This document shows, piece by piece, positions 1 to 64,000 of a stretch of 64,000 nt of DNA. The notes beneath the pieces are model-generated. The model was not told where the DNA came from. It saw only the letters and a list, made by a program, of their open reading frames with translations, and searched no databases. Made by a program: the position numbers and the translations under genes. Origin of the DNA: Gammaproteobacteria bacterium (GTDB taxonomy: Bacteria > Pseudomonadota > Gammaproteobacteria > Burkholderiales > Rhodocyclaceae); the NCBI GenBank assembly GCA_029289235.1, contig JARFTZ010000055.1, forward strand, positions 1 to 64,000. The letters are read 5' to 3'. Position 1 is the first letter of the stretch. Each line of letters begins with the position of its first letter.

Positions 1-852
1 GAACTCGTCATCGAGCGCATCGGCGACGCCGAGATCATCTTCACCAACAAGACGGTCCTTTCCCGCGAGATCATCGCCGCCTGTCCGAGCGTGCGCTTCA
101 TCGGTCTGCTGGCCACCGGCTACAACGTCGTCGACATCGCCGCTGCACGCGAAAAGGGCATCGACGTCTGCAACATCCCGACCTACGGCACCCAGTCGGT
201 CGCCCAGTTTGCCGCGGCGCTGCTGCTTGAACTGTGCCACCGCGTCGGCCGCCATGCCGACGACGTGCGCGCCGGCAACTGGGGCAAGTGCGTCGACTTC
301 TGCTACTGGCTCAACCCGCTGACCGAACTCGACGGCAAGACGCTCGGGCTGGTCGGCTGCGGACGCATCGGCCAGGCCTTCGCGCGCATCGCCCAGGCGT
401 TCGGAATGAAGGTCGTGGTCTACGACAAGATGGTCAACAAGGCGCTAGAGAGCGACACGCTGAAGTACGTCACGCTCGACGAACTGTACGCCGCGGCCGA
501 CGTGATCAGCCTGCACTGCCCGCTGTTCCCCGAAACCCAGGGCATGATCAACAAGGAAGCCATCGCCCGCATGAAGCCCGGGGTGATGCTGATCAACACC
601 TCGCGCGGACCGCTGATCAACGAGCAGGATCTCGCGGACGCGCTGGCCGCCGGCCGCGTCGCCGGGGCGGCCGTGGACGTGCTTTCCTGCGAGCCGCCGA
701 AGCCGGACAATCCGCTGCTCTCGGCGCCGAACTGCCTCGTCACCCCGCACATCGCCTGGGCGACGAAGGAAGCGCGGGAACGCCTGATGGGGATCGCGGT
801 CGACAACGTTGTCGCATTCAAGAAAGGGACACCACAGAACGTGGTGAACTGA
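1..852 (+). CDS. D-2-hydroxyacid dehydrogenase (glycerate/hydroxypyruvate type), 5' end outside window
   Basis: The reading frame is open from base 1, so the N-terminus lies upstream of the window. NAD-dependent D-isomer-specific 2-hydroxyacid dehydrogenases reduce 2-keto acids such as hydroxypyruvate or glyoxylate. The visible part carries the Rossmann motif GLVGCGRIGQAFARI followed by an acidic VYDK strand end, the catalytic Arg in NTSRGPLINE, the Glu in CEPPKPDNPLL and the catalytic His in TPHIAWAT. The order and spacing of these are normal for the family. Substrate cannot be fixed from sequence; glycerate dehydrogenase (HprA-like) is the closest impression. The stop lies 5 bases before the next gene, so the two are probably cotranscribed. 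Confidence 0.9.
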   Translation, partial: ELVIERIGDAEIIFTNKTVLSREIIAACPSVRFIGLLATGYNVVDIAAAREKGIDVCNIPTYGTQSVAQFAAALLLELCHRVGRHADDVRAGNWGKCVDFCYWLNPLTELDGKTLGLVGCGRIGQAFARIAQAFGMKVVVYDKMVNKALESDTLKYVTLDELYAAADVISLHCPLFPETQGMINKEAIARMKPGVMLINTSRGPLINEQDLADALAAGRVAGAAVDVLSCEPPKPDNPLLSAPNCLVTPHIAWATKEARERLMGIAVDNVVAFKKGTPQNVVN

Positions 853-857
853 CTGCC

Positions 858-2270
858 ATGAGACTCTCCTTCTTCGGCGCTGCCGGCGAAGTCACCGGCT
901 CCTGTTTTCTCGTGGAAACCGGCCGGACCCGGTTCCTGGTCGATTGCGGCATGTTCCAGGGCGGCCCGGAGGCCCGGGCCAAAAACCTGGGCGCGCTGAA
1001 GTTTGGCAGCGACGTGCGAAACATCGATTTCGTCCTGCTGACCCACGCGCACATCGACCACTCCGGCCTGCTCCCGCGCCTGGCCGTGCTCGGCTACCGG
1101 GGACCGATCTACGCCACGCCGGCGAGCATCGATCTCCTCGGCGTACTGCTCCCGGACAGCGCGCACATCCAGGAGAAGGAGACGGAGTGGCAGTTGCGGC
1201 ACCGCCGCCGCCAGGGAAAGAACGACCGCGGCGTGCAGCCCCCCTTGTATACGATCGCCGAGGCCCAGACCGTGCTCCGGCTGCTCCGGCCGGCGCGCTA
1301 CGGCGAAACCATTTCGCCTGCGGAGAACGTCCGTGTCAGGTTCCACGACGCCGGACACATCCTCGGCTCGGCTTGGCTGGAAGTCACCATCGAGGGTGAA
1401 GGACAGCCTCGCCGGCTGGTCTTTTCCGGCGACCTCGGGATGCACAGCCGGCCGGTGCTGCGTGACCCCGAAAAAGTGATTCCCGAGGCCGACGTCCTGC
1501 TCGTCGAATCGACCTACGGCAACCGCCAGCACCGCTCGATGCCGGAGACCGAGGACGAAATCGTCGACGCCTTCGAGCGCACCCGCGCCACCCACGGCAA
1601 CCTGATCATTCCGTCCTTCGCCGTCGGACGCACACAGGAGATTCTCTACATCCTCGCCGATCTGGTGCGGCGCGGACGCATCTCGCCGCTGAAGGTCTAT
1701 GTCGACTCGCCGATGGCCAACGAGGCAACACGCATCACCCTCGCCCACGATGACCTGCTCGATGCCGAAACGCGCGAACTGATCGCCTGGCAGCAGGCGC
1801 ACCCCGAGAAGATGCGGGTGGAATTTGTCGCCGACGTCGAGCGCTCAAAGGAGCTCAACGCGATGCGCGAAGGCGCGGTGATCATCTCGGCCAGCGGCAT
1901 GTGCGAAGCCGGCCGGATCAAGTACCACCTGCGCGAGAACCTGCCGCGCAGCGAATGCAGCATCCTGATCGCCGGGTTCCAGGCGGCGGGCACACTGGGG
2001 CGCCGCCTCGTCGATGGCGCGCGCGTCGTCAAGATATTCGGCGAGACGGTTCCGGTGCGGGCGCGCATCTACACCGTCGGCGGTCTTTCCGCGCACGCCG
2101 ACCAGGGCGCGCTGCTCAACTGGCTGCGCGGCTTCCACAAGCCACCGCGGATGACCTTCATCACCCACGGCGAGTCGACGGCTGCCGAGGTTTTCGCCAC
2201 CGCCCTCCACGATCAACTCGGGTGGAAAAACGTGCATCGCCCCGTTCGCGGCGAACATTTCGAGATTTAG
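858..2270 (+). CDS. MBL-fold metallohydrolase with beta-CASP and RMMBL domains (Ysh1/CPSF-like)
   Basis: A 470-residue protein of the beta-CASP metallo-beta-lactamase family, whose members are zinc-dependent nucleases acting on RNA or DNA. The zinc motif LLTHAHIDHSG, the later DAGHILGS histidine, the FSGDLG aspartate and VESTYGN are all present, followed by the beta-CASP part and a C-terminal GGLSAHADQ plus FITHGE typical of RMMBL. All metal ligands appear intact. The start at 858 was chosen because the family core begins MRLSFFGAAGEVTGS; the same frame is open far upstream, but only as a shadow of the dehydrogenase gene. Bacterial members of this group (COG1236 type) have poorly known RNA targets. 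Confidence 0.9.
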   Translation: MRLSFFGAAGEVTGSCFLVETGRTRFLVDCGMFQGGPEARAKNLGALKFGSDVRNIDFVLLTHAHIDHSGLLPRLAVLGYRGPIYATPASIDLLGVLLPDSAHIQEKETEWQLRHRRRQGKNDRGVQPPLYTIAEAQTVLRLLRPARYGETISPAENVRVRFHDAGHILGSAWLEVTIEGEGQPRRLVFSGDLGMHSRPVLRDPEKVIPEADVLLVESTYGNRQHRSMPETEDEIVDAFERTRATHGNLIIPSFAVGRTQEILYILADLVRRGRISPLKVYVDSPMANEATRITLAHDDLLDAETRELIAWQQAHPEKMRVEFVADVERSKELNAMREGAVIISASGMCEAGRIKYHLRENLPRSECSILIAGFQAAGTLGRRLVDGARVVKIFGETVPVRARIYTVGGLSAHADQGALLNWLRGFHKPPRMTFITHGESTAAEVFATALHDQLGWKNVHRPVRGEHFEI

Positions 2271-2390
2271 TCGGCAAGGAAACTGTCGCCCGGAATAGTT
2301 GTCTGAGTTCGCAAGCGGCCGGTATTTTTCGACAACCCACGACGCACAGCCGGCCGTCCCGATCGATGAACCTCGCCACAGGAGATCATC

Positions 2391-2540
2391 ATGGAACTGG
2401 ACGAACTCAACGTATTGCTCGCCCTCGCTGCCGCAGCCCCGTACGCGGCCGAAGCCGCCTACCGGTCGATCAGGCGTTCCGGCACGGGCAAGGCGATCAC
2501 CCGCTTCCTGCAAAGCCAGTTCACCCAGATCCAGCATTGA
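2391..2540 (+). CDS. small hypothetical protein, 49 aa
   Basis: A short frame with an AGGAG ribosome-binding site about 6 bases before the ATG. The product starts MELDELNVLLALAAAAPYAA, then has a basic middle (YRSIRRSGTGKAITR) and ends in QSQFTQIQH. It is probably an Ala-rich helix followed by a basic tail; no family is recognised. It lies alone between the beta-CASP gene and another small frame. The good Shine-Dalgarno and isolated position favour a real gene, but comparison with relatives would be needed. Confidence 0.5.
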   Translation: MELDELNVLLALAAAAPYAAEAAYRSIRRSGTGKAITRFLQSQFTQIQH

Positions 2541-2617
2541 GCTTCATCCACCTTCATCGCCCTGCAACATTTCCCCGTGACAATCCGCCCCGTATCAACA
2601 CTCGGACCGTCAGAGAA

Positions 2618-2824
2618 ATGCACAAACTTGACCACTACGTCGGCCGCATCGTGCGGCTGAAAGACCGGGCCTACGAACAAATCGTGCGCCGCGGACGGCG
2701 CTTTGTCGAACATCAGGAAAACTGCTTCCTCGTCGCCGCCGTCGACCGGCAACTCAGTCGCCTGATCTGCTATGGCGCCAACCAGCGCATCGATGTCGGA
2801 CCAGGCGACATCGTCCTGGTTTGA
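2618..2824 (+). CDS. small hypothetical basic protein, 68 aa
   Basis: The product begins MHKLDHYVGRIVRLKDRAYE, is rich in Arg, contains the stretch ENCFLVAAVDRQLSRLICYG and ends GPGDIVLV. The pattern of short beta-strands with a terminal GDIVLV resembles small SH3-like or KOW-like folds, but no family is recognised. There is no strong Shine-Dalgarno (GAGAA only). The gene converges on the DUF2914-like gene 7 bases downstream. The same frame is open further upstream, but that part does not read like protein and was left out. Confidence 0.5.
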   Translation: MHKLDHYVGRIVRLKDRAYEQIVRRGRRFVEHQENCFLVAAVDRQLSRLICYGANQRIDVGPGDIVLV

Positions 2825-2831
2825 AACCGTT

Positions 2832-3890
2832 TCAGAACTCGCGCTCCCGCCTTGCCCACAGGCGCGCATCGCCCCGTTCGACCCGGATCGGCAATACGCT
2901 GATCACACGTCCATCCTGCGTCGCGACCGAAAAGCGCCACTCACCCGGTTCCGGATTGAGTACCCACGAATAGCCGCGAAAGCCGCGTTCACGCCCGCCG
3001 GTACTGCGAAAAAGGTTGCGGTAGATCAGCCGCCAGCCGTCATCGCCGAACACTTCCCAGCGGTGTTCGAGATACGCCGTCACCCCGAGCGGCGCGAATA
3101 CCGCCGTCACTCCGTAAAGACGCCCACCCTCCTCGACGTGGACCGTTGCCGCCTGATCGCGCCAGAACTGCCAGCGTGACGGCTGTTCGACGGTCAGCAA
3201 AAAGCGCCCTTCGGTCTGCACGAAGTCGTGCCCAACCGCAATATCGCGGCTGACCAGTGGCACCGGCGCAATCATTCCGAGGTTCCAGGCCGCCAGCAGA
3301 GAGACAGCGACGCCCCAGGCCGGTCCGATTCGCCCCGGCCGCCCGGGCGCGAGCCAATACACCACCGTCGCAGTCATCACCCCGGCCAGCGTCGAGGCGT
3401 AGAACCACCGGGGATCGAGGCTGCCAGCCAGATGCGGCAGGACGAAATTGAGCAGCAGGATGGCGTTCAGCGCGAAAAGCGCCCAGGTCAGGGTAAAACG
3501 CCGCCCGTAACGATCGCCGGCAAACTCGTTGGCGACCAGCAGGGCGCCAAGCGCCGCGGCGGTGATCCACGCGCCGAAATGCCCTGAACTTTTGAAATAG
3601 AGGATGAACAGCGCGGAGAAGATGCTGCCGAAAAAAAACTGCACGAGCAGGTACGGCGCCTGCCAGCGAAAGCGCGCAACGTGCCCCTTCAGGTCGGCGG
3701 CGGGCAGGGGCGGTTCCTTCTCACGCGCGTCCCGCCAGGCCAGCCACAGGATGAAGACCGCCGCCCCGGCCAGATACGCGCCCAGTTGCCAGAAATCGAG
3801 CACCCTGACGCGCTTTCCGAGCGTCAGGGCATCGACGATGAAGCCGCCAAAAAAGGCGACCACCGGGTAGAGGCGGCGAAAAATATTCAC
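2832..3890 (-). CDS. membrane protein with DUF2914-like C-terminal domain
   Basis: A 352-residue protein. The first two thirds hold several hydrophobic segments: VVAFFGGFIVDAL, LGAYLAGAAVFILWL, a QAPYLLVQFFFGSIFSALFIL block, LNAILLLNFVLPHLAG, LAGVMTATVVYWLAP and VAVSLLAAWNLGMIAP. The final ~120 residues form a soluble, probably extracytoplasmic domain with the pattern HRWEVFGDDGW, RGFRGYSWVLN, PGEWRFSVATQDGRVI, which fits DUF2914. Function is unknown. It is transcribed away from the chemoreceptor gene, and the intergenic region carries one of the shared palindromes. Confidence 0.7.
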   Translation of the reverse strand: MNIFRRLYPVVAFFGGFIVDALTLGKRVRVLDFWQLGAYLAGAAVFILWLAWRDAREKEPPLPAADLKGHVARFRWQAPYLLVQFFFGSIFSALFILYFKSSGHFGAWITAAALGALLVANEFAGDRYGRRFTLTWALFALNAILLLNFVLPHLAGSLDPRWFYASTLAGVMTATVVYWLAPGRPGRIGPAWGVAVSLLAAWNLGMIAPVPLVSRDIAVGHDFVQTEGRFLLTVEQPSRWQFWRDQAATVHVEEGGRLYGVTAVFAPLGVTAYLEHRWEVFGDDGWRLIYRNLFRSTGGRERGFRGYSWVLNPEPGEWRFSVATQDGRVISVLPIRVERGDARLWARREREF

Positions 3891-3992
3891 GTTTCCTGGA
3901 AAAAACCGATGGAGATGCCAATCTTAACGTTGACCGGAGGAACAAAGGCGCTCTCGCAAAGACCGTCTGCGCCAACGATGCCTGCAGCAGAA

Positions 3993-4018
3993 TAAATACT
4001 GGCATATGACAATATTTA
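3993..4018. promoter_or_regulatory. palindromic operator, site 1 (core TGGCATATGACA)
   Basis: A 26-bp dyad centred on CATATG. The core at 4000-4011 is TGGCATATGACA, flanked by TAAATAC on the left and ATATTTA on the right, so the outer arms TAAATA and TATTTA are also symmetric. Four other copies of the core lie in intergenic regions up to 21.3 kb. It is about 70 bp before the chemoreceptor start and about 100 bp before the divergent DUF2914-like gene, so it could control either. Confidence 0.65.
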
Positions 4019-4081
4019 CAGCTTTCGGCGGTATCATCCCGCAAGCGACTCATCAACCCGACCGATCGTAGGAGGTGCCCG

Positions 4082-5707
4082 GTGTTTGCCAATCTCTCGC
4101 TCAAGAACCGCCTCTGGCTGCTTGGCATTGCTGCCGCGCTGGGCATGTCGATCCTCGCCATTTCTTCCGTCTATTTCACGATCAGCAGCGAAGCCATTCT
4201 CGTCAAGTTCGTCGACGAACGGATCGCGACTCGCCACGCGGCAACCCTGGCCTACGCCAACGGACTGCAGAAAGGCCAGGCCATCCGGAACATCCTGCTG
4301 GACCCGGGCAAACAAACGGCCTACGACAATTTCAGCAAGGCCGCGGAGATTTTCACCCACGAAGTCGACACACTCATTCCCCTGCTTGCTGCGGACGGAA
4401 CGACCCAGGAAATCGCCAGTCGTCTCAAGCGCAACATCGACCAATGGCAACCGCTGCAACAGAAGGTCATCACGCTGGTCAAGGCGGGTAACCTGGACGA
4501 ATCAAAGACATTGCTGGTCGCCGAGGAAACCCCGGCCTGGCGGAAGGTTCGCGACGACCTGCTGGAGATCGGAAAGATCGCCGATGCGGCAGCGACCACA
4601 GATCGCGCCGCGCTGGTCGCCGGGCTTGAGCGTGCCCGCACGCTGGCCATCGCGCTTGGGATCGCCAGCGTGTTGATCGTCGCCGGGATCATCGTCTTCA
4701 TCGGCCGCGGCATCTACCGCCAGGTCGGTGGAGAACCGGCCGATGCCGCCGCTGCCCTGAGCCGGATCGCCCAAGGCGACCTGACCGAGTCACTGCACGT
4801 GCTTCAGGGCGACCACAAGAGCATCGTCGCCGCGATGCAGACGATGCAGACGCAAATCCGCCAGCTCATCGCCGACACGGCCCGGAGCGCCGATGCCGTC
4901 GTCGACGAAAGCGAAGCGATACTGGCAGACGCGTCCCGGCTGGCACAAACCGCGGAGGAGCAGAGTTCCGCGACATCGGCGATCGCCGCCGCCGTCGAGG
5001 AGTTCACCGTCAGCATCGGCCTCATGTCCGAAACCGCCAACGATGCCGGGCGACTGTCCGCGGACTCCAAGCAACAGGCGCACGACGGTCAGGACACGGC
5101 ATCGAACGCCAGCCGCATCATCCAGCAGCTGGCGTCGGGCATGGCGGACGCCGCTGCAACCATGGAGGAGCTGTCCGGCAAGGTGTCGAACATCACCGGA
5201 ATCGTGCAGACGATCCGCGACATCGCCGACCAGACCAACCTTCTTGCGCTCAACGCCGCGATCGAGGCCGCGCGTGCCGGCGAGGCAGGCAGAGGTTTTG
5301 CCGTCGTCGCCGACGAAGTGCGCAAGCTGGCCGAACTGACGGCGAAATCGACGCAGGAGATTTCCAGCATCGTCGAAGGCGTGCGACAGACCAACGACGC
5401 CGCGTTCGCCACCATATCGCATGCCAAGGCGCAGGCGGTGGACGGCGCCAGTTGCACGGAGGAGATCCGCACGGCCGTCGCCCGGATGAACGACTCGTCA
5501 ATCCGGGTCAGCGAAGCGATCGAGACGATCGCCAACTCGCTGCGCGAGCAGTCGGCAACCAGTACGGACATCGCCCAGCGCGTCGAACTGATCGCGCAGG
5601 GGATCGACCAGACGCACAGCGCTTCCAGCGAATCGCGCCGCCGCTCCGACCTGCTGGTCAATCTCTCGCGCAACCTGAAGGAAAGCGTACGCCGTTTCCG
5701 CGTGTAA
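4082..5707 (+). CDS. methyl-accepting chemotaxis protein
   Basis: A 541-residue chemoreceptor. An N-terminal membrane segment ([20 protein letters not shown]) is followed by a periplasmic four-helix-type sensor of roughly 155 residues, a second membrane segment ([19 protein letters not shown]), a HAMP linker ending in [12 protein letters not shown] and a cytoplasmic coiled-coil signalling domain. The hairpin tip reads [20 protein letters not shown], the invariant kinase-control region. It signals to CheA/CheW. The start is GTG with a strong GGAGG 6 bases upstream. No che genes are nearby. The ligand is unknown. A shared palindromic operator sits upstream. Confidence 0.95.
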
Positions 5708-5734
5708 GCCGATACCAACCCACGACAAGCCGCC

Positions 5735-6580
5735 ATGAATTCTCCCATTAGCATCACCCTCATCGTCGACAACGACGCCCCGGACGGACTGGTGGTCGAA
5801 CACGGCTTCGCCGCCTGGATCGACACAGGAGAAGAGTGCTTCCTCTTCGACACCGGCCAGGGCGCGGCGCTCATCCCCAACGCCCGCACGCTCGGGTTCG
5901 ACCTGGACCGCGCCAGCGCGCTTATCCTGAGCCACGGCCACTACGACCACACCGGCGCCCTCCCGGAATTCCTGGCCGCCAACCGGCACGCTCCGGTGAT
6001 CCACGGGCCGGGCGCGACGATCCGCCGCTACAGCTGCCATCCGGAGCAAGCCCCACGGCAGATCGGCATGGCCGATGCGGTGCTGCAGGCAATCGAACAA
6101 CTGCCGCCGGAACGGCACACCGTGCTCGACGCGCCGCGCTACCTGCGCCCCGGCATTGGCATCACCGGGCCGGTTCCGCGCTATTCAGCCTTCGAGGATA
6201 CCGGCGGCCCGTTTTTCCTGGACGCTGAGAAAACACGGCCGGACTTGATAGAGGACGACTTGTCGCTGTGGTTCGAGACCACCGGGGGTCTGGTCATCCT
6301 CACCGGCTGCTGCCATTCCGGCATCGTCAACACGGTGCGCCACGCACAGCGGGTCAGCGGCCTTACCCGCATCCACGGCATCATCGGCGGCCTGCACCTG
6401 CTCAATGCCGGACCGGAACGACTGCAAGCCACCCTCGAATTCCTGCACGAATGCGCACCGGATTTCCTGCTGCCGTGCCACTGTACCGGGGCGCAGGTCA
6501 TCGAACGGCTGCGGTTGGAATTCGGTGAGGCCGTGGTCAAGACCGGCGGTGCGGGGCGGACGATCAGGATCGGAAACTGA
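5735..6580 (+). CDS. MBL-fold metallohydrolase (dihydropterin-type subfamily)
   Basis: A 281-residue metallo-beta-lactamase-fold protein of the COG1237-like group, members of which are annotated as 7,8-dihydropterin-6-yl-methyl-4-(beta-D-ribofuranosyl)aminobenzene 5'-phosphate synthases. Visible are the early FLFDTGQG strand, the metal motif LSHGHYDHTG, the later LTGCCHSG histidine and GIIGGLHL. The pterin-related activity is known for archaeal members; for a bacterium of this kind the substrate is open. It follows the chemoreceptor by 27 bases and converges on the methyltransferase gene with 6 bases between stops. Confidence 0.85.
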   Translation: MNSPISITLIVDNDAPDGLVVEHGFAAWIDTGEECFLFDTGQGAALIPNARTLGFDLDRASALILSHGHYDHTGALPEFLAANRHAPVIHGPGATIRRYSCHPEQAPRQIGMADAVLQAIEQLPPERHTVLDAPRYLRPGIGITGPVPRYSAFEDTGGPFFLDAEKTRPDLIEDDLSLWFETTGGLVILTGCCHSGIVNTVRHAQRVSGLTRIHGIIGGLHLLNAGPERLQATLEFLHECAPDFLLPCHCTGAQVIERLRLEFGEAVVKTGGAGRTIRIGN

Positions 6581-6586
6581 TCCGTT

Positions 6587-7228
6587 TCAGCGCTTGCGCC
6601 CCGACAGAACCACGAGTCCGCCAATCGCCAGATGCGCCGGAAGGAGACATTCGACGGCGCGGGCCAGCAGTGACCCCGACGGCAAAAACACCGCGCTGCT
6701 CACGCGAACATCCGTCACCGGCAAGCCCGCGACGCTGTCGCGCAGTTCTTCCGGCGTTACCCAGCAAGCGCCACGATAGGCACCGCTGCCGCCATTCCGG
6801 CCCTTTTCACGCCACAGGAGACTGCGCCGGTTGAGCATGCCGATGGCGAAACGGCCACGGCTGACGCGAACGACCTCGCCGACCGCACGGCGCCAGTCGG
6901 CGGTGAAACACAGCGCCGCGATCGACACGACGCCATCGAAACAGCTGTCGGCAAACGGCAGCGCCAGCGCGTCGCCCTCGATGTAGTTGGAGGCGGCGTC
7001 GCACTCGCGCGCGTAGGCCAGCCAGTCGGCGTTGATGTCCAGACCGGTCACCTGCACGCCGGGCAACCGGGCCATCCGCCGCGTGAACCATCCAGTGCCG
7101 CAGCCGACATCGAGCAACGACTCGCCCTGGCGCGGTTCCACCGCCCGCAGCAATATCCGGCATTCGGCGTCACCGACCCACCGTCCGCGCGGGGTGTCGT
7201 ACCAGGCATCGTAATCAGCCGCGTTCAT
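6587..7228 (-). CDS. class I SAM-dependent methyltransferase (type 11)
   Basis: A 213-residue methyltransferase. Motif I is LLDVGCGTGWFTRRMA, the acidic strand-2 end is GLDINADWL, and motif II/III follow as GDALALPFADSCFDGVVSI. The substrate is not evident. The start at 7228 gives MNAADYDAWYDTPRGR, the family's usual opening, and has GGGGAG just before it; a longer frame upstream was rejected. It is the last gene of a minus-strand run thrS - DUF134 - thioredoxin/DsbD fusion - methyltransferase. Confidence 0.85.
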   Translation of the reverse strand: MNAADYDAWYDTPRGRWVGDAECRILLRAVEPRQGESLLDVGCGTGWFTRRMARLPGVQVTGLDINADWLAYARECDAASNYIEGDALALPFADSCFDGVVSIAALCFTADWRRAVGEVVRVSRGRFAIGMLNRRSLLWREKGRNGGSGAYRGACWVTPEELRDSVAGLPVTDVRVSSAVFLPSGSLLARAVECLLPAHLAIGGLVVLSGRKR

Positions 7229-7274
7229 TTTCTCCCCGCTCCTCGCATATCCATGCCGCCCCCCGCGGCGACGA

Positions 7275-8501
7275 TCAGGCCCGCGTGATCCGCGCTGCAA
7301 TCCAGGTTATCCCGAGGGCCACCAACGGAATCCCGAGCGCCATTCCGATATTTCCCAGTTTCTCCGGCGCCAGCAGCAGCAACGCGCCGAGGCCGAACAT
7401 CATCAGGCCGGACAGAAACTTGAGCAAGCGCCCTTCGCGTTCGCTGAGCTTGCGCGCGCCCATGGTGCGCACGAAGGCGATCACGATCGCCAGCAAGGGC
7501 AGCACGTAAATCACGTTGTACAGCGCGAGATAGGGGTAGTGCTGCGCCGTGCCGCCGCCCTGCAACGTCAGCAGGCGGGTGAACACCATCGGAAAGCCGG
7601 CCGTGCATAGCAGTTCGTAGAAGTTTGCGGAAACAGCGAGGACGACCGTCGCGGCAAGCATCGCCGGCAGGTTTTCGGCGCTCAGCAGACGGCGTGCCCG
7701 CTGGAAGATCGTCGCCTTGCCGCTGTCGGAGATAGAGAACGAGATCCCCTGCCGGAAGCGCACGAAGTCCTTGACGTTGACCGCGCCCATCAGCAGCGCC
7801 AGCAGCCCGGCCGCACCGGTCACCCAGGGCAGGGTGCCGAGCACGAGGAACAGGTTGAGCCAGGCGGCCATGAAAGCGAAGTACATCAGCCCGGAAAAGG
7901 CCACGAAGACGCCGCCGATCAGCACCATCCGGCGGCGGTCCGACTGATGCACGAGCAGCGAGAGCAGGAAAAGCAACACGAAAAAAGCACACGGATTGAA
8001 GGCTTCCATGCCGGCGATCAGCACCGTCAGCAACGGCAAGGACAGACTGGCCGAATCGACCTCGCCGAGCAGCGGCAGGCGAAGGGGGGCGGTGCCGGAA
8101 TCCGTTGCCGTTCCGTGTTGCGCCCGGCACGCTTCCAGCCTGCCGAGCAGATTCGCCATGCCCGTATCGCTGCTGTCCAGCCCGACCTCCATCCGCCCGC
8201 AATAGATCAGCGTCGGCACGGCACGCGCCTCGCCGCCCACCCGTTGCGCAAGCTCGACGAAGCGGTCGACGTTTTCCCGATGCGCGTTCAGCTCATGGTC
8301 ATGCAGCCTGATCCAGGTGTTCCGCGCCGCGAGATCGAGCAGGCGCGGACGCGCTTCGAGGCAATGCGGGCAGCCTTTCGACCAGAACAGGTAAAGATGG
8401 ACCTGCGCGCCGTCCGTGCCAGGCTCGGCCCACACCGGCTCCGCTGCCCCGGCCAGAAGCGGAAGCCAGGAGAGGATAAGGACACACAACCACTTGCGCA
8501 T
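7275..8501 (-). CDS. secreted thioredoxin domain fused to DsbD/CcdA-type membrane electron carrier
   Basis: A 408-residue protein. A signal peptide (MRKWLCVLILSWLPLLAGAA) leads into a periplasmic thioredoxin-like domain with active site GCPHC (Cys44, Cys47) and the cis-Pro region AVPTLIY. From about residue 150 there are some seven to eight membrane segments. Two membrane cysteines stand in DsbD/CcdA-like contexts, EAFNPCAFFVLL and YELLCTAGFPM, so electrons could pass from a cytoplasmic thioredoxin through the membrane part to CPHC. The domain order is the reverse of DsbD, whose C-terminal domain is the thioredoxin. GGAGG precedes the ATG. It lies 22 bases after the DUF134 gene. The periplasmic target is unknown. 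Confidence 0.85.
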   Translation of the reverse strand: MRKWLCVLILSWLPLLAGAAEPVWAEPGTDGAQVHLYLFWSKGCPHCLEARPRLLDLAARNTWIRLHDHELNAHRENVDRFVELAQRVGGEARAVPTLIYCGRMEVGLDSSDTGMANLLGRLEACRAQHGTATDSGTAPLRLPLLGEVDSASLSLPLLTVLIAGMEAFNPCAFFVLLFLLSLLVHQSDRRRMVLIGGVFVAFSGLMYFAFMAAWLNLFLVLGTLPWVTGAAGLLALLMGAVNVKDFVRFRQGISFSISDSGKATIFQRARRLLSAENLPAMLAATVVLAVSANFYELLCTAGFPMVFTRLLTLQGGGTAQHYPYLALYNVIYVLPLLAIVIAFVRTMGARKLSEREGRLLKFLSGLMMFGLGALLLLAPEKLGNIGMALGIPLVALGITWIAARITRA

Positions 8502-8523
8502 GACACCTCCGGGGAGCCTTTCT

Positions 8524-8859
8524 TTACTCCAGCATAGCCGCCGGCGCGGCCACGATCGCGGTCTCGTCGAGCGCAGGCAACATGTCAGCGAGGCGCAGCG
8601 CCTTGCCGTCGATCAGTGCCGTGGCCACCTTCTTGCGCGCCAGCGCGACGATCTTGCCGAAGGTCTGGCGAGAAATCCCCATCAGCCGAGCCGCGTCGGC
8701 CTGATACAGGCCTTCGAGATCAGCAAGGCGTAGCGCCTCGATCTCGTCCGGCGCGAGCACCACCTCGTCGAGCGAGTCGGACGACACGCAATGCGGCTTG
8801 AACAGGCCGACCACCGGACGGCAGCAGACACGGCGACACTTGGGCGGCCGCCCGATCAT
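8524..8859 (-). CDS. DUF134 (UPF0251) predicted DNA-binding protein
   Basis: A 111-residue protein that matches DUF134 (COG1342) along its length. It has a basic Cys-bearing N-terminus [14 protein letters not shown], the segment [20 protein letters not shown], and a helix-turn-helix [20 protein letters not shown] followed by [17 protein letters not shown]. The helix-turn-helix resembles sigma region 4, and the Cys-rich arm may bind a metal or cluster. DUF134 genes often lie near NifX/ORP-like genes in anaerobes. Here the ATG overlaps the thrS stop (ATGA), so it should be translated together with thrS. A copy of the shared palindrome lies in the likely thrS promoter, which makes this protein a candidate regulator, by inference only. 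Confidence 0.88.
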
Positions 8860-10763
8860 GCCGATGCGGGCCGGCGCTGCATCAGGGCGGCGACCTGCTC
8901 CGGCGTCATCGCCCCGAGATCCTTCCCGCTCACGTCGCGCACCGACACCGTACCCTCGCTGCGCTCACGTTCACCGGCGACGAGCAGGTACGGTACGCGT
9001 TGCAGCGTGTGTTCGCGCACCTTGTAGCCGACCTTCTCGTTGCGCAGGTCGGCGACCGCCCGCACGCCGGCGCGCTTCAAAGCGTCTACGGTGGCGCGCA
9101 CGTAGTCGGCCTGCGCGTCGGTGACGCCGAAGACGACGGCCTGCACCGGCGCCAGCCACGCCGGGAAGGTACCGGCGTAGTGTTCGATCAGGATGCCGGT
9201 GAAGCGTTCGAGCGAGCCGAAGAGCGCGCGATGCAGCATCACCGGGCGCACGCGCTGGCCGGATTCGTCGATGTAGGCGATGTCGAAGCGCTCGGGCAGG
9301 TTCAGGTCGACCTGCAGCGTGCCGCACTGCCAGTCACGGCCAATCGCGTCGCGCAGGACGAATTCGAGCTTCGGCCCGTAGAAGGCGCCCTCGCCGGGAT
9401 TGGTGGTGTAGGCCAGCCCCATCGCGTCGAGCGACGAGGACAAGGCGTGCTCGAGCAGATCCCAGGTTTCGTCGCTGCCGATGCGGTTGGCCGGGCGCGT
9501 CGACAGCTTGATCGACACATCGTTGAAGCCGAAATCGCGGTAGATGTCGAGGATCAGCCGAACGACCGTCTCGCACTCGGACTGCATCTGCGCGGTGGTG
9601 CAGAAGATGTGCGCGTCGTCCTGCGTGAAGTGGCGCACGCGCAACAGGCCGTGCAGCGCGCCCGACGGCTCGTAGCGGTGCACCTTGCCGAACTCGGCCA
9701 TGCGGATCGGCAGGTCGCGGTAGCTCTTCAGCCCGTTGGCGAAGATGGCGACGCCGCCCGGGCAGTTCATCGGCTTCAAGGCGAAGGTGCGGCCGTCCTC
9801 GGTCTCGGTGGTGAACATGTGGTCGCGGTAGTTGGCCCAGTGGCCGGAAAGCTCCCACAGCGAGCGGTCCATCACGTCCGGCGTATTCACTTCCTCGTAG
9901 CCGGCGTCGAACTGGCGCTGGCGCATGTAGGCGATGAGTTGCTGGAACAGCGTCCAGCCCTTGCTGTGCCAGAACACCGAACCGGGCGCGCATTCGTCGA
10001 AGTGAAAGAGGTCGAGCTGCGTGCCGAGCTTGCGGTGGTCGCGCTTCGCCGCCTCCTCCAGCCGGGTGAGGTAGGCCTTCAGGCTCTTCTCGTCCGTCCA
10101 GCAGGTGCCGTAGATGCGCTGCAGCATCGCGTTCTTCGAGTCGCCGCGCCAGTAGGCACCGGCCACCTTCATCAGCTTGAAGGCCTTGAGCTTGCCGGTC
10201 GACGGCACGTGCGGGCCGCGGCAAAGATCGACGAAATCGCCCTGGCGGTATAGCGAGACGACGGCGGCGGCCGGCAGGGCGCGGATGATTTCGCACTTGT
10301 AGTTCTCGCCCAGCGATTCGAACAGTCGGACCGCCTCTTCGCGCGGCACTTCGCTGCGTTCCAGCGGAATGTCGGCGCGCGCCAGTTCGCGCATCCGCTC
10401 CTCGATCTGCGCCAGATCCTCCGGCGTGAACGGGCGCGAATAGGCGAAGTCGTAGTAGAAGCCATCCTCGATCGTCGGCCCGATGGTGACCTGCGCCTCC
10501 GGATAGAGCTGCTTGACGGCCATCGCCATCAGGTGCGCGCAGGAGTGACGTAGCAGGTCGAGTCCTTCCGGGTCGCGCTCGGTAATCAACGCGACGCGTG
10601 CGTCGGAATCAATCACTGTGGACAGGTCGCTCAGGCGGTCATCAATACGCGCCGCCAGCGCGTTGCGCGCCAGGCCGGCGCTGATGTCCCGGGCAATGGA
10701 AAAGGCACTCAGCGGCACCGGAAAACTGCGTTGAGCCCCGTCGGGCAGTGTGATTATTGGCAT
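8856..10763 (-). CDS. thrS: threonyl-tRNA synthetase
   Basis: A 635-residue class II aminoacyl-tRNA synthetase that charges tRNA(Thr). Domains in order: N-terminal TGS ([19 protein letters not shown]), an editing domain with [12 protein letters not shown] and GFYYDF, the catalytic core with [27 protein letters not shown] (motif 2) and [11 protein letters not shown] (motif 3), and an anticodon-binding domain near [11 protein letters not shown]. The length is normal. In many proteobacteria infC-rpmI-rplT follow thrS; here a DUF134 gene overlaps its stop codon instead, which is unusual. Confidence 0.97.
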
Positions 10764-10798
10764 CTCATCCTCGTCTTGCGATCATCCGAAAAACGAAT

Positions 10799-10826
10799 GT
10801 TATGGCATATGCCAGTAAATTGCCAA
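10799..10826 (-). promoter_or_regulatory. candidate sigma-70 promoter of thrS overlapping the palindrome
   Basis: Reading the minus strand, TTGGCA (10826-10821) and CATAAC (10804-10799) are 16 bases apart, a fair match to -35/-10 boxes, about 36 bases before the thrS ATG. Operator site 2 fills the spacer and touches the -10. Binding there would be expected to repress thrS and DUF134. The -10 is weak, so this is tentative. Confidence 0.4.
10803..10814. promoter_or_regulatory. palindromic operator, site 2 (perfect TGGCATATGCCA)
   Basis: This is the only copy with a perfect 12-bp palindromic core; GTAAATT follows on the right. It lies between thrS (minus) and the ORP-like operon (plus), close to the likely thrS promoter and 110 bp before the ORP-like start. 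Confidence 0.7.
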
Positions 10827-10870
10827 AACAAAACAGCAAAAAGATTCTGGCATTTGCTTGAAATTATTGT

Positions 10871-10889
10871 TGGCGTATGCCAGTATTTA
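10871..10889. promoter_or_regulatory. palindromic operator, site 3 (TGGCGTATGCCA)
   Basis: The core differs from the perfect palindrome at one base. Its right arm TGCCAGTATTTA is the exact reverse complement of the left arm of site 1 (TAAATACTGGCA). It is about 42 bp before the ORP-like start and 57 bp from site 2. A degenerate copy, TGGCATTTGCTT, lies between them at 10848-10859. No convincing sigma-70 or sigma-54 promoter for the operon could be named here. Confidence 0.65.
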
Positions 10890-10923
10890 GCGAAAGCAAC
10901 GCACTCACAGGAGCGATATCGCG

Positions 10924-11286
10924 ATGAAACTCGTCTTCACCACCACCGGCGACAACCTCGACGCGCTGCTCGACCCCAGCTTCGGGCGGGCGCGCAATTT
11001 CCTGCTTTTCGACCTGGAGAGCGGGACCAGCCAGGTCATCAGCAACCAGCAGAACCTCAACGCCGCGCAGGGGGCCGGCATCCAGGCCGCCCAAACGATC
11101 GTCAAGGCCGGCGCCGGTGCGCTCGTCACCGGGCATTGCGGCCCGAAGGCGTTCCGCGTCCTCGCCGCCGCCGGGGTCAAGGTGTACAACACCGATGCGC
11201 CGACCGTCGCCGAAGCGCTCGCCCGCTACCGCGCCGGGCAGTTGACCGAAGCGGCCGCAGCCAATGTCGAGAGCCATTGGGCATGA
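10924..11286 (+). CDS. orange-protein/NifX-like metal-cluster-binding protein
   Basis: A 120-residue member of the dinitrogenase iron-molybdenum cofactor family (NifX/NifB C-terminal/ORP group). Typical features are an N-terminal strand MKLVFTTTGDNLDALLDPSFGRA, GAGIQAAQTIVKAGA, TGHCGPKAFRVLAAAGVKVY and a C-terminal ARYRAGQL. ORP of Desulfovibrio binds a Mo-Cu-sulfide cluster; NifX carries FeMo-co precursors. No nif structural genes are in the window. It starts a run of overlapping genes; its stop overlaps the TrmO-like ATG (ATGA). CAGGAG precedes the ATG. The cluster actually bound is unknown. Confidence 0.85.
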   Translation: MKLVFTTTGDNLDALLDPSFGRARNFLLFDLESGTSQVISNQQNLNAAQGAGIQAAQTIVKAGAGALVTGHCGPKAFRVLAAAGVKVYNTDAPTVAEALARYRAGQLTEAAAANVESHWA

Positions 11287-11786
11287 ACAACGACAGCATC
11301 GTTTTCCGGCCGATCGGCGTGATCCGCAGCGAGCACATCGCGCCGCAGGAGACACCGATCCAGCCGGTTTACGCGAGGGAGTGCCACGGGCGCGTCGAAC
11401 TGCTGCCGGAATTCGCCGACGGCCTGCACGACATCGACGGTTTCTCGCACCTCTATCTGATCTACCACTTCGATCGCGCCGAGGCGCCGAAACTGCGGGT
11501 CAAGCCCTTCCTGCAGGACACGGAACGCGGCGTATTTTCGACGCGCGCGCCCTGCCGTCCCAACGCCATCGGCCTGAGCGTCGTCGAACTGCTGCGCCGT
11601 GAAGGCAACGTGCTGCACTTCGCCGGTGCCGACATCCTCGACGGCACGCCGCTGCTCGACATCAAGCCGTTCACCACGAAATTCGACGGCATCACGCCGA
11701 GCCGCAACGGCTGGCAGGACGAGGTCGATGAGACGACGGCCCGGCACCGGGGGAAGCGAGGATTTCGGGGAGGGAGGTCGGAATGA
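11283..11786 (+). CDS. TrmO-like tRNA (N6-threonylcarbamoyladenosine) methyltransferase
   Basis: A 167-residue protein of the TrmO/TsaA (UPF0066) family. TrmO uses SAM to methylate N6 of t6A37 in tRNA. Family motifs are PIGVIRSEH, GFSHLYLIYHFDR, GVFSTRAPCRPNAIGLSVVEL and ADILDGTPLLDIKP. E. coli TrmO is longer (about 235 residues); this is the short form, with a basic tail RHRGKRGFRGGRSE. It overlaps both neighbours by four bases, so it is cotranslated inside the ORP-like operon. In this context it may modify something other than tRNA; that is speculation. Confidence 0.85.
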   Translation: MNNDSIVFRPIGVIRSEHIAPQETPIQPVYARECHGRVELLPEFADGLHDIDGFSHLYLIYHFDRAEAPKLRVKPFLQDTERGVFSTRAPCRPNAIGLSVVELLRREGNVLHFAGADILDGTPLLDIKPFTTKFDGITPSRNGWQDEVDETTARHRGKRGFRGGRSE

Positions 11787-12646
11787 TCGTTACCATCGCT
11801 TCCGGCAAGGGCGGCACGGGCAAGACCAGTCTGGCCGTCAATCTGGCGCGCACGCTGGAAAGAACGCGCGACACGCCGGTGCAACTGCTCGACTGCGACG
11901 TCGAGGAACCGAATGCCCACCTGTTCCTGACCGGCACGCCACTCGGCGAGGAGACGATCAACATCGCCGTTCCCGACTTCAACCCCGACAAGTGCGACGC
12001 CTGCGACAAGTGCGTCGACTTCTGCCAGTTCAACGCGCTGGCCTCGGTCGGCAAGACGCCGCTGCTCTTCCCCGAGCTGTGCCACGGCTGCGGCGGCTGC
12101 ATGCTGGTCTGCCCGCAGGACGCGATCCGCGAGAAGGACTACCGGATCGGCGTGGTCAAGACCGCCCGCGCCGGGAGCATCACCCTCAAGAGCGGCTGCC
12201 TCGATATCGGCGTCTCGCTGGCTTCCACGCTGGTGCATGCCCTGAAGGAACGCCTTGAAGACGGCATCACGACAATACTCGACGCGCCGCCCGGCACCGC
12301 CTGCCAGGCCGTCGCCACGCTGCGCGGCTCGGATTTCGTCGTTCTGGTGACCGAACCCACGCCGTTCGGCCTGCATGACCTGACGCTGGCAGTCGATACC
12401 GTGCGCGCGCTCGACCTGCGTTTCGGCGTCGTCATCAACCGCGTCGGCGTCGGCGACGACCGCGTGCAACGCTACTGCGCCGCCGAGGACATCCCGATCC
12501 TGCTCGAAATCCCCGACGACCGCCGCGTCGCAGAAGCCTACTCGCGCGGCGAACTGATCGTCGATGCGTTGCCGGACTACCTCGCCCACTTCGCGCAGTT
12601 GTGGCACAACATAGCGCACCACGCCGCACTGGAGGTCGCCGCATGA
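11783..12646 (+). CDS. MinD/ParA-type ATPase with inserted 2[4Fe-4S] ferredoxin domain (first of pair)
   Basis: A 287-residue protein with a deviant Walker A SGKGGTGKTSLAVNLA (residues 7-22) and LLDCDVEEPN. A ferredoxin insert follows with two CX2CX2CX3C motifs: Cys71, 74, 77, 81 and Cys100, 103, 106, 110. The later ATPase part includes LDAPPGTACQAVATL and VTEPTPFGLHDL. Relatives in Desulfovibrio (DVU2103/2104 type) belong to the ORP complex and are also described as Mrp/NBP35-related cluster handlers. It overlaps both neighbours by ATGA. It probably acts as a pair with the next gene, moving or assembling a metal cluster. Confidence 0.92.
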   Translation: MIVTIASGKGGTGKTSLAVNLARTLERTRDTPVQLLDCDVEEPNAHLFLTGTPLGEETINIAVPDFNPDKCDACDKCVDFCQFNALASVGKTPLLFPELCHGCGGCMLVCPQDAIREKDYRIGVVKTARAGSITLKSGCLDIGVSLASTLVHALKERLEDGITTILDAPPGTACQAVATLRGSDFVVLVTEPTPFGLHDLTLAVDTVRALDLRFGVVINRVGVGDDRVQRYCAAEDIPILLEIPDDRRVAEAYSRGELIVDALPDYLAHFAQLWHNIAHHAALEVAA

Positions 12647-13518
12647 AAGAACTCGTCATCCTCAGCGGCAAGGGCGGCACCGGCAAGACCAGCATCACGG
12701 CCTCGTTCGCCCGGCTCGCCGAGCGCCCGGTGATCGCCGACTGCGACGTCGACGCCGCCGACCTGCACCTTGTCATCCCCCCCACCATCCGCGAACGGCA
12801 TATATTCATGAGCGGACACCAGGCGGTGGTCATGGAGGAAGTCTGCTGCAACTGCGGCGTCTGCCTCCCCGAGTGCCGCTTCGGCGCGATCATGGAACCC
12901 GCCCCGGAGGCCGGCCACGACACCTTCTGGATCGACCCGACGGCCTGCGAAGGCTGCGGCGTCTGCCTCGAAACCTGCCCGATGGACGTCATCGAGTTCC
13001 CCGAACGCCGCTGCGGCGAATGGATGATCTCCGACACCGCCTGCGGCCCGATGGTGCACGCCCGCCTCGGCGTCGCCGCCGAAAACTCCGGCAAGCTCGT
13101 CACCACGGTGCGCCAGCAGGCGCGGCGCATCGCGGAGGAAGCAGCACACCCGCTGATCCTCGTCGACGGCCCGCCCGGCATCGGCTGCCCGGTCATTGCC
13201 TCGATCACCGGCGCGACCGACGTGCTGCTGGTCACCGAGCCGACCCTGTCCGGCGCGCACGACCTCGAACGCGTGCTGGCGCTGACCCGCCATTTCGGCA
13301 TCCCGGCAGCGGTCTGCGTCAACAAGTGGGACATCAACCCGGAGATAACTGAGCACATCGAGGCCCTGGCGCACAAGTCCGGCGCCCGCGTTGTCGGCCG
13401 GGTCCGCTACGACCCGTCGGTTACCCGCGCCCAGATTCAGGAAAGGGCTGTCGTCGATACCGACTGCCCGTCGGCCGATGACATCCGTGCCATCTGGAAA
13501 GAACTTGCCCTGCAATGA
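12643..13518 (+). CDS. MinD/ParA-type ATPase with inserted 2[4Fe-4S] ferredoxin domain (second of pair)
   Basis: A 291-residue paralogue of the preceding gene. It has Walker A SGKGGTGKTSITASFA (residues 8-23), ADCDVDAADLHL, and ferredoxin cysteines Cys68, 71, 74, 78 and Cys102, 105, 108, 112, with an extra Cys69. The ATPase part resumes as LVDGPPGIGCPVIASITGA and VTEPTLSGAHDLERV. The start at 12643 overlaps the previous stop (ATGA); an upstream in-frame GTG inside the previous gene was rejected. Two such ATPases in tandem are the hallmark of ORP-type operons. Confidence 0.92.
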   Translation: MKELVILSGKGGTGKTSITASFARLAERPVIADCDVDAADLHLVIPPTIRERHIFMSGHQAVVMEEVCCNCGVCLPECRFGAIMEPAPEAGHDTFWIDPTACEGCGVCLETCPMDVIEFPERRCGEWMISDTACGPMVHARLGVAAENSGKLVTTVRQQARRIAEEAAHPLILVDGPPGIGCPVIASITGATDVLLVTEPTLSGAHDLERVLALTRHFGIPAAVCVNKWDINPEITEHIEALAHKSGARVVGRVRYDPSVTRAQIQERAVVDTDCPSADDIRAIWKELALQ

Positions 13519-13549
13519 ACCACCACGTTTTTGCTCAAGGAGCCTGACC

Positions 13550-13888
13550 ATGCGTTTCGCCATTCCCCTCGCCGAAGGCAAACTCGCCGTTCATTTCGGC
13601 CACTGCGCCAGCTTCGCCCTGCTCGACGTCGATCCCTCGACCAATGCTCTGAGCAGCCGTCAGGACGTCGACGCCCCACCGCACCAGCCCGGCCTGCTGC
13701 CCCCCTGGCTCGCCGAGCGCGGCGTCAGCCGGATCATCGCCGGCGGCATGGGCCAGCGCGCCCAGCAGTTGTTCATTGAGCAGGGCATCGAGGTGATCGT
13801 CGGCGCGCCGGTCGATACTCCGGAGCGTCTTGTCGCTGCCTGTCTTGACGGTTCGCTGCAGGTCGGCAGCAACGCCTGCGACCACTGA
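13550..13888 (+). CDS. NifX/NifB-type dinitrogenase cofactor family protein (second copy)
   Basis: A 112-residue protein opening MRFAIPLAEGKLAVHFGHCA, with ISRIIAGGMGQRAQQLF-like text (VSRIIAGGMGQRAQQLFIEQ) and GIEVIVGAPVDTPERLV, ending with a Cys-containing tail SNACDH. It is more distant from the first NifX-like gene than expected for a recent duplicate. AAGGAG lies 7 bases before the ATG. It probably carries or scaffolds the cluster handled by the two ATPases just upstream. Confidence 0.85.
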   Translation: MRFAIPLAEGKLAVHFGHCASFALLDVDPSTNALSSRQDVDAPPHQPGLLPPWLAERGVSRIIAGGMGQRAQQLFIEQGIEVIVGAPVDTPERLVAACLDGSLQVGSNACDH

Positions 13889-13924
13889 GCAGGGCGCCCA
13901 CGCCACCCACACCGAGGCGATCCG

Positions 13925-14774
13925 ATGAAAACCGCGCTGGATTGCATCCCCTGTTTCGCCCGGCAGGCTGCCGAAGCCGTCACGCAGACGGTTTCGGAGC
14001 CGGACCGCCGGGAGAGAATCCTGCGGACGCTCCTGCGCGCAATCAGCGAAGCGGACTGGAACGGTTCGCCACCGGTGATGGGGCAACGCATCCATCGCCT
14101 GATCCGGCAGGAACTCGGCTGCGACGACCCGTACAGGGAAATCAAGCAGCGGATGAACCGGATGGCCCTCCAGCTGCTGCCCCAACTGCGGGAATCGATG
14201 GCGCGTCAGCAGGACCGGCGGGTAGCCGCAGTGCGGGTGGCAATTGCCGGCAACCTGCTCGACGCCGGCGCAAAAACGCAGATGGAGATGGACGCGTTGC
14301 CGCGCTACATGGAGACGATCTGGACCCGGCCGCTGCACGGCGATGTATCCGCGCTTTTTGACGCCGCCGACCGAACGCGCCACCCGGATTCTCTACCTGG
14401 CCGACAACGCTGGCGAAATCATCTTCGACCGGGTGCTGATCGAGGCACTGCCGCGCGGCAAGGTCACCGTCTTCGTCCGTGGCGCGCCGGTGCTGAACGA
14501 CGCGACGCTGGACGACGCGATTACCGCCGGCCTGCCCGAACTGGCACCGGTCTTCCCGAATGGTTCGGACGCGCCCGGCACCCTGCTCGACGACTGTTCC
14601 GACCAGTTGCGCAACGCCTTCGCCCAGGCCGACCTGATCATCGCCAAGGGACAAGGCAACTACGAGACGCTTTCTGAATCGTCGCGGCCGATCTTTTTCC
14701 TGTTTATCGTCAAATGCCCGGTGATCGCCGCACGCGTCGGCGCGCCGGTCGGGACGCTGGTCGCCGGGCGCTGA
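13925..14774 (+). pseudogene. DUF89 (ARMT1-like) protein, interrupted by a one-base frameshift
   Basis: Two frames together make one DUF89 protein of about 283 residues. The first part opens MKTALDCIPCFARQAAEAV with the family CxxC and runs to DVSALFDAAD (up to 14371). The second part continues ERATRILYLADNAGEIIFD and includes KGQGNYETLSE and FIVKCPVIA. Dropping one C at 14371-14372 joins them exactly. DUF89 proteins are metal-dependent damage-control phosphatases or carboxyl methyltransferases. The motifs on both sides look intact, so this is either a very recent mutation or a sequencing error. It lies inside the ORP-like operon, 6 bases before the radical SAM gene. Confidence 0.8.
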
Positions 14775-14780
14775 CACGCC

Positions 14781-15731
14781 ATGGAAATCGCTTTCGGGCC
14801 CGTCCCCTCCCGCCGCCTCGGGCGCAGCCTGGGCATCAACAACATCCCGGCGAAGCATTGCAGCTACTCGTGCGTGTATTGCCAGGTCGGGCCGACTCCC
14901 GTCACGGAAATCGCACCGCGGGCATTCTATTCACCAGAGAACATCCTTCACGATGTCCGGGAGCGTATGGGCGCCGTTCGCGCCCTTGGCGAACCGGTCG
15001 ATTACCTCTCCTTCGTCCCCGACGGCGAGCCGACGCTGGACATCAGGCTCGGCGCGGCGATCGACGCCCTGCGTCCGCTCGGCTTGCCGATCGCCGTCAT
15101 CAGCAACGCCTCGCTGATCTGGCGTCCGGAGGTCCGCGACGTACTGCTGCGCACCGACTGGGTCAGCGTCAAGGCCGACAGCGTCGATGAATCGCTCTGG
15201 CGCCGCATCAACCGGCCGCACCCGGGCCTCGTCCTTGCCGACATTCTCGAAGGGATCCGGGTCTTCTCCCGAAGCTACCGCGGCATGCTGGTCAGCGAAA
15301 CGATGCTGGTCGCGGGCATCAACGACACGGAGGAGGCACTGGCAGCAACCGCCAGCTTCCTGCGCGACACTGGCATCAGCCGTTCGTACGTATCGGTCCC
15401 GCTCCGCCCACCGGCGGTCAAGGACATCCGTCTGCCCGACGAGCAGGCGATCGCCCGCGCCTGGGAGATCTTCAGCGCGGCCGGAGTCGCCACCGAACTG
15501 CTGACCGAGAGCGAAGGCGACGCCTTTGCCTTCAGCGGTGATCTGCGCAAGGACATCCTGGCCATCACCGCCGTGCATCCCCTGCGTGAATCGGCGTTGC
15601 GCGCCCTCGTCGAGAAATCGGGAGCGTCGATGACCGAGGTCGACGCGCTCATCGCTGCGGGCGAGTTAAAGGCCGTGGCGCACGCCGGCGAAATCTTCTA
15701 TGTCCGCCGGCTGGCGCCCGGCATCCCCTGA
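14781..15731 (+). CDS. radical SAM protein (COG0731-like)
   Basis: A 316-residue radical SAM enzyme. The cluster motif is AKHCSYSCVYCQVGPT, a CX3CX2C binding the [4Fe-4S] that cleaves SAM. It is preceded by AFGPVPSRRLGRSLGINNIP, and the protein has YLSFVPDGEPTLDI and ISNASLIWRPEVRD. A C-terminal region of about 60 residues looks like a winged helix (ALRALVEKSGASMTEVDALI). This subfamily is common in anaerobes and its substrate is not established. It sits among metal-cluster genes, so cluster or cofactor maturation is a reasonable guess. Confidence 0.88.
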   Translation: MEIAFGPVPSRRLGRSLGINNIPAKHCSYSCVYCQVGPTPVTEIAPRAFYSPENILHDVRERMGAVRALGEPVDYLSFVPDGEPTLDIRLGAAIDALRPLGLPIAVISNASLIWRPEVRDVLLRTDWVSVKADSVDESLWRRINRPHPGLVLADILEGIRVFSRSYRGMLVSETMLVAGINDTEEALAATASFLRDTGISRSYVSVPLRPPAVKDIRLPDEQAIARAWEIFSAAGVATELLTESEGDAFAFSGDLRKDILAITAVHPLRESALRALVEKSGASMTEVDALIAAGELKAVAHAGEIFYVRRLAPGIP

Positions 15732-15745
15732 CCGACTTTTTTAGC

Positions 15746-15760
15746 GACACAGCCCGTGTC
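15746..15760. promoter_or_regulatory. short inverted repeat before ridA
   Basis: GACAC and GTGTC flank AGCCC. It follows a run of six T in the 49-base gap between the radical SAM and RidA genes, and could be a weak hairpin or an operator. No promoter is evident. Confidence 0.25.
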
Positions 15761-15780
15761 ACTCACCTTACGGAGGCACC

Positions 15781-16167
15781 ATGGAACGCAAAGTCATCCA
15801 CACATCCCACGCTCCGCAGGCCGTCGGCACCTACTCCCAGGCCGTCGCGGTCGACCGGATGGTCTTCATCTCCGGACAACTGGGCATCGACCCGGCCAGC
15901 GGCAACCTGGCCAACGGCTTCGACGCACAGGCGCATCAGGTCTTCCGCAATTTGCGCGCCGTCTGCGAGGAGGCTGGCGGCGAACTGCAGGAGATCGTCC
16001 GGCTCGGTGTTTTCCTGACCGACATGGGCGACTTCTTCCGTTTCAACCAGATCATGAGCGAGTACTTCAGCGAACCGTACCCGGCCCGCGCCGCCGTCCA
16101 GGTCGTCGCGCTGCCCAAGGGCGGGCTGGTGGAAGCGGAGGGAATCCTGATCCGCCACGATGCCTGA
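15781..16167 (+). CDS. RidA family (YjgF/YER057c/UK114) protein
   Basis: A 128-residue protein with the family signatures SHAPQAVGTYSQAV, MVFISGQLGIDP and the C-terminal YPARAAVQVVALPKGGLVEAEG. The Arg in PARAAV is the catalytic Arg used by RidA to hydrolyse enamine/imine intermediates. CGGAGG lies just before the ATG. Its last 8 bases overlap the regulator gene, so the two are cotranslated. RidA is normally a housekeeping damage-control protein; its place between metal-cluster genes and their presumed regulator is curious. Confidence 0.92.
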   Translation: MERKVIHTSHAPQAVGTYSQAVAVDRMVFISGQLGIDPASGNLANGFDAQAHQVFRNLRAVCEEAGGELQEIVRLGVFLTDMGDFFRFNQIMSEYFSEPYPARAAVQVVALPKGGLVEAEGILIRHDA

Positions 16168-17509
16168 CCTTCCCGGCACCGGGCTGAGCCAGGCGATCCT
16201 CGACAGCCTCTCGGAAGGCGTGTTCACCGTCGACACCGACTGGCGAATCACCTCCTTCAACCGCTCGGCCGAGGAAATCACCGGCGTCCCGCGTCACGAA
16301 GCCCTCGGGCAATTGTGTTCCGACGTCCTGCATTCGACGCTGTGCGAACGCCACTGCCCGATCCGGCAGGCGCTGGCCGACAACAAGCCGATCATTGACC
16401 GGCGTTGCCACGTCGTCGACATCGACGGCGAGCGCATCCCGCTCAGCGTCTCCGCCGCGGTCCTGACGGGAGAAAACGGTGAGGTGCTCGGCGGCGTCGA
16501 GACCTTTCGCGACCTCAGCGAGGTCGAAGCCCTGCGCACCGCCCTCCAACGCAAATACACCCGCCTGACCAGCAACAACCCGGCCATGCAGCAGGTGCTC
16601 GATCTCGTCCCGGTACTGGCAGACAGTCCGACATCGGTCCTCATTGCCGGGGAAACCGGCACCGGCAAGGAAGTCATCGCCCGCGCCCTGCACGACCACG
16701 GCCCCCGCATCAAGCGACCGTTCGTGGCGATCAATTGCGGCGCACTGCCGGAAACCTTGCTTGAGTCCGAACTGTTCGGCTACCGGAAAGGCGCCTTCAC
16801 CGGCGCCGAGCGCGACAAGCCCGGGCGACTCGCCCTCGCCCGCGATGGCACGCTGTTCCTCGACGAAATCGGCGAAATCAGCCCGGCCATGCAGGTTCGC
16901 CTGCTGCGGGTCTTGCAGGAGCGCGAATTCGAGCCGCTCGGCGGCACCCAGCCGGAGCCGCTGCGCGCGCGCATCATCGCCGCCAGCCACCGCGACCTGC
17001 TCGCCCTGGTGCGCGAGGGGCGCTTCCGCGAAGACCTCTACTACCGGCTGGTCGTGATGCGCCTAGACATTCCGCCGCTACGCGAGCGCCGCGAAGATAT
17101 CCCGACGCTGGCCAACGACCTGCTGGCGCGGATCAACCTGCGGATGGAACGCAGCATCGCCGGCTTCACGCCAGAGGCCTTGGACGCCCTGCAGCGACAA
17201 CCCTGGCCCGGCAACATCCGGCAACTCGAGAACGTGATCGAACGCGCCGCCGTGCTTTGCCGCAGAGAACTGATCGATCTCAAGCACCTTCCCGCGGAAT
17301 ACTCGGATTGTGAGGACAGGCAACTGCCATCCGGCACCGACGTCTCCCGTCCGCTGGCAGCACAAGCGCGCCAGCAGGCCGAAGCGCGGACGATTCTGGA
17401 AGTCCTGCGGCGCAACGGTTTCAGCCGGCACAAGACCGCCGCCGAACTTGGCATGCACCCGAGCACGCTCTATCGCAAGCTGAAGGCCTGGCGCCTTCTG
17501 GAAGAGTAG
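16160..17509 (+). CDS. sigma-54-dependent transcriptional activator with N-terminal PAS domain
   Basis: A 449-residue bacterial enhancer-binding protein. A PAS domain (about 8-118) contains a Cys-rich stretch CSDVLHSTLCERHCPIRQA (Cys53, Cys62, Cys66) and Cys83. The AAA+ domain has Walker A GETGTGKE (164-171), GAFTGA (211-216), which contacts sigma-54, and Walker B TLFLDEIGE. A Fis-type helix-turn-helix ends the protein (RHKTAAELGMHPSTLYRKL). The Cys pattern suggests sensing by a metal or Fe-S cluster. ORP operons of Desulfovibrio are controlled by a similar activator (DVU2106). A clear sigma-54 promoter lies at 19308, before the third NifX-like gene. Confidence 0.95.
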   Translation: MPDLPGTGLSQAILDSLSEGVFTVDTDWRITSFNRSAEEITGVPRHEALGQLCSDVLHSTLCERHCPIRQALADNKPIIDRRCHVVDIDGERIPLSVSAAVLTGENGEVLGGVETFRDLSEVEALRTALQRKYTRLTSNNPAMQQVLDLVPVLADSPTSVLIAGETGTGKEVIARALHDHGPRIKRPFVAINCGALPETLLESELFGYRKGAFTGAERDKPGRLALARDGTLFLDEIGEISPAMQVRLLRVLQEREFEPLGGTQPEPLRARIIAASHRDLLALVREGRFREDLYYRLVVMRLDIPPLRERREDIPTLANDLLARINLRMERSIAGFTPEALDALQRQPWPGNIRQLENVIERAAVLCRRELIDLKHLPAEYSDCEDRQLPSGTDVSRPLAAQARQQAEARTILEVLRRNGFSRHKTAAELGMHPSTLYRKLKAWRLLEE

Positions 17510-17580
17510 CGACCGACCTCGCGGATCGCTTGAACAACCTCTACCCCCCTTCAAGGGCTATAGCATGCACATAACCCCGA

Positions 17581-17650
17581 GTCATTCCGGCGCAGGCCGG
17601 AATCCACGCTTTCGGAGCATGAACTGGATCCCGGCCTACGCCGGGATGAC
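17581..17650. repeat. REP-like inverted repeat pair
   Basis: The left unit GTCATTCCGGCGCAGGCCGG and the right unit ending CCTACGCCGGGATGAC are inverted copies, each itself able to form a GC-rich hairpin (CCGGC..GCCGG). They are separated by about 20 bases. Such dispersed GTCATTCC...GGAATGAC elements are common in betaproteobacterial genomes. This one fills most of the 207-base gap between the sigma-54 activator gene and citC (convergent). Translated, it gives the familiar spurious PGVGRDP / WIPACAGMT peptide. Confidence 0.75.
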
Positions 17651-17716
17651 GGGGGCTTCGCGAGGAGAGGGAGCGGAGGTGCTGATGCGTATTGCACACA
17701 GGCGATTGCCTTGCGA

Positions 17717-18745
17717 TCAGCAACCGCTCAGCGCCTTGTTCCTGAAATCGTTCTGCAGCCGCTCGCGGATCGCCTGTGCTTCGTCGCTTTCGAGGAAAGC
17801 CCGTGTCGTCGGCGGGACGTAGTCGGCGAGACCGGCGAAATCGCCCTTGCCGACCAGTTCGCGCACCTTGGAGGCGCTGATCACTCCGGTTTCCGCCTGC
17901 TTGCGCTCGATGATTTCCAGTTCGATGCCGTGCGCCGGCAGGATGCGCTGCATCGCCAGGTTGTAGCCGCCGGTCAGCGGACAGTTCGGTTCGGTGCCGA
18001 CGAAGCGGCGGGTGATGCCGAAGAACGGGGCGATCTTCGAAGCGAACAGGGTGACGTCGAGCTCCATCTGGATGCGCGCGACCGGATCGTCCTTCTTCAG
18101 GAAGTAGGTCGGGAAGGTCGCGCCGCTGACAATGTAGCGCGAGGTATCGAGCTGGATGACGTTCGGGATGTGACGCACGCCCTCCTCGACGAGACGGTAG
18201 CGCACGTCGAACGGAAAGACCGAGCGGTCTTCCTTGACGACGAAGATATAGAGATTGTCGACGCGCCGCGCGGCGCTCTCGATCAGGTACAGATGGCCGT
18301 TGGTGAAGGGGTTGCAATTGACCACCACGGCGCCGTTCAGCCCCGGGCGGACCAGATCCTTCTTCGATTCCAGCCACTTGCTCAGCCCCTTGCCGTACTC
18401 GAGCAGGGCGACTTTCTCCTGGCTGGCCAGCAGCGTGAAATTGAGCGACTGGAAGGAGAAGATGAATTCCGGCTTGGTATAGACAAACAAGGACTCATGC
18501 CCCGCGCGCTGGCCGCTCATCACCAGTTCGGTGACCAGTTCGCCAAGCACCGAGCCCCCCTGATGGTCGGGGGCCAGCGCCAGCATCTTCAGGATGTTTC
18601 CAGCCCGCGAGCCGGTCGCCACGAGTTGCTCGTTCTCGTACATGCCGTACATCACGTCGACATTGTCCTCGAACGCCAGGCCGCTCGCCTCGATCAACTC
18701 GCGCGCCATCTTGCGTTCGGATTTCAGAGCCAGTTCAACGATCAT
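17717..18745 (-). CDS. citC: [citrate (pro-3S)-lyase] ligase
   Basis: A 342-residue protein of the CitC family, which acetylates the thiol prosthetic group of citrate lyase acyl carrier protein using acetate and ATP. The first ~130 residues form a GNAT-like domain (SGLAFEDNVDVMYGMYENEQ, VTELVMSGQRAGHESLFVYT). The rest is a nucleotidyltransferase with VVNCNPFTNGHLYLIE as the (H/T)xGH site and a late ISASKVRELV. Length is normal. No citDEF, citX or citG is next to it, so it is either an orphan serving a lyase elsewhere or a relic. Confidence 0.9.
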   Translation of the reverse strand: MIVELALKSERKMARELIEASGLAFEDNVDVMYGMYENEQLVATGSRAGNILKMLALAPDHQGGSVLGELVTELVMSGQRAGHESLFVYTKPEFIFSFQSLNFTLLASQEKVALLEYGKGLSKWLESKKDLVRPGLNGAVVVNCNPFTNGHLYLIESAARRVDNLYIFVVKEDRSVFPFDVRYRLVEEGVRHIPNVIQLDTSRYIVSGATFPTYFLKKDDPVARIQMELDVTLFASKIAPFFGITRRFVGTEPNCPLTGGYNLAMQRILPAHGIELEIIERKQAETGVISASKVRELVGKGDFAGLADYVPPTTRAFLESDEAQAIRERLQNDFRNKALSGC

Positions 18746-18787
18746 CTTGCCTCCCCTTCGGTCATTTATCCGCGGGCATTGTAATGG

Positions 18788-19111
18788 TCAGACGTAGAAA
18801 CTTCCTCCGCAACCACACTGGCTGCTGACGTTGGGATTGCTGAAGGCGAACCCGCTATCGTCGCCCGCCTCGATGAAGTCGACTACCGTACCCTCGATCC
18901 AGGCCAGTGACTTCGGATCGACGTACAGTCTTGCGCCATGGCTTTCGAATACTTCGTCGCCGGTTTCCGGTGCATCGACGAAGAGCAGCCGGTAGGCCAT
19001 GCCGGAGCATTCCGATGACTGCACGATTACCCGGATGCCCAATCCGCCGCCTCGCTCTTCCAGAGACTTGATGATTTCTTCAGCCGCTCGCTGGGTAAGA
19101 CTCACTGCCAT
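18788..19111 (-). CDS. iscA: A-type iron-sulfur cluster carrier (IscA/HesB family)
   Basis: A 107-residue A-type carrier with the three conserved cysteines: Cys35 in SSECSGMAYRL, and Cys99 and Cys101 in SSQCGCGGSFYV. It delivers Fe-S clusters to apoproteins. The start MAVSLTQRAAEEII at 19111 has GGGAG at good spacing. A longer reading that begins at 19141 would start inside operator site 4 and lacks a ribosome-binding site. The usual iscR-iscS-iscU neighbours are absent; it stands with NifX-like genes, which suggests a dedicated role. A palindromic operator lies about 25 bp before the start. Confidence 0.9.
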   Translation of the reverse strand: MAVSLTQRAAEEIIKSLEERGGGLGIRVIVQSSECSGMAYRLLFVDAPETGDEVFESHGARLYVDPKSLAWIEGTVVDFIEAGDDSGFAFSNPNVSSQCGCGGSFYV

Positions 19112-19135
19112 GCTAGTACTCCCGAACAAAATTTC

Positions 19136-19147
19136 TGGCATATGCTA
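19136..19147. promoter_or_regulatory. palindromic operator, site 4 (TGGCATATGCTA)
   Basis: One mismatch from the perfect core. It lies between iscA (minus) and the third NifX-like gene (plus): just downstream of a candidate iscA -10, and about 165 bp upstream of the sigma-54 promoter. It could act as a repressor site for iscA or as an upstream activator site for the plus-strand gene. Confidence 0.6.
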
Positions 19148-19155
19148 ACACACAC

Positions 19156-19184
19156 TTATTGCTGCATGGTGGAAGCACTCACAA
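19156..19184 (-). promoter_or_regulatory. candidate iscA promoter
   Basis: On the minus strand, TTGTGA (19184-19179) and CAATAA (19161-19156) are separated by 17 bases. Operator site 4 begins 8 bases downstream of the -10, around the start of transcription. Matches are moderate. Confidence 0.35.
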
Positions 19185-19195
19185 CAATGCAATCC

Positions 19196-19222
19196 TGCAA
19201 TGCACGCCAGTGACGCATTGCA
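19196..19222. promoter_or_regulatory. inverted repeat, candidate enhancer for the sigma-54 promoter
   Basis: TGCAATGC and GCATTGCA are perfect inverted arms separated by 11 bases, about 85-110 bp upstream of the sigma-54 promoter at 19308. That is a usual distance for binding sites of enhancer-binding proteins. Further partial copies (AATGCAATCC, CTTGCA) flank it. The activator encoded at 16160 is the obvious candidate. Confidence 0.55.
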
Positions 19223-19307
19223 ACCTTGCACGACATCCAAGAGATGGGTTTCCCGAGAATCATCGCAACCCACTGATTTTACTCGCGCACCTTCTTGACT
19301 TCCGCGG

Positions 19308-19323
19308 TGGCACGCAGGTTGCT
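19308..19323 (+). promoter_or_regulatory. sigma-54 promoter (-24/-12)
   Basis: TGGCACG-N4-TTGCT matches the sigma-54 consensus at every defined position, with exactly 10 bases between the GG and GC pairs. It is 32 bases before the ATG at 19356, placing transcription start near 19334. It is the only clear sigma-54 promoter I found between genes in this window. Confidence 0.85.
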
Positions 19324-19355
19324 GAGTAACGCTCGTCGCAGCCACCACTACCGTA

Positions 19356-19781
19356 ATGAAAATCGCCGTCCCTGTCTGCCGCAACCGCATCGCGCCGCTG
19401 TTCGACGTCGCCGCGATCTTCGTGCTTTTTGAAGCTCAGGACGCCGGAAGCTTGCCGACACAAACCGGCACGATCGATTCAACGGATGGTGACACCACCC
19501 GAGTGCTTATTGATGCTGGCGTTGACACCGTACTCTGTGGCGCGATCTCGCGCTACTGGCAGAACCGGCTGAACCGCCTCGGAATCGAGGTCCACGGTTT
19601 TCTCGCGGGTGAAATTCCGGTGGTTGCGCAAACCTATTGGCAGGAAGGTCCGCGAGGACTCGCACGCTTCGCCATGCCCGGCTGGCAGCACCGCGGCCAA
19701 GGCAGGCAGCGAAGGATGCGCCGCAACGGCGGCTTCATGCTGCAACGACTTGAAGAGGAGATTGATCATGCCGCGGTTTAA
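19356..19781 (+). CDS. NifX/NifB-type cofactor family protein (third copy)
   Basis: A 141-residue protein opening MKIAVPVCRNRIAPLFDVAA, with TRVLIDAGVDTVLCGAIS and NRLGIEVHGFLAGEIPVV, the usual fold elements of the dinitrogenase cofactor family. The C-terminus is extended and basic (HRGQGRQRRMRRNGG). It is transcribed from the sigma-54 promoter and overlaps the Gly-rich gene by 14 bases. No Shine-Dalgarno is obvious. Pairing of this family with a DUF5320-like gene is common in anaerobes. Confidence 0.82.
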   Translation: MKIAVPVCRNRIAPLFDVAAIFVLFEAQDAGSLPTQTGTIDSTDGDTTRVLIDAGVDTVLCGAISRYWQNRLNRLGIEVHGFLAGEIPVVAQTYWQEGPRGLARFAMPGWQHRGQGRQRRMRRNGGFMLQRLEEEIDHAAV

Positions 19782-20130
19782 CAATGGAATGCCCGGACGC
19801 AACGGCCGCGGGTCCGGAATGGGAACGGGAATGGGGAATGGGGTCGGCCTAGGAGCCGGCCAAGGACTGGGCCAGGAGCGAGGAGTTGGCGGCGGCCGTG
19901 GCCGCGGCGCGAATTGCCGGGGCAACGGCCAGGGATTCGGATTTGGATTCGGGGCCGGCAACGGGCAGGCTTCGGTAGGCCAGCGCACCCCGGGCTTTTT
20001 CCGCCGCTTCTGCCTCGGGCTCACCGACCCATCGGATATGACGAGCAGCACACGCCGCGGAGGACACATCCCCGCCATCGATGATCTGCAGCGACAGATC
20101 GACGCACTGAAGAACTCATCCGACAAATAG
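19768..20130 (+). CDS. glycine-rich DUF5320-like protein
   Basis: A 120-residue low-complexity protein. It starts MPRFNNGMPGRNGRGSGMG and continues with Gly/Asn/Arg-rich repeats (GNGVGLGAGQGLGQ, GRGRGANCRGNGQGFG), then a less biased part with FFRRFCLGLTD and an amphipathic C-terminal helix IDDLQRQIDALKNSS. The opening and terminal helix resemble DUF5320 proteins. Two cysteines could hold metal. GAGGAG precedes the ATG, which lies inside the previous gene. Function unknown; probably works with the NifX-like partner. Confidence 0.65.
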   Translation: MPRFNNGMPGRNGRGSGMGTGMGNGVGLGAGQGLGQERGVGGGRGRGANCRGNGQGFGFGFGAGNGQASVGQRTPGFFRRFCLGLTDPSDMTSSTRRGGHIPAIDDLQRQIDALKNSSDK

Positions 20131-20147
20131 CCGAACTCACTTTTTTC

Positions 20148-20185
20148 CGGGGCATCTCCTCGTTGCCCCGTTTTTTTTCTTTTTA
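20148..20185 (+). terminator. rho-independent terminator
   Basis: CGGGGCA and TGCCCCG form a 7-bp stem with a 9-base loop, followed by eight T and a further T-rich run. It closes the NifX/DUF5320-like transcription unit. Confidence 0.85.
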
Positions 20186-20196
20186 CGGGCAGACCA

Positions 20197-20709
20197 TTGA
20201 GCACCAATGTCATTCAACTCAGGAATTTTCTCGAACCGGCCAACACGATTCATGTCCAGCCACCTGCCAGCCACGCCGAGTGCATGGCCTGCAGCCCCGG
20301 CGGACTGCTCGGGCTGCGCTTCTGGCCCGACGGTGCAAACTCGGTCGTCGCTTCGGTGCGGCCGCGCCCCGAATGGCAGGGATATGCAGGGATTCTGCAT
20401 GGCGGCGTGGTCAGCACCCTGCTCGATGCAGCGATGACCCACTGTCTTTTCCACCACGAAGTCGAAGCCATGACCGCCTCGCTCAAGGTCAGGTTTATCG
20501 AACCGACGCCGTGCGCGGGCCAGCTCGACCTGCGCGCCACCTTGTCCGACCAGCGGCGCCATGTCTATCTGCTCGACGCCGAGTTGATGAACCATGGCCG
20601 TGTACTCGCACGCGCCGAGGCACGATTCATCACCTCAGCCAATGCGCACCGTCCGCCCCGGGGGGAAGCACCATGGGCAGCCGGACTAACCCATGTCGAC
20701 CGGCGCTGA
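20197..20709 (+). CDS. PaaI-like hotdog-fold thioesterase
   Basis: A 170-residue protein with the hotdog thioesterase signature YAGILHGGVVSTLLDAAMTH followed by VEAMTASLKVRFIEPTP and AEARFI. Such enzymes hydrolyse acyl-CoA esters, and the Asp in TLLDAAM is the usual catalytic acid. The proposed start is TTG at 20197, since no earlier or nearby ATG gives the full fold; this start is uncertain, and the next in-frame Met (about residue 29) would cut the domain. It overlaps the DsbB-like gene by 37 bases. Confidence 0.78.
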   Translation: MSTNVIQLRNFLEPANTIHVQPPASHAECMACSPGGLLGLRFWPDGANSVVASVRPRPEWQGYAGILHGGVVSTLLDAAMTHCLFHHEVEAMTASLKVRFIEPTPCAGQLDLRATLSDQRRHVYLLDAELMNHGRVLARAEARFITSANAHRPPRGEAPWAAGLTHVDRR

Positions 20710-21248
20710 AGCACGACCCGGCCGCTGCGTTCTTTCTCGCCGTCACGGCGTCCGGACTGGGCCTGCTGGCCGTCGTGCTCGCCGTGGGTTTGCAGCTGGA
20801 AGCCTGCCACCTGTACATCTTCCAGCGGCTCGTGTATTTCCTCGGCGGCGCTTCGTTTCTCGCCGCCGTCCTGCTCTGGAACCACGCTCTCCCGCGTATC
20901 CTAGCCCTTGTGAGCGGTGCCTGCAGTCTCTGGGGGATTTGCATTGCCGCACAGCAGAGCTGGTTGCAGTGGTTCCCGAAATCGGGGGTCACCTGGGGCA
21001 CGATCGAGCCGAGCCTCACCGAACGGTTGATCGACTGGCTCGGCGAGTTGTCGCCGACCTTCTTTATGGCAAACGGTTTCTGTGGCAGCAAAGATCTGGA
21101 GATCCTCGGCCTGTCACTCGCCAACTGCTCCTTCCTCATTCTGACGGGCTTCCTCACCGCGAGTGCGTGCCTGGCCTTCGGCGGGGAAAATCGCCCCGGA
21201 CCGACGACGATGGACGAGGAGCGAAAGAACACTCGACCCCCAACCTGA
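20673..21248 (+). CDS. DsbB-like membrane protein lacking the quinone-side CXXC
   Basis: A 191-residue protein with four membrane segments and DsbB landmarks: LEACHLYIFQRLVYFLGG at the first loop and FMANGFCGSKDLEILGLSLANCSFLIL-type text around the second. DsbB reoxidises DsbA through two cysteine pairs. Here the first pair CXXC has become CHLY (Cys45 kept, second lost), and of the second pair only Cys137 is seen, with no cysteine in the FPKSGVTWGTIEPSL loop. The protein is therefore unlikely to do normal DsbB chemistry. GGGGGAAG precedes the ATG inside the upstream gene. Confidence 0.72.
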   Translation: MGSRTNPCRPALKHDPAAAFFLAVTASGLGLLAVVLAVGLQLEACHLYIFQRLVYFLGGASFLAAVLLWNHALPRILALVSGACSLWGICIAAQQSWLQWFPKSGVTWGTIEPSLTERLIDWLGELSPTFFMANGFCGSKDLEILGLSLANCSFLILTGFLTASACLAFGGENRPGPTTMDEERKNTRPPT

Positions 21249-21287
21249 ACACCACGCATTCGAAAAAAGCTTGCCTTCCGACAAATT

Positions 21288-21299
21288 TGGCATATGCCT
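21288..21299. promoter_or_regulatory. palindromic operator, site 5 (TGGCATATGCCT)
   Basis: One mismatch from the perfect core. It lies 10 bases upstream of the candidate trxC -35 box and about 52 bases upstream of the expected start of transcription, a usual position for an activator. Confidence 0.6.
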
Positions 21300-21309
21300 G
21301 CAAAAATCC

Positions 21310-21339
21310 TTGCCACCTCCGTAAATATCAATGTATATT
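21310..21339 (+). promoter_or_regulatory. candidate trxC promoter
   Basis: TTGCCA and TATATT are separated by 18 bases, 31 bases before the trxC ATG. An inverted repeat, ATTAG-N6-CTAAT (21337-21352), overlaps the expected transcription start and may be a second regulatory site. Confidence 0.55.
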
Positions 21340-21369
21340 AGAACACGCTAATTTACTGGAGTAGCAAAA

Positions 21370-21807
21370 ATGTCCGAGACCCAACAAGTTGTTTGCCCTC
21401 ATTGCCATGCCACCAACCGCGTCGCCGTCGACCGCTTCGAGGATGGTCCGGTCTGCGGCGGTTGCGGAAAGCCGCTTCTCGATGGCGAACCGCTGGAGCT
21501 GACGAGCGAAACCTTCGACCGGCACATCGGCAATTCCGACTGGCCGGTACTCGTGGACTTCTGGGCACCGTGGTGCAGCCCCTGCCGGATGATGACGCCG
21601 ATCATCCATTCCGCCGCAAAGGAACTGAAAACTACGATGCGCGTCGCCAAGCTCAATACCGAGGCGGAAGGCCAGATCGCCGCGCGCTTCGGCATCCGCA
21701 GCATTCCGACGCTGATGGTGTTCCATCACGGCAAGGTGGTGCTGCAACGCACAGGAGGAACCGATCTCGCCAGCCTGCTCAAGTGGGCCAGATCGGCGCT
21801 CCACTGA
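21370..21807 (+). CDS. trxC: thioredoxin 2 (zinc-ribbon thioredoxin)
   Basis: A 145-residue TrxC-type thioredoxin. The N-terminal zinc ribbon has CPHC (Cys9, Cys12) and CGGC (Cys29, Cys32), and the thioredoxin domain follows from about residue 40. The active site is WCSPC (Cys69, Cys72) rather than the usual WCGPC, a change expected to alter redox potential. RSIPTLMVFHHGK gives the cis-Pro region. Zinc loss in TrxC is redox-sensitive. CTGGAG precedes the ATG. It is followed 54 bases later by the CoA-disulfide reductase fusion. Confidence 0.93.
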   Translation: MSETQQVVCPHCHATNRVAVDRFEDGPVCGGCGKPLLDGEPLELTSETFDRHIGNSDWPVLVDFWAPWCSPCRMMTPIIHSAAKELKTTMRVAKLNTEAEGQIAARFGIRSIPTLMVFHHGKVVLQRTGGTDLASLLKWARSALH

Positions 21808-21861
21808 AGAATCCCGATTTCATCTCGAACACATAACAATCCCGTTCACCAAAGGATCACC

Positions 21862-23526
21862 ATGACATCAACAAAACTGCTGGTCGTTGGCGGCGTTGCC
21901 GCCGGCGCCTCCTTTGCCGCCCGTGCACGCCGCCTGTGCGAAAGCGCGGAAATCATGATCGTCGAGCGAGGCCCGGACGTATCCTTCGCCAACTGCGGTC
22001 TGCCCTACTTCGTAGGAGGCGAGATCGCCGCGCGCGACGCGCTGGCCGTCCAGACGCCGGCGACGCTGCAGTCCTTTCTCAACCTGGACGTACGCACGCG
22101 CTGCGAGGCAATACAGATTGATCGCGGCAAAAAACGGGTGGAATTACGCCATCTCGACAGCGGCGCCAGCGAATGGCAGTCCTACGACAAGCTGATGCTC
22201 GCCCCCGGCGCCTCGCCGTTGCGTCCGCCGATTCCCGGCATCGATGACGCCCGGATCTTCACGCTGCGCAACCTGCAGGACATGGACCGTATCGCCGCCG
22301 CCACAGATACCGGAATGCGCGCGGTGGTGATCGGCGCCGGCTTCATCGGCCTGGAGATGGCCGAACAGTTGCACCGCAAGGGGCTCTCCGTCCAGCTGGT
22401 GGAGTTGCAAAAGCAGGTCATCCCGCCGCTGGATGCGCCGATGGCCGCACTGCTGGAAAGCGAACTGCGCCACAACGAGATTGGCGTCACTCTCGGCGAC
22501 GGCATTGCCCGCTTCGAGCCGACGCCTGATTTCCTGCGCTGCCACCTCAACTCTGGGAAGGTGCTTGACGCCGACCTCGTCATTCTCTCGATCGGCGTCA
22601 AGCCGGATTCGGAAATCGCCGCGGCCGCCGGGCTGGAGCTCGGCCCGCGCGGACACGTCGTCGTCGACGGCTTCCAGCGCACCTCCGACCCGGACATCTA
22701 CGCCGCCGGCGACGCCGTGGAAACCGCCGACCGCGTGTTCGACAGCAAGACGGCCGTCCCGATGGGCGGCCCGGCCAACCGCCAGGGCCGCGTCGCGGCC
22801 GACCACATTTTCCTCGGCGAAAAGGCGCGGCCGTACCCCGGCTCGCTCGGCACAGGCATCGTCCGCGTCTTCGACGTCGTGGCCGGAATCACCGGATGGA
22901 GCGAAAAACGCCTGCAGGCCGCCGGCCGTCCCTACGACACGGTTACGGTCAACGACAGCCACCACGCTTCCTATTACCCCGGCGCCAAGCCGCTGACGCT
23001 GAAAGTGCTGTGGGAGCCGGAAAGCGGGCGCCTGCTCGGCGCACAGGTCTGCGGCTACGAAGGCATCGACAAGAGGATCGACGTGCTGGCCACCGCAATA
23101 CTCGGCGGGATGACAGTCGAGGATCTGTGCCATCTTGAACTCGCCTACGCCCCGCCGTTTGGCTCAGCCAAGGACGTAATCAACCTTGCCGGCTTCGCCG
23201 CGTGCAACCGCAGCGACGGTCTGGTAAAACACACCACCGAACTGCCGACCGACCCGCAGGTACAGGTCGTCGATGTCCGCCCGAAGCCGCTGGCCGAGGC
23301 CTATCCGGCGCCTGTCCCGGTCATCAACATCCCCTTCCCGACCCTGCGCGCCAGTCTCGGCAAACTCGATCCCTCGCGTCCAGTGGTCACGCTCTGCGCC
23401 TTCGGCAAGATGAGCTACTTCGCTTCGCGCATCCTGACGCAGAACGGCTTTGACGTCACCAGCTACAGCGGCGGCCTCAAGGCCAACGTCGACCCGCGCA
23501 CGCCGGCGAAAATGCCGACCGCCTGA
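21862..23526 (+). CDS. CoA-disulfide reductase/NADH oxidase-type flavoprotein with C-terminal rhodanese domain
   Basis: A 554-residue FAD enzyme. The N-terminal Rossmann motif is VVGGVAAGASFAARARR, and the single redox Cys sits in SFANCGLPYFVGG as in CoA-disulfide reductases. The NAD site is VIGAGFIGLEMAEQL, with DIYAAGDAVE for FAD. From about residue 455 a rhodanese domain follows with its Cys in TLCAFGKMSYFASRIL. Such CoADR-Rhd fusions reduce CoA disulfide, persulfides or polysulfide. AAGGA precedes the ATG. Following trxC, it suggests a thiol/sulfane-sulfur redox unit. Confidence 0.92.
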   Translation: MTSTKLLVVGGVAAGASFAARARRLCESAEIMIVERGPDVSFANCGLPYFVGGEIAARDALAVQTPATLQSFLNLDVRTRCEAIQIDRGKKRVELRHLDSGASEWQSYDKLMLAPGASPLRPPIPGIDDARIFTLRNLQDMDRIAAATDTGMRAVVIGAGFIGLEMAEQLHRKGLSVQLVELQKQVIPPLDAPMAALLESELRHNEIGVTLGDGIARFEPTPDFLRCHLNSGKVLDADLVILSIGVKPDSEIAAAAGLELGPRGHVVVDGFQRTSDPDIYAAGDAVETADRVFDSKTAVPMGGPANRQGRVAADHIFLGEKARPYPGSLGTGIVRVFDVVAGITGWSEKRLQAAGRPYDTVTVNDSHHASYYPGAKPLTLKVLWEPESGRLLGAQVCGYEGIDKRIDVLATAILGGMTVEDLCHLELAYAPPFGSAKDVINLAGFAACNRSDGLVKHTTELPTDPQVQVVDVRPKPLAEAYPAPVPVINIPFPTLRASLGKLDPSRPVVTLCAFGKMSYFASRILTQNGFDVTSYSGGLKANVDPRTPAKMPTA

Positions 23527-23545
23527 CAAAACCGCCGCAACAACA

Positions 23546-23570
23546 GTGACGCCCGCCTCAAGGGCGTCAC
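23546..23570. terminator. hairpin between convergent genes
   Basis: GTGACGCCC and GGGCGTCAC form a perfect 9-bp stem with a 7-base loop. A short T-rich stretch (GGCCTTTCT) follows on the plus side. It can serve both the CoADR fusion and dctM. Confidence 0.7.
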
Positions 23571-23581
23571 GGCCTTTCTGA

Positions 23582-24859
23582 TCAGCCCATCAGCAGCGCC
23601 GGTAACCAGATACTCAGGGCCGGGAACACGGTGATCAGCAACAACACCAGCACATTGGCCAGCAGGAAAGGCAACGCACCGCGAAAAATGGCGATGATGC
23701 TCTGACCCGAAACCGACGAACAGACGTTCAGGCACATCCCCACCGGCGGCGTCACCAGGCCAACCGCCAACCCGCTGATCAGTACCGCCCCGAACTGAAC
23801 CGGGGAAACGCCGAGCATTTTCAGCGCTGGCAGGAAAACCGGGGTCAGCAGCAGGATCGCCGGACTGACGTCGACGAAGAAGCCGACCGCAAGGATGATC
23901 ACATCGACGGCGAGCAGCGCCGTGACCGGCGAGAACTGCATCCGCGCGAACAGCAGGCCGATCGCCTCGGTGACGTGTTCGAGCGCGAGAATCCACGTGA
24001 ATACCCCCGAGAAGGCGATGATGATCATGACGTTGGCACTGCTCAGGATCGCCTCCTTGAACAGTGCGGGCAGATCGCGCCAGGTGATCCCCTTGTAGTA
24101 ATACATGCCGACCAGCAGCGCGTACACCGTGCCGGCCGCCGCCGACTCGGTGGCGGTGGTGATCCCTGAAACGACCGATCCGACGACGATCAGCGGCATG
24201 ATCAGCGCCGGAACCCCTTCCGCGGCGCAGCGGCGGATTTCGCTCCACGAGAAATCGACTTCCTCGCGCGGGTAGCGGTTCTTGTGCGCCAGGAACAACG
24301 TGATCGTCATCATGAACACGCCTACCATCACCCCGGCGATGAGGCTGCCGAGGAACAGCTTGCCCACCGACTCGGAGGCGGCGAAGGCGTAGATGACCAT
24401 CGGGATGCTCGGCGGAATGATCATCCCCATCGTCGACGACGCCGCGATCAGCCCGGCCGACATGCGTACCGGATAGCCCTTCCGCTGCATCGCCGGGATC
24501 ATGACCTGGCCGATCGACGCCGCATCGGAAACCGACGAGCCGGAGATGCCGCCGAAGATCATGCTCGCCAGCACGCTGACCATGCCCAGGCCGCCGCGCA
24601 GGCGCCCGACGAACAGCATGCAGAAGTCGATCAGGCGGCTGGTCAGCCCGCCGTGGTTCATCAGGTGGCCCATGATGATGAACAGCGGCAGCGAGATCAT
24701 CACCGACGAATCCATCCCGGCGAACACCCGCGCGGGCAGCACGCTGACCAGCGCCGGCTGATGCACAAGGAAATACAGCAGGCCGGACGCACCCATGGAA
24801 AAGGCAATGGGAACGCCCATCACCATGAAAATCACAAGACTGCAAACGAGCAGAAGCAT
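23582..24859 (-). CDS. dctM: TRAP transporter large permease (DctM)
   Basis: A 425-residue membrane protein with about a dozen hydrophobic segments. Family signatures include VPIAFSMGASGLLYF, SSVMISLPLFIIMGHLM, GGISGSSVSDAASIGQVMIP and MGMIIPPSIPMVIYA. It forms the ion-driven channel of a tripartite ATP-independent periplasmic transporter. It follows dctQ by 8 bases in the order aldolase-dctP-dctQ-dctM. GAGG lies before the ATG. Confidence 0.95.
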   Translation of the reverse strand: MLLLVCSLVIFMVMGVPIAFSMGASGLLYFLVHQPALVSVLPARVFAGMDSSVMISLPLFIIMGHLMNHGGLTSRLIDFCMLFVGRLRGGLGMVSVLASMIFGGISGSSVSDAASIGQVMIPAMQRKGYPVRMSAGLIAASSTMGMIIPPSIPMVIYAFAASESVGKLFLGSLIAGVMVGVFMMTITLFLAHKNRYPREEVDFSWSEIRRCAAEGVPALIMPLIVVGSVVSGITTATESAAAGTVYALLVGMYYYKGITWRDLPALFKEAILSSANVMIIIAFSGVFTWILALEHVTEAIGLLFARMQFSPVTALLAVDVIILAVGFFVDVSPAILLLTPVFLPALKMLGVSPVQFGAVLISGLAVGLVTPPVGMCLNVCSSVSGQSIIAIFRGALPFLLANVLVLLLITVFPALSIWLPALLMG

Positions 24860-24867
24860 GGCTTACC

Positions 24868-25392
24868 TCATCGGGGAGCGGCGGGACGCTCATTGACGGC
24901 GATCACGATCCGGGTCAGGCAGAACAGCACCGTCAGCGCGCAGCCGATCGGCATCGCGACCTGGACGACGCCCTCGGGCACATGCAACACCGGATGCTCG
25001 CTGCCGCCGACGGCGCCGACCCAGTCGAAACTGAACTTGAGCAGGAAACCGTGCAGCACCGCGACGATGCCCAGATTCACGACACCCAGCCAGTAGCGCA
25101 CACGCACCGGCAGGAAGTTGACGAAGCTGTCGACGATGATGTGTTTGCCGCGCGCCACCTCCACAGCCGAACCGAGCGCGGTGGTATAGATGAACAGCAT
25201 GACCGTCGCCTCGTTGCCACCGACGATCGTGGTGTTGAATACGTAGCGCAGCACGACGAGAACGACGACCAGCGCGAAGATGCCCATGAAGACGATGGTC
25301 AACAATCGCTCCAGCACACCGGCGACGATTTCCTCGATCCTGTGCGCCTTTACCTGTGGGGCATGCCCCGGCGCTGTGGAAGATTCATTCAC
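24868..25392 (-). CDS. dctQ: TRAP transporter small permease (DctQ)
   Basis: A 174-residue protein with four membrane segments: VFMGIFALVVVLVVLRYVF, an EATVMLFIYTTALGSAVEVA stretch, YWLGVVNLGIVAVLHGFLLKF, and VAMPIGCALTVLFCLTRIVI. RGKHIIVDSFVNFLP matches the DctQ signature. It bridges the DctM channel. It lies between dctP and dctM. Confidence 0.93.
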   Translation of the reverse strand: MNESSTAPGHAPQVKAHRIEEIVAGVLERLLTIVFMGIFALVVVLVVLRYVFNTTIVGGNEATVMLFIYTTALGSAVEVARGKHIIVDSFVNFLPVRVRYWLGVVNLGIVAVLHGFLLKFSFDWVGAVGGSEHPVLHVPEGVVQVAMPIGCALTVLFCLTRIVIAVNERPAAPR

Positions 25393-25464
25393 TCCACTCT
25401 CCCTGTGTTCTTGTCGAAAAAATGCCGGCGGCGGGTTGTTCTCCGCCGCCGGCGTATCCGTGGC

Positions 25465-26454
25465 CTATTTTCCAGCCGCCAGGGCCGCCTGGATTTCCGC
25501 CTCGGTAAACGTGCCGTCCTTCACGTAGGCATCCCAGACCGGCTTCACCTTTGCGACGAACTTCGCGCGATTTTCCGGCGAGACGGGATTGACCGTCATG
25601 TTCTTCTTGAGCGTCTCCATGTAGCCGGCTTCAGAGGCCAGCCAGTTGGTGTCGCTCCACTCCATCGCCTCCCTGGCTGCCTTGTCGAAGACGGTCTTGA
25701 GGTCCGCCGGCAACGCCTGGTACCACTTCAGATTCACCATCAGTGGATCGGGATGGATCTGATAGTCGACCAGCGAAAGATACTTCTGCGCCTCGTAGAA
25801 CTTCATTTCGGCGATGTTCGACGGCGGATTTTCCTGGCCATCGACCACGCCCATCTTCAAGGCCATGTAGGTCTCGCCATAGGGAATCGACTGGGGATTG
25901 GCGCCCAACGCCTGCATCGTCTTGACGATCGTTTCGATCGGGGGAGTACGGATCTTCAGTCCGCTGACGTCGTCCGGCGTGTTGATCGGCCGCTTGCTGT
26001 TGGAAATCTGCCGGAAGCCGCCGGCCACGCCGGTCGCCGGGATGTAGTAGCCGCCAGCCTCGGCATGCTTGGCGATGGACGCGCCAAAATCGCTGCGCAT
26101 CGCCTTCAGCACCGCGTCGATGTTGTCGAACAGGAACGGCAGCGTGTAGATGAGGAACTTCTTGTTCGCCTTGGCGAAGCTTCCGCCGCGCGTCCCCTGC
26201 ACGTTGCCCATCTTGACCATGTCCATCACCTCGGCTTCGCTGCCGAGCGAACTGCTGGCGAACAACTCGACCTTGATCCGGTCGTTGCTGCCCTTTTCCA
26301 GCTTCTCCTTGAACATCAGCATCGACTTGTGCCGGACGCTGCTTTCCGGCTGCGAGTGCGCGAACTTGAAGTTGAACTCGGCGGCCGAAGCGGTCAGCGA
26401 GAACACCAGACCGACGATGGACGCACCGACCACTCTTTTGAATATCGCTTGCAT
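25465..26454 (-). CDS. dctP: TRAP transporter substrate-binding protein (DctP)
   Basis: A 329-residue periplasmic protein with a signal peptide (MQAIFKRVVGASIVGLVFSLTASA) and the DctP fold: FKFAHSQPESSVRHKSMLMF, LKIRTPPIETIVKTMQALGA with the conserved Arg that usually binds a substrate carboxylate, and VDGQENPPSNI. It captures an organic acid for DctQM. The adjacent HpcH/HpaI aldolase suggests a sugar acid or hydroxy-keto acid rather than plain C4-dicarboxylate. GGGAGGGG lies before the ATG. Confidence 0.94.
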   Translation of the reverse strand: MQAIFKRVVGASIVGLVFSLTASAAEFNFKFAHSQPESSVRHKSMLMFKEKLEKGSNDRIKVELFASSSLGSEAEVMDMVKMGNVQGTRGGSFAKANKKFLIYTLPFLFDNIDAVLKAMRSDFGASIAKHAEAGGYYIPATGVAGGFRQISNSKRPINTPDDVSGLKIRTPPIETIVKTMQALGANPQSIPYGETYMALKMGVVDGQENPPSNIAEMKFYEAQKYLSLVDYQIHPDPLMVNLKWYQALPADLKTVFDKAAREAMEWSDTNWLASEAGYMETLKKNMTVNPVSPENRAKFVAKVKPVWDAYVKDGTFTEAEIQAALAAGK

Positions 26455-26504
26455 GAAAACCCCTCCCTTGTTGTGTTGAGATGTCAGCTACAAACTTCTT
26501 TGAT

Positions 26505-27293
26505 TCACTTCCCGCGGATCGGCTCGACGCATTCGGCAAGGATTCCCTTGAACGCCGACTGCAGGTGGTACATGTCGTTGCCGAGAATCAGCATGTTGAC
26601 GCCCTTGGCGATCATGTCGCGGGCGTTCTCCTGCGTCGCCGGCACCACCGGGCACATGATTCCGATACCCTTCGCCCGGGCACGCGATTCGATCTTGCGA
26701 TAGGCGTCGATCAGCGAGGGATGGTCGATCTTGTAGCCGATCGGCAGGTTCGCCGAGAGCGAATAGTCGATCGGGCCGAAATTGATGGCGTCGATGCCCT
26801 CGACCGAAAGAATCTCGTCCACGTTGTCGGCGAACTCATAGTCTTCGGCCATCGGGATGATCAGGCTCTCCGCATTGCTCCGAGCGATGTACTCCGGCCA
26901 GCTGAAACCCGGACCGCCGAACGCGGCGGCACGTACGTTGGACTCCGCGCCACGACGACCGAACGGCGGAAATTTCGCGGCACGCACGATCTCTTCCGCC
27001 TGCTCCCGGGTCCGCACGTGCGGAATCACGACCCCCTCCACGCCCATTTCCAGCACCTTGCGAATCTCGACTTCGTCATCACGGGTCAGACGGACTACCG
27101 CCGCAATGTTCGCCAGTCGTGCCGCCATGATCTGTTTCTCCAGATCCGGCCCGACACCGATCGACGTGTGTTCTACGTCGAGATACACGAAGTCGTACCC
27201 CCAGTTGCCGACACTCTCGATCACGCTCAAGGCCCCGGTGAATATGGCAAACCCGAATACCGGCCCCTCCTTCATGCGTTGCTTCAGACTCAC
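26505..27293 (-). CDS. HpcH/HpaI family class II aldolase
   Basis: A 262-residue metal-dependent aldolase. DVEHTSIG gives the catalytic His, and ESLIIPMAEDYEFADNVDEIL and INFGPIDYSLSANL supply the metal and substrate region. Family members cleave 2-keto-3-deoxy sugar acids or 4-hydroxy-2-oxo acids to pyruvate and an aldehyde. The start is GTG with AGGAGG 4 bases upstream. It heads the minus-strand unit with dctPQM, implying uptake followed by cleavage of the same substrate, and the pyruvate could feed the nearby pyruvate dehydrogenase. It is divergent from the TetR gene, the likely regulator. Confidence 0.9.
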   Translation of the reverse strand: MSLKQRMKEGPVFGFAIFTGALSVIESVGNWGYDFVYLDVEHTSIGVGPDLEKQIMAARLANIAAVVRLTRDDEVEIRKVLEMGVEGVVIPHVRTREQAEEIVRAAKFPPFGRRGAESNVRAAAFGGPGFSWPEYIARSNAESLIIPMAEDYEFADNVDEILSVEGIDAINFGPIDYSLSANLPIGYKIDHPSLIDAYRKIESRARAKGIGIMCPVVPATQENARDMIAKGVNMLILGNDMYHLQSAFKGILAECVEPIRGK

Positions 27294-27646
27294 GACGCCT
27301 CCTGTTTTCTTTCTGGTAAGTATGGTTGCTCCAGTCTATATACCAACTAGTAAATTCGTCAACCATAACCCCATACCCCTTCCAGACAAATCGACAAACA
27401 ACTGGCGATATCGCACTAATACAAGGAGAATAATCGTAATCAAAGTCACATACCAACCACCCAGACACCAACTGAACAAGACAAATACTCCATACCGTCT
27501 TGACAGATTACCATACCAACGTCAACCTCAAAAGAAACAAGAACGGGCGAAAACCAACGGAAAAAGCGCGCAAATCGATCCGCTTGACGCAGACTTCACC
27601 CCGTGATTCCATACCACTCCATACTTTTGCAACCTTTCTCATTCCC
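27294..27646. promoter_or_regulatory. 353-bp A/C-rich intergenic region with ATACCAAC repeats
   Basis: This gap between the aldolase (minus) and TetR (plus) genes is far less GC-rich than its surroundings and holds no convincing gene. ATACCAAC occurs exactly at 27340, 27450 and 27513, with variants ACACCAAC at 27465 and CCATACC at about 27490 and 27609. Near the aldolase end TATATACCAACTAGTAAA and GTATGGTTG lie in the expected promoter region. The repeats on one strand look like multiple binding sites, perhaps for the divergent TetR-type regulator. The TetR frame is open through the end of this region, but no good start is seen before 27647. Confidence 0.45.
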
Positions 27647-28615
27647 ATGCCCCTTCTCCCGAAAAACGTTCGCATCGGTCGCAACGGCCGCATCGGCATC
27701 CTGAAAAAAATCCCCCGTGACCTTTGGCAACACCCCCACTACGCCAACAAATCGAAGGTCATCGAACGCTCGACAGGCATTGCCGATATCGAGGAGGGAA
27801 CGAAAGCCGCCCTGGCCATGCTGGAAACGCTCGAACAGGAATTCGCGGCAGCGCGCAAAGCAACTTCCGGCCAGAGCGCGCCAAAGAGCACCGGGCAAAC
27901 GGTCTCCCCGCTTCCCGGCAGCACGATCGAAACGCCGACGGACTTCCCCGGTGATGCCACGACCACATCACGACAACGCACGCAAGTCGGCGAAGACACT
28001 CGCCGGGACATCCTTTTCGCCGCGATGCACGAGTTCGCCGAAAGAGGATTGCTGGGCGCGCGCGTCGACGACATCGCCGCCCGCACCCGCACAACCAAGC
28101 CGATGATCTATTACCACTTCGGCAGCAAGGAAAAGCTCTACGCCGCTGTCATGGAAGAAGCCTACGTCGGCGTGCGCAGCAAGGAACAGAGCCTGCATCT
28201 GGACGATCTCCCGCCCGTCGAGGCGATGCGCCGGCTGGTCGAGGTCACCTTCGACCATCACGCGGCCTATCCCGAGTACGTTCGCCTCGTCTGTGCCGAA
28301 AACATGGAACGTGGCCGGCATATCACTGGCCGACACTCCCTGGTGCAACGCAACGCGATCGCCATCGAAACGGTGAGCAGGCTGCTTGAGCGGGGCGAAA
28401 AGACCGGTGCATTCCGGCGAGGCGTCGATCCTTTCCACCTGCACTTCTTCATCAACTCGTTCTGCTTCATGCGGGTGTCGAACCGCTACACCGTCTACGC
28501 GGTTTTCGGGAAAGATCTCTGGGATCCGGACGACGTCCCCTTGCAACGGGAAATGATCGTCGAAGCCGTCCTGCGTTACCTGAAACCGGATACTCCGGGC
28601 ACGCACGCCGATTGA
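27647..28615 (+). CDS. TetR-family regulator with an unusual integrase-like N-terminal extension
   Basis: A 322-residue protein, over 100 residues longer than usual TetR regulators. The TetR DNA-binding domain is at about 116-165 (TRRDILFAAMHEFAERGLLG, then TTKPMIYYHFGSKEKLYAAV), followed by an all-helical ligand domain. Residues 1-70 (NGRIGILKKIPRDLWQHPHY ... TLEQEFAAAR) resemble the arm that opens many tyrosine recombinases (DUF6538-like), which binds DNA. A Ser/Thr/Pro-rich linker (71-115) joins them. The start at 27647 keeps this arm; no Shine-Dalgarno is clear. It probably controls the divergent aldolase-TRAP genes. Confidence 0.82.
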   Translation: MPLLPKNVRIGRNGRIGILKKIPRDLWQHPHYANKSKVIERSTGIADIEEGTKAALAMLETLEQEFAAARKATSGQSAPKSTGQTVSPLPGSTIETPTDFPGDATTTSRQRTQVGEDTRRDILFAAMHEFAERGLLGARVDDIAARTRTTKPMIYYHFGSKEKLYAAVMEEAYVGVRSKEQSLHLDDLPPVEAMRRLVEVTFDHHAAYPEYVRLVCAENMERGRHITGRHSLVQRNAIAIETVSRLLERGEKTGAFRRGVDPFHLHFFINSFCFMRVSNRYTVYAVFGKDLWDPDDVPLQREMIVEAVLRYLKPDTPGTHAD

Positions 28616-28666
28616 ACTTTTCTCCCTTCTCGCGGGTCGGATGTTTCGTTTTCTGTTTTTCACTTT

Positions 28667-28683
28667 GCGAAACGTAGTTTCGC
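28667..28683. promoter_or_regulatory. perfect inverted repeat before aceE
   Basis: GCGAAAC-GTA-GTTTCGC, a perfect 7-3-7 dyad, sits 127 bp before the aceE start in the 194-base gap after the TetR gene. GCGATAAAATAC follows a few bases downstream and could supply a -10 box. Size and symmetry fit a TetR- or GntR-type operator controlling the pyruvate dehydrogenase operon. Confidence 0.5.
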
Positions 28684-28809
28684 ATTGCGATAAAATACAA
28701 AATCAAATAATCGATAGCCCTTACAAAAAGCAAGGTCGTTTCACTCCTGCAGCGTTCATCTACAATGAATGATCCGCAGGCCAATCATCCGCAGACCAGG
28801 AGGCAAGTC

Positions 28810-31503
<2,694 letters not shown>

Positions 31504-31515
31504 AGGAGCGATTTC

Positions 31516-32805
31516 ATGAGTCAAGCAATCGAAGTCAAAGTCCCGGACATCGGCGATTTTTCCCTCATTCCCGTCATCGAGCTGTGCGTCAAGGTGGGCG
31601 ACACGGTGGAAGCCGACGCCCCGCTGATCACCCTCGAATCGGACAAGGCGACGATGGACGTGCCCGCGCCGCAAGCCGGTATCGTCAAGGAACTGCGCGT
31701 CGGCCTCGGCGACCGGGTTTCCGAGGGCACCGTCATTGCCCTGATAGAGCCGGTCGCGGCCGAAGCCCCGGTAGCGGAAGCGCCTGCCGCCGCAGCCCCG
31801 GCACCGAAACCCGTTGCGCCGCCGACACCGCAAGCACCGCGCGCACCGATCCCGGCGCCGCGCATCTCCAACGCAGAAGAGAAACCGGTCCTCGGCAAGA
31901 CGCACGCCAGCCCGTCAGTGCGCCTGTTCGCCCGTGAACTCGGCGTCGACCTGACCAAGGTTCCAGCCTCCGGTCCCAAGGGGCGCATCCTCAAGGAAGA
32001 CGTCACCGCCTTCGTCAAGGGCGTGATGCAGGCCGGCCCGGTCGCAGGTGCTGCGCCCAGCCTCGGCGGCGGCCTTGACCTGCTGCCCTGGCCGAAGGTC
32101 GATTTCGAGAAGTTCGGCCCGATCGACGTGCAGCCGCTGTCGCGGATCAAGAAGATTTCCGGCCAGAACCTGGCGCGCAACTGGGTGATGATCCCGGCGG
32201 TCACCTACCACGAGGACGCCGACATCACCGATCTGGAAGCTTTCCGTGTAGCGCTGAACAAGGAAAATGAGAAGTCGGGCGTGAAAATAACCATGCTCGC
32301 CTTCCTGATCAAGGCCTGCGAACTGGCGTTGAAGAAATTCCCCGAATTCAACAGTTCGCTGGATGGCGAAAATCTGGTGCTGAAGAAGTACTTCAACATC
32401 GCCTTCGCCGCCGACACGCCGAACGGTCTCGTCGTCCCTGTGGTGAAGAACGTCGACCAGAAGTCGGTCAGCCAGATCGCCACGGAATGCGGCGAGCTCG
32501 CCAAGAAGGCGCGCGACGGCAAGCTCGGCCCGGCCGACATGACCGGCGCCTGCTTCACCATCTCCAGCGTCGGCGGCATCGGCGGCACCGCGTTCTCACC
32601 GATCGTCAATGCGCCGGAAGTCGCCATCCTCGGCGTTTCGAAGTCGGTGATGAAGCCGGTGTGGAACGGCAAGGAATTCGTCCCGCGTCTGACCCTGCCG
32701 CTGTCGCTCTCCGCCGACCACCGCGTCATCGACGGCGCGCTGGCCACCCGCTTCAACGTTTACCTCGCGCAGTTGCTGGCCGACATGCGCCGGGCGCTGG
32801 TCTGA
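31516..32805 (+). CDS. aceF: pyruvate dehydrogenase E2, dihydrolipoamide acetyltransferase
   Basis: A 429-residue E2 with one lipoyl domain (1-75; lipoylated Lys in ESDKATMDVP), an Ala/Pro-rich linker, a peripheral-subunit-binding domain (HASPSVRLFARELGVDLTKV) and a catalytic domain with the active-site His and Asp in SADHRVIDGALATRF. E. coli AceF has three lipoyl domains; one is common in betaproteobacteria. GGAG precedes the ATG. Confidence 0.96.
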   Translation: MSQAIEVKVPDIGDFSLIPVIELCVKVGDTVEADAPLITLESDKATMDVPAPQAGIVKELRVGLGDRVSEGTVIALIEPVAAEAPVAEAPAAAAPAPKPVAPPTPQAPRAPIPAPRISNAEEKPVLGKTHASPSVRLFARELGVDLTKVPASGPKGRILKEDVTAFVKGVMQAGPVAGAAPSLGGGLDLLPWPKVDFEKFGPIDVQPLSRIKKISGQNLARNWVMIPAVTYHEDADITDLEAFRVALNKENEKSGVKITMLAFLIKACELALKKFPEFNSSLDGENLVLKKYFNIAFAADTPNGLVVPVVKNVDQKSVSQIATECGELAKKARDGKLGPADMTGACFTISSVGGIGGTAFSPIVNAPEVAILGVSKSVMKPVWNGKEFVPRLTLPLSLSADHRVIDGALATRFNVYLAQLLADMRRALV

Positions 32806-32818
32806 TCGGGAGGAACGC

Positions 32819-34630
32819 ATGAGCCAGATCATTGAAGTCAAGGTCCCCGACATCGGCGATTTCAAGGACGTGCCGGTCATCGACATCGTGGTGAAGGTCG
32901 GCGACAGCGTCAGCGCCGAAGACGCCCTCCTGACCCTCGAATCGGACAAGGCGACGATCGACGTCCCCTGCCCGGCCGACGGGGTGATCAAGAAAATCAC
33001 GGTCAAGGTCGGCGACAAGGTCTCCGAGGGCAGCGTCATCGCGCAACTGGAAACCGCTGAAGCCGGTGCCACCGAAGCGGCGCCCGCCGCAACGCCTTCG
33101 CCGGCAACCGAAGTACCTGCAACAGCGTCGGCACCGGCTGCTGCCACTCCGGCTCCGTCCCCAGCTCCCGCCGCAGGCCAATTCACCGGCAAGGTCGATG
33201 TCGAGTGCGAAATGCTCGTCCTCGGCGCCGGTCCGGCCGGCTATTCGGCTGCCTTCCGTTCCGCCGACCTCGGCATGAAGACGGTCATCGTAGAGCGCTA
33301 CTCGACGCTCGGCGGCGTCTGCCTGAACGTCGGCTGCATTCCCTCGAAGGCGCTGCTGCACGTCGCCACGGTAATGGAAGAAGCCGCGCACATGGCGGAA
33401 ACCGGCGTCACCTTCGCACCGCCGCAGATCGATCTCGACAAGCTGCGCGCGCACAAGGGCAAGGTCGTCGGCAAGCTGACCACCGGCCTCGCCGGCATGG
33501 CCAAGGCGCGCAAGGTCGATTTCGTACGCGGCTTCGGCACCTTCCTTGACGCCAACCACGTTGAAGTCGAGGTCACCGATGGCAAGGGCCAGGAAAAGAC
33601 CGGGCAACGCAAGGTCATCCGCTTCCAGAAATGCATCATCGCCGCCGGCAGCGCGCCAGTGCATCTGCCGTTCCTGCCGCAGGACCCGCGCATCGTCGAT
33701 TCGACGGGCGCGCTGGAACTGCGCTTCGTGCCAGAGAAGCTGCTGGTCATCGGCGGCGGCATCATCGGCCTGGAAATGGCCACGGTATATTCGTTGCTCG
33801 GCGCCCGCGTCGATGTCGTGGAGATGCTTGACGGCCTGATGCAGGGCCCCGACCGCGACGCCGTCAAGGTCTGGGAAAAGCAGAACCTGCACCGCTTCGA
33901 CAAGGTGATGCTGAAGACGAAAACCGTCGGTGTGGACGTCCGTGACAGCGGCCTGTACGTCACCTTCGAAGGCGAAAACGCGCCCAAGGAAGCGGTCAAG
34001 TACGACATGATCCTGCAATCCGCCGGGCGAGCGCCGAACGGCAAGAAGCTCGGCGCCGAGAAGGCCGGCATCAACGTCACCGACCGCGGCTTCATTCCGG
34101 TGGACCGGGAGATGCGCACCAACGTGCCGCACATCTTCGCGATCGGCGACATCGTCGGCAACCCGATGCTGGCGCACAAGGGCGTGCATGAAGGCCATGT
34201 CGCCGCCGAAGTCGCCGCCGGGCAGAAGACCGGCTTCGACGCGGCGGTGATCCCGAGCGTGGCCTACACGCATCCGGAAGTTGCCTGGGTCGGCTACACC
34301 GAGGCGCAGGCACAGAAGGAAGGGCGCGCGGTGGAAACCGCCAAGTTCCCGTGGGCCGCCTCCGGCCGCGCCATCGCCAACGGTTGCGACTACGGCTTCA
34401 CCAAGCTGATCTTCGACAAGGAAACGCACCGCGTCATCGGCGGCGCGATCGTCGGCCCCGCGGCCGGCGACATGATCGGCGAGGTCGCGCTGGCGATCGA
34501 GATGGGCTGCGACTCGGTGGATATCGCCAAGACCATCCATCCGCACCCGACGCTCGGCGAGAGCATCGGCATGGCCGCAGAGGTGGCGCACGGCACTTGC
34601 ACGGATCTGCCGCCAGCACGCAAGAAATAG
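32819..34630 (+). CDS. lpdA: dihydrolipoamide dehydrogenase with N-terminal lipoyl domain (E3)
   Basis: A 603-residue E3. Residues 1-75 are a lipoyl domain (Lys in ESDKATIDVP), and a Pro/Ala-rich linker leads to the flavoprotein. That carries MLVLGAGPAGYSAAFRSADL, the redox-active GGVCLNVGCIPSK, VIGGGIIGLEMATVYSLLG and the C-terminal His-Glu pair in HPHPTLGESIG. E3 reoxidises dihydrolipoamide with NAD. The lipoyl fusion is typical of Neisseria and Ralstonia-type PDH operons. GGGAGG precedes the ATG. Confidence 0.97.
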   Translation: MSQIIEVKVPDIGDFKDVPVIDIVVKVGDSVSAEDALLTLESDKATIDVPCPADGVIKKITVKVGDKVSEGSVIAQLETAEAGATEAAPAATPSPATEVPATASAPAAATPAPSPAPAAGQFTGKVDVECEMLVLGAGPAGYSAAFRSADLGMKTVIVERYSTLGGVCLNVGCIPSKALLHVATVMEEAAHMAETGVTFAPPQIDLDKLRAHKGKVVGKLTTGLAGMAKARKVDFVRGFGTFLDANHVEVEVTDGKGQEKTGQRKVIRFQKCIIAAGSAPVHLPFLPQDPRIVDSTGALELRFVPEKLLVIGGGIIGLEMATVYSLLGARVDVVEMLDGLMQGPDRDAVKVWEKQNLHRFDKVMLKTKTVGVDVRDSGLYVTFEGENAPKEAVKYDMILQSAGRAPNGKKLGAEKAGINVTDRGFIPVDREMRTNVPHIFAIGDIVGNPMLAHKGVHEGHVAAEVAAGQKTGFDAAVIPSVAYTHPEVAWVGYTEAQAQKEGRAVETAKFPWAASGRAIANGCDYGFTKLIFDKETHRVIGGAIVGPAAGDMIGEVALAIEMGCDSVDIAKTIHPHPTLGESIGMAAEVAHGTCTDLPPARKK

Positions 34631-34652
34631 CTGCTTCCCACCAGTCATCGAC

Positions 34653-34696
34653 ACGCCATTCGGGGGTCATCCAAGCCCCCCGAATGGCGTTTTTTT
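34653..34696 (+). terminator. rho-independent terminator of aceE-aceF-lpdA
   Basis: ACGCCATTCGGGGG pairs with CCCCCGAATGGCGT, a 14-bp perfect stem, followed by TTTTTTT. It lies 23 bases after the lpdA stop. Confidence 0.93.
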
Positions 34697-34861
34697 CAAC
34701 CCTCGCAAGCAAGCCCCGCGGGTCACGCACTCCTCCCGGCATTGCCGCCGTAACTACGATGCCGGGCGACTGCCGGAGGACTTCTCCGGTTCAAAGCATC
34801 TCCCAATTGTTTCGGCGATCCCTTTTAGTCATAATGACCGGTCTCCCGAAGGATCATCGCC

Positions 34862-36520
34862 ATGGCATCTTCCAACACCAGTGTCATCGAGGAGCGCGTA
34901 CACCTCCTGCATACGCGGTGGAGCAATTACATCAGCGGTGGGTCATTTGACCAGTTCATAGAATTTGCCGTGACGGTCAACAGCCTGGCTGAACATTTCA
35001 GCCGAATGCGTCTTCCCGGCCTGGTCAGGCTGTGCGAGGGTCTGGAAAACCTGGCGCTGGCCCGACTGGGCAGCCAGGCATCGCATCCGCTCCCTCCGCA
35101 GGACATTGCCTTGCTGCAACGGCAGGTCAGCACGCTGCTCGGCACCGTGGCGACTTCACGCGGCGCGCCGCCGGAACGGCGTATCGAAGAGTACCGCGAC
35201 GAGCCACGCCCCGTTGAGTGGATCAAGCCCCGTCTGGTCTGGCTGGTCGTTTCCGACGACATGCTCGATGCCGCCGACGCGCTGCGTCAGCAAATCGATT
35301 TTTTCGGATTCCAGACCGAGGAAATCAGCTGGAACGATCCACTGCCAGGCAGCGACGCGCCACTGGCCGTGCTGTTCTTTCCCGGCTCCGATTCAGAAGA
35401 CAGCGAACACGCCACGATCGCCGCGATTCGCGGTCACTGCGCGACCAGCCAGCTGATCTATGTCGGCGCGCAACCGGCGATCGACAACATTGTCGCCCTG
35501 ATGCGCTCGGGAATCGACCTGACGATCCCGATCGAGGAAGGGGCAACGATGGTCCTCAATTGCGTCCTTGATCTGGTGCAGAACTTCGAGCCGGAAAAAT
35601 ATCGCGTGCTGGTGGTGGAAGACTCCCTCGTGGCGCTGACGCTGATCCAGCGCACCCTCTCCGAACACGGCATCGACAGCCGCGCCGTCCGCGACCCCGG
35701 GCGCCTCATCGAGGAAATGCGTGCCTACCAGCCCGACCTGATCCTGATGGACATGCACATGCCGCGCTTCAACGGCGTCGAGGCAACCCGCGTGCTGCGC
35801 CAGATGTCGACGTACCGTTCGATTCCAATCGTCTATCTTTCCAGCGAATCGGACATCGGCATGCAGGTCGAAGCCCTGCGCCTCGGTGGTGACCAGTTCC
35901 TCAACAAGCCGTTCAACCCGGTCCTGCTCGCCGCCGTCGTCAAGACCAAGATCGAACGCTTCCGCGAGACGCTGCGCTCCACCCGGCACGATGGACTTAC
36001 CGGGCTGCTCAATCACACCGCGGCGAAGTCGCAACTGAAAGCGATGGTGGAAAGAGCAGCGCCTGCCGCGCAACTGACCGTGGTGATGATCGACATCGAC
36101 CATTTCAAGTCGATCAACGACGCCTACGGCCACCCGGTCGGCGACCAGGTCATTCGCGGCCTCGCCTGGTTGCTCAAGGGCCGCCTGCGCTCCTCCGACC
36201 TGATCGGTCGCTACGGCGGCGAGGAATTCCTGGTCGCATTGCCGGACATAACGCCCGGACAGGCCCGGGCGGTCATCGAACGCATCCGCGAGGATTTCTC
36301 GTCGTTGCCGCACGCCCACGCCAAAGGTGCGCTGTTTGCCACGTTCAGCGCAGGTGTCGCTTCCTCGACCGATTTCCCGACAGCCCAAATGTTGACCGAA
36401 GCTGCCGACTTCGCGCTGCTCGAAGCCAAGCAGCACGGGCGCAACCGCGTCCGCCAGGCACGGGCGGACGACGAGAATTTCCGCTGTCTGCAGCCGTACC
36501 TTTTCCCTGAAAACTCCTGA
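34862..36520 (+). CDS. response regulator diguanylate cyclase with N-terminal Hpt-like region
   Basis: A 552-residue signalling protein. Residues 1-110 are helical and Hpt-like, without a clear phospho-His motif. A pseudo-receiver-like part (RLVWLVVSDDMLDAADALRQ) follows, then a true receiver domain at about 255-370 (RVLVVEDSLVALTLI, phospho-Asp in LILMDMHMP, Lys in FLNKPFN). The GGDEF domain (about 385-540) has DIDHFKSINDAYGHPVGD and an active GGEEF in RYGGEEFLVAL. RSSD five residues before it is an inhibitory I-site. It makes cyclic di-GMP. AAGGA precedes the ATG. It is not adjacent to a histidine kinase. Confidence 0.92.
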   Translation: MASSNTSVIEERVHLLHTRWSNYISGGSFDQFIEFAVTVNSLAEHFSRMRLPGLVRLCEGLENLALARLGSQASHPLPPQDIALLQRQVSTLLGTVATSRGAPPERRIEEYRDEPRPVEWIKPRLVWLVVSDDMLDAADALRQQIDFFGFQTEEISWNDPLPGSDAPLAVLFFPGSDSEDSEHATIAAIRGHCATSQLIYVGAQPAIDNIVALMRSGIDLTIPIEEGATMVLNCVLDLVQNFEPEKYRVLVVEDSLVALTLIQRTLSEHGIDSRAVRDPGRLIEEMRAYQPDLILMDMHMPRFNGVEATRVLRQMSTYRSIPIVYLSSESDIGMQVEALRLGGDQFLNKPFNPVLLAAVVKTKIERFRETLRSTRHDGLTGLLNHTAAKSQLKAMVERAAPAAQLTVVMIDIDHFKSINDAYGHPVGDQVIRGLAWLLKGRLRSSDLIGRYGGEEFLVALPDITPGQARAVIERIREDFSSLPHAHAKGALFATFSAGVASSTDFPTAQMLTEAADFALLEAKQHGRNRVRQARADDENFRCLQPYLFPENS

Positions 36521-36523
36521 GTT

Positions 36524-36898
36524 TCAAGCCAGCAGTACGCACCCCCAGACGAATGCCACGTTGACCAGCGCCAGCAGAACGGCCGCGCTGCCAACATCCT
36601 TGGCTCGCTTTGAGAGGTGGTGCCGATCGAGGGAAACCCGGTCCACGGCGGCCTCGATCGCCGAGTTGATCAACTCGACGATTAGCACCAGCAGCACGCT
36701 GGCGATCATCAGCGCCCGCCCGACCCAGGTCACCGGCAGGAAGAAGGAGGCTGGAATCAGCAGCAAGGAGAGCAGCACTTCCTGGCGGAAGGCGTCCTCG
36801 CAGGCGTAGGCGGCACGCAAGCCCGCCAGTGAGTAGTTCAGCGCGTTCCAGACACGCCGCAACCCGGTTTTTCCCTTGAACGGGCTTTCTTCGGACAC
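36524..36898 (-). CDS. dgkA: diacylglycerol kinase
   Basis: A 124-residue integral membrane kinase with three membrane helices. The DgkA signature is VELINSAIEAAVDRVSLDRHHLSKRAKDVGSA-like, with Glu and Asn of ELINSAIE binding Mg-ATP and RAKDVGSAAVLLAL following. It phosphorylates diacylglycerol to phosphatidic acid. It lies downstream of the agt-like and plcP genes on the same strand (89-base gap), whose activity would generate or use diacylglycerol. Confidence 0.94.
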   Translation of the reverse strand: MSEESPFKGKTGLRRVWNALNYSLAGLRAAYACEDAFRQEVLLSLLLIPASFFLPVTWVGRALMIASVLLVLIVELINSAIEAAVDRVSLDRHHLSKRAKDVGSAAVLLALVNVAFVWGCVLLA

Positions 36899-36987
36899 TT
36901 TATTTCCTCGAAGGATCGACGGTAGCGCGCGAGTATACCTGCGCCCCTACCGTCCCGGGACAATTGCCGTGGGCGCTGAAGGTGCCT

Positions 36988-38178
36988 TCAACGGGAGGAC
37001 AGCCTGCAAGCCACCGATCCCTCGCCGGCGTGTTCCGCGACAATCTGCCGATAAATCTCCGCCATGCGTCCGGCCAGGGCATCGCTCGACCATTCCGCCG
37101 CGTAACTGCGCGCTTCCGCGGAAAGCTGCCGCCGCAGCCCGTCATCCTTGAGCAGGCGCGTCAGGGCCAGGGCGAAGGCGTACGGATTATCGTCCGGCAC
37201 CAACGCCCCTCGCTCCGGCCCGAGGATATCCACCGTGCCCATTTCCGCCAGCGCCACCACCGGCAGTCCTGTCGCCATGGCTTCGAGCAACACCAACCCC
37301 TGCGTCTCGGTCCGCGAGGCAAAGACGAAGGCATCGGCAGCGGCATAGCACGCCGGCAGTTCGCTGGCCCGGTCGAGATAACCGATGAAGCGGACCCGGT
37401 CGCCCAGCCCGCGATTGGCAACGGCGTGCCGCAAGACCGGCAAGGCCGGACCATCACCGGCGATGACCAGCAGCAGGTCAGGAACACTCTCGCGCACCTG
37501 CTCGGCGACATCGAGCAGAAAATCGATGTTCTTCTCATGCGCCACGCGCCCGACGTAGAGCGCCACCCTTTTCGTTTCATCGATGCCGTGACGCGCGCGG
37601 AACCAGCCGCGCGCGCCCTCGCCCGGCGTATTCAGCGACACGCCGGTCGGCAACACATGCTGCCTCGCCGTCACCCCGTACCCGGAGAGGCGGCGGCTCA
37701 TCGCCGACGACGGCACGATCACCGCATCCAGCGCGTTGCACTGGCGCCGCGAGAAACGGCGGGCCAGCGCCTTGAGCCAGCCTGACGGCACCAGCGGCAC
37801 GTAGTGCGCGAGATATTCCTCGAACAGGGTGTGGTAGGTGGCGACGACCGGAACACGGAAGCGGCGCGCCATCCGCACGCCCGCGTAGTGCGCGAGGAAC
37901 GGCGTCTGCACATGGACGAGATCGCCGCCTTCGGTGAGAGCTTTCTCCACCGCACGATTCATCGCCCCCCAGTGCGCCAAGCGGTCCTCGGGGTCGCCCG
38001 GAACCGGCCGCGCCGGGACCCGCCGGATCCACGCCTCGTCCTTCTCGCCACCATACGCCGGCGCCACCAACACGACCTCCACCCCGTGCGCCCGCAACGA
38101 TTCGCGGTACGTCTGGATCGCCGTCGACACCCCGTTGATGCGCGGAAAGAACACATCGGACACCATCACGACACGCAT
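36988..38178 (-). CDS. glycosyltransferase family 4, probable diacylglycerol glycosyltransferase (Agt-like)
   Basis: A 396-residue GT-B glycosyltransferase. It opens MRVVMVSDVFFPRINGVSTA and has VHVQTPFLAHYAGVRMAR-type text in the acceptor domain, ALYVGRVAHEKNIDFLLDVA and the donor-site ATGLPVVALAEMGTVDIL. The opening and overall form are like bacterial diacylglycerol glucosyl/glucuronosyl transferases. Its start lies 13 bases inside the plcP-like gene, so the two are translationally coupled. In several alphaproteobacteria PlcP and Agt together replace phospholipids with glycolipids when phosphate is scarce; the same role is inferred here. Confidence 0.82.
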   Translation of the reverse strand: MRVVMVSDVFFPRINGVSTAIQTYRESLRAHGVEVVLVAPAYGGEKDEAWIRRVPARPVPGDPEDRLAHWGAMNRAVEKALTEGGDLVHVQTPFLAHYAGVRMARRFRVPVVATYHTLFEEYLAHYVPLVPSGWLKALARRFSRRQCNALDAVIVPSSAMSRRLSGYGVTARQHVLPTGVSLNTPGEGARGWFRARHGIDETKRVALYVGRVAHEKNIDFLLDVAEQVRESVPDLLLVIAGDGPALPVLRHAVANRGLGDRVRFIGYLDRASELPACYAAADAFVFASRTETQGLVLLEAMATGLPVVALAEMGTVDILGPERGALVPDDNPYAFALALTRLLKDDGLRRQLSAEARSYAAEWSSDALAGRMAEIYRQIVAEHAGEGSVACRLSSR

Positions 38179-38972
38179 GCCGCCAACTCCTTCGACAACC
38201 GCGGCGTCATCTCGCCGACTTCGATCGGCGGTTCAATCCCGCCCCATGGAACAAGCTCCAGCGTCCCGTCCGGATGCTCGACGATGGCGGTACAGCTATC
38301 GACCCAGTCGCCGCAATTGACGTACACCGTTCCGTCCTTGCATTCACGGATCACCGCACTGTGGATATGTCCGCAGATGATGCCGTCCAGCCCGCGCTGA
38401 CGGGCGGCATGCAGTGCCGATTCCTCGAAGTCGAAGATGAACTGCAGCGCCTTCTTGACCCGCCGCTTGGCGTACCCGGCCAGCGACCAGTAACAGCGCA
38501 TGCCGAAGCGGCGGCGGATCAGCGACAGCAGCATGTTCGCCCGGACCAGCAGGTCGTAGGCGACGTCGCCGAGCACAGCGATCCAGCGATGATGGCGCGT
38601 GATCTGGTCGAATTCGTCACCATGCAGCAACAGGAAGCGTCGCCCGTCGGCCAACGTATGCACGTGCTCGCCGCAAATCTCGATGTCGCCGAAGGAGATG
38701 TCGAGATAATCGCGCAGTGCTTCGTCGTGGTTGCCGGGAATGAACACCACCCGCTCGCCATGCCGCGCCCGGCGCAGGATTTTCTGGACCACCGTGTTCT
38801 GTGCCGGCGTCCATGCGATGCTGCGGCGCATCGCCCAGAAATCGACGATATCGCCGACCAGGAAAAGGTTCTCGGAACGATAGGCGCGCAGGAAATCGAG
38901 GAGCCGATCGGCCTGGCACGCCCGCGTACCGAGATGGATGTCGGAGAGAAAAATGGAGCGGACCTTTGTCAT
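38166..38972 (-). CDS. plcP: PlcP-type calcineurin-like phosphoesterase (phospholipid C-type hydrolase; LpxH-like)
   Basis: A 268-residue metallophosphoesterase with ligands in FLSDIHLG, LVGDIVDFW, IPGNHDEALRDY, LLLHGDEFDQ and ICGHIHSA. The features YWSLAGYAKRRVKKALQFI and NCGDWVDSCTAIVEHPDG are those of PlcP rather than the ~240-residue LpxH. PlcP cleaves phosphatidylethanolamine or phosphatidylglycerol to diacylglycerol. Many databases name it UDP-2,3-diacylglucosamine diphosphatase. It overlaps the glycosyltransferase gene. No Shine-Dalgarno is seen before the ATG. Three PhoB-like half-sites lie immediately upstream. Confidence 0.82.
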   Translation of the reverse strand: MTKVRSIFLSDIHLGTRACQADRLLDFLRAYRSENLFLVGDIVDFWAMRRSIAWTPAQNTVVQKILRRARHGERVVFIPGNHDEALRDYLDISFGDIEICGEHVHTLADGRRFLLLHGDEFDQITRHHRWIAVLGDVAYDLLVRANMLLSLIRRRFGMRCYWSLAGYAKRRVKKALQFIFDFEESALHAARQRGLDGIICGHIHSAVIRECKDGTVYVNCGDWVDSCTAIVEHPDGTLELVPWGGIEPPIEVGEMTPRLSKELAACVS

Positions 38973-38994
38973 GCAGGCATGCTGCGGCGCGATC

Positions 38995-39021
38995 GTTACG
39001 CGCCGGTGTCATTGCCGTTAC
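38995..39021 (-). promoter_or_regulatory. PhoB-like half-sites before plcP
   Basis: On the minus strand GTAAC, GACAC and GTAAC recur at exactly 11-bp steps (plus-strand positions 39017, 39006 and 38995), giving ATGACAC-CGGC-GCGTAAC plus an extra upstream unit. This is the arrangement of Pho boxes (7-bp repeats with 4-bp spacers). No good -10 box follows at the usual distance (CAGCAT only). Confidence 0.5.
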
Positions 39022-39100
39022 GTTTTTGTTTTTTGGCCGCCGCGGCGATTCGATAGAATAGGCGCTCCGCTCAGTTCCTCAATCCAACGAAAAGCAGACC

Positions 39101-39763
39101 ATGACCCAAGACGAAATGAAACTGGCCGTCGCCCGTGCCGCCCTTGAATACGTTGTCGAAGGACGCATCGTCGGTGTCGGCACCGGCTCCACCGCGCGGA
39201 TGTTCATCGAGGCTCTCGCCGGCATGAAGGACCGCATCGCCGGCGCGGTGGCGAGTTCAGAGGACACCCGCCAGCGCCTCGAAGGACACGGCATCAAGGT
39301 TTTCGACCTCAACGAGATCACCGACATGCCGGTTTACATCGACGGTGCCGACGAAATCACCCCCGAAATGCACATGATCAAGGGCGGCGGCGGCGCCCTC
39401 ACGCGCGAGAAAATCGTCGCGGCGGTCGCCGGCAAGTTCATCTGCATCGTCGATGGCACCAAGGTTGTCGACTACCTCGGCCGCTTCCCCCTGCCCGTTG
39501 AAGTCATCCCGATGGCCCGTGCCCACGTCGCGCGTGAACTGACCAGACTCGGCGGCACGCCGGTGCTGCGCGAAGGCTTCGTCACCGACAACGGCAACCT
39601 CATTCTCGACGTCAAGGGGCTGAAGATCGTTGATCCGGTCGACCTCGAAACGCGCATCAACCAGATCGCCGGCGTGGTCACCAACGGTCTGTTCGCCCTC
39701 CGCCCGGCTGACGTCTGCCTAATCGGAACACCGGAAGGCGTCCAAACGATGACTGCGGAGTGA
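39101..39763 (+). CDS. rpiA: ribose-5-phosphate isomerase A
   Basis: A 220-residue RpiA interconverting ribose 5-phosphate and ribulose 5-phosphate. It shows [57 protein letters not shown] and the C-terminal [19 protein letters not shown]. All active-site motifs are intact. It lies between plcP (divergent) and phoU; its stop codon overlaps the Pho-like box before phoU. Confidence 0.97.
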
Positions 39764-39793
39764 CACAAAACTGTAACCTCCCGCCCCTACAAT
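39760..39793 (+). promoter_or_regulatory. candidate Pho box and -10 of phoU
   Basis: GTGACAC-AAAA-CTGTAAC (39760-39777) has the 7-4-7 layout of a Pho box and matches 14 of 18 positions of the E. coli consensus by my count, including the AT-rich spacer. Exactly 10 bases later comes TACAAT (39788-39793), the usual spacing in PhoB-activated promoters, and no -35 box is needed. The phoU ATG follows 45 bases on. Confidence 0.6.
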
Positions 39794-39838
39794 ACGCGGG
39801 ACGATCACCTTACGCGCAAGCACGCTGGAGTCAAAAGC

Positions 39839-40558
39839 ATGAACGACCACCGCATGAACGACCATCATACGTCCAAGAATTTCGATCTTGAACTGGAAAG
39901 CCTGCGCACGCGCGTGCTGCAGATGGGAGGGCTCGCGGAGGAGCAGGTCCGCAAGGCTGTGGATGGGCTGTACAGCGGCGATATTCCGCTGCTGGAAAAG
40001 GTCATCCGCGACGACGAGCGGGTCAACGAGCTTGAGGTGGGAATCGACGCGCTGTGCAACCAGGTGATCGCCAAGCGCCAGCCGACGGCGATCGACCTGC
40101 GCATGATCGTCTCGGTCATGAAGACCATCTCCGACATCGAGCGCGTCGGCGACAAGGCGCGCAAGATCGCCCGTCTCGGCATCTCGATCCACGGCCAGAA
40201 CGGCGGCGCCCCGGTGAATGTCGAGTTGAACCACATGACCGAGACGGCGCTGAAAATGTTGCGCCTGTCGCTGGATGGATTCGCCCGCCTCGATCTCGCG
40301 CTGGTCACCGAGGCGGTGCGCCTCGACGAACAGGTCAATGCCGAATACCGCGGCATTGCCCGTCAGTTGATCACCTACATGATGGAAGATCCGCGCACGA
40401 TCACCCGCTCGCTGGATATCCTGACCATCGCCAAGGCCATCGAGCGTATCGGCGATCACGCCACGAACATTGCCGAATACGTGGTTTACATGGTCAAAGG
40501 GCTGAACGTTCGGCACGCCAGCACCGACGAGGTCCTGGCCCAGCTGAAGGACGCGTAA
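39839..40558 (+). CDS. phoU: phosphate signalling/transport regulator PhoU
   Basis: A 239-residue PhoU with two three-helix repeats. It has LESLRTRVLQMGGLAEEQVR, the metal-binding E/DxxxD-type stretch IERVGDKARKIARLG and its second copy IERIGDHATNIAEYVVYMV. It mediates between the Pst transporter and PhoR. GGAG precedes the ATG; a second in-frame ATG five codons later is an alternative. pst and phoBR genes are not in the window, which is less common for phoU. A Pho-like box precedes it. Confidence 0.95.
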   Translation: MNDHRMNDHHTSKNFDLELESLRTRVLQMGGLAEEQVRKAVDGLYSGDIPLLEKVIRDDERVNELEVGIDALCNQVIAKRQPTAIDLRMIVSVMKTISDIERVGDKARKIARLGISIHGQNGGAPVNVELNHMTETALKMLRLSLDGFARLDLALVTEAVRLDEQVNAEYRGIARQLITYMMEDPRTITRSLDILTIAKAIERIGDHATNIAEYVVYMVKGLNVRHASTDEVLAQLKDA

Positions 40559-40582
40559 CCCGTCATTTCGGAAAAGAGCTTC

Positions 40583-40627
40583 CCGTAACCTGCCGGAAAT
40601 CAAGCTGTAACGGGAAGCCGCTATCGT
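40583..40627 (+). promoter_or_regulatory. candidate Pho boxes and -10 before olsB, overlapping a hairpin
   Basis: CCGTAAC-CTGC, CGGAAAT-CAAG and CTGTAAC follow each other at 11-bp steps (40583, 40594, 40605). Exactly 10 bases after the last comes TATCGT (40622-40627), a fair -10. The middle unit is poor. The same stretch can fold as a hairpin: GCTTCCCGT (40578-40586) with ACGGGAAGC (40610-40618). Confidence 0.5.
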
Positions 40628-40656
40628 TCCTCCAGAACAACGACGAAGGAGGAACC

Positions 40657-41433
40657 ATGAGCACCCAAGCCGCCCCCGCCCTCGACCCGCGCGTGGCGAC
40701 AGCCCCGTCGCGCCAGACTGCCCTCTCGGTCGGCCTGGCCATCAGTGCCACGGAAATCGAATCCGCGCAACGGCTCCGCTACAGGGTCTTTGGCGAGGAA
40801 CTCGGCGCCAGGCTGAACTGCGCGACGCCAGGTGTCGACGAGGACATCTACGATCCGTTCTGCCGGCATCTCGTCGTCCGCGACAACCGCCGCGGCGCGG
40901 TTGTCGGCACCTATCGCATCCTGCCGCCGGAAAACGCCGCGATGATCGGCCGGTACTACACGGAAAACGAATTCGACATTCACCGCCTATCCCACCTGCG
41001 ACCGAGCCTGGTCGAAGTCGGGCGGGCCTGCGTGCATCCGGATTACCGCAGCGGCGCCACGATCGCCCTGCTCTGGTCCGGCCTGATGCGCTTCATGCTC
41101 TGGAACGGCCACAGCCACCTGCTCGGCTGCTGCGCCATCAGCATGGCTGACGGCGGACATGCCGCCGCCAGTCTCTACGCCCGCCTTCAGGAATACATGA
41201 GCCCGATCGAATACCGGGCTTTCCCGCATTGCCCGTTACCGATCGCGGCGCTGCGCCGCAACGTGCCGGCGAGGGTTCCGCCCCTGCTCAAGGGCTATCT
41301 TCGCGCCGGCGCCTCCATCTGCGGCGCCCCGGCGTGGGATCCCGACTTCAACACGGCCGATCTGCCGCTGCTGCTGCCGATGGCCAACATCGCGGCGCGC
41401 TACGCGCGTCACTTCGTCAGGCGCAACGCCTGA
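40657..41433 (+). CDS. olsB: OlsB-like L-ornithine N-acyltransferase (GNAT fold)
   Basis: A 258-residue acyltransferase of the Acetyltransf_5 type. RYRVFGEELGARL, VGTYRILPP, LVEVGRACVHPDYRSGATI and LLGCCAISMADGGHAAASL match OlsB, which transfers a 3-hydroxyacyl chain from ACP to ornithine, the first step of ornithine-lipid synthesis. The second acyltransferase OlsA is not in the window. GGAGG precedes the ATG. Ornithine lipids replace phospholipids under phosphate limitation, and Pho-like repeats lie upstream. Other acyl-homoserine-lactone-synthase-like GNATs are related, so substrate is inferred. Confidence 0.78.
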   Translation: MSTQAAPALDPRVATAPSRQTALSVGLAISATEIESAQRLRYRVFGEELGARLNCATPGVDEDIYDPFCRHLVVRDNRRGAVVGTYRILPPENAAMIGRYYTENEFDIHRLSHLRPSLVEVGRACVHPDYRSGATIALLWSGLMRFMLWNGHSHLLGCCAISMADGGHAAASLYARLQEYMSPIEYRAFPHCPLPIAALRRNVPARVPPLLKGYLRAGASICGAPAWDPDFNTADLPLLLPMANIAARYARHFVRRNA

Positions 41434-41462
41434 CACGGCCTGCGGCGGGGAAAAACGTCGAA

Positions 41463-42299
41463 TCAGAACACCACTTGCTGCAGGATCTCGCCGGTCTGCT
41501 GGACGTAATAGACGATCCGGCTGACCCGGAACGGCACGTCGTACTCGTAGCTGGTTGCTTGCCGGGCCCGCTTCACGACCGGAAGCAATAATTCGCCGCG
41601 TTCATTGACGAAGCGCTCCGCGGCGACCTTGCCGACGAACAACACCGAGACCGTTGCCCCCTGCAGTTCACGCGCCTTGTCCTCGGCCAGCGGGAGCTCC
41701 CGATTGAAATAGAACTTGTTCCGGTCGAGCTGAAAGCCATCCTGAACGAAGAGGCTGTCGATCGGAATGGCCAGACCATGAATCTCGTGCGTAGTCTCCT
41801 TGGCCGCATCAGCCATCCCGGCGGCGACGCTTTCCGCCGGCAGCGCGTACTCGCTGATGGCGCAGGTCACATATCCTTCGCGAAAACCTGACGCCGGGCA
41901 GCCATACCCGTTCTTGCCGCCGAATTGGTAAGCCTGGTGCGCCGGGTTATAACTGGCCGCGAGGCCGGCAATCCGGAAGGCATACATCACCTTTGTACTG
42001 ATCGGTTTCAGGACGGCTTCAGTATCCGCGGCACGCTTCAGGAATTGCTCGACGGATTCCTTCGGACGTCTTTCGAGCGAACCGAGCTGCTTTTTGAAGA
42101 GTTCAAAGAACCGTTTCTCATCCACACCGGCATAGTCTGGCGGCAGTTTCCCCTGCCCCTCGACGAACGGTTGCAGAAGCGGCTCTTTCTCCTTCGTCGG
42201 CGCATTCTTCCCTTTGTTTCCCTTGGCGGCCAGCGCCGGCGTGGTGGCAGACACGCCAAGGATCAGCGCCAGAATCGTCGCGAAGGCCCTTTTCCTCAT
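41463..42299 (-). CDS. exported protein of unknown function
   Basis: A 278-residue protein with a clear signal peptide (MRKRAFATILALILGVSATTPALA), a Lys-rich segment (KGNKGKNAPTKEKEP), then a globular domain with YAFRIAGLAASYNPAHQAYQ, two cysteines in YGCPASGFREGYVTCAISEY that could form a disulfide, and a beta-rich C-terminus ending YYVQQTGEILQQVVF. I recognise no family. It is 18 bases downstream of yggX on the same strand and converges on olsB. Confidence 0.75.
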   Translation of the reverse strand: MRKRAFATILALILGVSATTPALAAKGNKGKNAPTKEKEPLLQPFVEGQGKLPPDYAGVDEKRFFELFKKQLGSLERRPKESVEQFLKRAADTEAVLKPISTKVMYAFRIAGLAASYNPAHQAYQFGGKNGYGCPASGFREGYVTCAISEYALPAESVAAGMADAAKETTHEIHGLAIPIDSLFVQDGFQLDRNKFYFNRELPLAEDKARELQGATVSVLFVGKVAAERFVNERGELLLPVVKRARQATSYEYDVPFRVSRIVYYVQQTGEILQQVVF

Positions 42300-42317
42300 T
42301 TCCCCCTCGCGCGAGAT

Positions 42318-42590
42318 TCAGGCCCCTGGCGGCACGTAGCCCTGAACCTGGTCGGCGCCCTCGCCAAAGAAGTGCTTCTCGACCTGCTCGGCAAGATACT
42401 TGCGGTGCCCGGCATCCGCCAGGTTCAAACGGTTCTCGTTGATGATCATCGTCTGCATGCGGATCCATTGCTGCCACGCTTCCTTTGAAACATTCTCGTA
42501 GATCCGTTTGCCGAGTTCGCCGGGGTAAGGCGGGAAATCGAGTCCCTCCGCTTCGCGACCCAGCTTGATGCAATTGACCATGCGTGCCAT
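42318..42590 (-). CDS. yggX: probable Fe(2+)-trafficking protein YggX
   Basis: A 90-residue YggX-type protein: [55 protein letters not shown] and a terminal PPGA. It protects Fe-S proteins against oxidants and may traffic iron; the Cys in VNCIKLG is conserved. The start at 42590 gives the usual MARMVNC opening and has GGAG 8 bases before. It lies 56 bases after argA on the same strand. Confidence 0.95.
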
Positions 42591-42646
42591 ATACGTAACT
42601 CCGTCAATAAAGGAATGAATCAAATCGCTCCGGCCAAAGCTGCCGA

Positions 42647-43966
42647 CTAGAGCGTCTTGGCAAAAATCTTCGAGCGCCGCTGCAGGTTATAGACAAGGCG
42701 CTTTTCCTCGGGCAGCTCGGCCAGCGTCTTTTCCACGAAGCCGCGCTCGCGGAACCAGTGCGCCGTCACCGTGGTGAGCACGAACAACTCCTTGATGCCG
42801 ACGGCACGGGCACGCGTTTCGATGCGCTTCATCAGCTTTTCGCCGTAGCCCCAGCGCCGGTAATTCGGATGCACGGCCACACAGGCGAGTTCGGCCTGAT
42901 CCTCGGTATAGGGATACAGCGCCGCACAGCCGACGATCATTCCATCGTGCTCGACCACCGAGAAGCGCGTGATTTCGCGTTCGAGCAACTCGCGCGAACG
43001 ACGCACCAGGGTACCGTTTTCCTCCAGCGGCTCGATCAGCGCCACCAACCCGCCGATGTCGTCCGGACGCGCATCACGCAGAATTTCCAGCGACTCGCGG
43101 GTAACGATCGTTCCGACGCCGTCGCGCGAGAAAAGTTCGAGCAGCAGCGTGCCATCCTCGTTGTAGCCGATCAGATGCACACGTCCGACGCCCGCCCGGC
43201 TCGCCCGCACGGCGCAGGGCAGATAGCGCCGGATATCCGGCGAAAGCCAGCCCCCCTCGGTAATCAGGCGCTCGGCGGTATCGGCCGTCATTTCGTCGAG
43301 CAACTGCCCCTGGTTGTCGGAAACCCCCTGGCTGTCCGTCAGGAAAATCAGCTTGTCGGCACCGATGGCGGTGGCCGTCGCCTCGGCGACTTCCTCCATC
43401 GCCAGGTTGAAGATCTCGCCCGTCGGACTGGCGCCGAGACAGGACAGGATCACGATGTTGCCGATGCGCAATTGCGCGCGAATGCCCTCCGCGTCGATCT
43501 TGCGCACGACGCCGGCGTACTGCATGTCGACGCCGTCGATCACGCCGACCGGTTTGGCGGTAATGAAGTTGCCCGCCACCACGCGGATCGTGCTGTTGGC
43601 CATCGGCGTATCCGGCAACCCTTGTGACAGCAAGGCGTCGATCTCGATATACACGCTGCCCACCGCATCGATGACGCAATCGAGCGTTGCCGCGTCGGTC
43701 ACCCGGTAGCCGGCGTGCGTCTTCGACTCCAGTCCCTTTTCACGCAACTCCTCCTCGATCTGCGGTCGCGCGCCATGCACCAGCACCAGGCGCACACCCA
43801 GCGCCGCCAGCAGGTTGGCGTCGTACGCCAGCGTTCGCGCGAAGGGGCCGGAAATGGCCTTGCCACCAAAAGCGATGACAAAGGTCTTGCCGCGGAAAAG
43901 GTTGATGTACGGCGCAACCGACCGGAACAGCGAAACGAATTGCGAAGCGCTCAGGGCATCGAACAT
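42647..43966 (-). CDS. argA: amino-acid N-acetyltransferase (N-acetylglutamate synthase)
   Basis: A 439-residue ArgA catalysing the first step of arginine synthesis from glutamate and acetyl-CoA. An amino-acid-kinase-like domain ([48 protein letters not shown]) provides arginine feedback. A C-terminal GNAT domain follows ([46 protein letters not shown]). Length and order are normal. It follows pap by 7 bases. Confidence 0.96.
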
Positions 43967-43973
43967 GGTGTCA

Positions 43974-45479
43974 TCAATCCTTCCCGTTTTTCGGTTTCTC
44001 GTCAGTCAATGCCCGCTCAAGCCGTTCGCAGATCGTCCGCAGAATCTTCACGCGGGCGAACGACTTGTCGTCCGCCTCGACCAGTGTCCATGGCGCCGTG
44101 CCGGTACTGGTGCGATCCACCATGTCGCACACGGCGGCATGGTAGGCCGGTCGCTTCTCGCGGTTGCGCCAGTCTTCGTCGGTGATCTTGAAGCGTTTGA
44201 ACGCGATCTTCTCACGCTCCTTGAAGCGTCTCAATTGTTCCTTGTCGCTGACCTGCAGCCAGAACTTGACGACGATCGCGCCGTCCTCGTGCAGTTCATG
44301 CTCGAAGTCGTTGATCTCGGCGTAGGCGCGCAGCCAGTCGGCCTCGGTGCAAAACCCCTCGACGCGTTCCACGAGCACCCGCCCGTACCAGGTCCGGTCG
44401 AAGATGGTCACCCGACCGTGGCGCGGAATATGCCGCCAGAAGCGCCAGAGATACGGCTGCGCCCGCTCTTCCTCCGTCGGGGCGGCCACCGGCACGATCT
44501 GGTAGTGCCGCGCATCGAGTGCTGCGGTGACACGACGGATGCTGCCCCCCTTGCCCGCCGCATCCGCCCCCTCGAAGGCGAGGATCAACGAGCGGTGAGC
44601 AAATGCGGGATGGCGGACGAGTTCAGCGAGCCGCCCCTGCCACTTGGCCAGTTGCGTCTCGTACGCCTTCTTGTCCAGCTTCTGCGTCAAGTCCAGCGCG
44701 GTCAGGACATCCAGGCTGTCGGTCTTCTGCACGATCGGCGGGGCCACCGGAAAGCCCTGGTCGCGCGTATCCGCCAGGCGCTTCTGCAAGGCATCGAGAA
44801 TGATCTTGCCGACCGTCAGGGAACGATAACGATCGTCGGTGCCTTCGATGACGATCCACGGCGCCCATGGGGTGTTGGTCATGCGCAGGACGTGCCCGGC
44901 AGCCTCCTGCAGCTTGCCGTAGGTCTTCACCCGCGCCCAGCTCTCCCTGGTCACCCGCCAGGCGGTGCGGGGATCGCGCTCCAGGGATTTCAACCGCTGC
45001 CGTTGGCCGTCTTTCGAGAGATGGAACCAGAACTTCAGGACCAGCGCGCCTTCGTTGACCAGCATCGCCTCGAAGCGGTTGATCTGATCCATCCGCTGGT
45101 CGAGGTCGCCGCGCGACAGCTTGCCGGCGATATGGTGGGCGATCGACGACGAATACCACGAGCCGGCGAAAATGCCCATCCGCCCCTTGGGCGGCAACGC
45201 CCGCCAGAAACGCCACATGAACGGCCGCTCGCGTTCCTCGTCGGACGGCGCGGCGAAAGCCAGCGTCGACAGGAAACGCGGGTCCATCCATTCGTACAGG
45301 ACGTTGATCGTTTCGCTCTTGCCGGCCCCATCGACTCCGCTGATCAGGATCACCACCGGGAAACTGCCGTTCTCGCGCAGATCGAACTGCGCGTCGAGCA
45401 GGGCCTCGCGCAGCTTGGGAACTTCGCTACGAAACGTCGTCTTGTCGATCTTGTGTCCCAGCTCCGCCGATTCAAACAT
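43974..45479 (-). CDS. pap: polyphosphate:AMP phosphotransferase
   Basis: A 501-residue protein of two tandem PPK2 domains. Walker A motifs are SGVDGAGKSETINVLYEW and FEGADAAGKGGSIRRVTAAL, each followed by a lid (EERERPFMWRFW, EERAQPYLWRFW). Pap phosphorylates AMP to ADP with polyphosphate as donor. The start at 45479 gives MFESAELGHKID and has GGAGGAGG; a longer frame upstream overlaps rsmE in full and was rejected. It overlaps rsmE by 8 bases. Its presence implies polyphosphate storage. Confidence 0.94.
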   Translation of the reverse strand: MFESAELGHKIDKTTFRSEVPKLREALLDAQFDLRENGSFPVVILISGVDGAGKSETINVLYEWMDPRFLSTLAFAAPSDEERERPFMWRFWRALPPKGRMGIFAGSWYSSSIAHHIAGKLSRGDLDQRMDQINRFEAMLVNEGALVLKFWFHLSKDGQRQRLKSLERDPRTAWRVTRESWARVKTYGKLQEAAGHVLRMTNTPWAPWIVIEGTDDRYRSLTVGKIILDALQKRLADTRDQGFPVAPPIVQKTDSLDVLTALDLTQKLDKKAYETQLAKWQGRLAELVRHPAFAHRSLILAFEGADAAGKGGSIRRVTAALDARHYQIVPVAAPTEEERAQPYLWRFWRHIPRHGRVTIFDRTWYGRVLVERVEGFCTEADWLRAYAEINDFEHELHEDGAIVVKFWLQVSDKEQLRRFKEREKIAFKRFKITDEDWRNREKRPAYHAAVCDMVDRTSTGTAPWTLVEADDKSFARVKILRTICERLERALTDEKPKNGKD

Positions 45480-46233
45480 CGCCCGCGCCTCCTCCGAAAT
45501 CGCCCCACAAGCACTGGATCGCCGCCAGCGCGGCAAGTCCCGCCGTTTCCGTGCGCAGCACGCGCGGCCCGAGCCGGACACCGACAAAGCCAGCCGCCAC
45601 GGCCATCGCCTCTTCCTCCGGCGCCAGCCCGCCTTCGGGCCCGATCAGCAGTTCGACGCGCTGCCCGCCACCGGGCCGGGTCAGCGTCTGCAGGGTGTTC
45701 GACGACCGCGGGTCGAGCAGCAAGCGCAGGACATCGCCGTCGACCGGCCTTGCCAGCCATTGCCGCAGGCTTTCCAGCGCACTGATTTCCGGGATGCGGT
45801 TGCGCCCGCACTGTTCGCAGGCCGACGCCGCCACAGCGCGCCAGTGCTCTACCCGCCGCCTGGCGCGCTCGCCCTCCAGGCGTACCACGCTCCGCTGCGA
45901 GGCAACCGGAACGACTCGCTGCACCCCCAGTTCGACGGCCTTCTGCACGGTCAGGTCCATCTTTTCGCCGGCCTGGAGCGCCTGCGCGAGAGTGATGGCA
46001 AGCGGCGATTCGCATTCGCAGTCGCGCCATGCCAGCAGTTCGGCCACGACGTCGTCGCGACCGGCGCGGGCAATCCGTGCCGGGTATTCCCCCCCCCTGC
46101 CGTCGAACAGGGTCAGGGCATCGCCTTCACGCAACCGGAGGACCCGGACGGCATGCCGCGCGGCGTTCTCGGAGAGCGCGACGCACGCGCCCGCGGACAA
46201 GGTTTCGGGGCTGTAAAATCGGGGCGCATTCAT
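45472..46233 (-). CDS. rsmE: 16S rRNA m3U1498 methyltransferase
   Basis: A 253-residue SPOUT methyltransferase. RFYSPETLSAGACVALSENA opens the PUA-like domain, and the trefoil-knot domain has QALQAGEKMDLTVQKAVELG, RSVVRLEGERARRR, AASACEQCGRNRIP, ELLIGPEGGLAPEEE and LGPRVLRTETAGLAAL. It methylates N3 of U1498 in the ribosomal decoding region. It leads a minus-strand unit rsmE-pap-argA-yggX-exported protein. Confidence 0.96.
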   Translation of the reverse strand: MNAPRFYSPETLSAGACVALSENAARHAVRVLRLREGDALTLFDGRGGEYPARIARAGRDDVVAELLAWRDCECESPLAITLAQALQAGEKMDLTVQKAVELGVQRVVPVASQRSVVRLEGERARRRVEHWRAVAASACEQCGRNRIPEISALESLRQWLARPVDGDVLRLLLDPRSSNTLQTLTRPGGGQRVELLIGPEGGLAPEEEAMAVAAGFVGVRLGPRVLRTETAGLAALAAIQCLWGDFGGGAGDV

Positions 46234-46285
46234 GGCCGGTATTATAAAAGTAACCGTTCATCCACGCTGAGAAAGGAGACCCAAC

Positions 46286-46843
46286 ATGGCTGCCGTCAGC
46301 CCCCCCGTATGCGACTTCGGCTGGAAAGCCGTCGACTTCGAATTGAGCGATACCGAAGGGAAACGCTGGACGCTCGAATCGCTGCGCGGCCCCAGCGGCC
46401 TGCTCGTCATGTTCATCTGCAACCATTGCCCGTATGTGATGTCGGTGATCGACCGCCTTTGCCGCGACATGAGGGACGTGCAGGCGCTCGGTTTCGGCAT
46501 CGCCGCGATCATGAGCAACGACACCGTAGCCTACCCGGACGACGCGCCGGACAAGATGAAGGCGTTGGCGCAAGAACACGGATTCACCTTCCCCTATCTG
46601 TTCGACGCGACGCAGGCCGTCGCGCGCGCCTACGGCGCCGCATGCACTCCGGACTTTTTCGGTTTCAACCGCGACCTCGAACTGCAGTACCGCGGCCGGC
46701 TCGATTCCAGCGGCCGGGCACCCGCGACCCCGGAAACCCGCCGCGAGCTGGTGGACGCGATGCGCCAGATCGCCGCCACCGGCGAGGGGCCGGAAAACCA
46801 GATGGCGAGCATTGGCTGCTCGCTCAAGTGGAAAGCGTGCTGA
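46286..46843 (+). CDS. thioredoxin-fold peroxiredoxin-like protein (AhpC/TSA family)
   Basis: A 185-residue cytosolic protein with KAVDFELSDTEGKRWTLESL, FICNHCPYVMSVIDRL as the redox motif (CNHC), IMSNDTVAYPDDAPDKM and ARAYGAACTPDFFGFNRDLE. This CNHCP subfamily is widespread, usually annotated as thioredoxin family or AhpC/TSA, and its partner is not known. GAAAGGAG precedes the ATG. It stands alone between the divergent rsmE and the convergent SulP gene. Confidence 0.88.
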   Translation: MAAVSPPVCDFGWKAVDFELSDTEGKRWTLESLRGPSGLLVMFICNHCPYVMSVIDRLCRDMRDVQALGFGIAAIMSNDTVAYPDDAPDKMKALAQEHGFTFPYLFDATQAVARAYGAACTPDFFGFNRDLELQYRGRLDSSGRAPATPETRRELVDAMRQIAATGEGPENQMASIGCSLKWKAC

Positions 46844-46860
46844 GGCCGGCACATCAACAC

Positions 46861-49077
46861 TCAGTTGTCCTGCAGGATGCTCAGCTCGTTGTTGGTATGG
46901 CGTAGCCGGATGGCGAGCATCCGGGCCAGCTTGGCAAGCAGCACGAAGGCGATCCGTTTGTGCTGCTCGGCCAGCAAGTCGAATTTTTCGATCGACAGCA
47001 CGTACATGTCGCAGTCGGTGATCGCGATGGCGTCGTTGGTCCGCGGATAACGGTCGAGAAACGCCAGCCCGCCGACGAAGTCGCCGCGCCCGTACGTCGC
47101 GATGTGCTTGAGCGCGTTGCTGCGGCCGATGTAGCCCATGACCCTGACCTGCCCCTTGCGGATCAGGAACAGCTCATCACCCCGCTCGCCACGGGAAAAG
47201 ATCGTCTCCCCCGCTTTCACCGAGCGCTTTTCCAGGCATGCCTCCAGGTCGGTCAGCGTATCCGGCTTGCTGCCGCGGAACAGTTCAATCTCGTGCAACT
47301 CGAGCGGCGGCGCATCTTCCTCCTTGACCACGTCGCCACTGGCCGAAAGAATCCGGGCCTCGACCCATTCGATCGCCGCTTGCAGCGTCGGCAGGTAGAT
47401 CAATTGCTTTCCGTCGCCTTCCAGGCCGGAGAGTTCGAGGAATTCGCGCAGGTTGCGGCCATTCGGCAAACGCTCGCGTACCGTCGACAGGATGATTGGC
47501 ACCTGGCGCTCCGCCAGCGCGTCGCTCACCCGCTTGAGCGTATGCGCCGCCGTCACGTCAACCGACTGGACCCGCTGCATGTCGAGGATCATGAACGACG
47601 CCGTGGGCAACTCCGGTTCCAGCAGCCGATACAGCTGCTGCGCGGTGCCGAAGAAAAGGCTGCCCTGCAACTCGAAAATAACCGCCGACTGCCCCTTTAC
47701 CTCAAGGATGCGCATCTCGTGCTCCGGCCGATACCACGTCGAGGTCCGTTCGCTGACGCAACTCCGGCGCCTCAGAACCGCGCCACCGACCTGCTCGCGC
47801 AGGAACAGCATGATCGAGAGCACCACGCCCGCCGCCGAGGCGGCGATCAACCCCACGCTCAGGGCAACGCCGACGACGACAAGCACCACGGAGAAATCGA
47901 TCACTGTCGACGTCGACTCAAGGAAACGCAAGGGATCGGTATCGATCATGCGAATGCCGACGACAATCAGCACCCCGCTCAGTGCCGCCACGGGCACCCA
48001 AGCGACGAACATGCCAAGGGCAAGCGCGGCGAGCAACGTCAGCATTCCCTCAACCACCCCGGACAGGCGTGTCTGCGCGCCGCTGTTCAGGTTGACCATG
48101 CTGGCCCCCATCGTGCCGGCGCCCGGCATGCCGCCGATCCCGCTGGAGACGACATTGGCCAGCCCCTGGGCGACCAGCTCCCGGTCTGAATCGTGCTGGC
48201 TGCGCGTCAACTGATCGAGGACCACGCAGGTTTTCAGCGTATCTATCGACAGCAACGCCGCCAGTGTCAGCGCGCTGCCCACCAGCCCGCCCACCTGGGC
48301 CAGCTGCAACTCGCCGATCTGATCCCAGCGGTCGCTGATCACGCCAAGGTAACCGCGACCGACACGCCCCAATTCGCCAATGACCAGCGGGTTTCCATCA
48401 AGCTGAAAAAGCGCCGGATCCGTCGCCCCGATGGCAAGAAAAGCCAGAATGCCGGCGCCAATCCCGATGATCGTCGAAGGAACGCTTTTGGTCACTTTTC
48501 CAGCCAGGGACATTGCAAGCACGGTCACCCCGCCGATGACCAGTCCGCGCCAGTCCCATTGCTGCGGCGCAAGCAGCACCTCCAACCAGGCCGAGCCGGG
48601 CGGCGCGCCGGCGAATTTCGGAATCTGGCTGCCGATGATGATCAGACCGACGCCGCTAAGGTAACCGCTGACCACGGGATACGGGATGTACTTGATCAGC
48701 CGGCCGATACCGAGGAAGCCGAGCAACACCTGCAACAACCCGGTGAGCAGCCCGAGGACGGTCATCATCAGGACAATGTCTTCCGCAGCGACACCCTGTT
48801 GCGTCATGGAAATGGCGAACGCCGCCAGCACCGCGGCGGCCGGCGCGCAAGGCGCGCTGATCAGGCGATCGGTGCCGCCGAACGTTGGCGCCACCAGGCC
48901 GAGCGCCATGGCCCCGAGAATCCCCGTCAATGCGCCGAAAGCGGCGTACTGCGGCGAGATCGTCGAATACACGGTCACGCCAAAGGCAATGGCCGCCGGC
49001 AAGGCCACCAGCATTGCCGCGAGGCCTCCCCAGAAATCGCCGGAGTAACGCATCAAGGTGCCAGAAAAATAGCGCAT
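46861..49077 (-). CDS. SulP-family anion transporter with STAS and cyclic-nucleotide-binding domains
   Basis: A 738-residue transporter. Some eleven to twelve membrane segments (GGLAAMLVALPAAIAFGVTVY to about residue 420) form the SulP core, with GMPGAGTMGASMVNLNSGAQ as a family motif. Next comes a STAS domain (about 455-560, FMILDMQRVQSVDVTAAHTL), then a C-terminal cNMP-binding beta-roll (about 600-720, SVKAGETIFSRGERGDELFLIRKG-type, YGRGDFVGGLAFLDRYPRTN). The substrate may be sulfate, bicarbonate or another anion. The start at 49077 was chosen for its ATG and GGAAG; a TTG eight codons earlier also fits. The core resembles SLC26/BicA-type transporters. Confidence 0.88.
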   Translation of the reverse strand: MRYFSGTLMRYSGDFWGGLAAMLVALPAAIAFGVTVYSTISPQYAAFGALTGILGAMALGLVAPTFGGTDRLISAPCAPAAAVLAAFAISMTQQGVAAEDIVLMMTVLGLLTGLLQVLLGFLGIGRLIKYIPYPVVSGYLSGVGLIIIGSQIPKFAGAPPGSAWLEVLLAPQQWDWRGLVIGGVTVLAMSLAGKVTKSVPSTIIGIGAGILAFLAIGATDPALFQLDGNPLVIGELGRVGRGYLGVISDRWDQIGELQLAQVGGLVGSALTLAALLSIDTLKTCVVLDQLTRSQHDSDRELVAQGLANVVSSGIGGMPGAGTMGASMVNLNSGAQTRLSGVVEGMLTLLAALALGMFVAWVPVAALSGVLIVVGIRMIDTDPLRFLESTSTVIDFSVVLVVVGVALSVGLIAASAAGVVLSIMLFLREQVGGAVLRRRSCVSERTSTWYRPEHEMRILEVKGQSAVIFELQGSLFFGTAQQLYRLLEPELPTASFMILDMQRVQSVDVTAAHTLKRVSDALAERQVPIILSTVRERLPNGRNLREFLELSGLEGDGKQLIYLPTLQAAIEWVEARILSASGDVVKEEDAPPLELHEIELFRGSKPDTLTDLEACLEKRSVKAGETIFSRGERGDELFLIRKGQVRVMGYIGRSNALKHIATYGRGDFVGGLAFLDRYPRTNDAIAITDCDMYVLSIEKFDLLAEQHKRIAFVLLAKLARMLAIRLRHTNNELSILQDN

Positions 49078-49345
49078 GATTCTTCCGTCAAAACCAATCA
49101 AGAATGCCCTGCTGCGCCCAGCATAAGCTTAACGCCCACCCAGTCAAAGCCGCATATAATTAACCACGCTGACGAGAGGAACATTTCCGGCCACTGCCAG
49201 TCTTTTAGGTATTGCCATGTCAATCGCACCCGGGGTGCCTGAATCCATGAACTAGTCCTCCATCTCCTACCACGCGGCCTCGAAGTGCCTGCATCCGTTT
49301 GCCCAACAGACGCTCTACGAAACCACTCTCAGGAGACACAGACCG

Positions 49346-51805
49346 ATGTCTGAAACGTCCAAAAACAACAAAGGCGCCGAGTTCCGCGCCGAGATCGACA
49401 ACAAGCTGCTGCATGCTGTCGCCGCCGAACCGGCCACGGCGAACACCAAGGAGCTTTACAAGGCGCTGGCCATCGTCGCCCGCGAGCAACTGGCACAGCG
49501 CTGGGTCCGGACCCAGATCGACGACCGCCGCAACAAGTCCCGCCGCGTCTATTACATGTCCATGGAGTTCCTGATCGGGCGCACGCTGGACAACGCGCTC
49601 GCGGCACTGGACCTGCGCGACAAGGCGGCGGCGGCCTTCTCCGACGCCGGCGGGCCAAGCCTGACCGATGTGATTGAATGCGAGCCGGACGCCGCGCTCG
49701 GCAACGGCGGCCTCGGCCGTCTGGCTGCCTGCTTTCTCGATTCGATGGCGACGCTCGAACTACCCTCCTGGGGCTACGGCATGCGCTATGAATACGGCAT
49801 GTTCGCCCAGTCGATCATCAACGGCGGCCAGGTCGAGCACCCCGACTCCTGGCTCGTGGATGGCACCCCCTGGGAATTCGCGCGCCCGGGCACCGTATTC
49901 CCGGTGCGTTTCGGCGGTACCGCAGAGCACCACGGCGAATGGGCGGAATGGAACGCCGCCGAGGCCGTCGAGGCGCGAGCGTTCGACTACGTGATACCCG
50001 GCCACGGCACCGACCGCGTCAGCACCCTGCGCCTGTGGAAGGCAGGCGCCCCGGCGCAGATCGACCTCAACGCCTTCAACTCCGGCGATTACGCGCGTGC
50101 CGCCGAATTCAAGAACCGGTTCGAGAACATCTCGTGGGTGTTGTACCCGAACGACAGTACGCCGGCGGGACGTGAATTGCGCCTGCGGCAGGAGTACTTC
50201 TTCGTCTCGGCCTCGCTGCAGGACATCATCTTCCACCATCTGGAAGAACACGGTCACCTCAACAACCTCGCCGACCAGATCGCCATCCACCTTAATGACA
50301 CGCACCCGGCGATCGCCGTCGCCGAACTGATGCGCCTGCTCTGCGACGAATACGGCATGCTCTGGGCCACTGCCTGGAGCCAGTGCAAGCGGATCTTCTC
50401 GTACACCAACCACACGCTGATGCCCGAAGCGCTGGAGACCTGGCCGGTTACACTGATCCAGCACCTGTTGCCGCGCCACATGCGCATCATCTACCGGATC
50501 AACCAGGAGTTCCTGGCCGAGGTCGAACAGCGCTTCCCCGGCGACCTCGACCTGGTTCGCCACGTTTCGCTGATTGACGAAGGCAACGGCAGCGAGGAAA
50601 ACAAGCGTGTGCGCATGGCCCACCTGTGCATCGTCGGCAGCCACCGCATCAACGGTGTCTCGCAACTGCATTCGGACCTGATGGTCAAGACGATCTTTGC
50701 CGGTTTCGCCAAGCTCTATCCCGACCGCTTCCACAACAAGACCAACGGCGTCACGCCGCGGCGCTGGCTGGCCCAGGCCAATCCGGGGTTGTCGTCGCTG
50801 CTCGACGCGCGCATCGGTCGCGACTGGCGCCTCAATCTTGACAAACTGCAGCAGATCCTCCCCCTCGCCGAAGATGAAAGCTTCCGCGCCGGATTCGCCG
50901 CCGCCAAGCGCAGCAACAAGGTACGCCTGGCCGACTACATCAGGCGCGAAACCGGCATCGTGCTGAATCCGGACAGCCTGTTCGACGTCCAGGTCAAGCG
51001 CATCCACGAGTACAAGCGGCAGTTGCTCAACGTGTTGCACGTCATCACCCGCTACAATGCCATCCTGCACGGGCAAGCGGACGATGCGGCGCCGCGCTGC
51101 GTGATCTTCGCCGGCAAGGCCGCCTCCTCGTACCACATGGCCAAGCAGATCATCCACCTGATCAACGACGTCGCCAACGTGATCAACAACGACCACCGCG
51201 TTCAGGATCGCCTGAAGGTCGTCTTCGTGCCGAACTACGGCGTCTCGGTCGCCGAGCTGATCATGCCTGCTGCCGACCTTTCGGAACAAATCTCGACGGC
51301 CGGCACGGAAGCCTCCGGCACCGGAAACATGAAGTTCGCGCTCAACGGTGCGCTGACCATCGGCACCGAGGACGGCGCCAACATCGAAATCCGCGACAAC
51401 GTCGGCGCCGACAACATCTTCATCTTCGGCAAGAACGCCCAGCAAGTCGAGGCACTGCGCCGCGCTGGCTATGACCCGCGCGCGATCTACCAGAACGACC
51501 CGCTGCTCAACGAAACGCTGAACAAGATCGATGGCGGTTTCTTCTCGCCGAACGACCGGCGCCGGTATCACGACGTATTCAACAGCTTGGTCAACTACGG
51601 CGACCACTACCTGCTGCTGGCCGACTACGCCGACTACATCGAGAAGCAAAGGCACGTCGACAGCGTGTACAAGACAGCGGAGGAATGGCTGCGCAAGGCC
51701 ATTCTCAACGTCGCCGGCATGGGCCAGTTCTCGTCCGACCGCACCATTCGCGAATACGCGGAAGACACCTGGAATCTCGGCCCATCACTAAGAAAGAAGG
51801 TCTGA
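49346..51805 (+). CDS. glgP: glycogen/starch/alpha-glucan phosphorylase
   Basis: An 819-residue phosphorylase releasing glucose 1-phosphate from glycogen. Key parts are [72 protein letters not shown] and the PLP-lysine motif [20 protein letters not shown] precedes the ATG. The 268-base gap upstream holds TATAAT at 49155 without a clear -35 and nothing else I can name. It heads glgP-glgB-glgX-malQ with 1-base, overlapping and 4-base joints. Confidence 0.97.
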
Positions 51806-51806
51806 C

Positions 51807-53986
51807 ATGTTGAGAAAAGCGGAAGCGTTGGCTTTGTGCCGCGCCGAACACGGCGATCCGTTCGCCGTACTCGGCATGCACGCCGACAGCAAGGGACGCC
51901 TGTGGATTCGCACCCTGCAACCCGGTGCGCTCGCGGTATCGGTCATCGATGCGGAAAGCGGCGAGGAGGTGCTGGAACTCCCTCAGCGCAAGCTTGATGG
52001 CATTCCGGGCGCTTCCGGCTTTTTCGAGGGATCGTTGCTCGGACGCTCGAAGCCCTTCAAGTACCGCCTCAGGATCCTCTGGTCCGGCGGCGCGCAGGAG
52101 ACCGAAGATCCGTACAGTTTCCCGACGATCATCGGCGACCTCGATGCCTGGCTGCTCGCGGAAGGGTCGCACCTGCGGCCATTCGAGCGCCTCGGCGCGC
52201 ATCTGCGCGAGATCGACGGCGTCAAGGGCGTCACCTTCGCGGTCTGGGCGCCGGATGCGCAGCGCGTCAGCGTCATCGGCGACTTCAACACCTGGGACGG
52301 CCGCCGCCACCCGATGCGCCTGCGCCGCGAATGCGGCGTCTGGGAATTGTTCATCCCGCGTCTGGAAGCCGGGGCCTGCTACAAGTACGAGATTCGCGCC
52401 AGGGACGGCCGCGTTCTGCCGCACAAGGCCGACCCTTACGGATTTGCCGCCGAATTGCGCCCGTCCACCGCCTCGATCGTCCACGGCCTGCCGGCTAAGG
52501 AAAAGCGCCGGACCATCGGCGCCAGCAGCCAGCTCGATTCGCCGATCTCCATCTACGAAGTTCACCTCGGCTCTTGGCGGCGCGACGAGAACGGCGGTTT
52601 CCTCGACTGGAAACACCTGGCGGAAACGCTGATTCCCTACGCCGTCGATCTCGGCTTCACCCACCTCGAACTCCTGCCGATTTCGGAGCATCCCTTCGAC
52701 GGCTCCTGGGGCTACCAGCCGCTCGGCCTCTATGCGCCGACGGCGCGTTTCGGCTCGCCGGACGGGTTCCGCGAGTTCGTCGCCGCCTGCCACCGCGCCG
52801 GCCTCGACGTCATCGTCGACTGGGTACCTGCCCACTTCCCGACCGACGAGCACGGACTCGCCCGCTTCGACGGACAATGCCTGTACGAACACGCCGACCC
52901 GCGCGAAGGGATGCACCAGGACTGGGGCACGCTGATCTACAACTTCGGGCGGCGCGAGGTGTTCAACTACCTCGTCGGCAACGCGCTGTACTGGATCGAG
53001 CAATACGGCGTTGACGGTCTGCGCGTGGATGCCGTCGCCTCGATGCTCTACCGAGACTACAGCCGCAAGCACGGCGAGTGGGTTCCCAACATCTACGGTG
53101 GCCGTGAAAATCTCGAAGCCGTGCATTTCCTGCGCCGGATGAACGAAGTTCTCGGCACGGAATGCCCCGGCGCCGCCACCTACGCCGAGGAGTCGACCGC
53201 CTGGCCGGCGGTCAGCCGGCCGCCATCGATGGGCGGGCTGGGTTTCCACTTCAAGTGGAACATGGGCTGGATGCACGACGTGCTCGATTACATTCGTCAC
53301 GATCCGGTGCACCGCCGCTACCACCACCATCAACTGACCTTCGGCCTGCTCTACGCCTTCACCGAGAACTTCGTCCTGCCGCTCTCGCACGACGAGGTGG
53401 TGCACGGCAAGGGCTCGATGATCGCCAAGATGCCCGGTGACTACTGGCAAAAGTTCGCCAACCTGCGCGCGCTCTACGGCTTCATGTGGGCGCATCCGGG
53501 CAAGAAGCTGCTGTTCATGGGCGGCGAGTTTGCTCAGTGGAACGAATGGAACGACGCCGGATCGCTCGACTGGAACCTGCTCGACTTCCCGCAACACGAC
53601 GGCATCCGCGCGCTGATTCGCGACCTCAACACGCTCTACCGCAAGACGCCGGCGCTTTACGAGATCGACTTCGACCACCACGGCTTCGAATGGATTTCGG
53701 CCAACGACTCCGACAATTCGATCATCGCCTTCCTGCGCCGGGGCAAGGATCCCGCGCGCGTCATGCTCTGCGTCTGCAACTTCACGCCGGTGGTGCGCGA
53801 AGGTTACCGCATCGGCGCGCCGGGACCGGGTACCTACCACGAGCGGCTGAACACCGATTCGCAGTACTACGGCGGCAGCAACGTCGGCAACCCGTTCGGC
53901 CGCGTCGAAGCGGAGCCGACACCGGCGCATGGCCGGGAATGGTCGATTGCACTGACCCTGCCGCCGCTGGCCACGGTTTTTCTTGA

Positions 53987-53999
<13 letters not shown>
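51807..53999 (+). CDS. glgB: 1,4-alpha-glucan branching enzyme
   Basis: A 730-residue GH13 enzyme making alpha-1,6 branches. An N-terminal GlgB/CBM48 region ([40 protein letters not shown]) leads into the barrel. The catalytic Asp is in [20 protein letters not shown], the acid Glu in [14 protein letters not shown], and the third Asp in [14 protein letters not shown]. Length is typical of the 730-residue class with the extra N-terminal module. It starts one base after the glgP stop. Confidence 0.97.
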
Positions 54000-55975
<1,976 letters not shown>

Positions 55976-55979
55976 GGCC

Positions 55980-57539
55980 ATGACCTACAACCGACATAGC
56001 GGCATTTTGCTCCACCCGACCTCGCTTCCCGGCCGCTTCGGCTCCGGCGATCTCGGGCCAGCGGCCTATCATTTCATCGACTGGCTGGTCGCCGGCGGAC
56101 AGACGCTCTGGCAGATTCTGCCGCTCGGCGGTATCGGCCCGGGCAACTCGCCGTACATGAGCCCGTCGGCGTTCGCCGGCAACGAACTGCTGATCGATCT
56201 GGAGCGCCTGCGCGACTACGGCTGGCTGACAGACGCCGACCTCGCTCCCGATCCGCTGTTCAGAAACGACCGGATCAACTACCCCGCCGTCCGCCCATTC
56301 CGCATGTCCCGCCTGCGACTGGCGGCGGAGCGCTTCTTCGCCGACCCACGCCAGGATGCGCGCAAGGCCTTTCTCGCGTTTTGCCAGCAGGAGTGCGACT
56401 GGCTCGAAGACTATGCGCTGTTCATGGCCCTCGACGGCAGGCTGAGTCCTTATGGCAAGGTCTGGCAGGATCTTCCGGGCGAGCTGGTTCAACGCAGGAC
56501 CAAGGCCTTGCGCGAAGCCGCAAAATCGCTGGCCGACGAATGCAACTTCTGGCGATTCTGCCAATGGTGTTTCGATGAGCAGTGGATGGCGCTCAAGCGT
56601 TACGCCAACGAGCATGGTGTCCGCATCGTCGGCGACATGCCGATCTTCGTATCGGCGCACAGCGCCGACGTGTGGGCGCATCAACGGCTTTTCGACCTCG
56701 ATGCCGGCGGCCATCCGCGCGTAATCGCCGGTGTCCCGCCGGACTACTTCAGTTCCACCGGACAGCGCTGGGGCAACCCGCTCTACCGCTGGGATGAACA
56801 CGCGAAAGACAACTACGCGTGGTGGTCTGAACGCATGCGCCGCGCGCTGAAGCTGACCGACATCGTGCGCATCGATCATTTCCGCGGCTTCGAGTCGTAC
56901 TGGGAAATCCCGGCGACCGCTCCGACGGCCATTGACGGCCGCTGGCTTCCCGGCCCGGGTCAGGCGCTGTTCGCCCAAATTCGCAAGACGCTGGGGATCA
57001 AACACGCAAAAGACGGAAGTGACGTCCGGATCATTGCCGAAGATCTCGGCATCATCACGCCCGAGGTGACTGCGTTGCGCAGGGCGGTGGGACTCCCTGG
57101 CATGCGCATCCTGCAGTTCGCCTTCGATGGTCACAGTGACAATCTCTATCTGCCGCACAATTTCGATCCGCACACCGTCGTTTACACCGGAACGCACGAC
57201 AACGACACGACTCAAGGCTGGTGGGGCTCCCTGAGAGAACAGGAGCGGCACTACGTCCGCCGCTATCTCGGTGTCAAAGGCGACTCGATCCACTGGGACT
57301 TGATTCATGCCGCCTCGGCATCGGTCGCTGCAATTTCCATCATCCCGATGCAGGATGTGCTCGGCCTGGACTCCTCTGCGCGCATGAATCTCCCGGGCAT
57401 CAACGACGGGGCATGGGAATGGCGCTTTTCCTGGGAGCAGGTCGCCCCCTGGCATGCCGAACGTCTCGCCGAACTGGGACGTCTGCATGGTCGTACGCCA
57501 CGCCGGCGCATCGATGAGCATGCCGTTTCGGCACATTAA
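55980..57539 (+). CDS. malQ: 4-alpha-glucanotransferase (amylomaltase)
   Basis: A 519-residue GH77 enzyme disproportionating malto-oligosaccharides. Signatures are SGILLHPTSLPGRFGSGDLG, LWQILPLGGIGPGNSPYMS, the nucleophile region DIVRIDHFRGFESYWEIPA, the acid Glu in RIIAEDLGIITPEV and YTGTHDNDTTQGWW. The start at 55980 has AAGGA and lies 4 bases after the glgX stop; the same frame runs open through the end of glgX but is not coding there. Confidence 0.96.
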   Translation: MTYNRHSGILLHPTSLPGRFGSGDLGPAAYHFIDWLVAGGQTLWQILPLGGIGPGNSPYMSPSAFAGNELLIDLERLRDYGWLTDADLAPDPLFRNDRINYPAVRPFRMSRLRLAAERFFADPRQDARKAFLAFCQQECDWLEDYALFMALDGRLSPYGKVWQDLPGELVQRRTKALREAAKSLADECNFWRFCQWCFDEQWMALKRYANEHGVRIVGDMPIFVSAHSADVWAHQRLFDLDAGGHPRVIAGVPPDYFSSTGQRWGNPLYRWDEHAKDNYAWWSERMRRALKLTDIVRIDHFRGFESYWEIPATAPTAIDGRWLPGPGQALFAQIRKTLGIKHAKDGSDVRIIAEDLGIITPEVTALRRAVGLPGMRILQFAFDGHSDNLYLPHNFDPHTVVYTGTHDNDTTQGWWGSLREQERHYVRRYLGVKGDSIHWDLIHAASASVAAISIIPMQDVLGLDSSARMNLPGINDGAWEWRFSWEQVAPWHAERLAELGRLHGRTPRRRIDEHAVSAH

Positions 57540-57668
57540 CCACAGTCTCTCGTCGTAACACGACATCAAGGCAACCGCATGACATTCGCCGCCCCCTGGA
57601 TGTAGTACGATTAGCCGCAGGTTTGATCGATGGGACGACTTTCATCTACCTTAACAAAAGGAACGATC

Positions 57669-58070
57669 ATGGCTGACGAAACCCCGAAGACCCCCTCCCG
57701 GAAAACGACGACACGGACGAAGAAGGCGGAAACCACCGCTGTCGCCGTGGAGCCCAAGGCCACGAAGCCGGCAGCCGTGAAGACGGCAACGAAGAAGACA
57801 GCGGCAGCGCCAGCAGCCGACAAGCCCGCCGCCGAAAAAAAGGCGCCCGTCGCGAAAAAGCCGGCAGCGGCAAAGACCGCCACACCGCGCAAGACCGCCG
57901 GGAAAAAGGCCCCGGCCAAAACGACAAAAATCACCGCCGAGCAGCGCTACCGCATGATTGCCGAAGCAGCCTACTACCGTGCTGAAAGCTGCCAGTTCAA
58001 GAGCGATCCGCTACGCGACTGGATCGAAGCGGAGCGGGATATCGCTATCCTGCTTCGCGAAGTCGAGTAG
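57669..58070 (+). CDS. Lys/Ala-rich histone H1-like protein with DUF2934-like C-terminus
   Basis: A 133-residue protein. Residues 1-90 are repetitive Lys/Ala/Pro/Thr (ATKKTAAAPAADKPAAEKKA, VAKKPAAAKTATPRKTAGKK), like histone H1 and AlgP-type DNA-binding tails. The last 40 residues, RYRMIAEAAYYRAESCQFKS then DWIEAERDIAILL, match DUF2934, a small motif found at the ends of glycogen-operon proteins in some bacteria. AAGGA precedes the ATG. It follows malQ by 129 bases. Function is not known. Confidence 0.75.
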   Translation: MADETPKTPSRKTTTRTKKAETTAVAVEPKATKPAAVKTATKKTAAAPAADKPAAEKKAPVAKKPAAAKTATPRKTAGKKAPAKTTKITAEQRYRMIAEAAYYRAESCQFKSDPLRDWIEAERDIAILLREVE

Positions 58071-58118
58071 CGCGCTACCGCTCAGTCAAATCCGCCTGCG
58101 AATTTGAAGCGATAAGCA

Positions 58119-58142
58119 GGGAGTCATGAGTTCAGGACTCCC
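58119..58142. terminator. hairpin between convergent glycogen blocks
   Basis: GGGAGTC and GACTCCC form a 7-bp stem with a 10-base loop between the DUF2934-like gene and glgA. There is no strong T run, so it may only slow or protect transcript ends. Confidence 0.4.
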
Positions 58143-58198
58143 CGCGCAGACACCTTGACCGCGACGATCACTCACGCGATCGCGCGAAACGGCGCAAC

Positions 58199-59638
58199 TC
58201 AGAGGCTGCGGTAGAGTTCCTCGTAATGTGCCGCCGAATCGTCCCACGAAAAATTCTGGCGCATTCCTCGCCGCTGCACCCGTCCCCAGGCGTCCTGGTT
58301 CCGGAAGAACTCGCAGGCATCGCGGATACGCGCACCCAAGGCATGGCGCGCGGCATCATCGAAAACGAACCCTGTCGCCCGATCTGCCGCCAGGCTCTCG
58401 TCGTTGATATCGATCACCGTGTCCGCCAGTCCCCCTACCCGCCGCACAAGTGGCAGCGTCCCGTAACGCAGCGCGTACAACTGCGTCAGTCCGCACGGTT
58501 CAAAACGCGACGGCACCAGCAGGACATCCGCCCCGGCCATGAAGCGATGCGACATTTCTTCGTCATAGCCGATGTACACGGCGACATTCCCCGGATTGAC
58601 CGAGGCGGCATAACGAAAACCGGCTTCGAGATCACCCTCGCCCGTTCCGAGAACGATCAACTGCGCGCCATCCCGGAGCAGTTCCGGCAACGCCGCCAGC
58701 AGCAGATCCATGCCCTTTTGCGAGGTCAGGCGACTGACCACCGCGAACAACGGCCCCCGCGCGTCGGTCGACAACCCGAACTCGGTCTGCAAGGCCGCTT
58801 TGCAGGCTTTCTTTCCTTCCGGATTATCGACGGTATACGGGACGGCGATCTTCGCATCGGCCGGATTCCACACGGAATAATCAACACCGTTGAGAATCCC
58901 CGACAAGTCACCACCGCGATCACGCAGCACGCCATCGAGACCGCACCCGAACTCGGGCGTGCAGATCTCGCGCGCATAATTCGGGCTGACTGTCGTGATC
59001 TTGCTGGAATACACCAACCCCGCTTTCAAAAAGGAAATCTTGCCGTGGAACTCGATTCCGTGCGGCGTCAGCTTGCGCATCGGCAAGCCGAGATCGTGGT
59101 GACACTCCATCGGGAAGATGCCGCGAAAAGCCAGGTTGTGGATGGTAAAGACGGTCGGTGTCTTCAGACCCGGATTCTGAACGATATACGCCGACGCCAG
59201 TCCGGCATGCCAGTCGTGCGCATGAACGATATCCGGGGCCCATTCGCTGTCCAGTTCCCCGGACGCCAGATGGGCGGCCACCCAGCCCAGCAACCCGAAC
59301 CGGCGATGGTTGTCGCTCCAGTCATGGCCATCCGGCCCGACATAGGGATTTCCTTCGCGCCGATAGAGGAACGGCGCATCTATCACGTACACCGGCAACC
59401 CACTGTCCGGCAAACGAGCGACGCAGAGCGTCACGACTGCCGCACCGAACACCGGCCCGATCTGCATCACCGGCTTGAGACCGACGACTCCGGCAAGGAC
59501 ACCAGGCAACCCGGGGAGCAGGACGCGAACATCCAGCCCCCGATTAGCCAGCGCCGGCGGCAACGAACCCATGACATCAGCCAGACCGCCGGTCTTGACA
59601 AGAGGGAAAAGCTCGGAAGCAACGTGAAGTATGCGCAT
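58199..59638 (-). CDS. glgA: glycogen synthase
   Basis: A 479-residue GT5 enzyme extending glycogen from ADP-glucose. It opens [22 protein letters not shown] with the ADP-glucose-binding [57 protein letters not shown] and [22 protein letters not shown] follow. The start at 59638 fits the family; a TTG five codons earlier is possible. It follows glgC by 28 bases. Confidence 0.97.
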
Positions 59639-59666
59639 GTGATCTACAAACAAATATCCAGGAAAG

Positions 59667-60938
59667 TCACCGCAGCCGTTCGATCATCTGCCGCGTGACG
59701 AGAGTAACGCCGTTATCGGTACGGCGGAAACGGCGCGCATCCTCTGCAGGATCTTCGCCGATGACCATCCCCGGCGGAATATTGACGCCATGATCGATGA
59801 TGCATCGGTTCAGACGCGCGCCGCGCCCGATTTCGACCTCAGGCAACAACACCGACCAGTTGATCTTCGAATAGGAATGCACCCGGCAGGCAGAAAACAG
59901 CAATGAGCGATTCAACTCGCCGGAAATGATGCAGCCACCGGAAACCGTCGACTCAATGGCGACGCCATGCCGGTCAATCTGGTTATGCACGAATTTTGCC
60001 GCGGGCAGTTGTTGCTGATAGGTCCACACCGGCCAGCTGCGGTCGTACAGATTCAAGGCCGGATCAGTTGCGGTGAGATCGATATTGGCTTCCCAGTAGG
60101 CATCGACCGTGCCCGCGTCGCGCCAGTAGTCCTCCTTGTTCGGCCCCTCTTCCGGCGCATGCACGCAGCTCCGGGAAAAGGAATGCGCATACACGCACCC
60201 GGCCTTCACCGCGTACGGGAGAATGTCCTTGCCAAAATCATGGTTCGACGTCGGGTCGGCAATGTCGCGTTTCAGTTGCTCGTACAGATATTTCGCATTG
60301 AAGATGTAGATTCCCATACTGCATAGCGAAACATCGGGCTTGCCAGGCATCGGCGGGGGATCGGCGGGTTTTTCGATGAAGTCGGTAACACGGCTGCTGC
60401 CGTCCACCGCAATGATGCCGAAACCGGAAGCTTCCTTGCGAGGCACCTCGATGCAAGCGACCGAACACTCCGCACCGCTTTCAACATGGTCGACCAGCAT
60501 CGCCGCGTAGTTCATCTTGTAAACGTGGTCGCCTGCGAGAATCAGGACGTACTCCGGGGATGGATGGTAGGTCTCGAGAATGTCGATGTTCTGATACACG
60601 GCATCGGCCGTTCCGCGGTACCAGGACTCCTCGTCGACACGCTGCTGCGCCGGCAGAAGATCGACGAACTCGTTGTTCTCCCCACGCAGGAAGCCCCACC
60701 CGCGCTGGATATGCCGCAACAGGCTGTGCGACTTGTACTGAGTGACGACTCCGATGCGCCGGATGCCCGAATTGACGCAGTTGGACATCGCAAAATCGAT
60801 GATCCGGTACTTCCCGCCGAAATAAACCGCCGGCTTGGCGCGACGATCCGTCAACTCATACAACCGGCTCCCACGCCCGCCAGCCAGCACCAGCGCCACC
60901 GTTCTTCCGGGCAATTGAAAAGTTCTTCTTTCTATCAT
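59667..60938 (-). CDS. glgC: glucose-1-phosphate adenylyltransferase
   Basis: A 423-residue ADP-glucose pyrophosphorylase, the committed and allosterically regulated step. It shows [82 protein letters not shown], and a C-terminal left-handed beta-helix with IINHG-type text ([20 protein letters not shown]). AGGAG precedes the ATG. Confidence 0.97.
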
Positions 60939-60994
60939 GTCGCCGCTCCTTTTTTACCCTGATCCAGACATCAATAACGTGACCGCCCCACCGC

Positions 60995-62674
<1,680 letters not shown>

Positions 62675-62680
62675 TCAGCG

Positions 62681-64000
62681 TTACCTGCGGCAATAGGCCA
62701 GCAGCCCCCGCGTCGACGCGTCGAACCCGGTCGCCAGCGACGGATCGGCAAACGCTGGCAGAATCCGGCTCGCCATCGCCTTGCCGAGTTCCACCCCCCA
62801 TTGATCGAACGAATTGATACCCCAGATGGCCCCCTGGACGAAAACCTTGTGCTCGTACAGAGCCACGAGCGAGCCGAGCGCCGCGGGACTGAGGTTTTTC
62901 AGCAACAGCGTCGAAGAAGGCTGATTCCCGGCAAAGACGCGGTGCGGCAGCAGATCGACCATCTGTTCCGGGGTCAGGGATTCCTTCGCCAGGCTCTCGC
63001 GCACTTCGCTTTCCGTCTTGCCGAACGCCAGCGCGGCACTCTGCGCAAAACAGTTCGACAGCAACGCCTCCTGGTGTCCGGGAAGCGGGTAATCCGAACG
63101 CACCGAAGCGATGAAATCGCAAGGGACCAGCCGTCCGCCCTGGTGCAACAATTGGAAGAAGGCATGCTGGCCGTTGTTGCCGAGTTCTCCCCAGACGATC
63201 GGCGACGTCGCGCAATCGACCGCATCGCCGCTGATGCTCACCGACTTTCCGTTGCTTTCCATTTCGAGTTGCTGCAGGAAAGACGGGAAATATTTCAGCG
63301 ATTCGTTGTACGGCAGCACGGCATTGCTTGTCGCACCGAGGAAATTGGTATTCCAGATGCCGATCAGCGCCATGATCACCGGCAGGTTCTCCGCCAAGGG
63401 AGCCGAGCGGAAATGCTCGTCCATGCGTTCCGCGCCCCGCAACAATTCGTCGAAGGCATGCGGCCCTATGGAAATCATCAGCGCCAGCCCGACGGCCGAC
63501 CACAGGGAATAGCGCCCGCCGACCCAGTCCCAGATCGGGAACACGCGCTCGCCGCTGACCCCGAACTGCACCGCCCGCTCCGGACGACTCGATACGGCGG
63601 CGAAGTGATTCGCGAGATCGACATCGTCGCCGAGATTGGCTTTCAACCAATTGCGCGCTGTCTCGGCGTTCAGCATCGTCTCCTGGGTGGTGAAGGTCTT
63701 GCTGACCACGATGAACAGGGTGGTCCGGGGATCGAGCGTTTGTAGCAACGGGGCCAACTGCGCCCCGTCGAGATTCGACACATAGTGCACACCCAGCGCC
63801 GGGTGGCTGATGGAGCGCAACGCCTGGTTAACCATCTTCGGCCCCAGATCGGAGCCGCCGATGCCTATATTCACGACGTCGTGAATCGCCATGCCCTGAT
63901 GCCCCACGCACTTGCCGGAGCGCAACGCTTCAGCAAACTCGCCCATCCGCTGCCGGGTACGCTGCACCTCTGGCATCACGTCGCATTGCGTATCGGGAAA
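62681..64000 (-). CDS. pgi: glucose-6-phosphate isomerase, N-terminus outside window
   Basis: The frame is open to the last base of the window, so about the first 110 residues are missing. The visible 439 residues start at CDVMPEVQRTRQRMGEFAEA and include VNIGIGGSDLGPKMVNQALR, TTLFIVVSKTFTTQETMLNA, the signature VGGRYSLWSAVGLALMISIG and the C-terminal GINSFDQWGVELGKAMASRI. It connects glycogen-derived glucose 6-phosphate to glycolysis. It is 48 bases upstream of pgm on the same strand: pgi-pgm-glgC-glgA. Confidence 0.96.
   Translation of the reverse strand, partial: FPDTQCDVMPEVQRTRQRMGEFAEALRSGKCVGHQGMAIHDVVNIGIGGSDLGPKMVNQALRSISHPALGVHYVSNLDGAQLAPLLQTLDPRTTLFIVVSKTFTTQETMLNAETARNWLKANLGDDVDLANHFAAVSSRPERAVQFGVSGERVFPIWDWVGGRYSLWSAVGLALMISIGPHAFDELLRGAERMDEHFRSAPLAENLPVIMALIGIWNTNFLGATSNAVLPYNESLKYFPSFLQQLEMESNGKSVSISGDAVDCATSPIVWGELGNNGQHAFFQLLHQGGRLVPCDFIASVRSDYPLPGHQEALLSNCFAQSAALAFGKTESEVRESLAKESLTPEQMVDLLPHRVFAGNQPSSTLLLKNLSPAALGSLVALYEHKVFVQGAIWGINSFDQWGVELGKAMASRILPAFADPSLATGFDASTRGLLAYCRR

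Follow-up and report, generated by a model that had tools for sequence, protein, structure and literature searches.

The palindrome with the core TGGCATATGCCA that recurs in the window (the whole stretch of DNA analysed, 64,000 nt) is, at a probability we put at roughly 80%, the operator of DUF134 (UPF0251) proteins, which would act as repressors on genes of Fe-S and thiol chemistry. Our computations show the rarity of this palindrome, its conservation, its association with DUF134 and a covariation between one residue of the protein and one base of the site. A preliminary description of this DNA had proposed an undescribed regulon, naming no regulator, and this is supported: the core is rare genome-wide, and related species keep it upstream of the orthologous genes. 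In the open-access literature searched, neither this operator nor the regulon was found described, and searches there with the motif letters gave no bacterial regulator of this kind among the matches listed.

Copies of the core and their conservation

The window holds five copies of TGGCATATGCCA at no more than one mismatch, one perfect and four with a single mismatch, at the coordinates and with the mismatch counts first reported (no strand assigned):

4000–4011, site 1, core TGGCATATGACA; in a 26-bp dyad (3993–4018) between a DUF2914 gene and a chemoreceptor gene
10803–10814, site 2, core TGGCATATGCCA, the perfect copy; 45 bp between its centre and the thrS start; kept in six congeneric genomes
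10871–10882, site 3, core TGGCGTATGCCA; flanked by the −35 and −10 of a putative promoter, its centre at 47 bp from the first ORP-type gene
19136–19147, site 4, core TGGCATATGCTA; preceding the iscA-like gene
21288–21299, site 5, core TGGCATATGCCT; 76 bp between its centre and the trxC start

By our gene calls all five lie between genes, as had been claimed, site 4 only if the iscA start is taken at 19111, which IscA models fit, instead of at the first ATG (19141). In the genome of 3,812,367 bases (3.81 Mb) the core occurs at up to one mismatch in eight places, rather than in hundreds of copies inside genes, and five of the eight are in the window; a control with the reversed pattern gave four matches. 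Among the three copies beyond the window two are inside genes, and the other, the sixth site, precedes a second DUF134 gene by about 60 bp, which counts for DUF134 as the reader. At up to two mismatches the window has seven matches against 1.26 expected (100 shuffles, largest 6), the two extra ones, each with two mismatches, being at 4248, inside the chemoreceptor gene, and at 34863. Given one site, the post hoc binomial probability that at least four of the other seven fall within 17.3 kb is 2e-7. A genome-wide search with TNGCATATGCNA finds sites 2 and 4 only. The proposed 26-bp dyad applies to site 1 (11 of 13 positions pair) and site 2 (10 of 13) and fails at sites 3–5 (8, 6 and 5 of 13, respectively), and the left arm of site 1 is indeed the exact reverse complement of the right arm of site 3.

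In the thrS/ORP intergenic region, comparison of six congeneric genomes shows 28 invariant columns among the 34 over sites 2 and 3, against 11 of 94 elsewhere. Sites with at most one mismatch are more numerous per genome in congeners with DUF134 (n=11) than in those without (n=17; Mann-Whitney p=2e-4), with noisy counts in which three genomes lacking DUF134, G019 (11), G014 (8) and G023 (7), overlap the range of 5–25 seen in those that have it. Both examined sites of G019 (2 of 11) and six of the seven of G023 are inside genes, and of the eight of G014 five are in genes, the other three having unrelated genes as neighbours. Of 106 examined sites in genomes with DUF134 (of 109 in all), 33 are at most 300 bp upstream of a homologue of one of ten window genes, six of these belonging to the window genome itself, versus one of 41 (of 68) in genomes without it (Fisher p=5e-5); the remaining 73 of the 106 are away from these homologues. 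In three genomes the trxC sites are 71–77 bp from the trxC start. G013 has DUF134, and of its three examined sites (of six) one is at a different metallo-beta-lactamase (MBL)-fold gene and none at a homologue of those ten; in the genus, a site of at most two mismatches is directly upstream of only 4 of the 15 copies of DUF134.

DUF134 proteins as the candidate reader

The proposed regulator is encoded beside the sites, in a cluster with the following features:

8524–8859, −, DUF134/UPF0251 protein (PF02001), 111 aa, helix-turn-helix, K69 in the recognition helix
8856–10763, −, thrS, an ORF named as in the preliminary description, directly upstream of the DUF134 gene with a 4-bp overlap
10858–10886, +, putative ORP promoter: −35 TTGAAA (10858–10863), 17-bp spacer, −10 CAGTAT (10881–10886)
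10924–11286, +, NifX/ORP-like protein (Nitro_FeMo-Co; Pfam search)
11283–11786, +, TrmO-like protein (Pfam search)
11783–12646, +, Mrp/MinD-type ATPase with ferredoxin insert, of the ORP cluster (family-model matches)
12643–13518, +, second Mrp/MinD-type ATPase with ferredoxin insert (family-model matches)
13550–13888, +, second NifX-like protein (family match)
16160–17509, +, PAS-AAA+-HTH_8 sigma-54 activator (GAFTGA), rejected as reader of the palindrome
18788–19111, −, A-type Fe-S carrier (IscA-like), putative target
19356–19781, +, NifX-like gene running divergently to iscA, slightly under the Pfam cut-off, with its own perfect sigma-54 promoter (19308–19323)
21370–21807, +, trxC (thioredoxin 2), putative target
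21862–23526, +, CoA-disulfide-reductase-like protein after trxC, with its own site in G005 and G010

The order of thrS and the DUF134 gene is kept in relatives, and the two putatively share a transcript. The palindrome had been taken to link chemotaxis, threonyl-tRNA charging, Fe-S/NifX proteins and thioredoxin. The last two stand as putative targets; the threonyl-tRNA link is probably incidental, because the DUF134 gene is directly behind thrS, seemingly on one transcript. The chemotaxis link is found in this genome only, the counterpart of site 1 lying not at a chemoreceptor but at an MBL gene in G009 and between DUF2914 and MBL genes in G027 and G018, the last a 92% complete draft in which no DUF134 was found though its site is perfect. 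The palindrome most likely ties Fe-S and thiol chemistry genes together in an anaerobe-type cluster.

The window protein scores above the Pfam gathering cut-off for PF02001 (77 versus 27 bits), the second genomic copy is also far above it, and only DUF134 and HTH-type models match the window copy. Its predicted structure has helices at 37–48, 53–60 and 64–84 (mean pLDDT 86). DUF134 occurs in bacteria and archaea, matches in control genomes including Methanocaldococcus and Methanosarcina; outside the genus 46 of 84 DUF134 genes have a NifX-type sequence in their locus of roughly 3 kb, and fusions of DUF134 to NifX domains occur. Family libraries describe DUF134/UPF0251 (PF02001, COG1342) only as "unknown function" or "hypothetical", and by whole-word match neither name is in titles or abstracts of the open-access literature searched, where DUF134 combined with NifX gave nothing on point among the matches listed; a table row of PMC5886521 does name a UPF0251 gene.

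Beyond the genus, a CATATG-centred palindrome scoring at least 10 was found in 15 of 81 dissimilar DUF134 upstream regions, compared with a mean of 0.125 and a maximum of 2 in 200 shuffles, and with 2 of 226 other genes in the same loci. In one locus (L186), from another family of the class, TTATTGGCATATGCCAATAA is centred 26 bp upstream of the DUF134 gene. With a free-centre score the signal was weaker (at least seven of eight pairs in 18 of 81; null mean 6.1, max 11), and 47 of the 81 regions have no candidate even at a cut-off of 9. At the cut-off of 10, base −6 is G in at least one half for all 11 proteins with Arg at the K69 position and for none of the four others, two of which are from the same genus (p=7e-4). 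At 9, four of 26 Arg proteins break the rule and one of eight others has G (L192, residue unassignable). Base −6 goes with this single recognition-helix residue, Arg with G and others with T. The two copies of the present genome differ there, Lys in the window copy and Asn in the second; were the code true, Arg-type DUF134 would prefer TGAGCATATGCTCA and Asn/Lys-type TTGGCATATGCCAA.

Proposed repression and competing readings

We infer binding, repression and a signal by computation, as follows. A DUF134 dimer would place a recognition helix on either half-site of TTGGCATATGCCAA, in the register of the DeoR DNA-binding domain on TTGAAC. It would cover the −35/−10 region at the ORP promoter, and probably also at that of thrS–DUF134, and so repress both, the latter as negative feedback on its own transcript. 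Repression at the ORP promoter is likely because site 3 fills the predicted −35/−10 spacer, and it is from this layout only that the direction is read. Beside the thrS–DUF134 transcript, the repressed targets would be the ORP/NifX–Mrp operon, the iscA-like gene and trxC, with NifX-like, CoA-disulfide-reductase and MBL/DUF2914 genes in relatives. Release might come from an Fe-S or other metal cluster, or from the redox or sulfur state; the target set and the NifX fusions elsewhere suggest a metal-cluster or redox signal. More tentatively, and at less than even odds, DUF134 proteins may be widespread repressors that respond to metal clusters or redox state, with a recognition code like that of DeoR (Arg at the K69 position choosing G at −6, any other residue T). 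NifX-type proteins would be their sensor, as a fused domain in some bacteria but in trans in this genome, and NifX/ORP proteins would in this way feed back on their own operons.

The same proteins could instead read the sites as activators, with site 5 and others placed upstream of the core promoter, a reading that differs in sign only and that we think unlikely. The distances of the trxC sites are compatible with activation; however, DeoR and CggR are reported to be repressors (PMC11229326), and site 3 occupies the −35/−10 spacer of a promoter whose hexamers keep TTG and TAT invariant in six congeneric genomes.

Half-sites of the FNR family have a 5-4-5 layout, which the spacing here resembles, and the putative targets are anaerobic and Fe-S genes, so that an unlinked regulator, FNR/CRP-like or IscR-like (TTGGC-N4-GCCAA), might read the sites and also control the DUF134 genes; the site in G018, where DUF134 was not detected, is in keeping with this. 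We consider it improbable, as it leaves the covariation of base −6 with the DUF134 residue, the L186 site before DUF134 in another family and the scarcity of regulon-type sites in genomes without DUF134 unexplained.

Even less probable is that the palindromes serve the cluster's sigma-54 enhancer-binding protein as upstream activating sequences, like those of DVU2106 on Desulfovibrio orp operons, where palindromic activator sites are reported at −131 and −88 (PMC3897727). The activator, with GAFTGA and HTH_8, is encoded between sites 3 and 4, and the full-score −24/−12 element at 19308 is ~160 bp beyond site 4. We conclude that it is probably not the reader because sites occur without a close activator orthologue and activator homologues without sites. 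Six of the seven DUF134-containing genomes that lack a close orthologue (G002, G006, G009, G010, G026 and G027) have sites at regulon genes, their best activator matches having E-values of about 1e-74 to 1e-79 versus 1e-190 or better for orthologues. In eight loci from other groups with the closest activator homologues (L030–L037; L034 and L036 are short contigs) the palindrome is absent at up to one mismatch, while a sigma-54-like promoter (score at least 21 of 23) before the NifX gene is kept in five. The ORP genes have no −24/−12 upstream on the + strand in 10764–10923 (score at least 18 of 23, fixed GG and GC), and the place of site 3 inside a predicted promoter also counts against the activator. 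The palindromes are not −24/−12 elements themselves, as the GG/GC spacing does not fit; one weak minus-strand match (10810–10825) overlaps site 2. We propose that DUF134 control is a separate layer beside this activator.

A chance or compositional repeat with no regulatory role, for which the four reversed-pattern matches might speak, is hardly credible given the clustering, the intergenic placement and the cross-species footprint, all of which contradict it.

Relation to DeoR and to the Desulfovibrio orp system

Given an operator, a residue predicted to set specificity and a list of targets, the role of the widespread DUF134 becomes directly testable. If the DUF134 reading is true, NifX/ORP–Mrp genes gain a named regulator, and genes for an Fe-S carrier, thioredoxin and CoA-disulfide-reductase would be joined in one regulon.

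We know of control of NifX/ORP–Mrp genes only for the Desulfovibrio orp operons, whose genes (NifX-like, Mrp ATPases) are of the same kinds as here. In those of Desulfovibrio vulgaris (DVU2106, sigma-54, IHF; PMC3897727) a sigma-54 activator likewise accompanies ORP-type genes, whereas in this cluster the palindromes occur independently of the activator and no −24/−12 precedes the ORP operon.

For the DNA-binding domain, the DUF134 profile matches the HTH of DeoR (7bhy, E=1.5e-6; 8r7y, E=2.8e-5), and the DUF134 model fits 7bhy_A with an rmsd of 0.7 Å over 41 columns (Foldseek E=0.2). R39 of DeoR, a distant homologue, is reported to contact G4 (PMC11229326), and in our alignment R39 falls on the key residue of DUF134 and G4 on base −6 of the palindrome. 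Membership of the window protein in the SorC family was rejected, as at 111 aa it has no C-terminal sugar-phosphate effector domain (about 250 aa). DUF134 is like DeoR of Bacillus subtilis (SorC/DeoR subfamily) in its homologous homeodomain-like HTH and in the register of its half-site (TTGAAC for DeoR), but unlike it in having no sugar-phosphate effector domain, being short here and NifX-fused elsewhere, and in having different targets.

The palindrome in the genome and its relatives

The preliminary description had claimed five intergenic cores of a shared palindrome, and all five (site 1 between DUF2914 and chemoreceptor genes, sites 2 and 3 between thrS and the ORP operon, site 4 at an iscA-like gene and site 5 at trxC) were recovered where it had placed them; a single copy is perfect and the other four each carry one mismatch. 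With up to two mismatches the window holds 7 matches against 1.26 expected. The core is rare: it occurs with at most one mismatch at only 8 places in the whole genome, 5 of them within the window. Among the three outside, C11:14080 is intergenic and precedes a second DUF134 gene by ~60 bp, and the remaining two are inside genes.

In congeneric genomes (G numbers) we fetched sites with at most one mismatch, inspected the surrounding genes and identified homologues of window genes among them by tblastn. Two sites were present in the thrS/ORP intergenic region of all six genomes with this region at hand (G000, G002, G005, G009, G016 and G022), with a spacing of 67–68 bp in five genomes and of 44 bp in G005; in an alignment of the six, 28 of 34 columns over both sites are invariant versus 11 of 94 other ungapped columns, a footprint conserved across species. 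Upstream sites were also identified by tblastn at iscA-like genes (G000, G005 twice, G006, G009, G016, G022, G027), trxC (G000, G005 twice, G026; 71–77 bp from the start), CoA-disulfide-reductase genes (G005, G010, G027), metallo-beta-lactamase (MBL) and/or DUF2914 genes (G000, G009, G018, G027) and DUF134 genes (G000, G006, G009, G027; 51–59 bp), and G026 (domain by Pfam) and G005 each have another site in front of a NifX-domain gene.

In G018 and G027 (loci L149 and L152) the site lies between the DUF2914 and MBL genes; in the window a chemoreceptor gene (4082–6580) separates it from the MBL gene and looks like an insertion into such an arrangement. Elsewhere in the window, an ARMT1-like gene (13925–14774) matches its family only over residues 4–140 and seemingly continues in another reading frame, which may reflect a frameshift or an assembly error. 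Individual relatives have transporter genes next to copies of the site, possibly additional targets:

Transporter genes beside sites
L252:743-1660, SLAC1-type
L299:482-1711, MFS-type
L309:2094-2942, EamA-type

Candidate readers of the palindrome

The cluster encodes both a sigma-54 activator (PAS-AAA+-HTH_8, 16160–17509) and a DUF134 protein (UPF0251, PF02001, COG1342; 8524–8859). In addition to the window's own genome, close orthologues of the activator were found, among 89 genomes searched, in G005, G016 and G022 (67–71% identity, almost full length). Eight loci from other groups that encode such an activator (L030–L037) had no copy of the palindrome at up to one mismatch. Of 148 relatives, 12 have a DUF134 protein scoring above the cut-off, and the genus (28 genomes) accounts for 11 of the 12, with absence calls blurred by draft genomes. 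Six of the seven DUF134-positive genomes without a close activator orthologue (G002, G006, G009, G010, G026 and G027) have sites at regulon genes, here taken as lying no more than 300 bp in front of a homologue of one of ten window genes; in the seventh, G013, none of three examined sites (6 exist) is so placed, and one lies at a different MBL-fold gene. Across the genus such sites made up 33 of 106 examined in DUF134-positive genomes (109 exist, the missing three all being from G013) versus 1 of 41 (68 exist) in DUF134-negative ones (Fisher p=5e-5, only a guide, as six of the 33 come from the window genome, the genes were picked post hoc and the genomes are related). The sole DUF134-negative case, in G018, is an exception to the view of DUF134 as the palindrome's probable reader. 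A site lies directly upstream of only 4 of 15 DUF134 copies in the genus; several others are behind thrS or beside genes having a site.

Similar 91-aa proteins, of which that of G000 had no Pfam match, are encoded divergently to DUF134 genes, with which they have the operator region in common, in G000, G006 and G027:

91-aa proteins divergent from DUF134
L002:1557-1832
L148:3560-3835
L316:1898-2173

Beyond the genus, we drew on 99 DUF134 genes (15 from the genus and 84 from other groups, among them Desulfovibrio-type and clostridial genomes; retrieved loci rather than the full set of hits), which gave 81 dissimilar upstream regions, and scored palindromes on a central CATATG and the five pairs flanking it (maximum 11) against 200 dinucleotide shuffles. 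A score of at least 10 was reached by 15 of 81 DUF134 upstream regions (shuffles: mean 0.125, maximum 2) and by 2 of 226 such regions belonging to other genes of these loci; at a score of at least 9 there were 34 of 81 (shuffles 2.4, maximum 7) and 15 of 226, some of the latter being the same palindrome seen from a divergent gene.

Example palindromes upstream of DUF134 genes
TATTGGCATATGCCAATA (L186)
TATGAACATATGTTCATA (L217)
TATGTGCATATGCACATA (L369)

In the ~3-kb loci of the 84 DUF134 genes of other groups, tblastn (fusions included) found NifX-type matches for 46 and Mrp-type matches for 36. Twenty DUF134 proteins exceed 200 aa, and the three of these that were tested are all DUF134-NifX fusions.

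Promoter layout and proposed mechanism

Site 3 occupies the 17-bp spacer of a predicted promoter (TTGAAA 10858–10863, CAGTAT 10881–10886), overlapping CAGTAT by two bases, and TTG and TAT of its hexamers are invariant in six genomes. Repression is favoured from this layout, because a protein bound at site 3 would block RNA polymerase. As the DUF134 gene directly follows thrS with a 4-bp overlap, site 2 would make DUF134 autoregulatory. In nitrogenase assembly, metal clusters are bound by domains of the NifX family. A role in Fe-S biogenesis is reported for MrpORP (PMC6345978). Based on these roles, the NifX- and Mrp-type neighbours and the DUF134-NifX fusions, DUF134 may respond to a metal-cluster or redox signal.

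The sigma-54 promoter at 19308 suggests a second control layer at the iscA/NifX region. This perfect -24/-12 element, TGGCACGCAGGTTGCT (19308–19323), is the only one of full score in the window and lies just before the NifX-like gene; a similar promoter precedes the NifX gene after the activator in five distant loci (L030, L031, L032, L035 and L037).

A search of the open-access literature found DUF134, UPF0251, COG1342 or PF02001 as whole words in four papers but in no title or abstract, and among the matches listed nothing on point for the operator sequence or for DUF134 together with NifX. From sequence comparison we regard the regulon as new and the operator as the first to be proposed for this uncharacterised family.

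Proposed recognition residue and comparison with DeoR

Base -6 from the palindrome centre covaries with a recognition-helix residue, the third after the Thr of S-R-x-T. At a score of at least 10, all 11 Arg proteins have G at -6 in at least one half and none of the 4 others does (Fisher p=7e-4); at a score of at least 9 the counts are 22 of 26 and 1 of 8 (p=4e-4). The residue is Lys in the window DUF134, where residue 69 falls within helix 64–84 (AlphaFold model, mean pLDDT 86), and Asn in the second copy. The two paralogues (8524–8859 and L169) also differ in their N-terminal cysteines.

The HTH of DUF134 is of a known kind. Its profile matches the DNA-binding domain of DeoR (7bhy, E=1.5e-6; 8r7y, E=2.8e-5); Foldseek placed 7bhy among the top matches, yet with E >0.1 and ranked after several sigma region-4 domains. 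DeoR was crystallised on ATTGAACAAAATTTCAAT, and its R39 is described as contacting T14 and G4, in a structure whose limited resolution its authors caution about (PMC11229326). R39 aligns with the key residue of DUF134, and G4 corresponds to position -6 (our own numbering, from a 318-residue chain with an offset of five).
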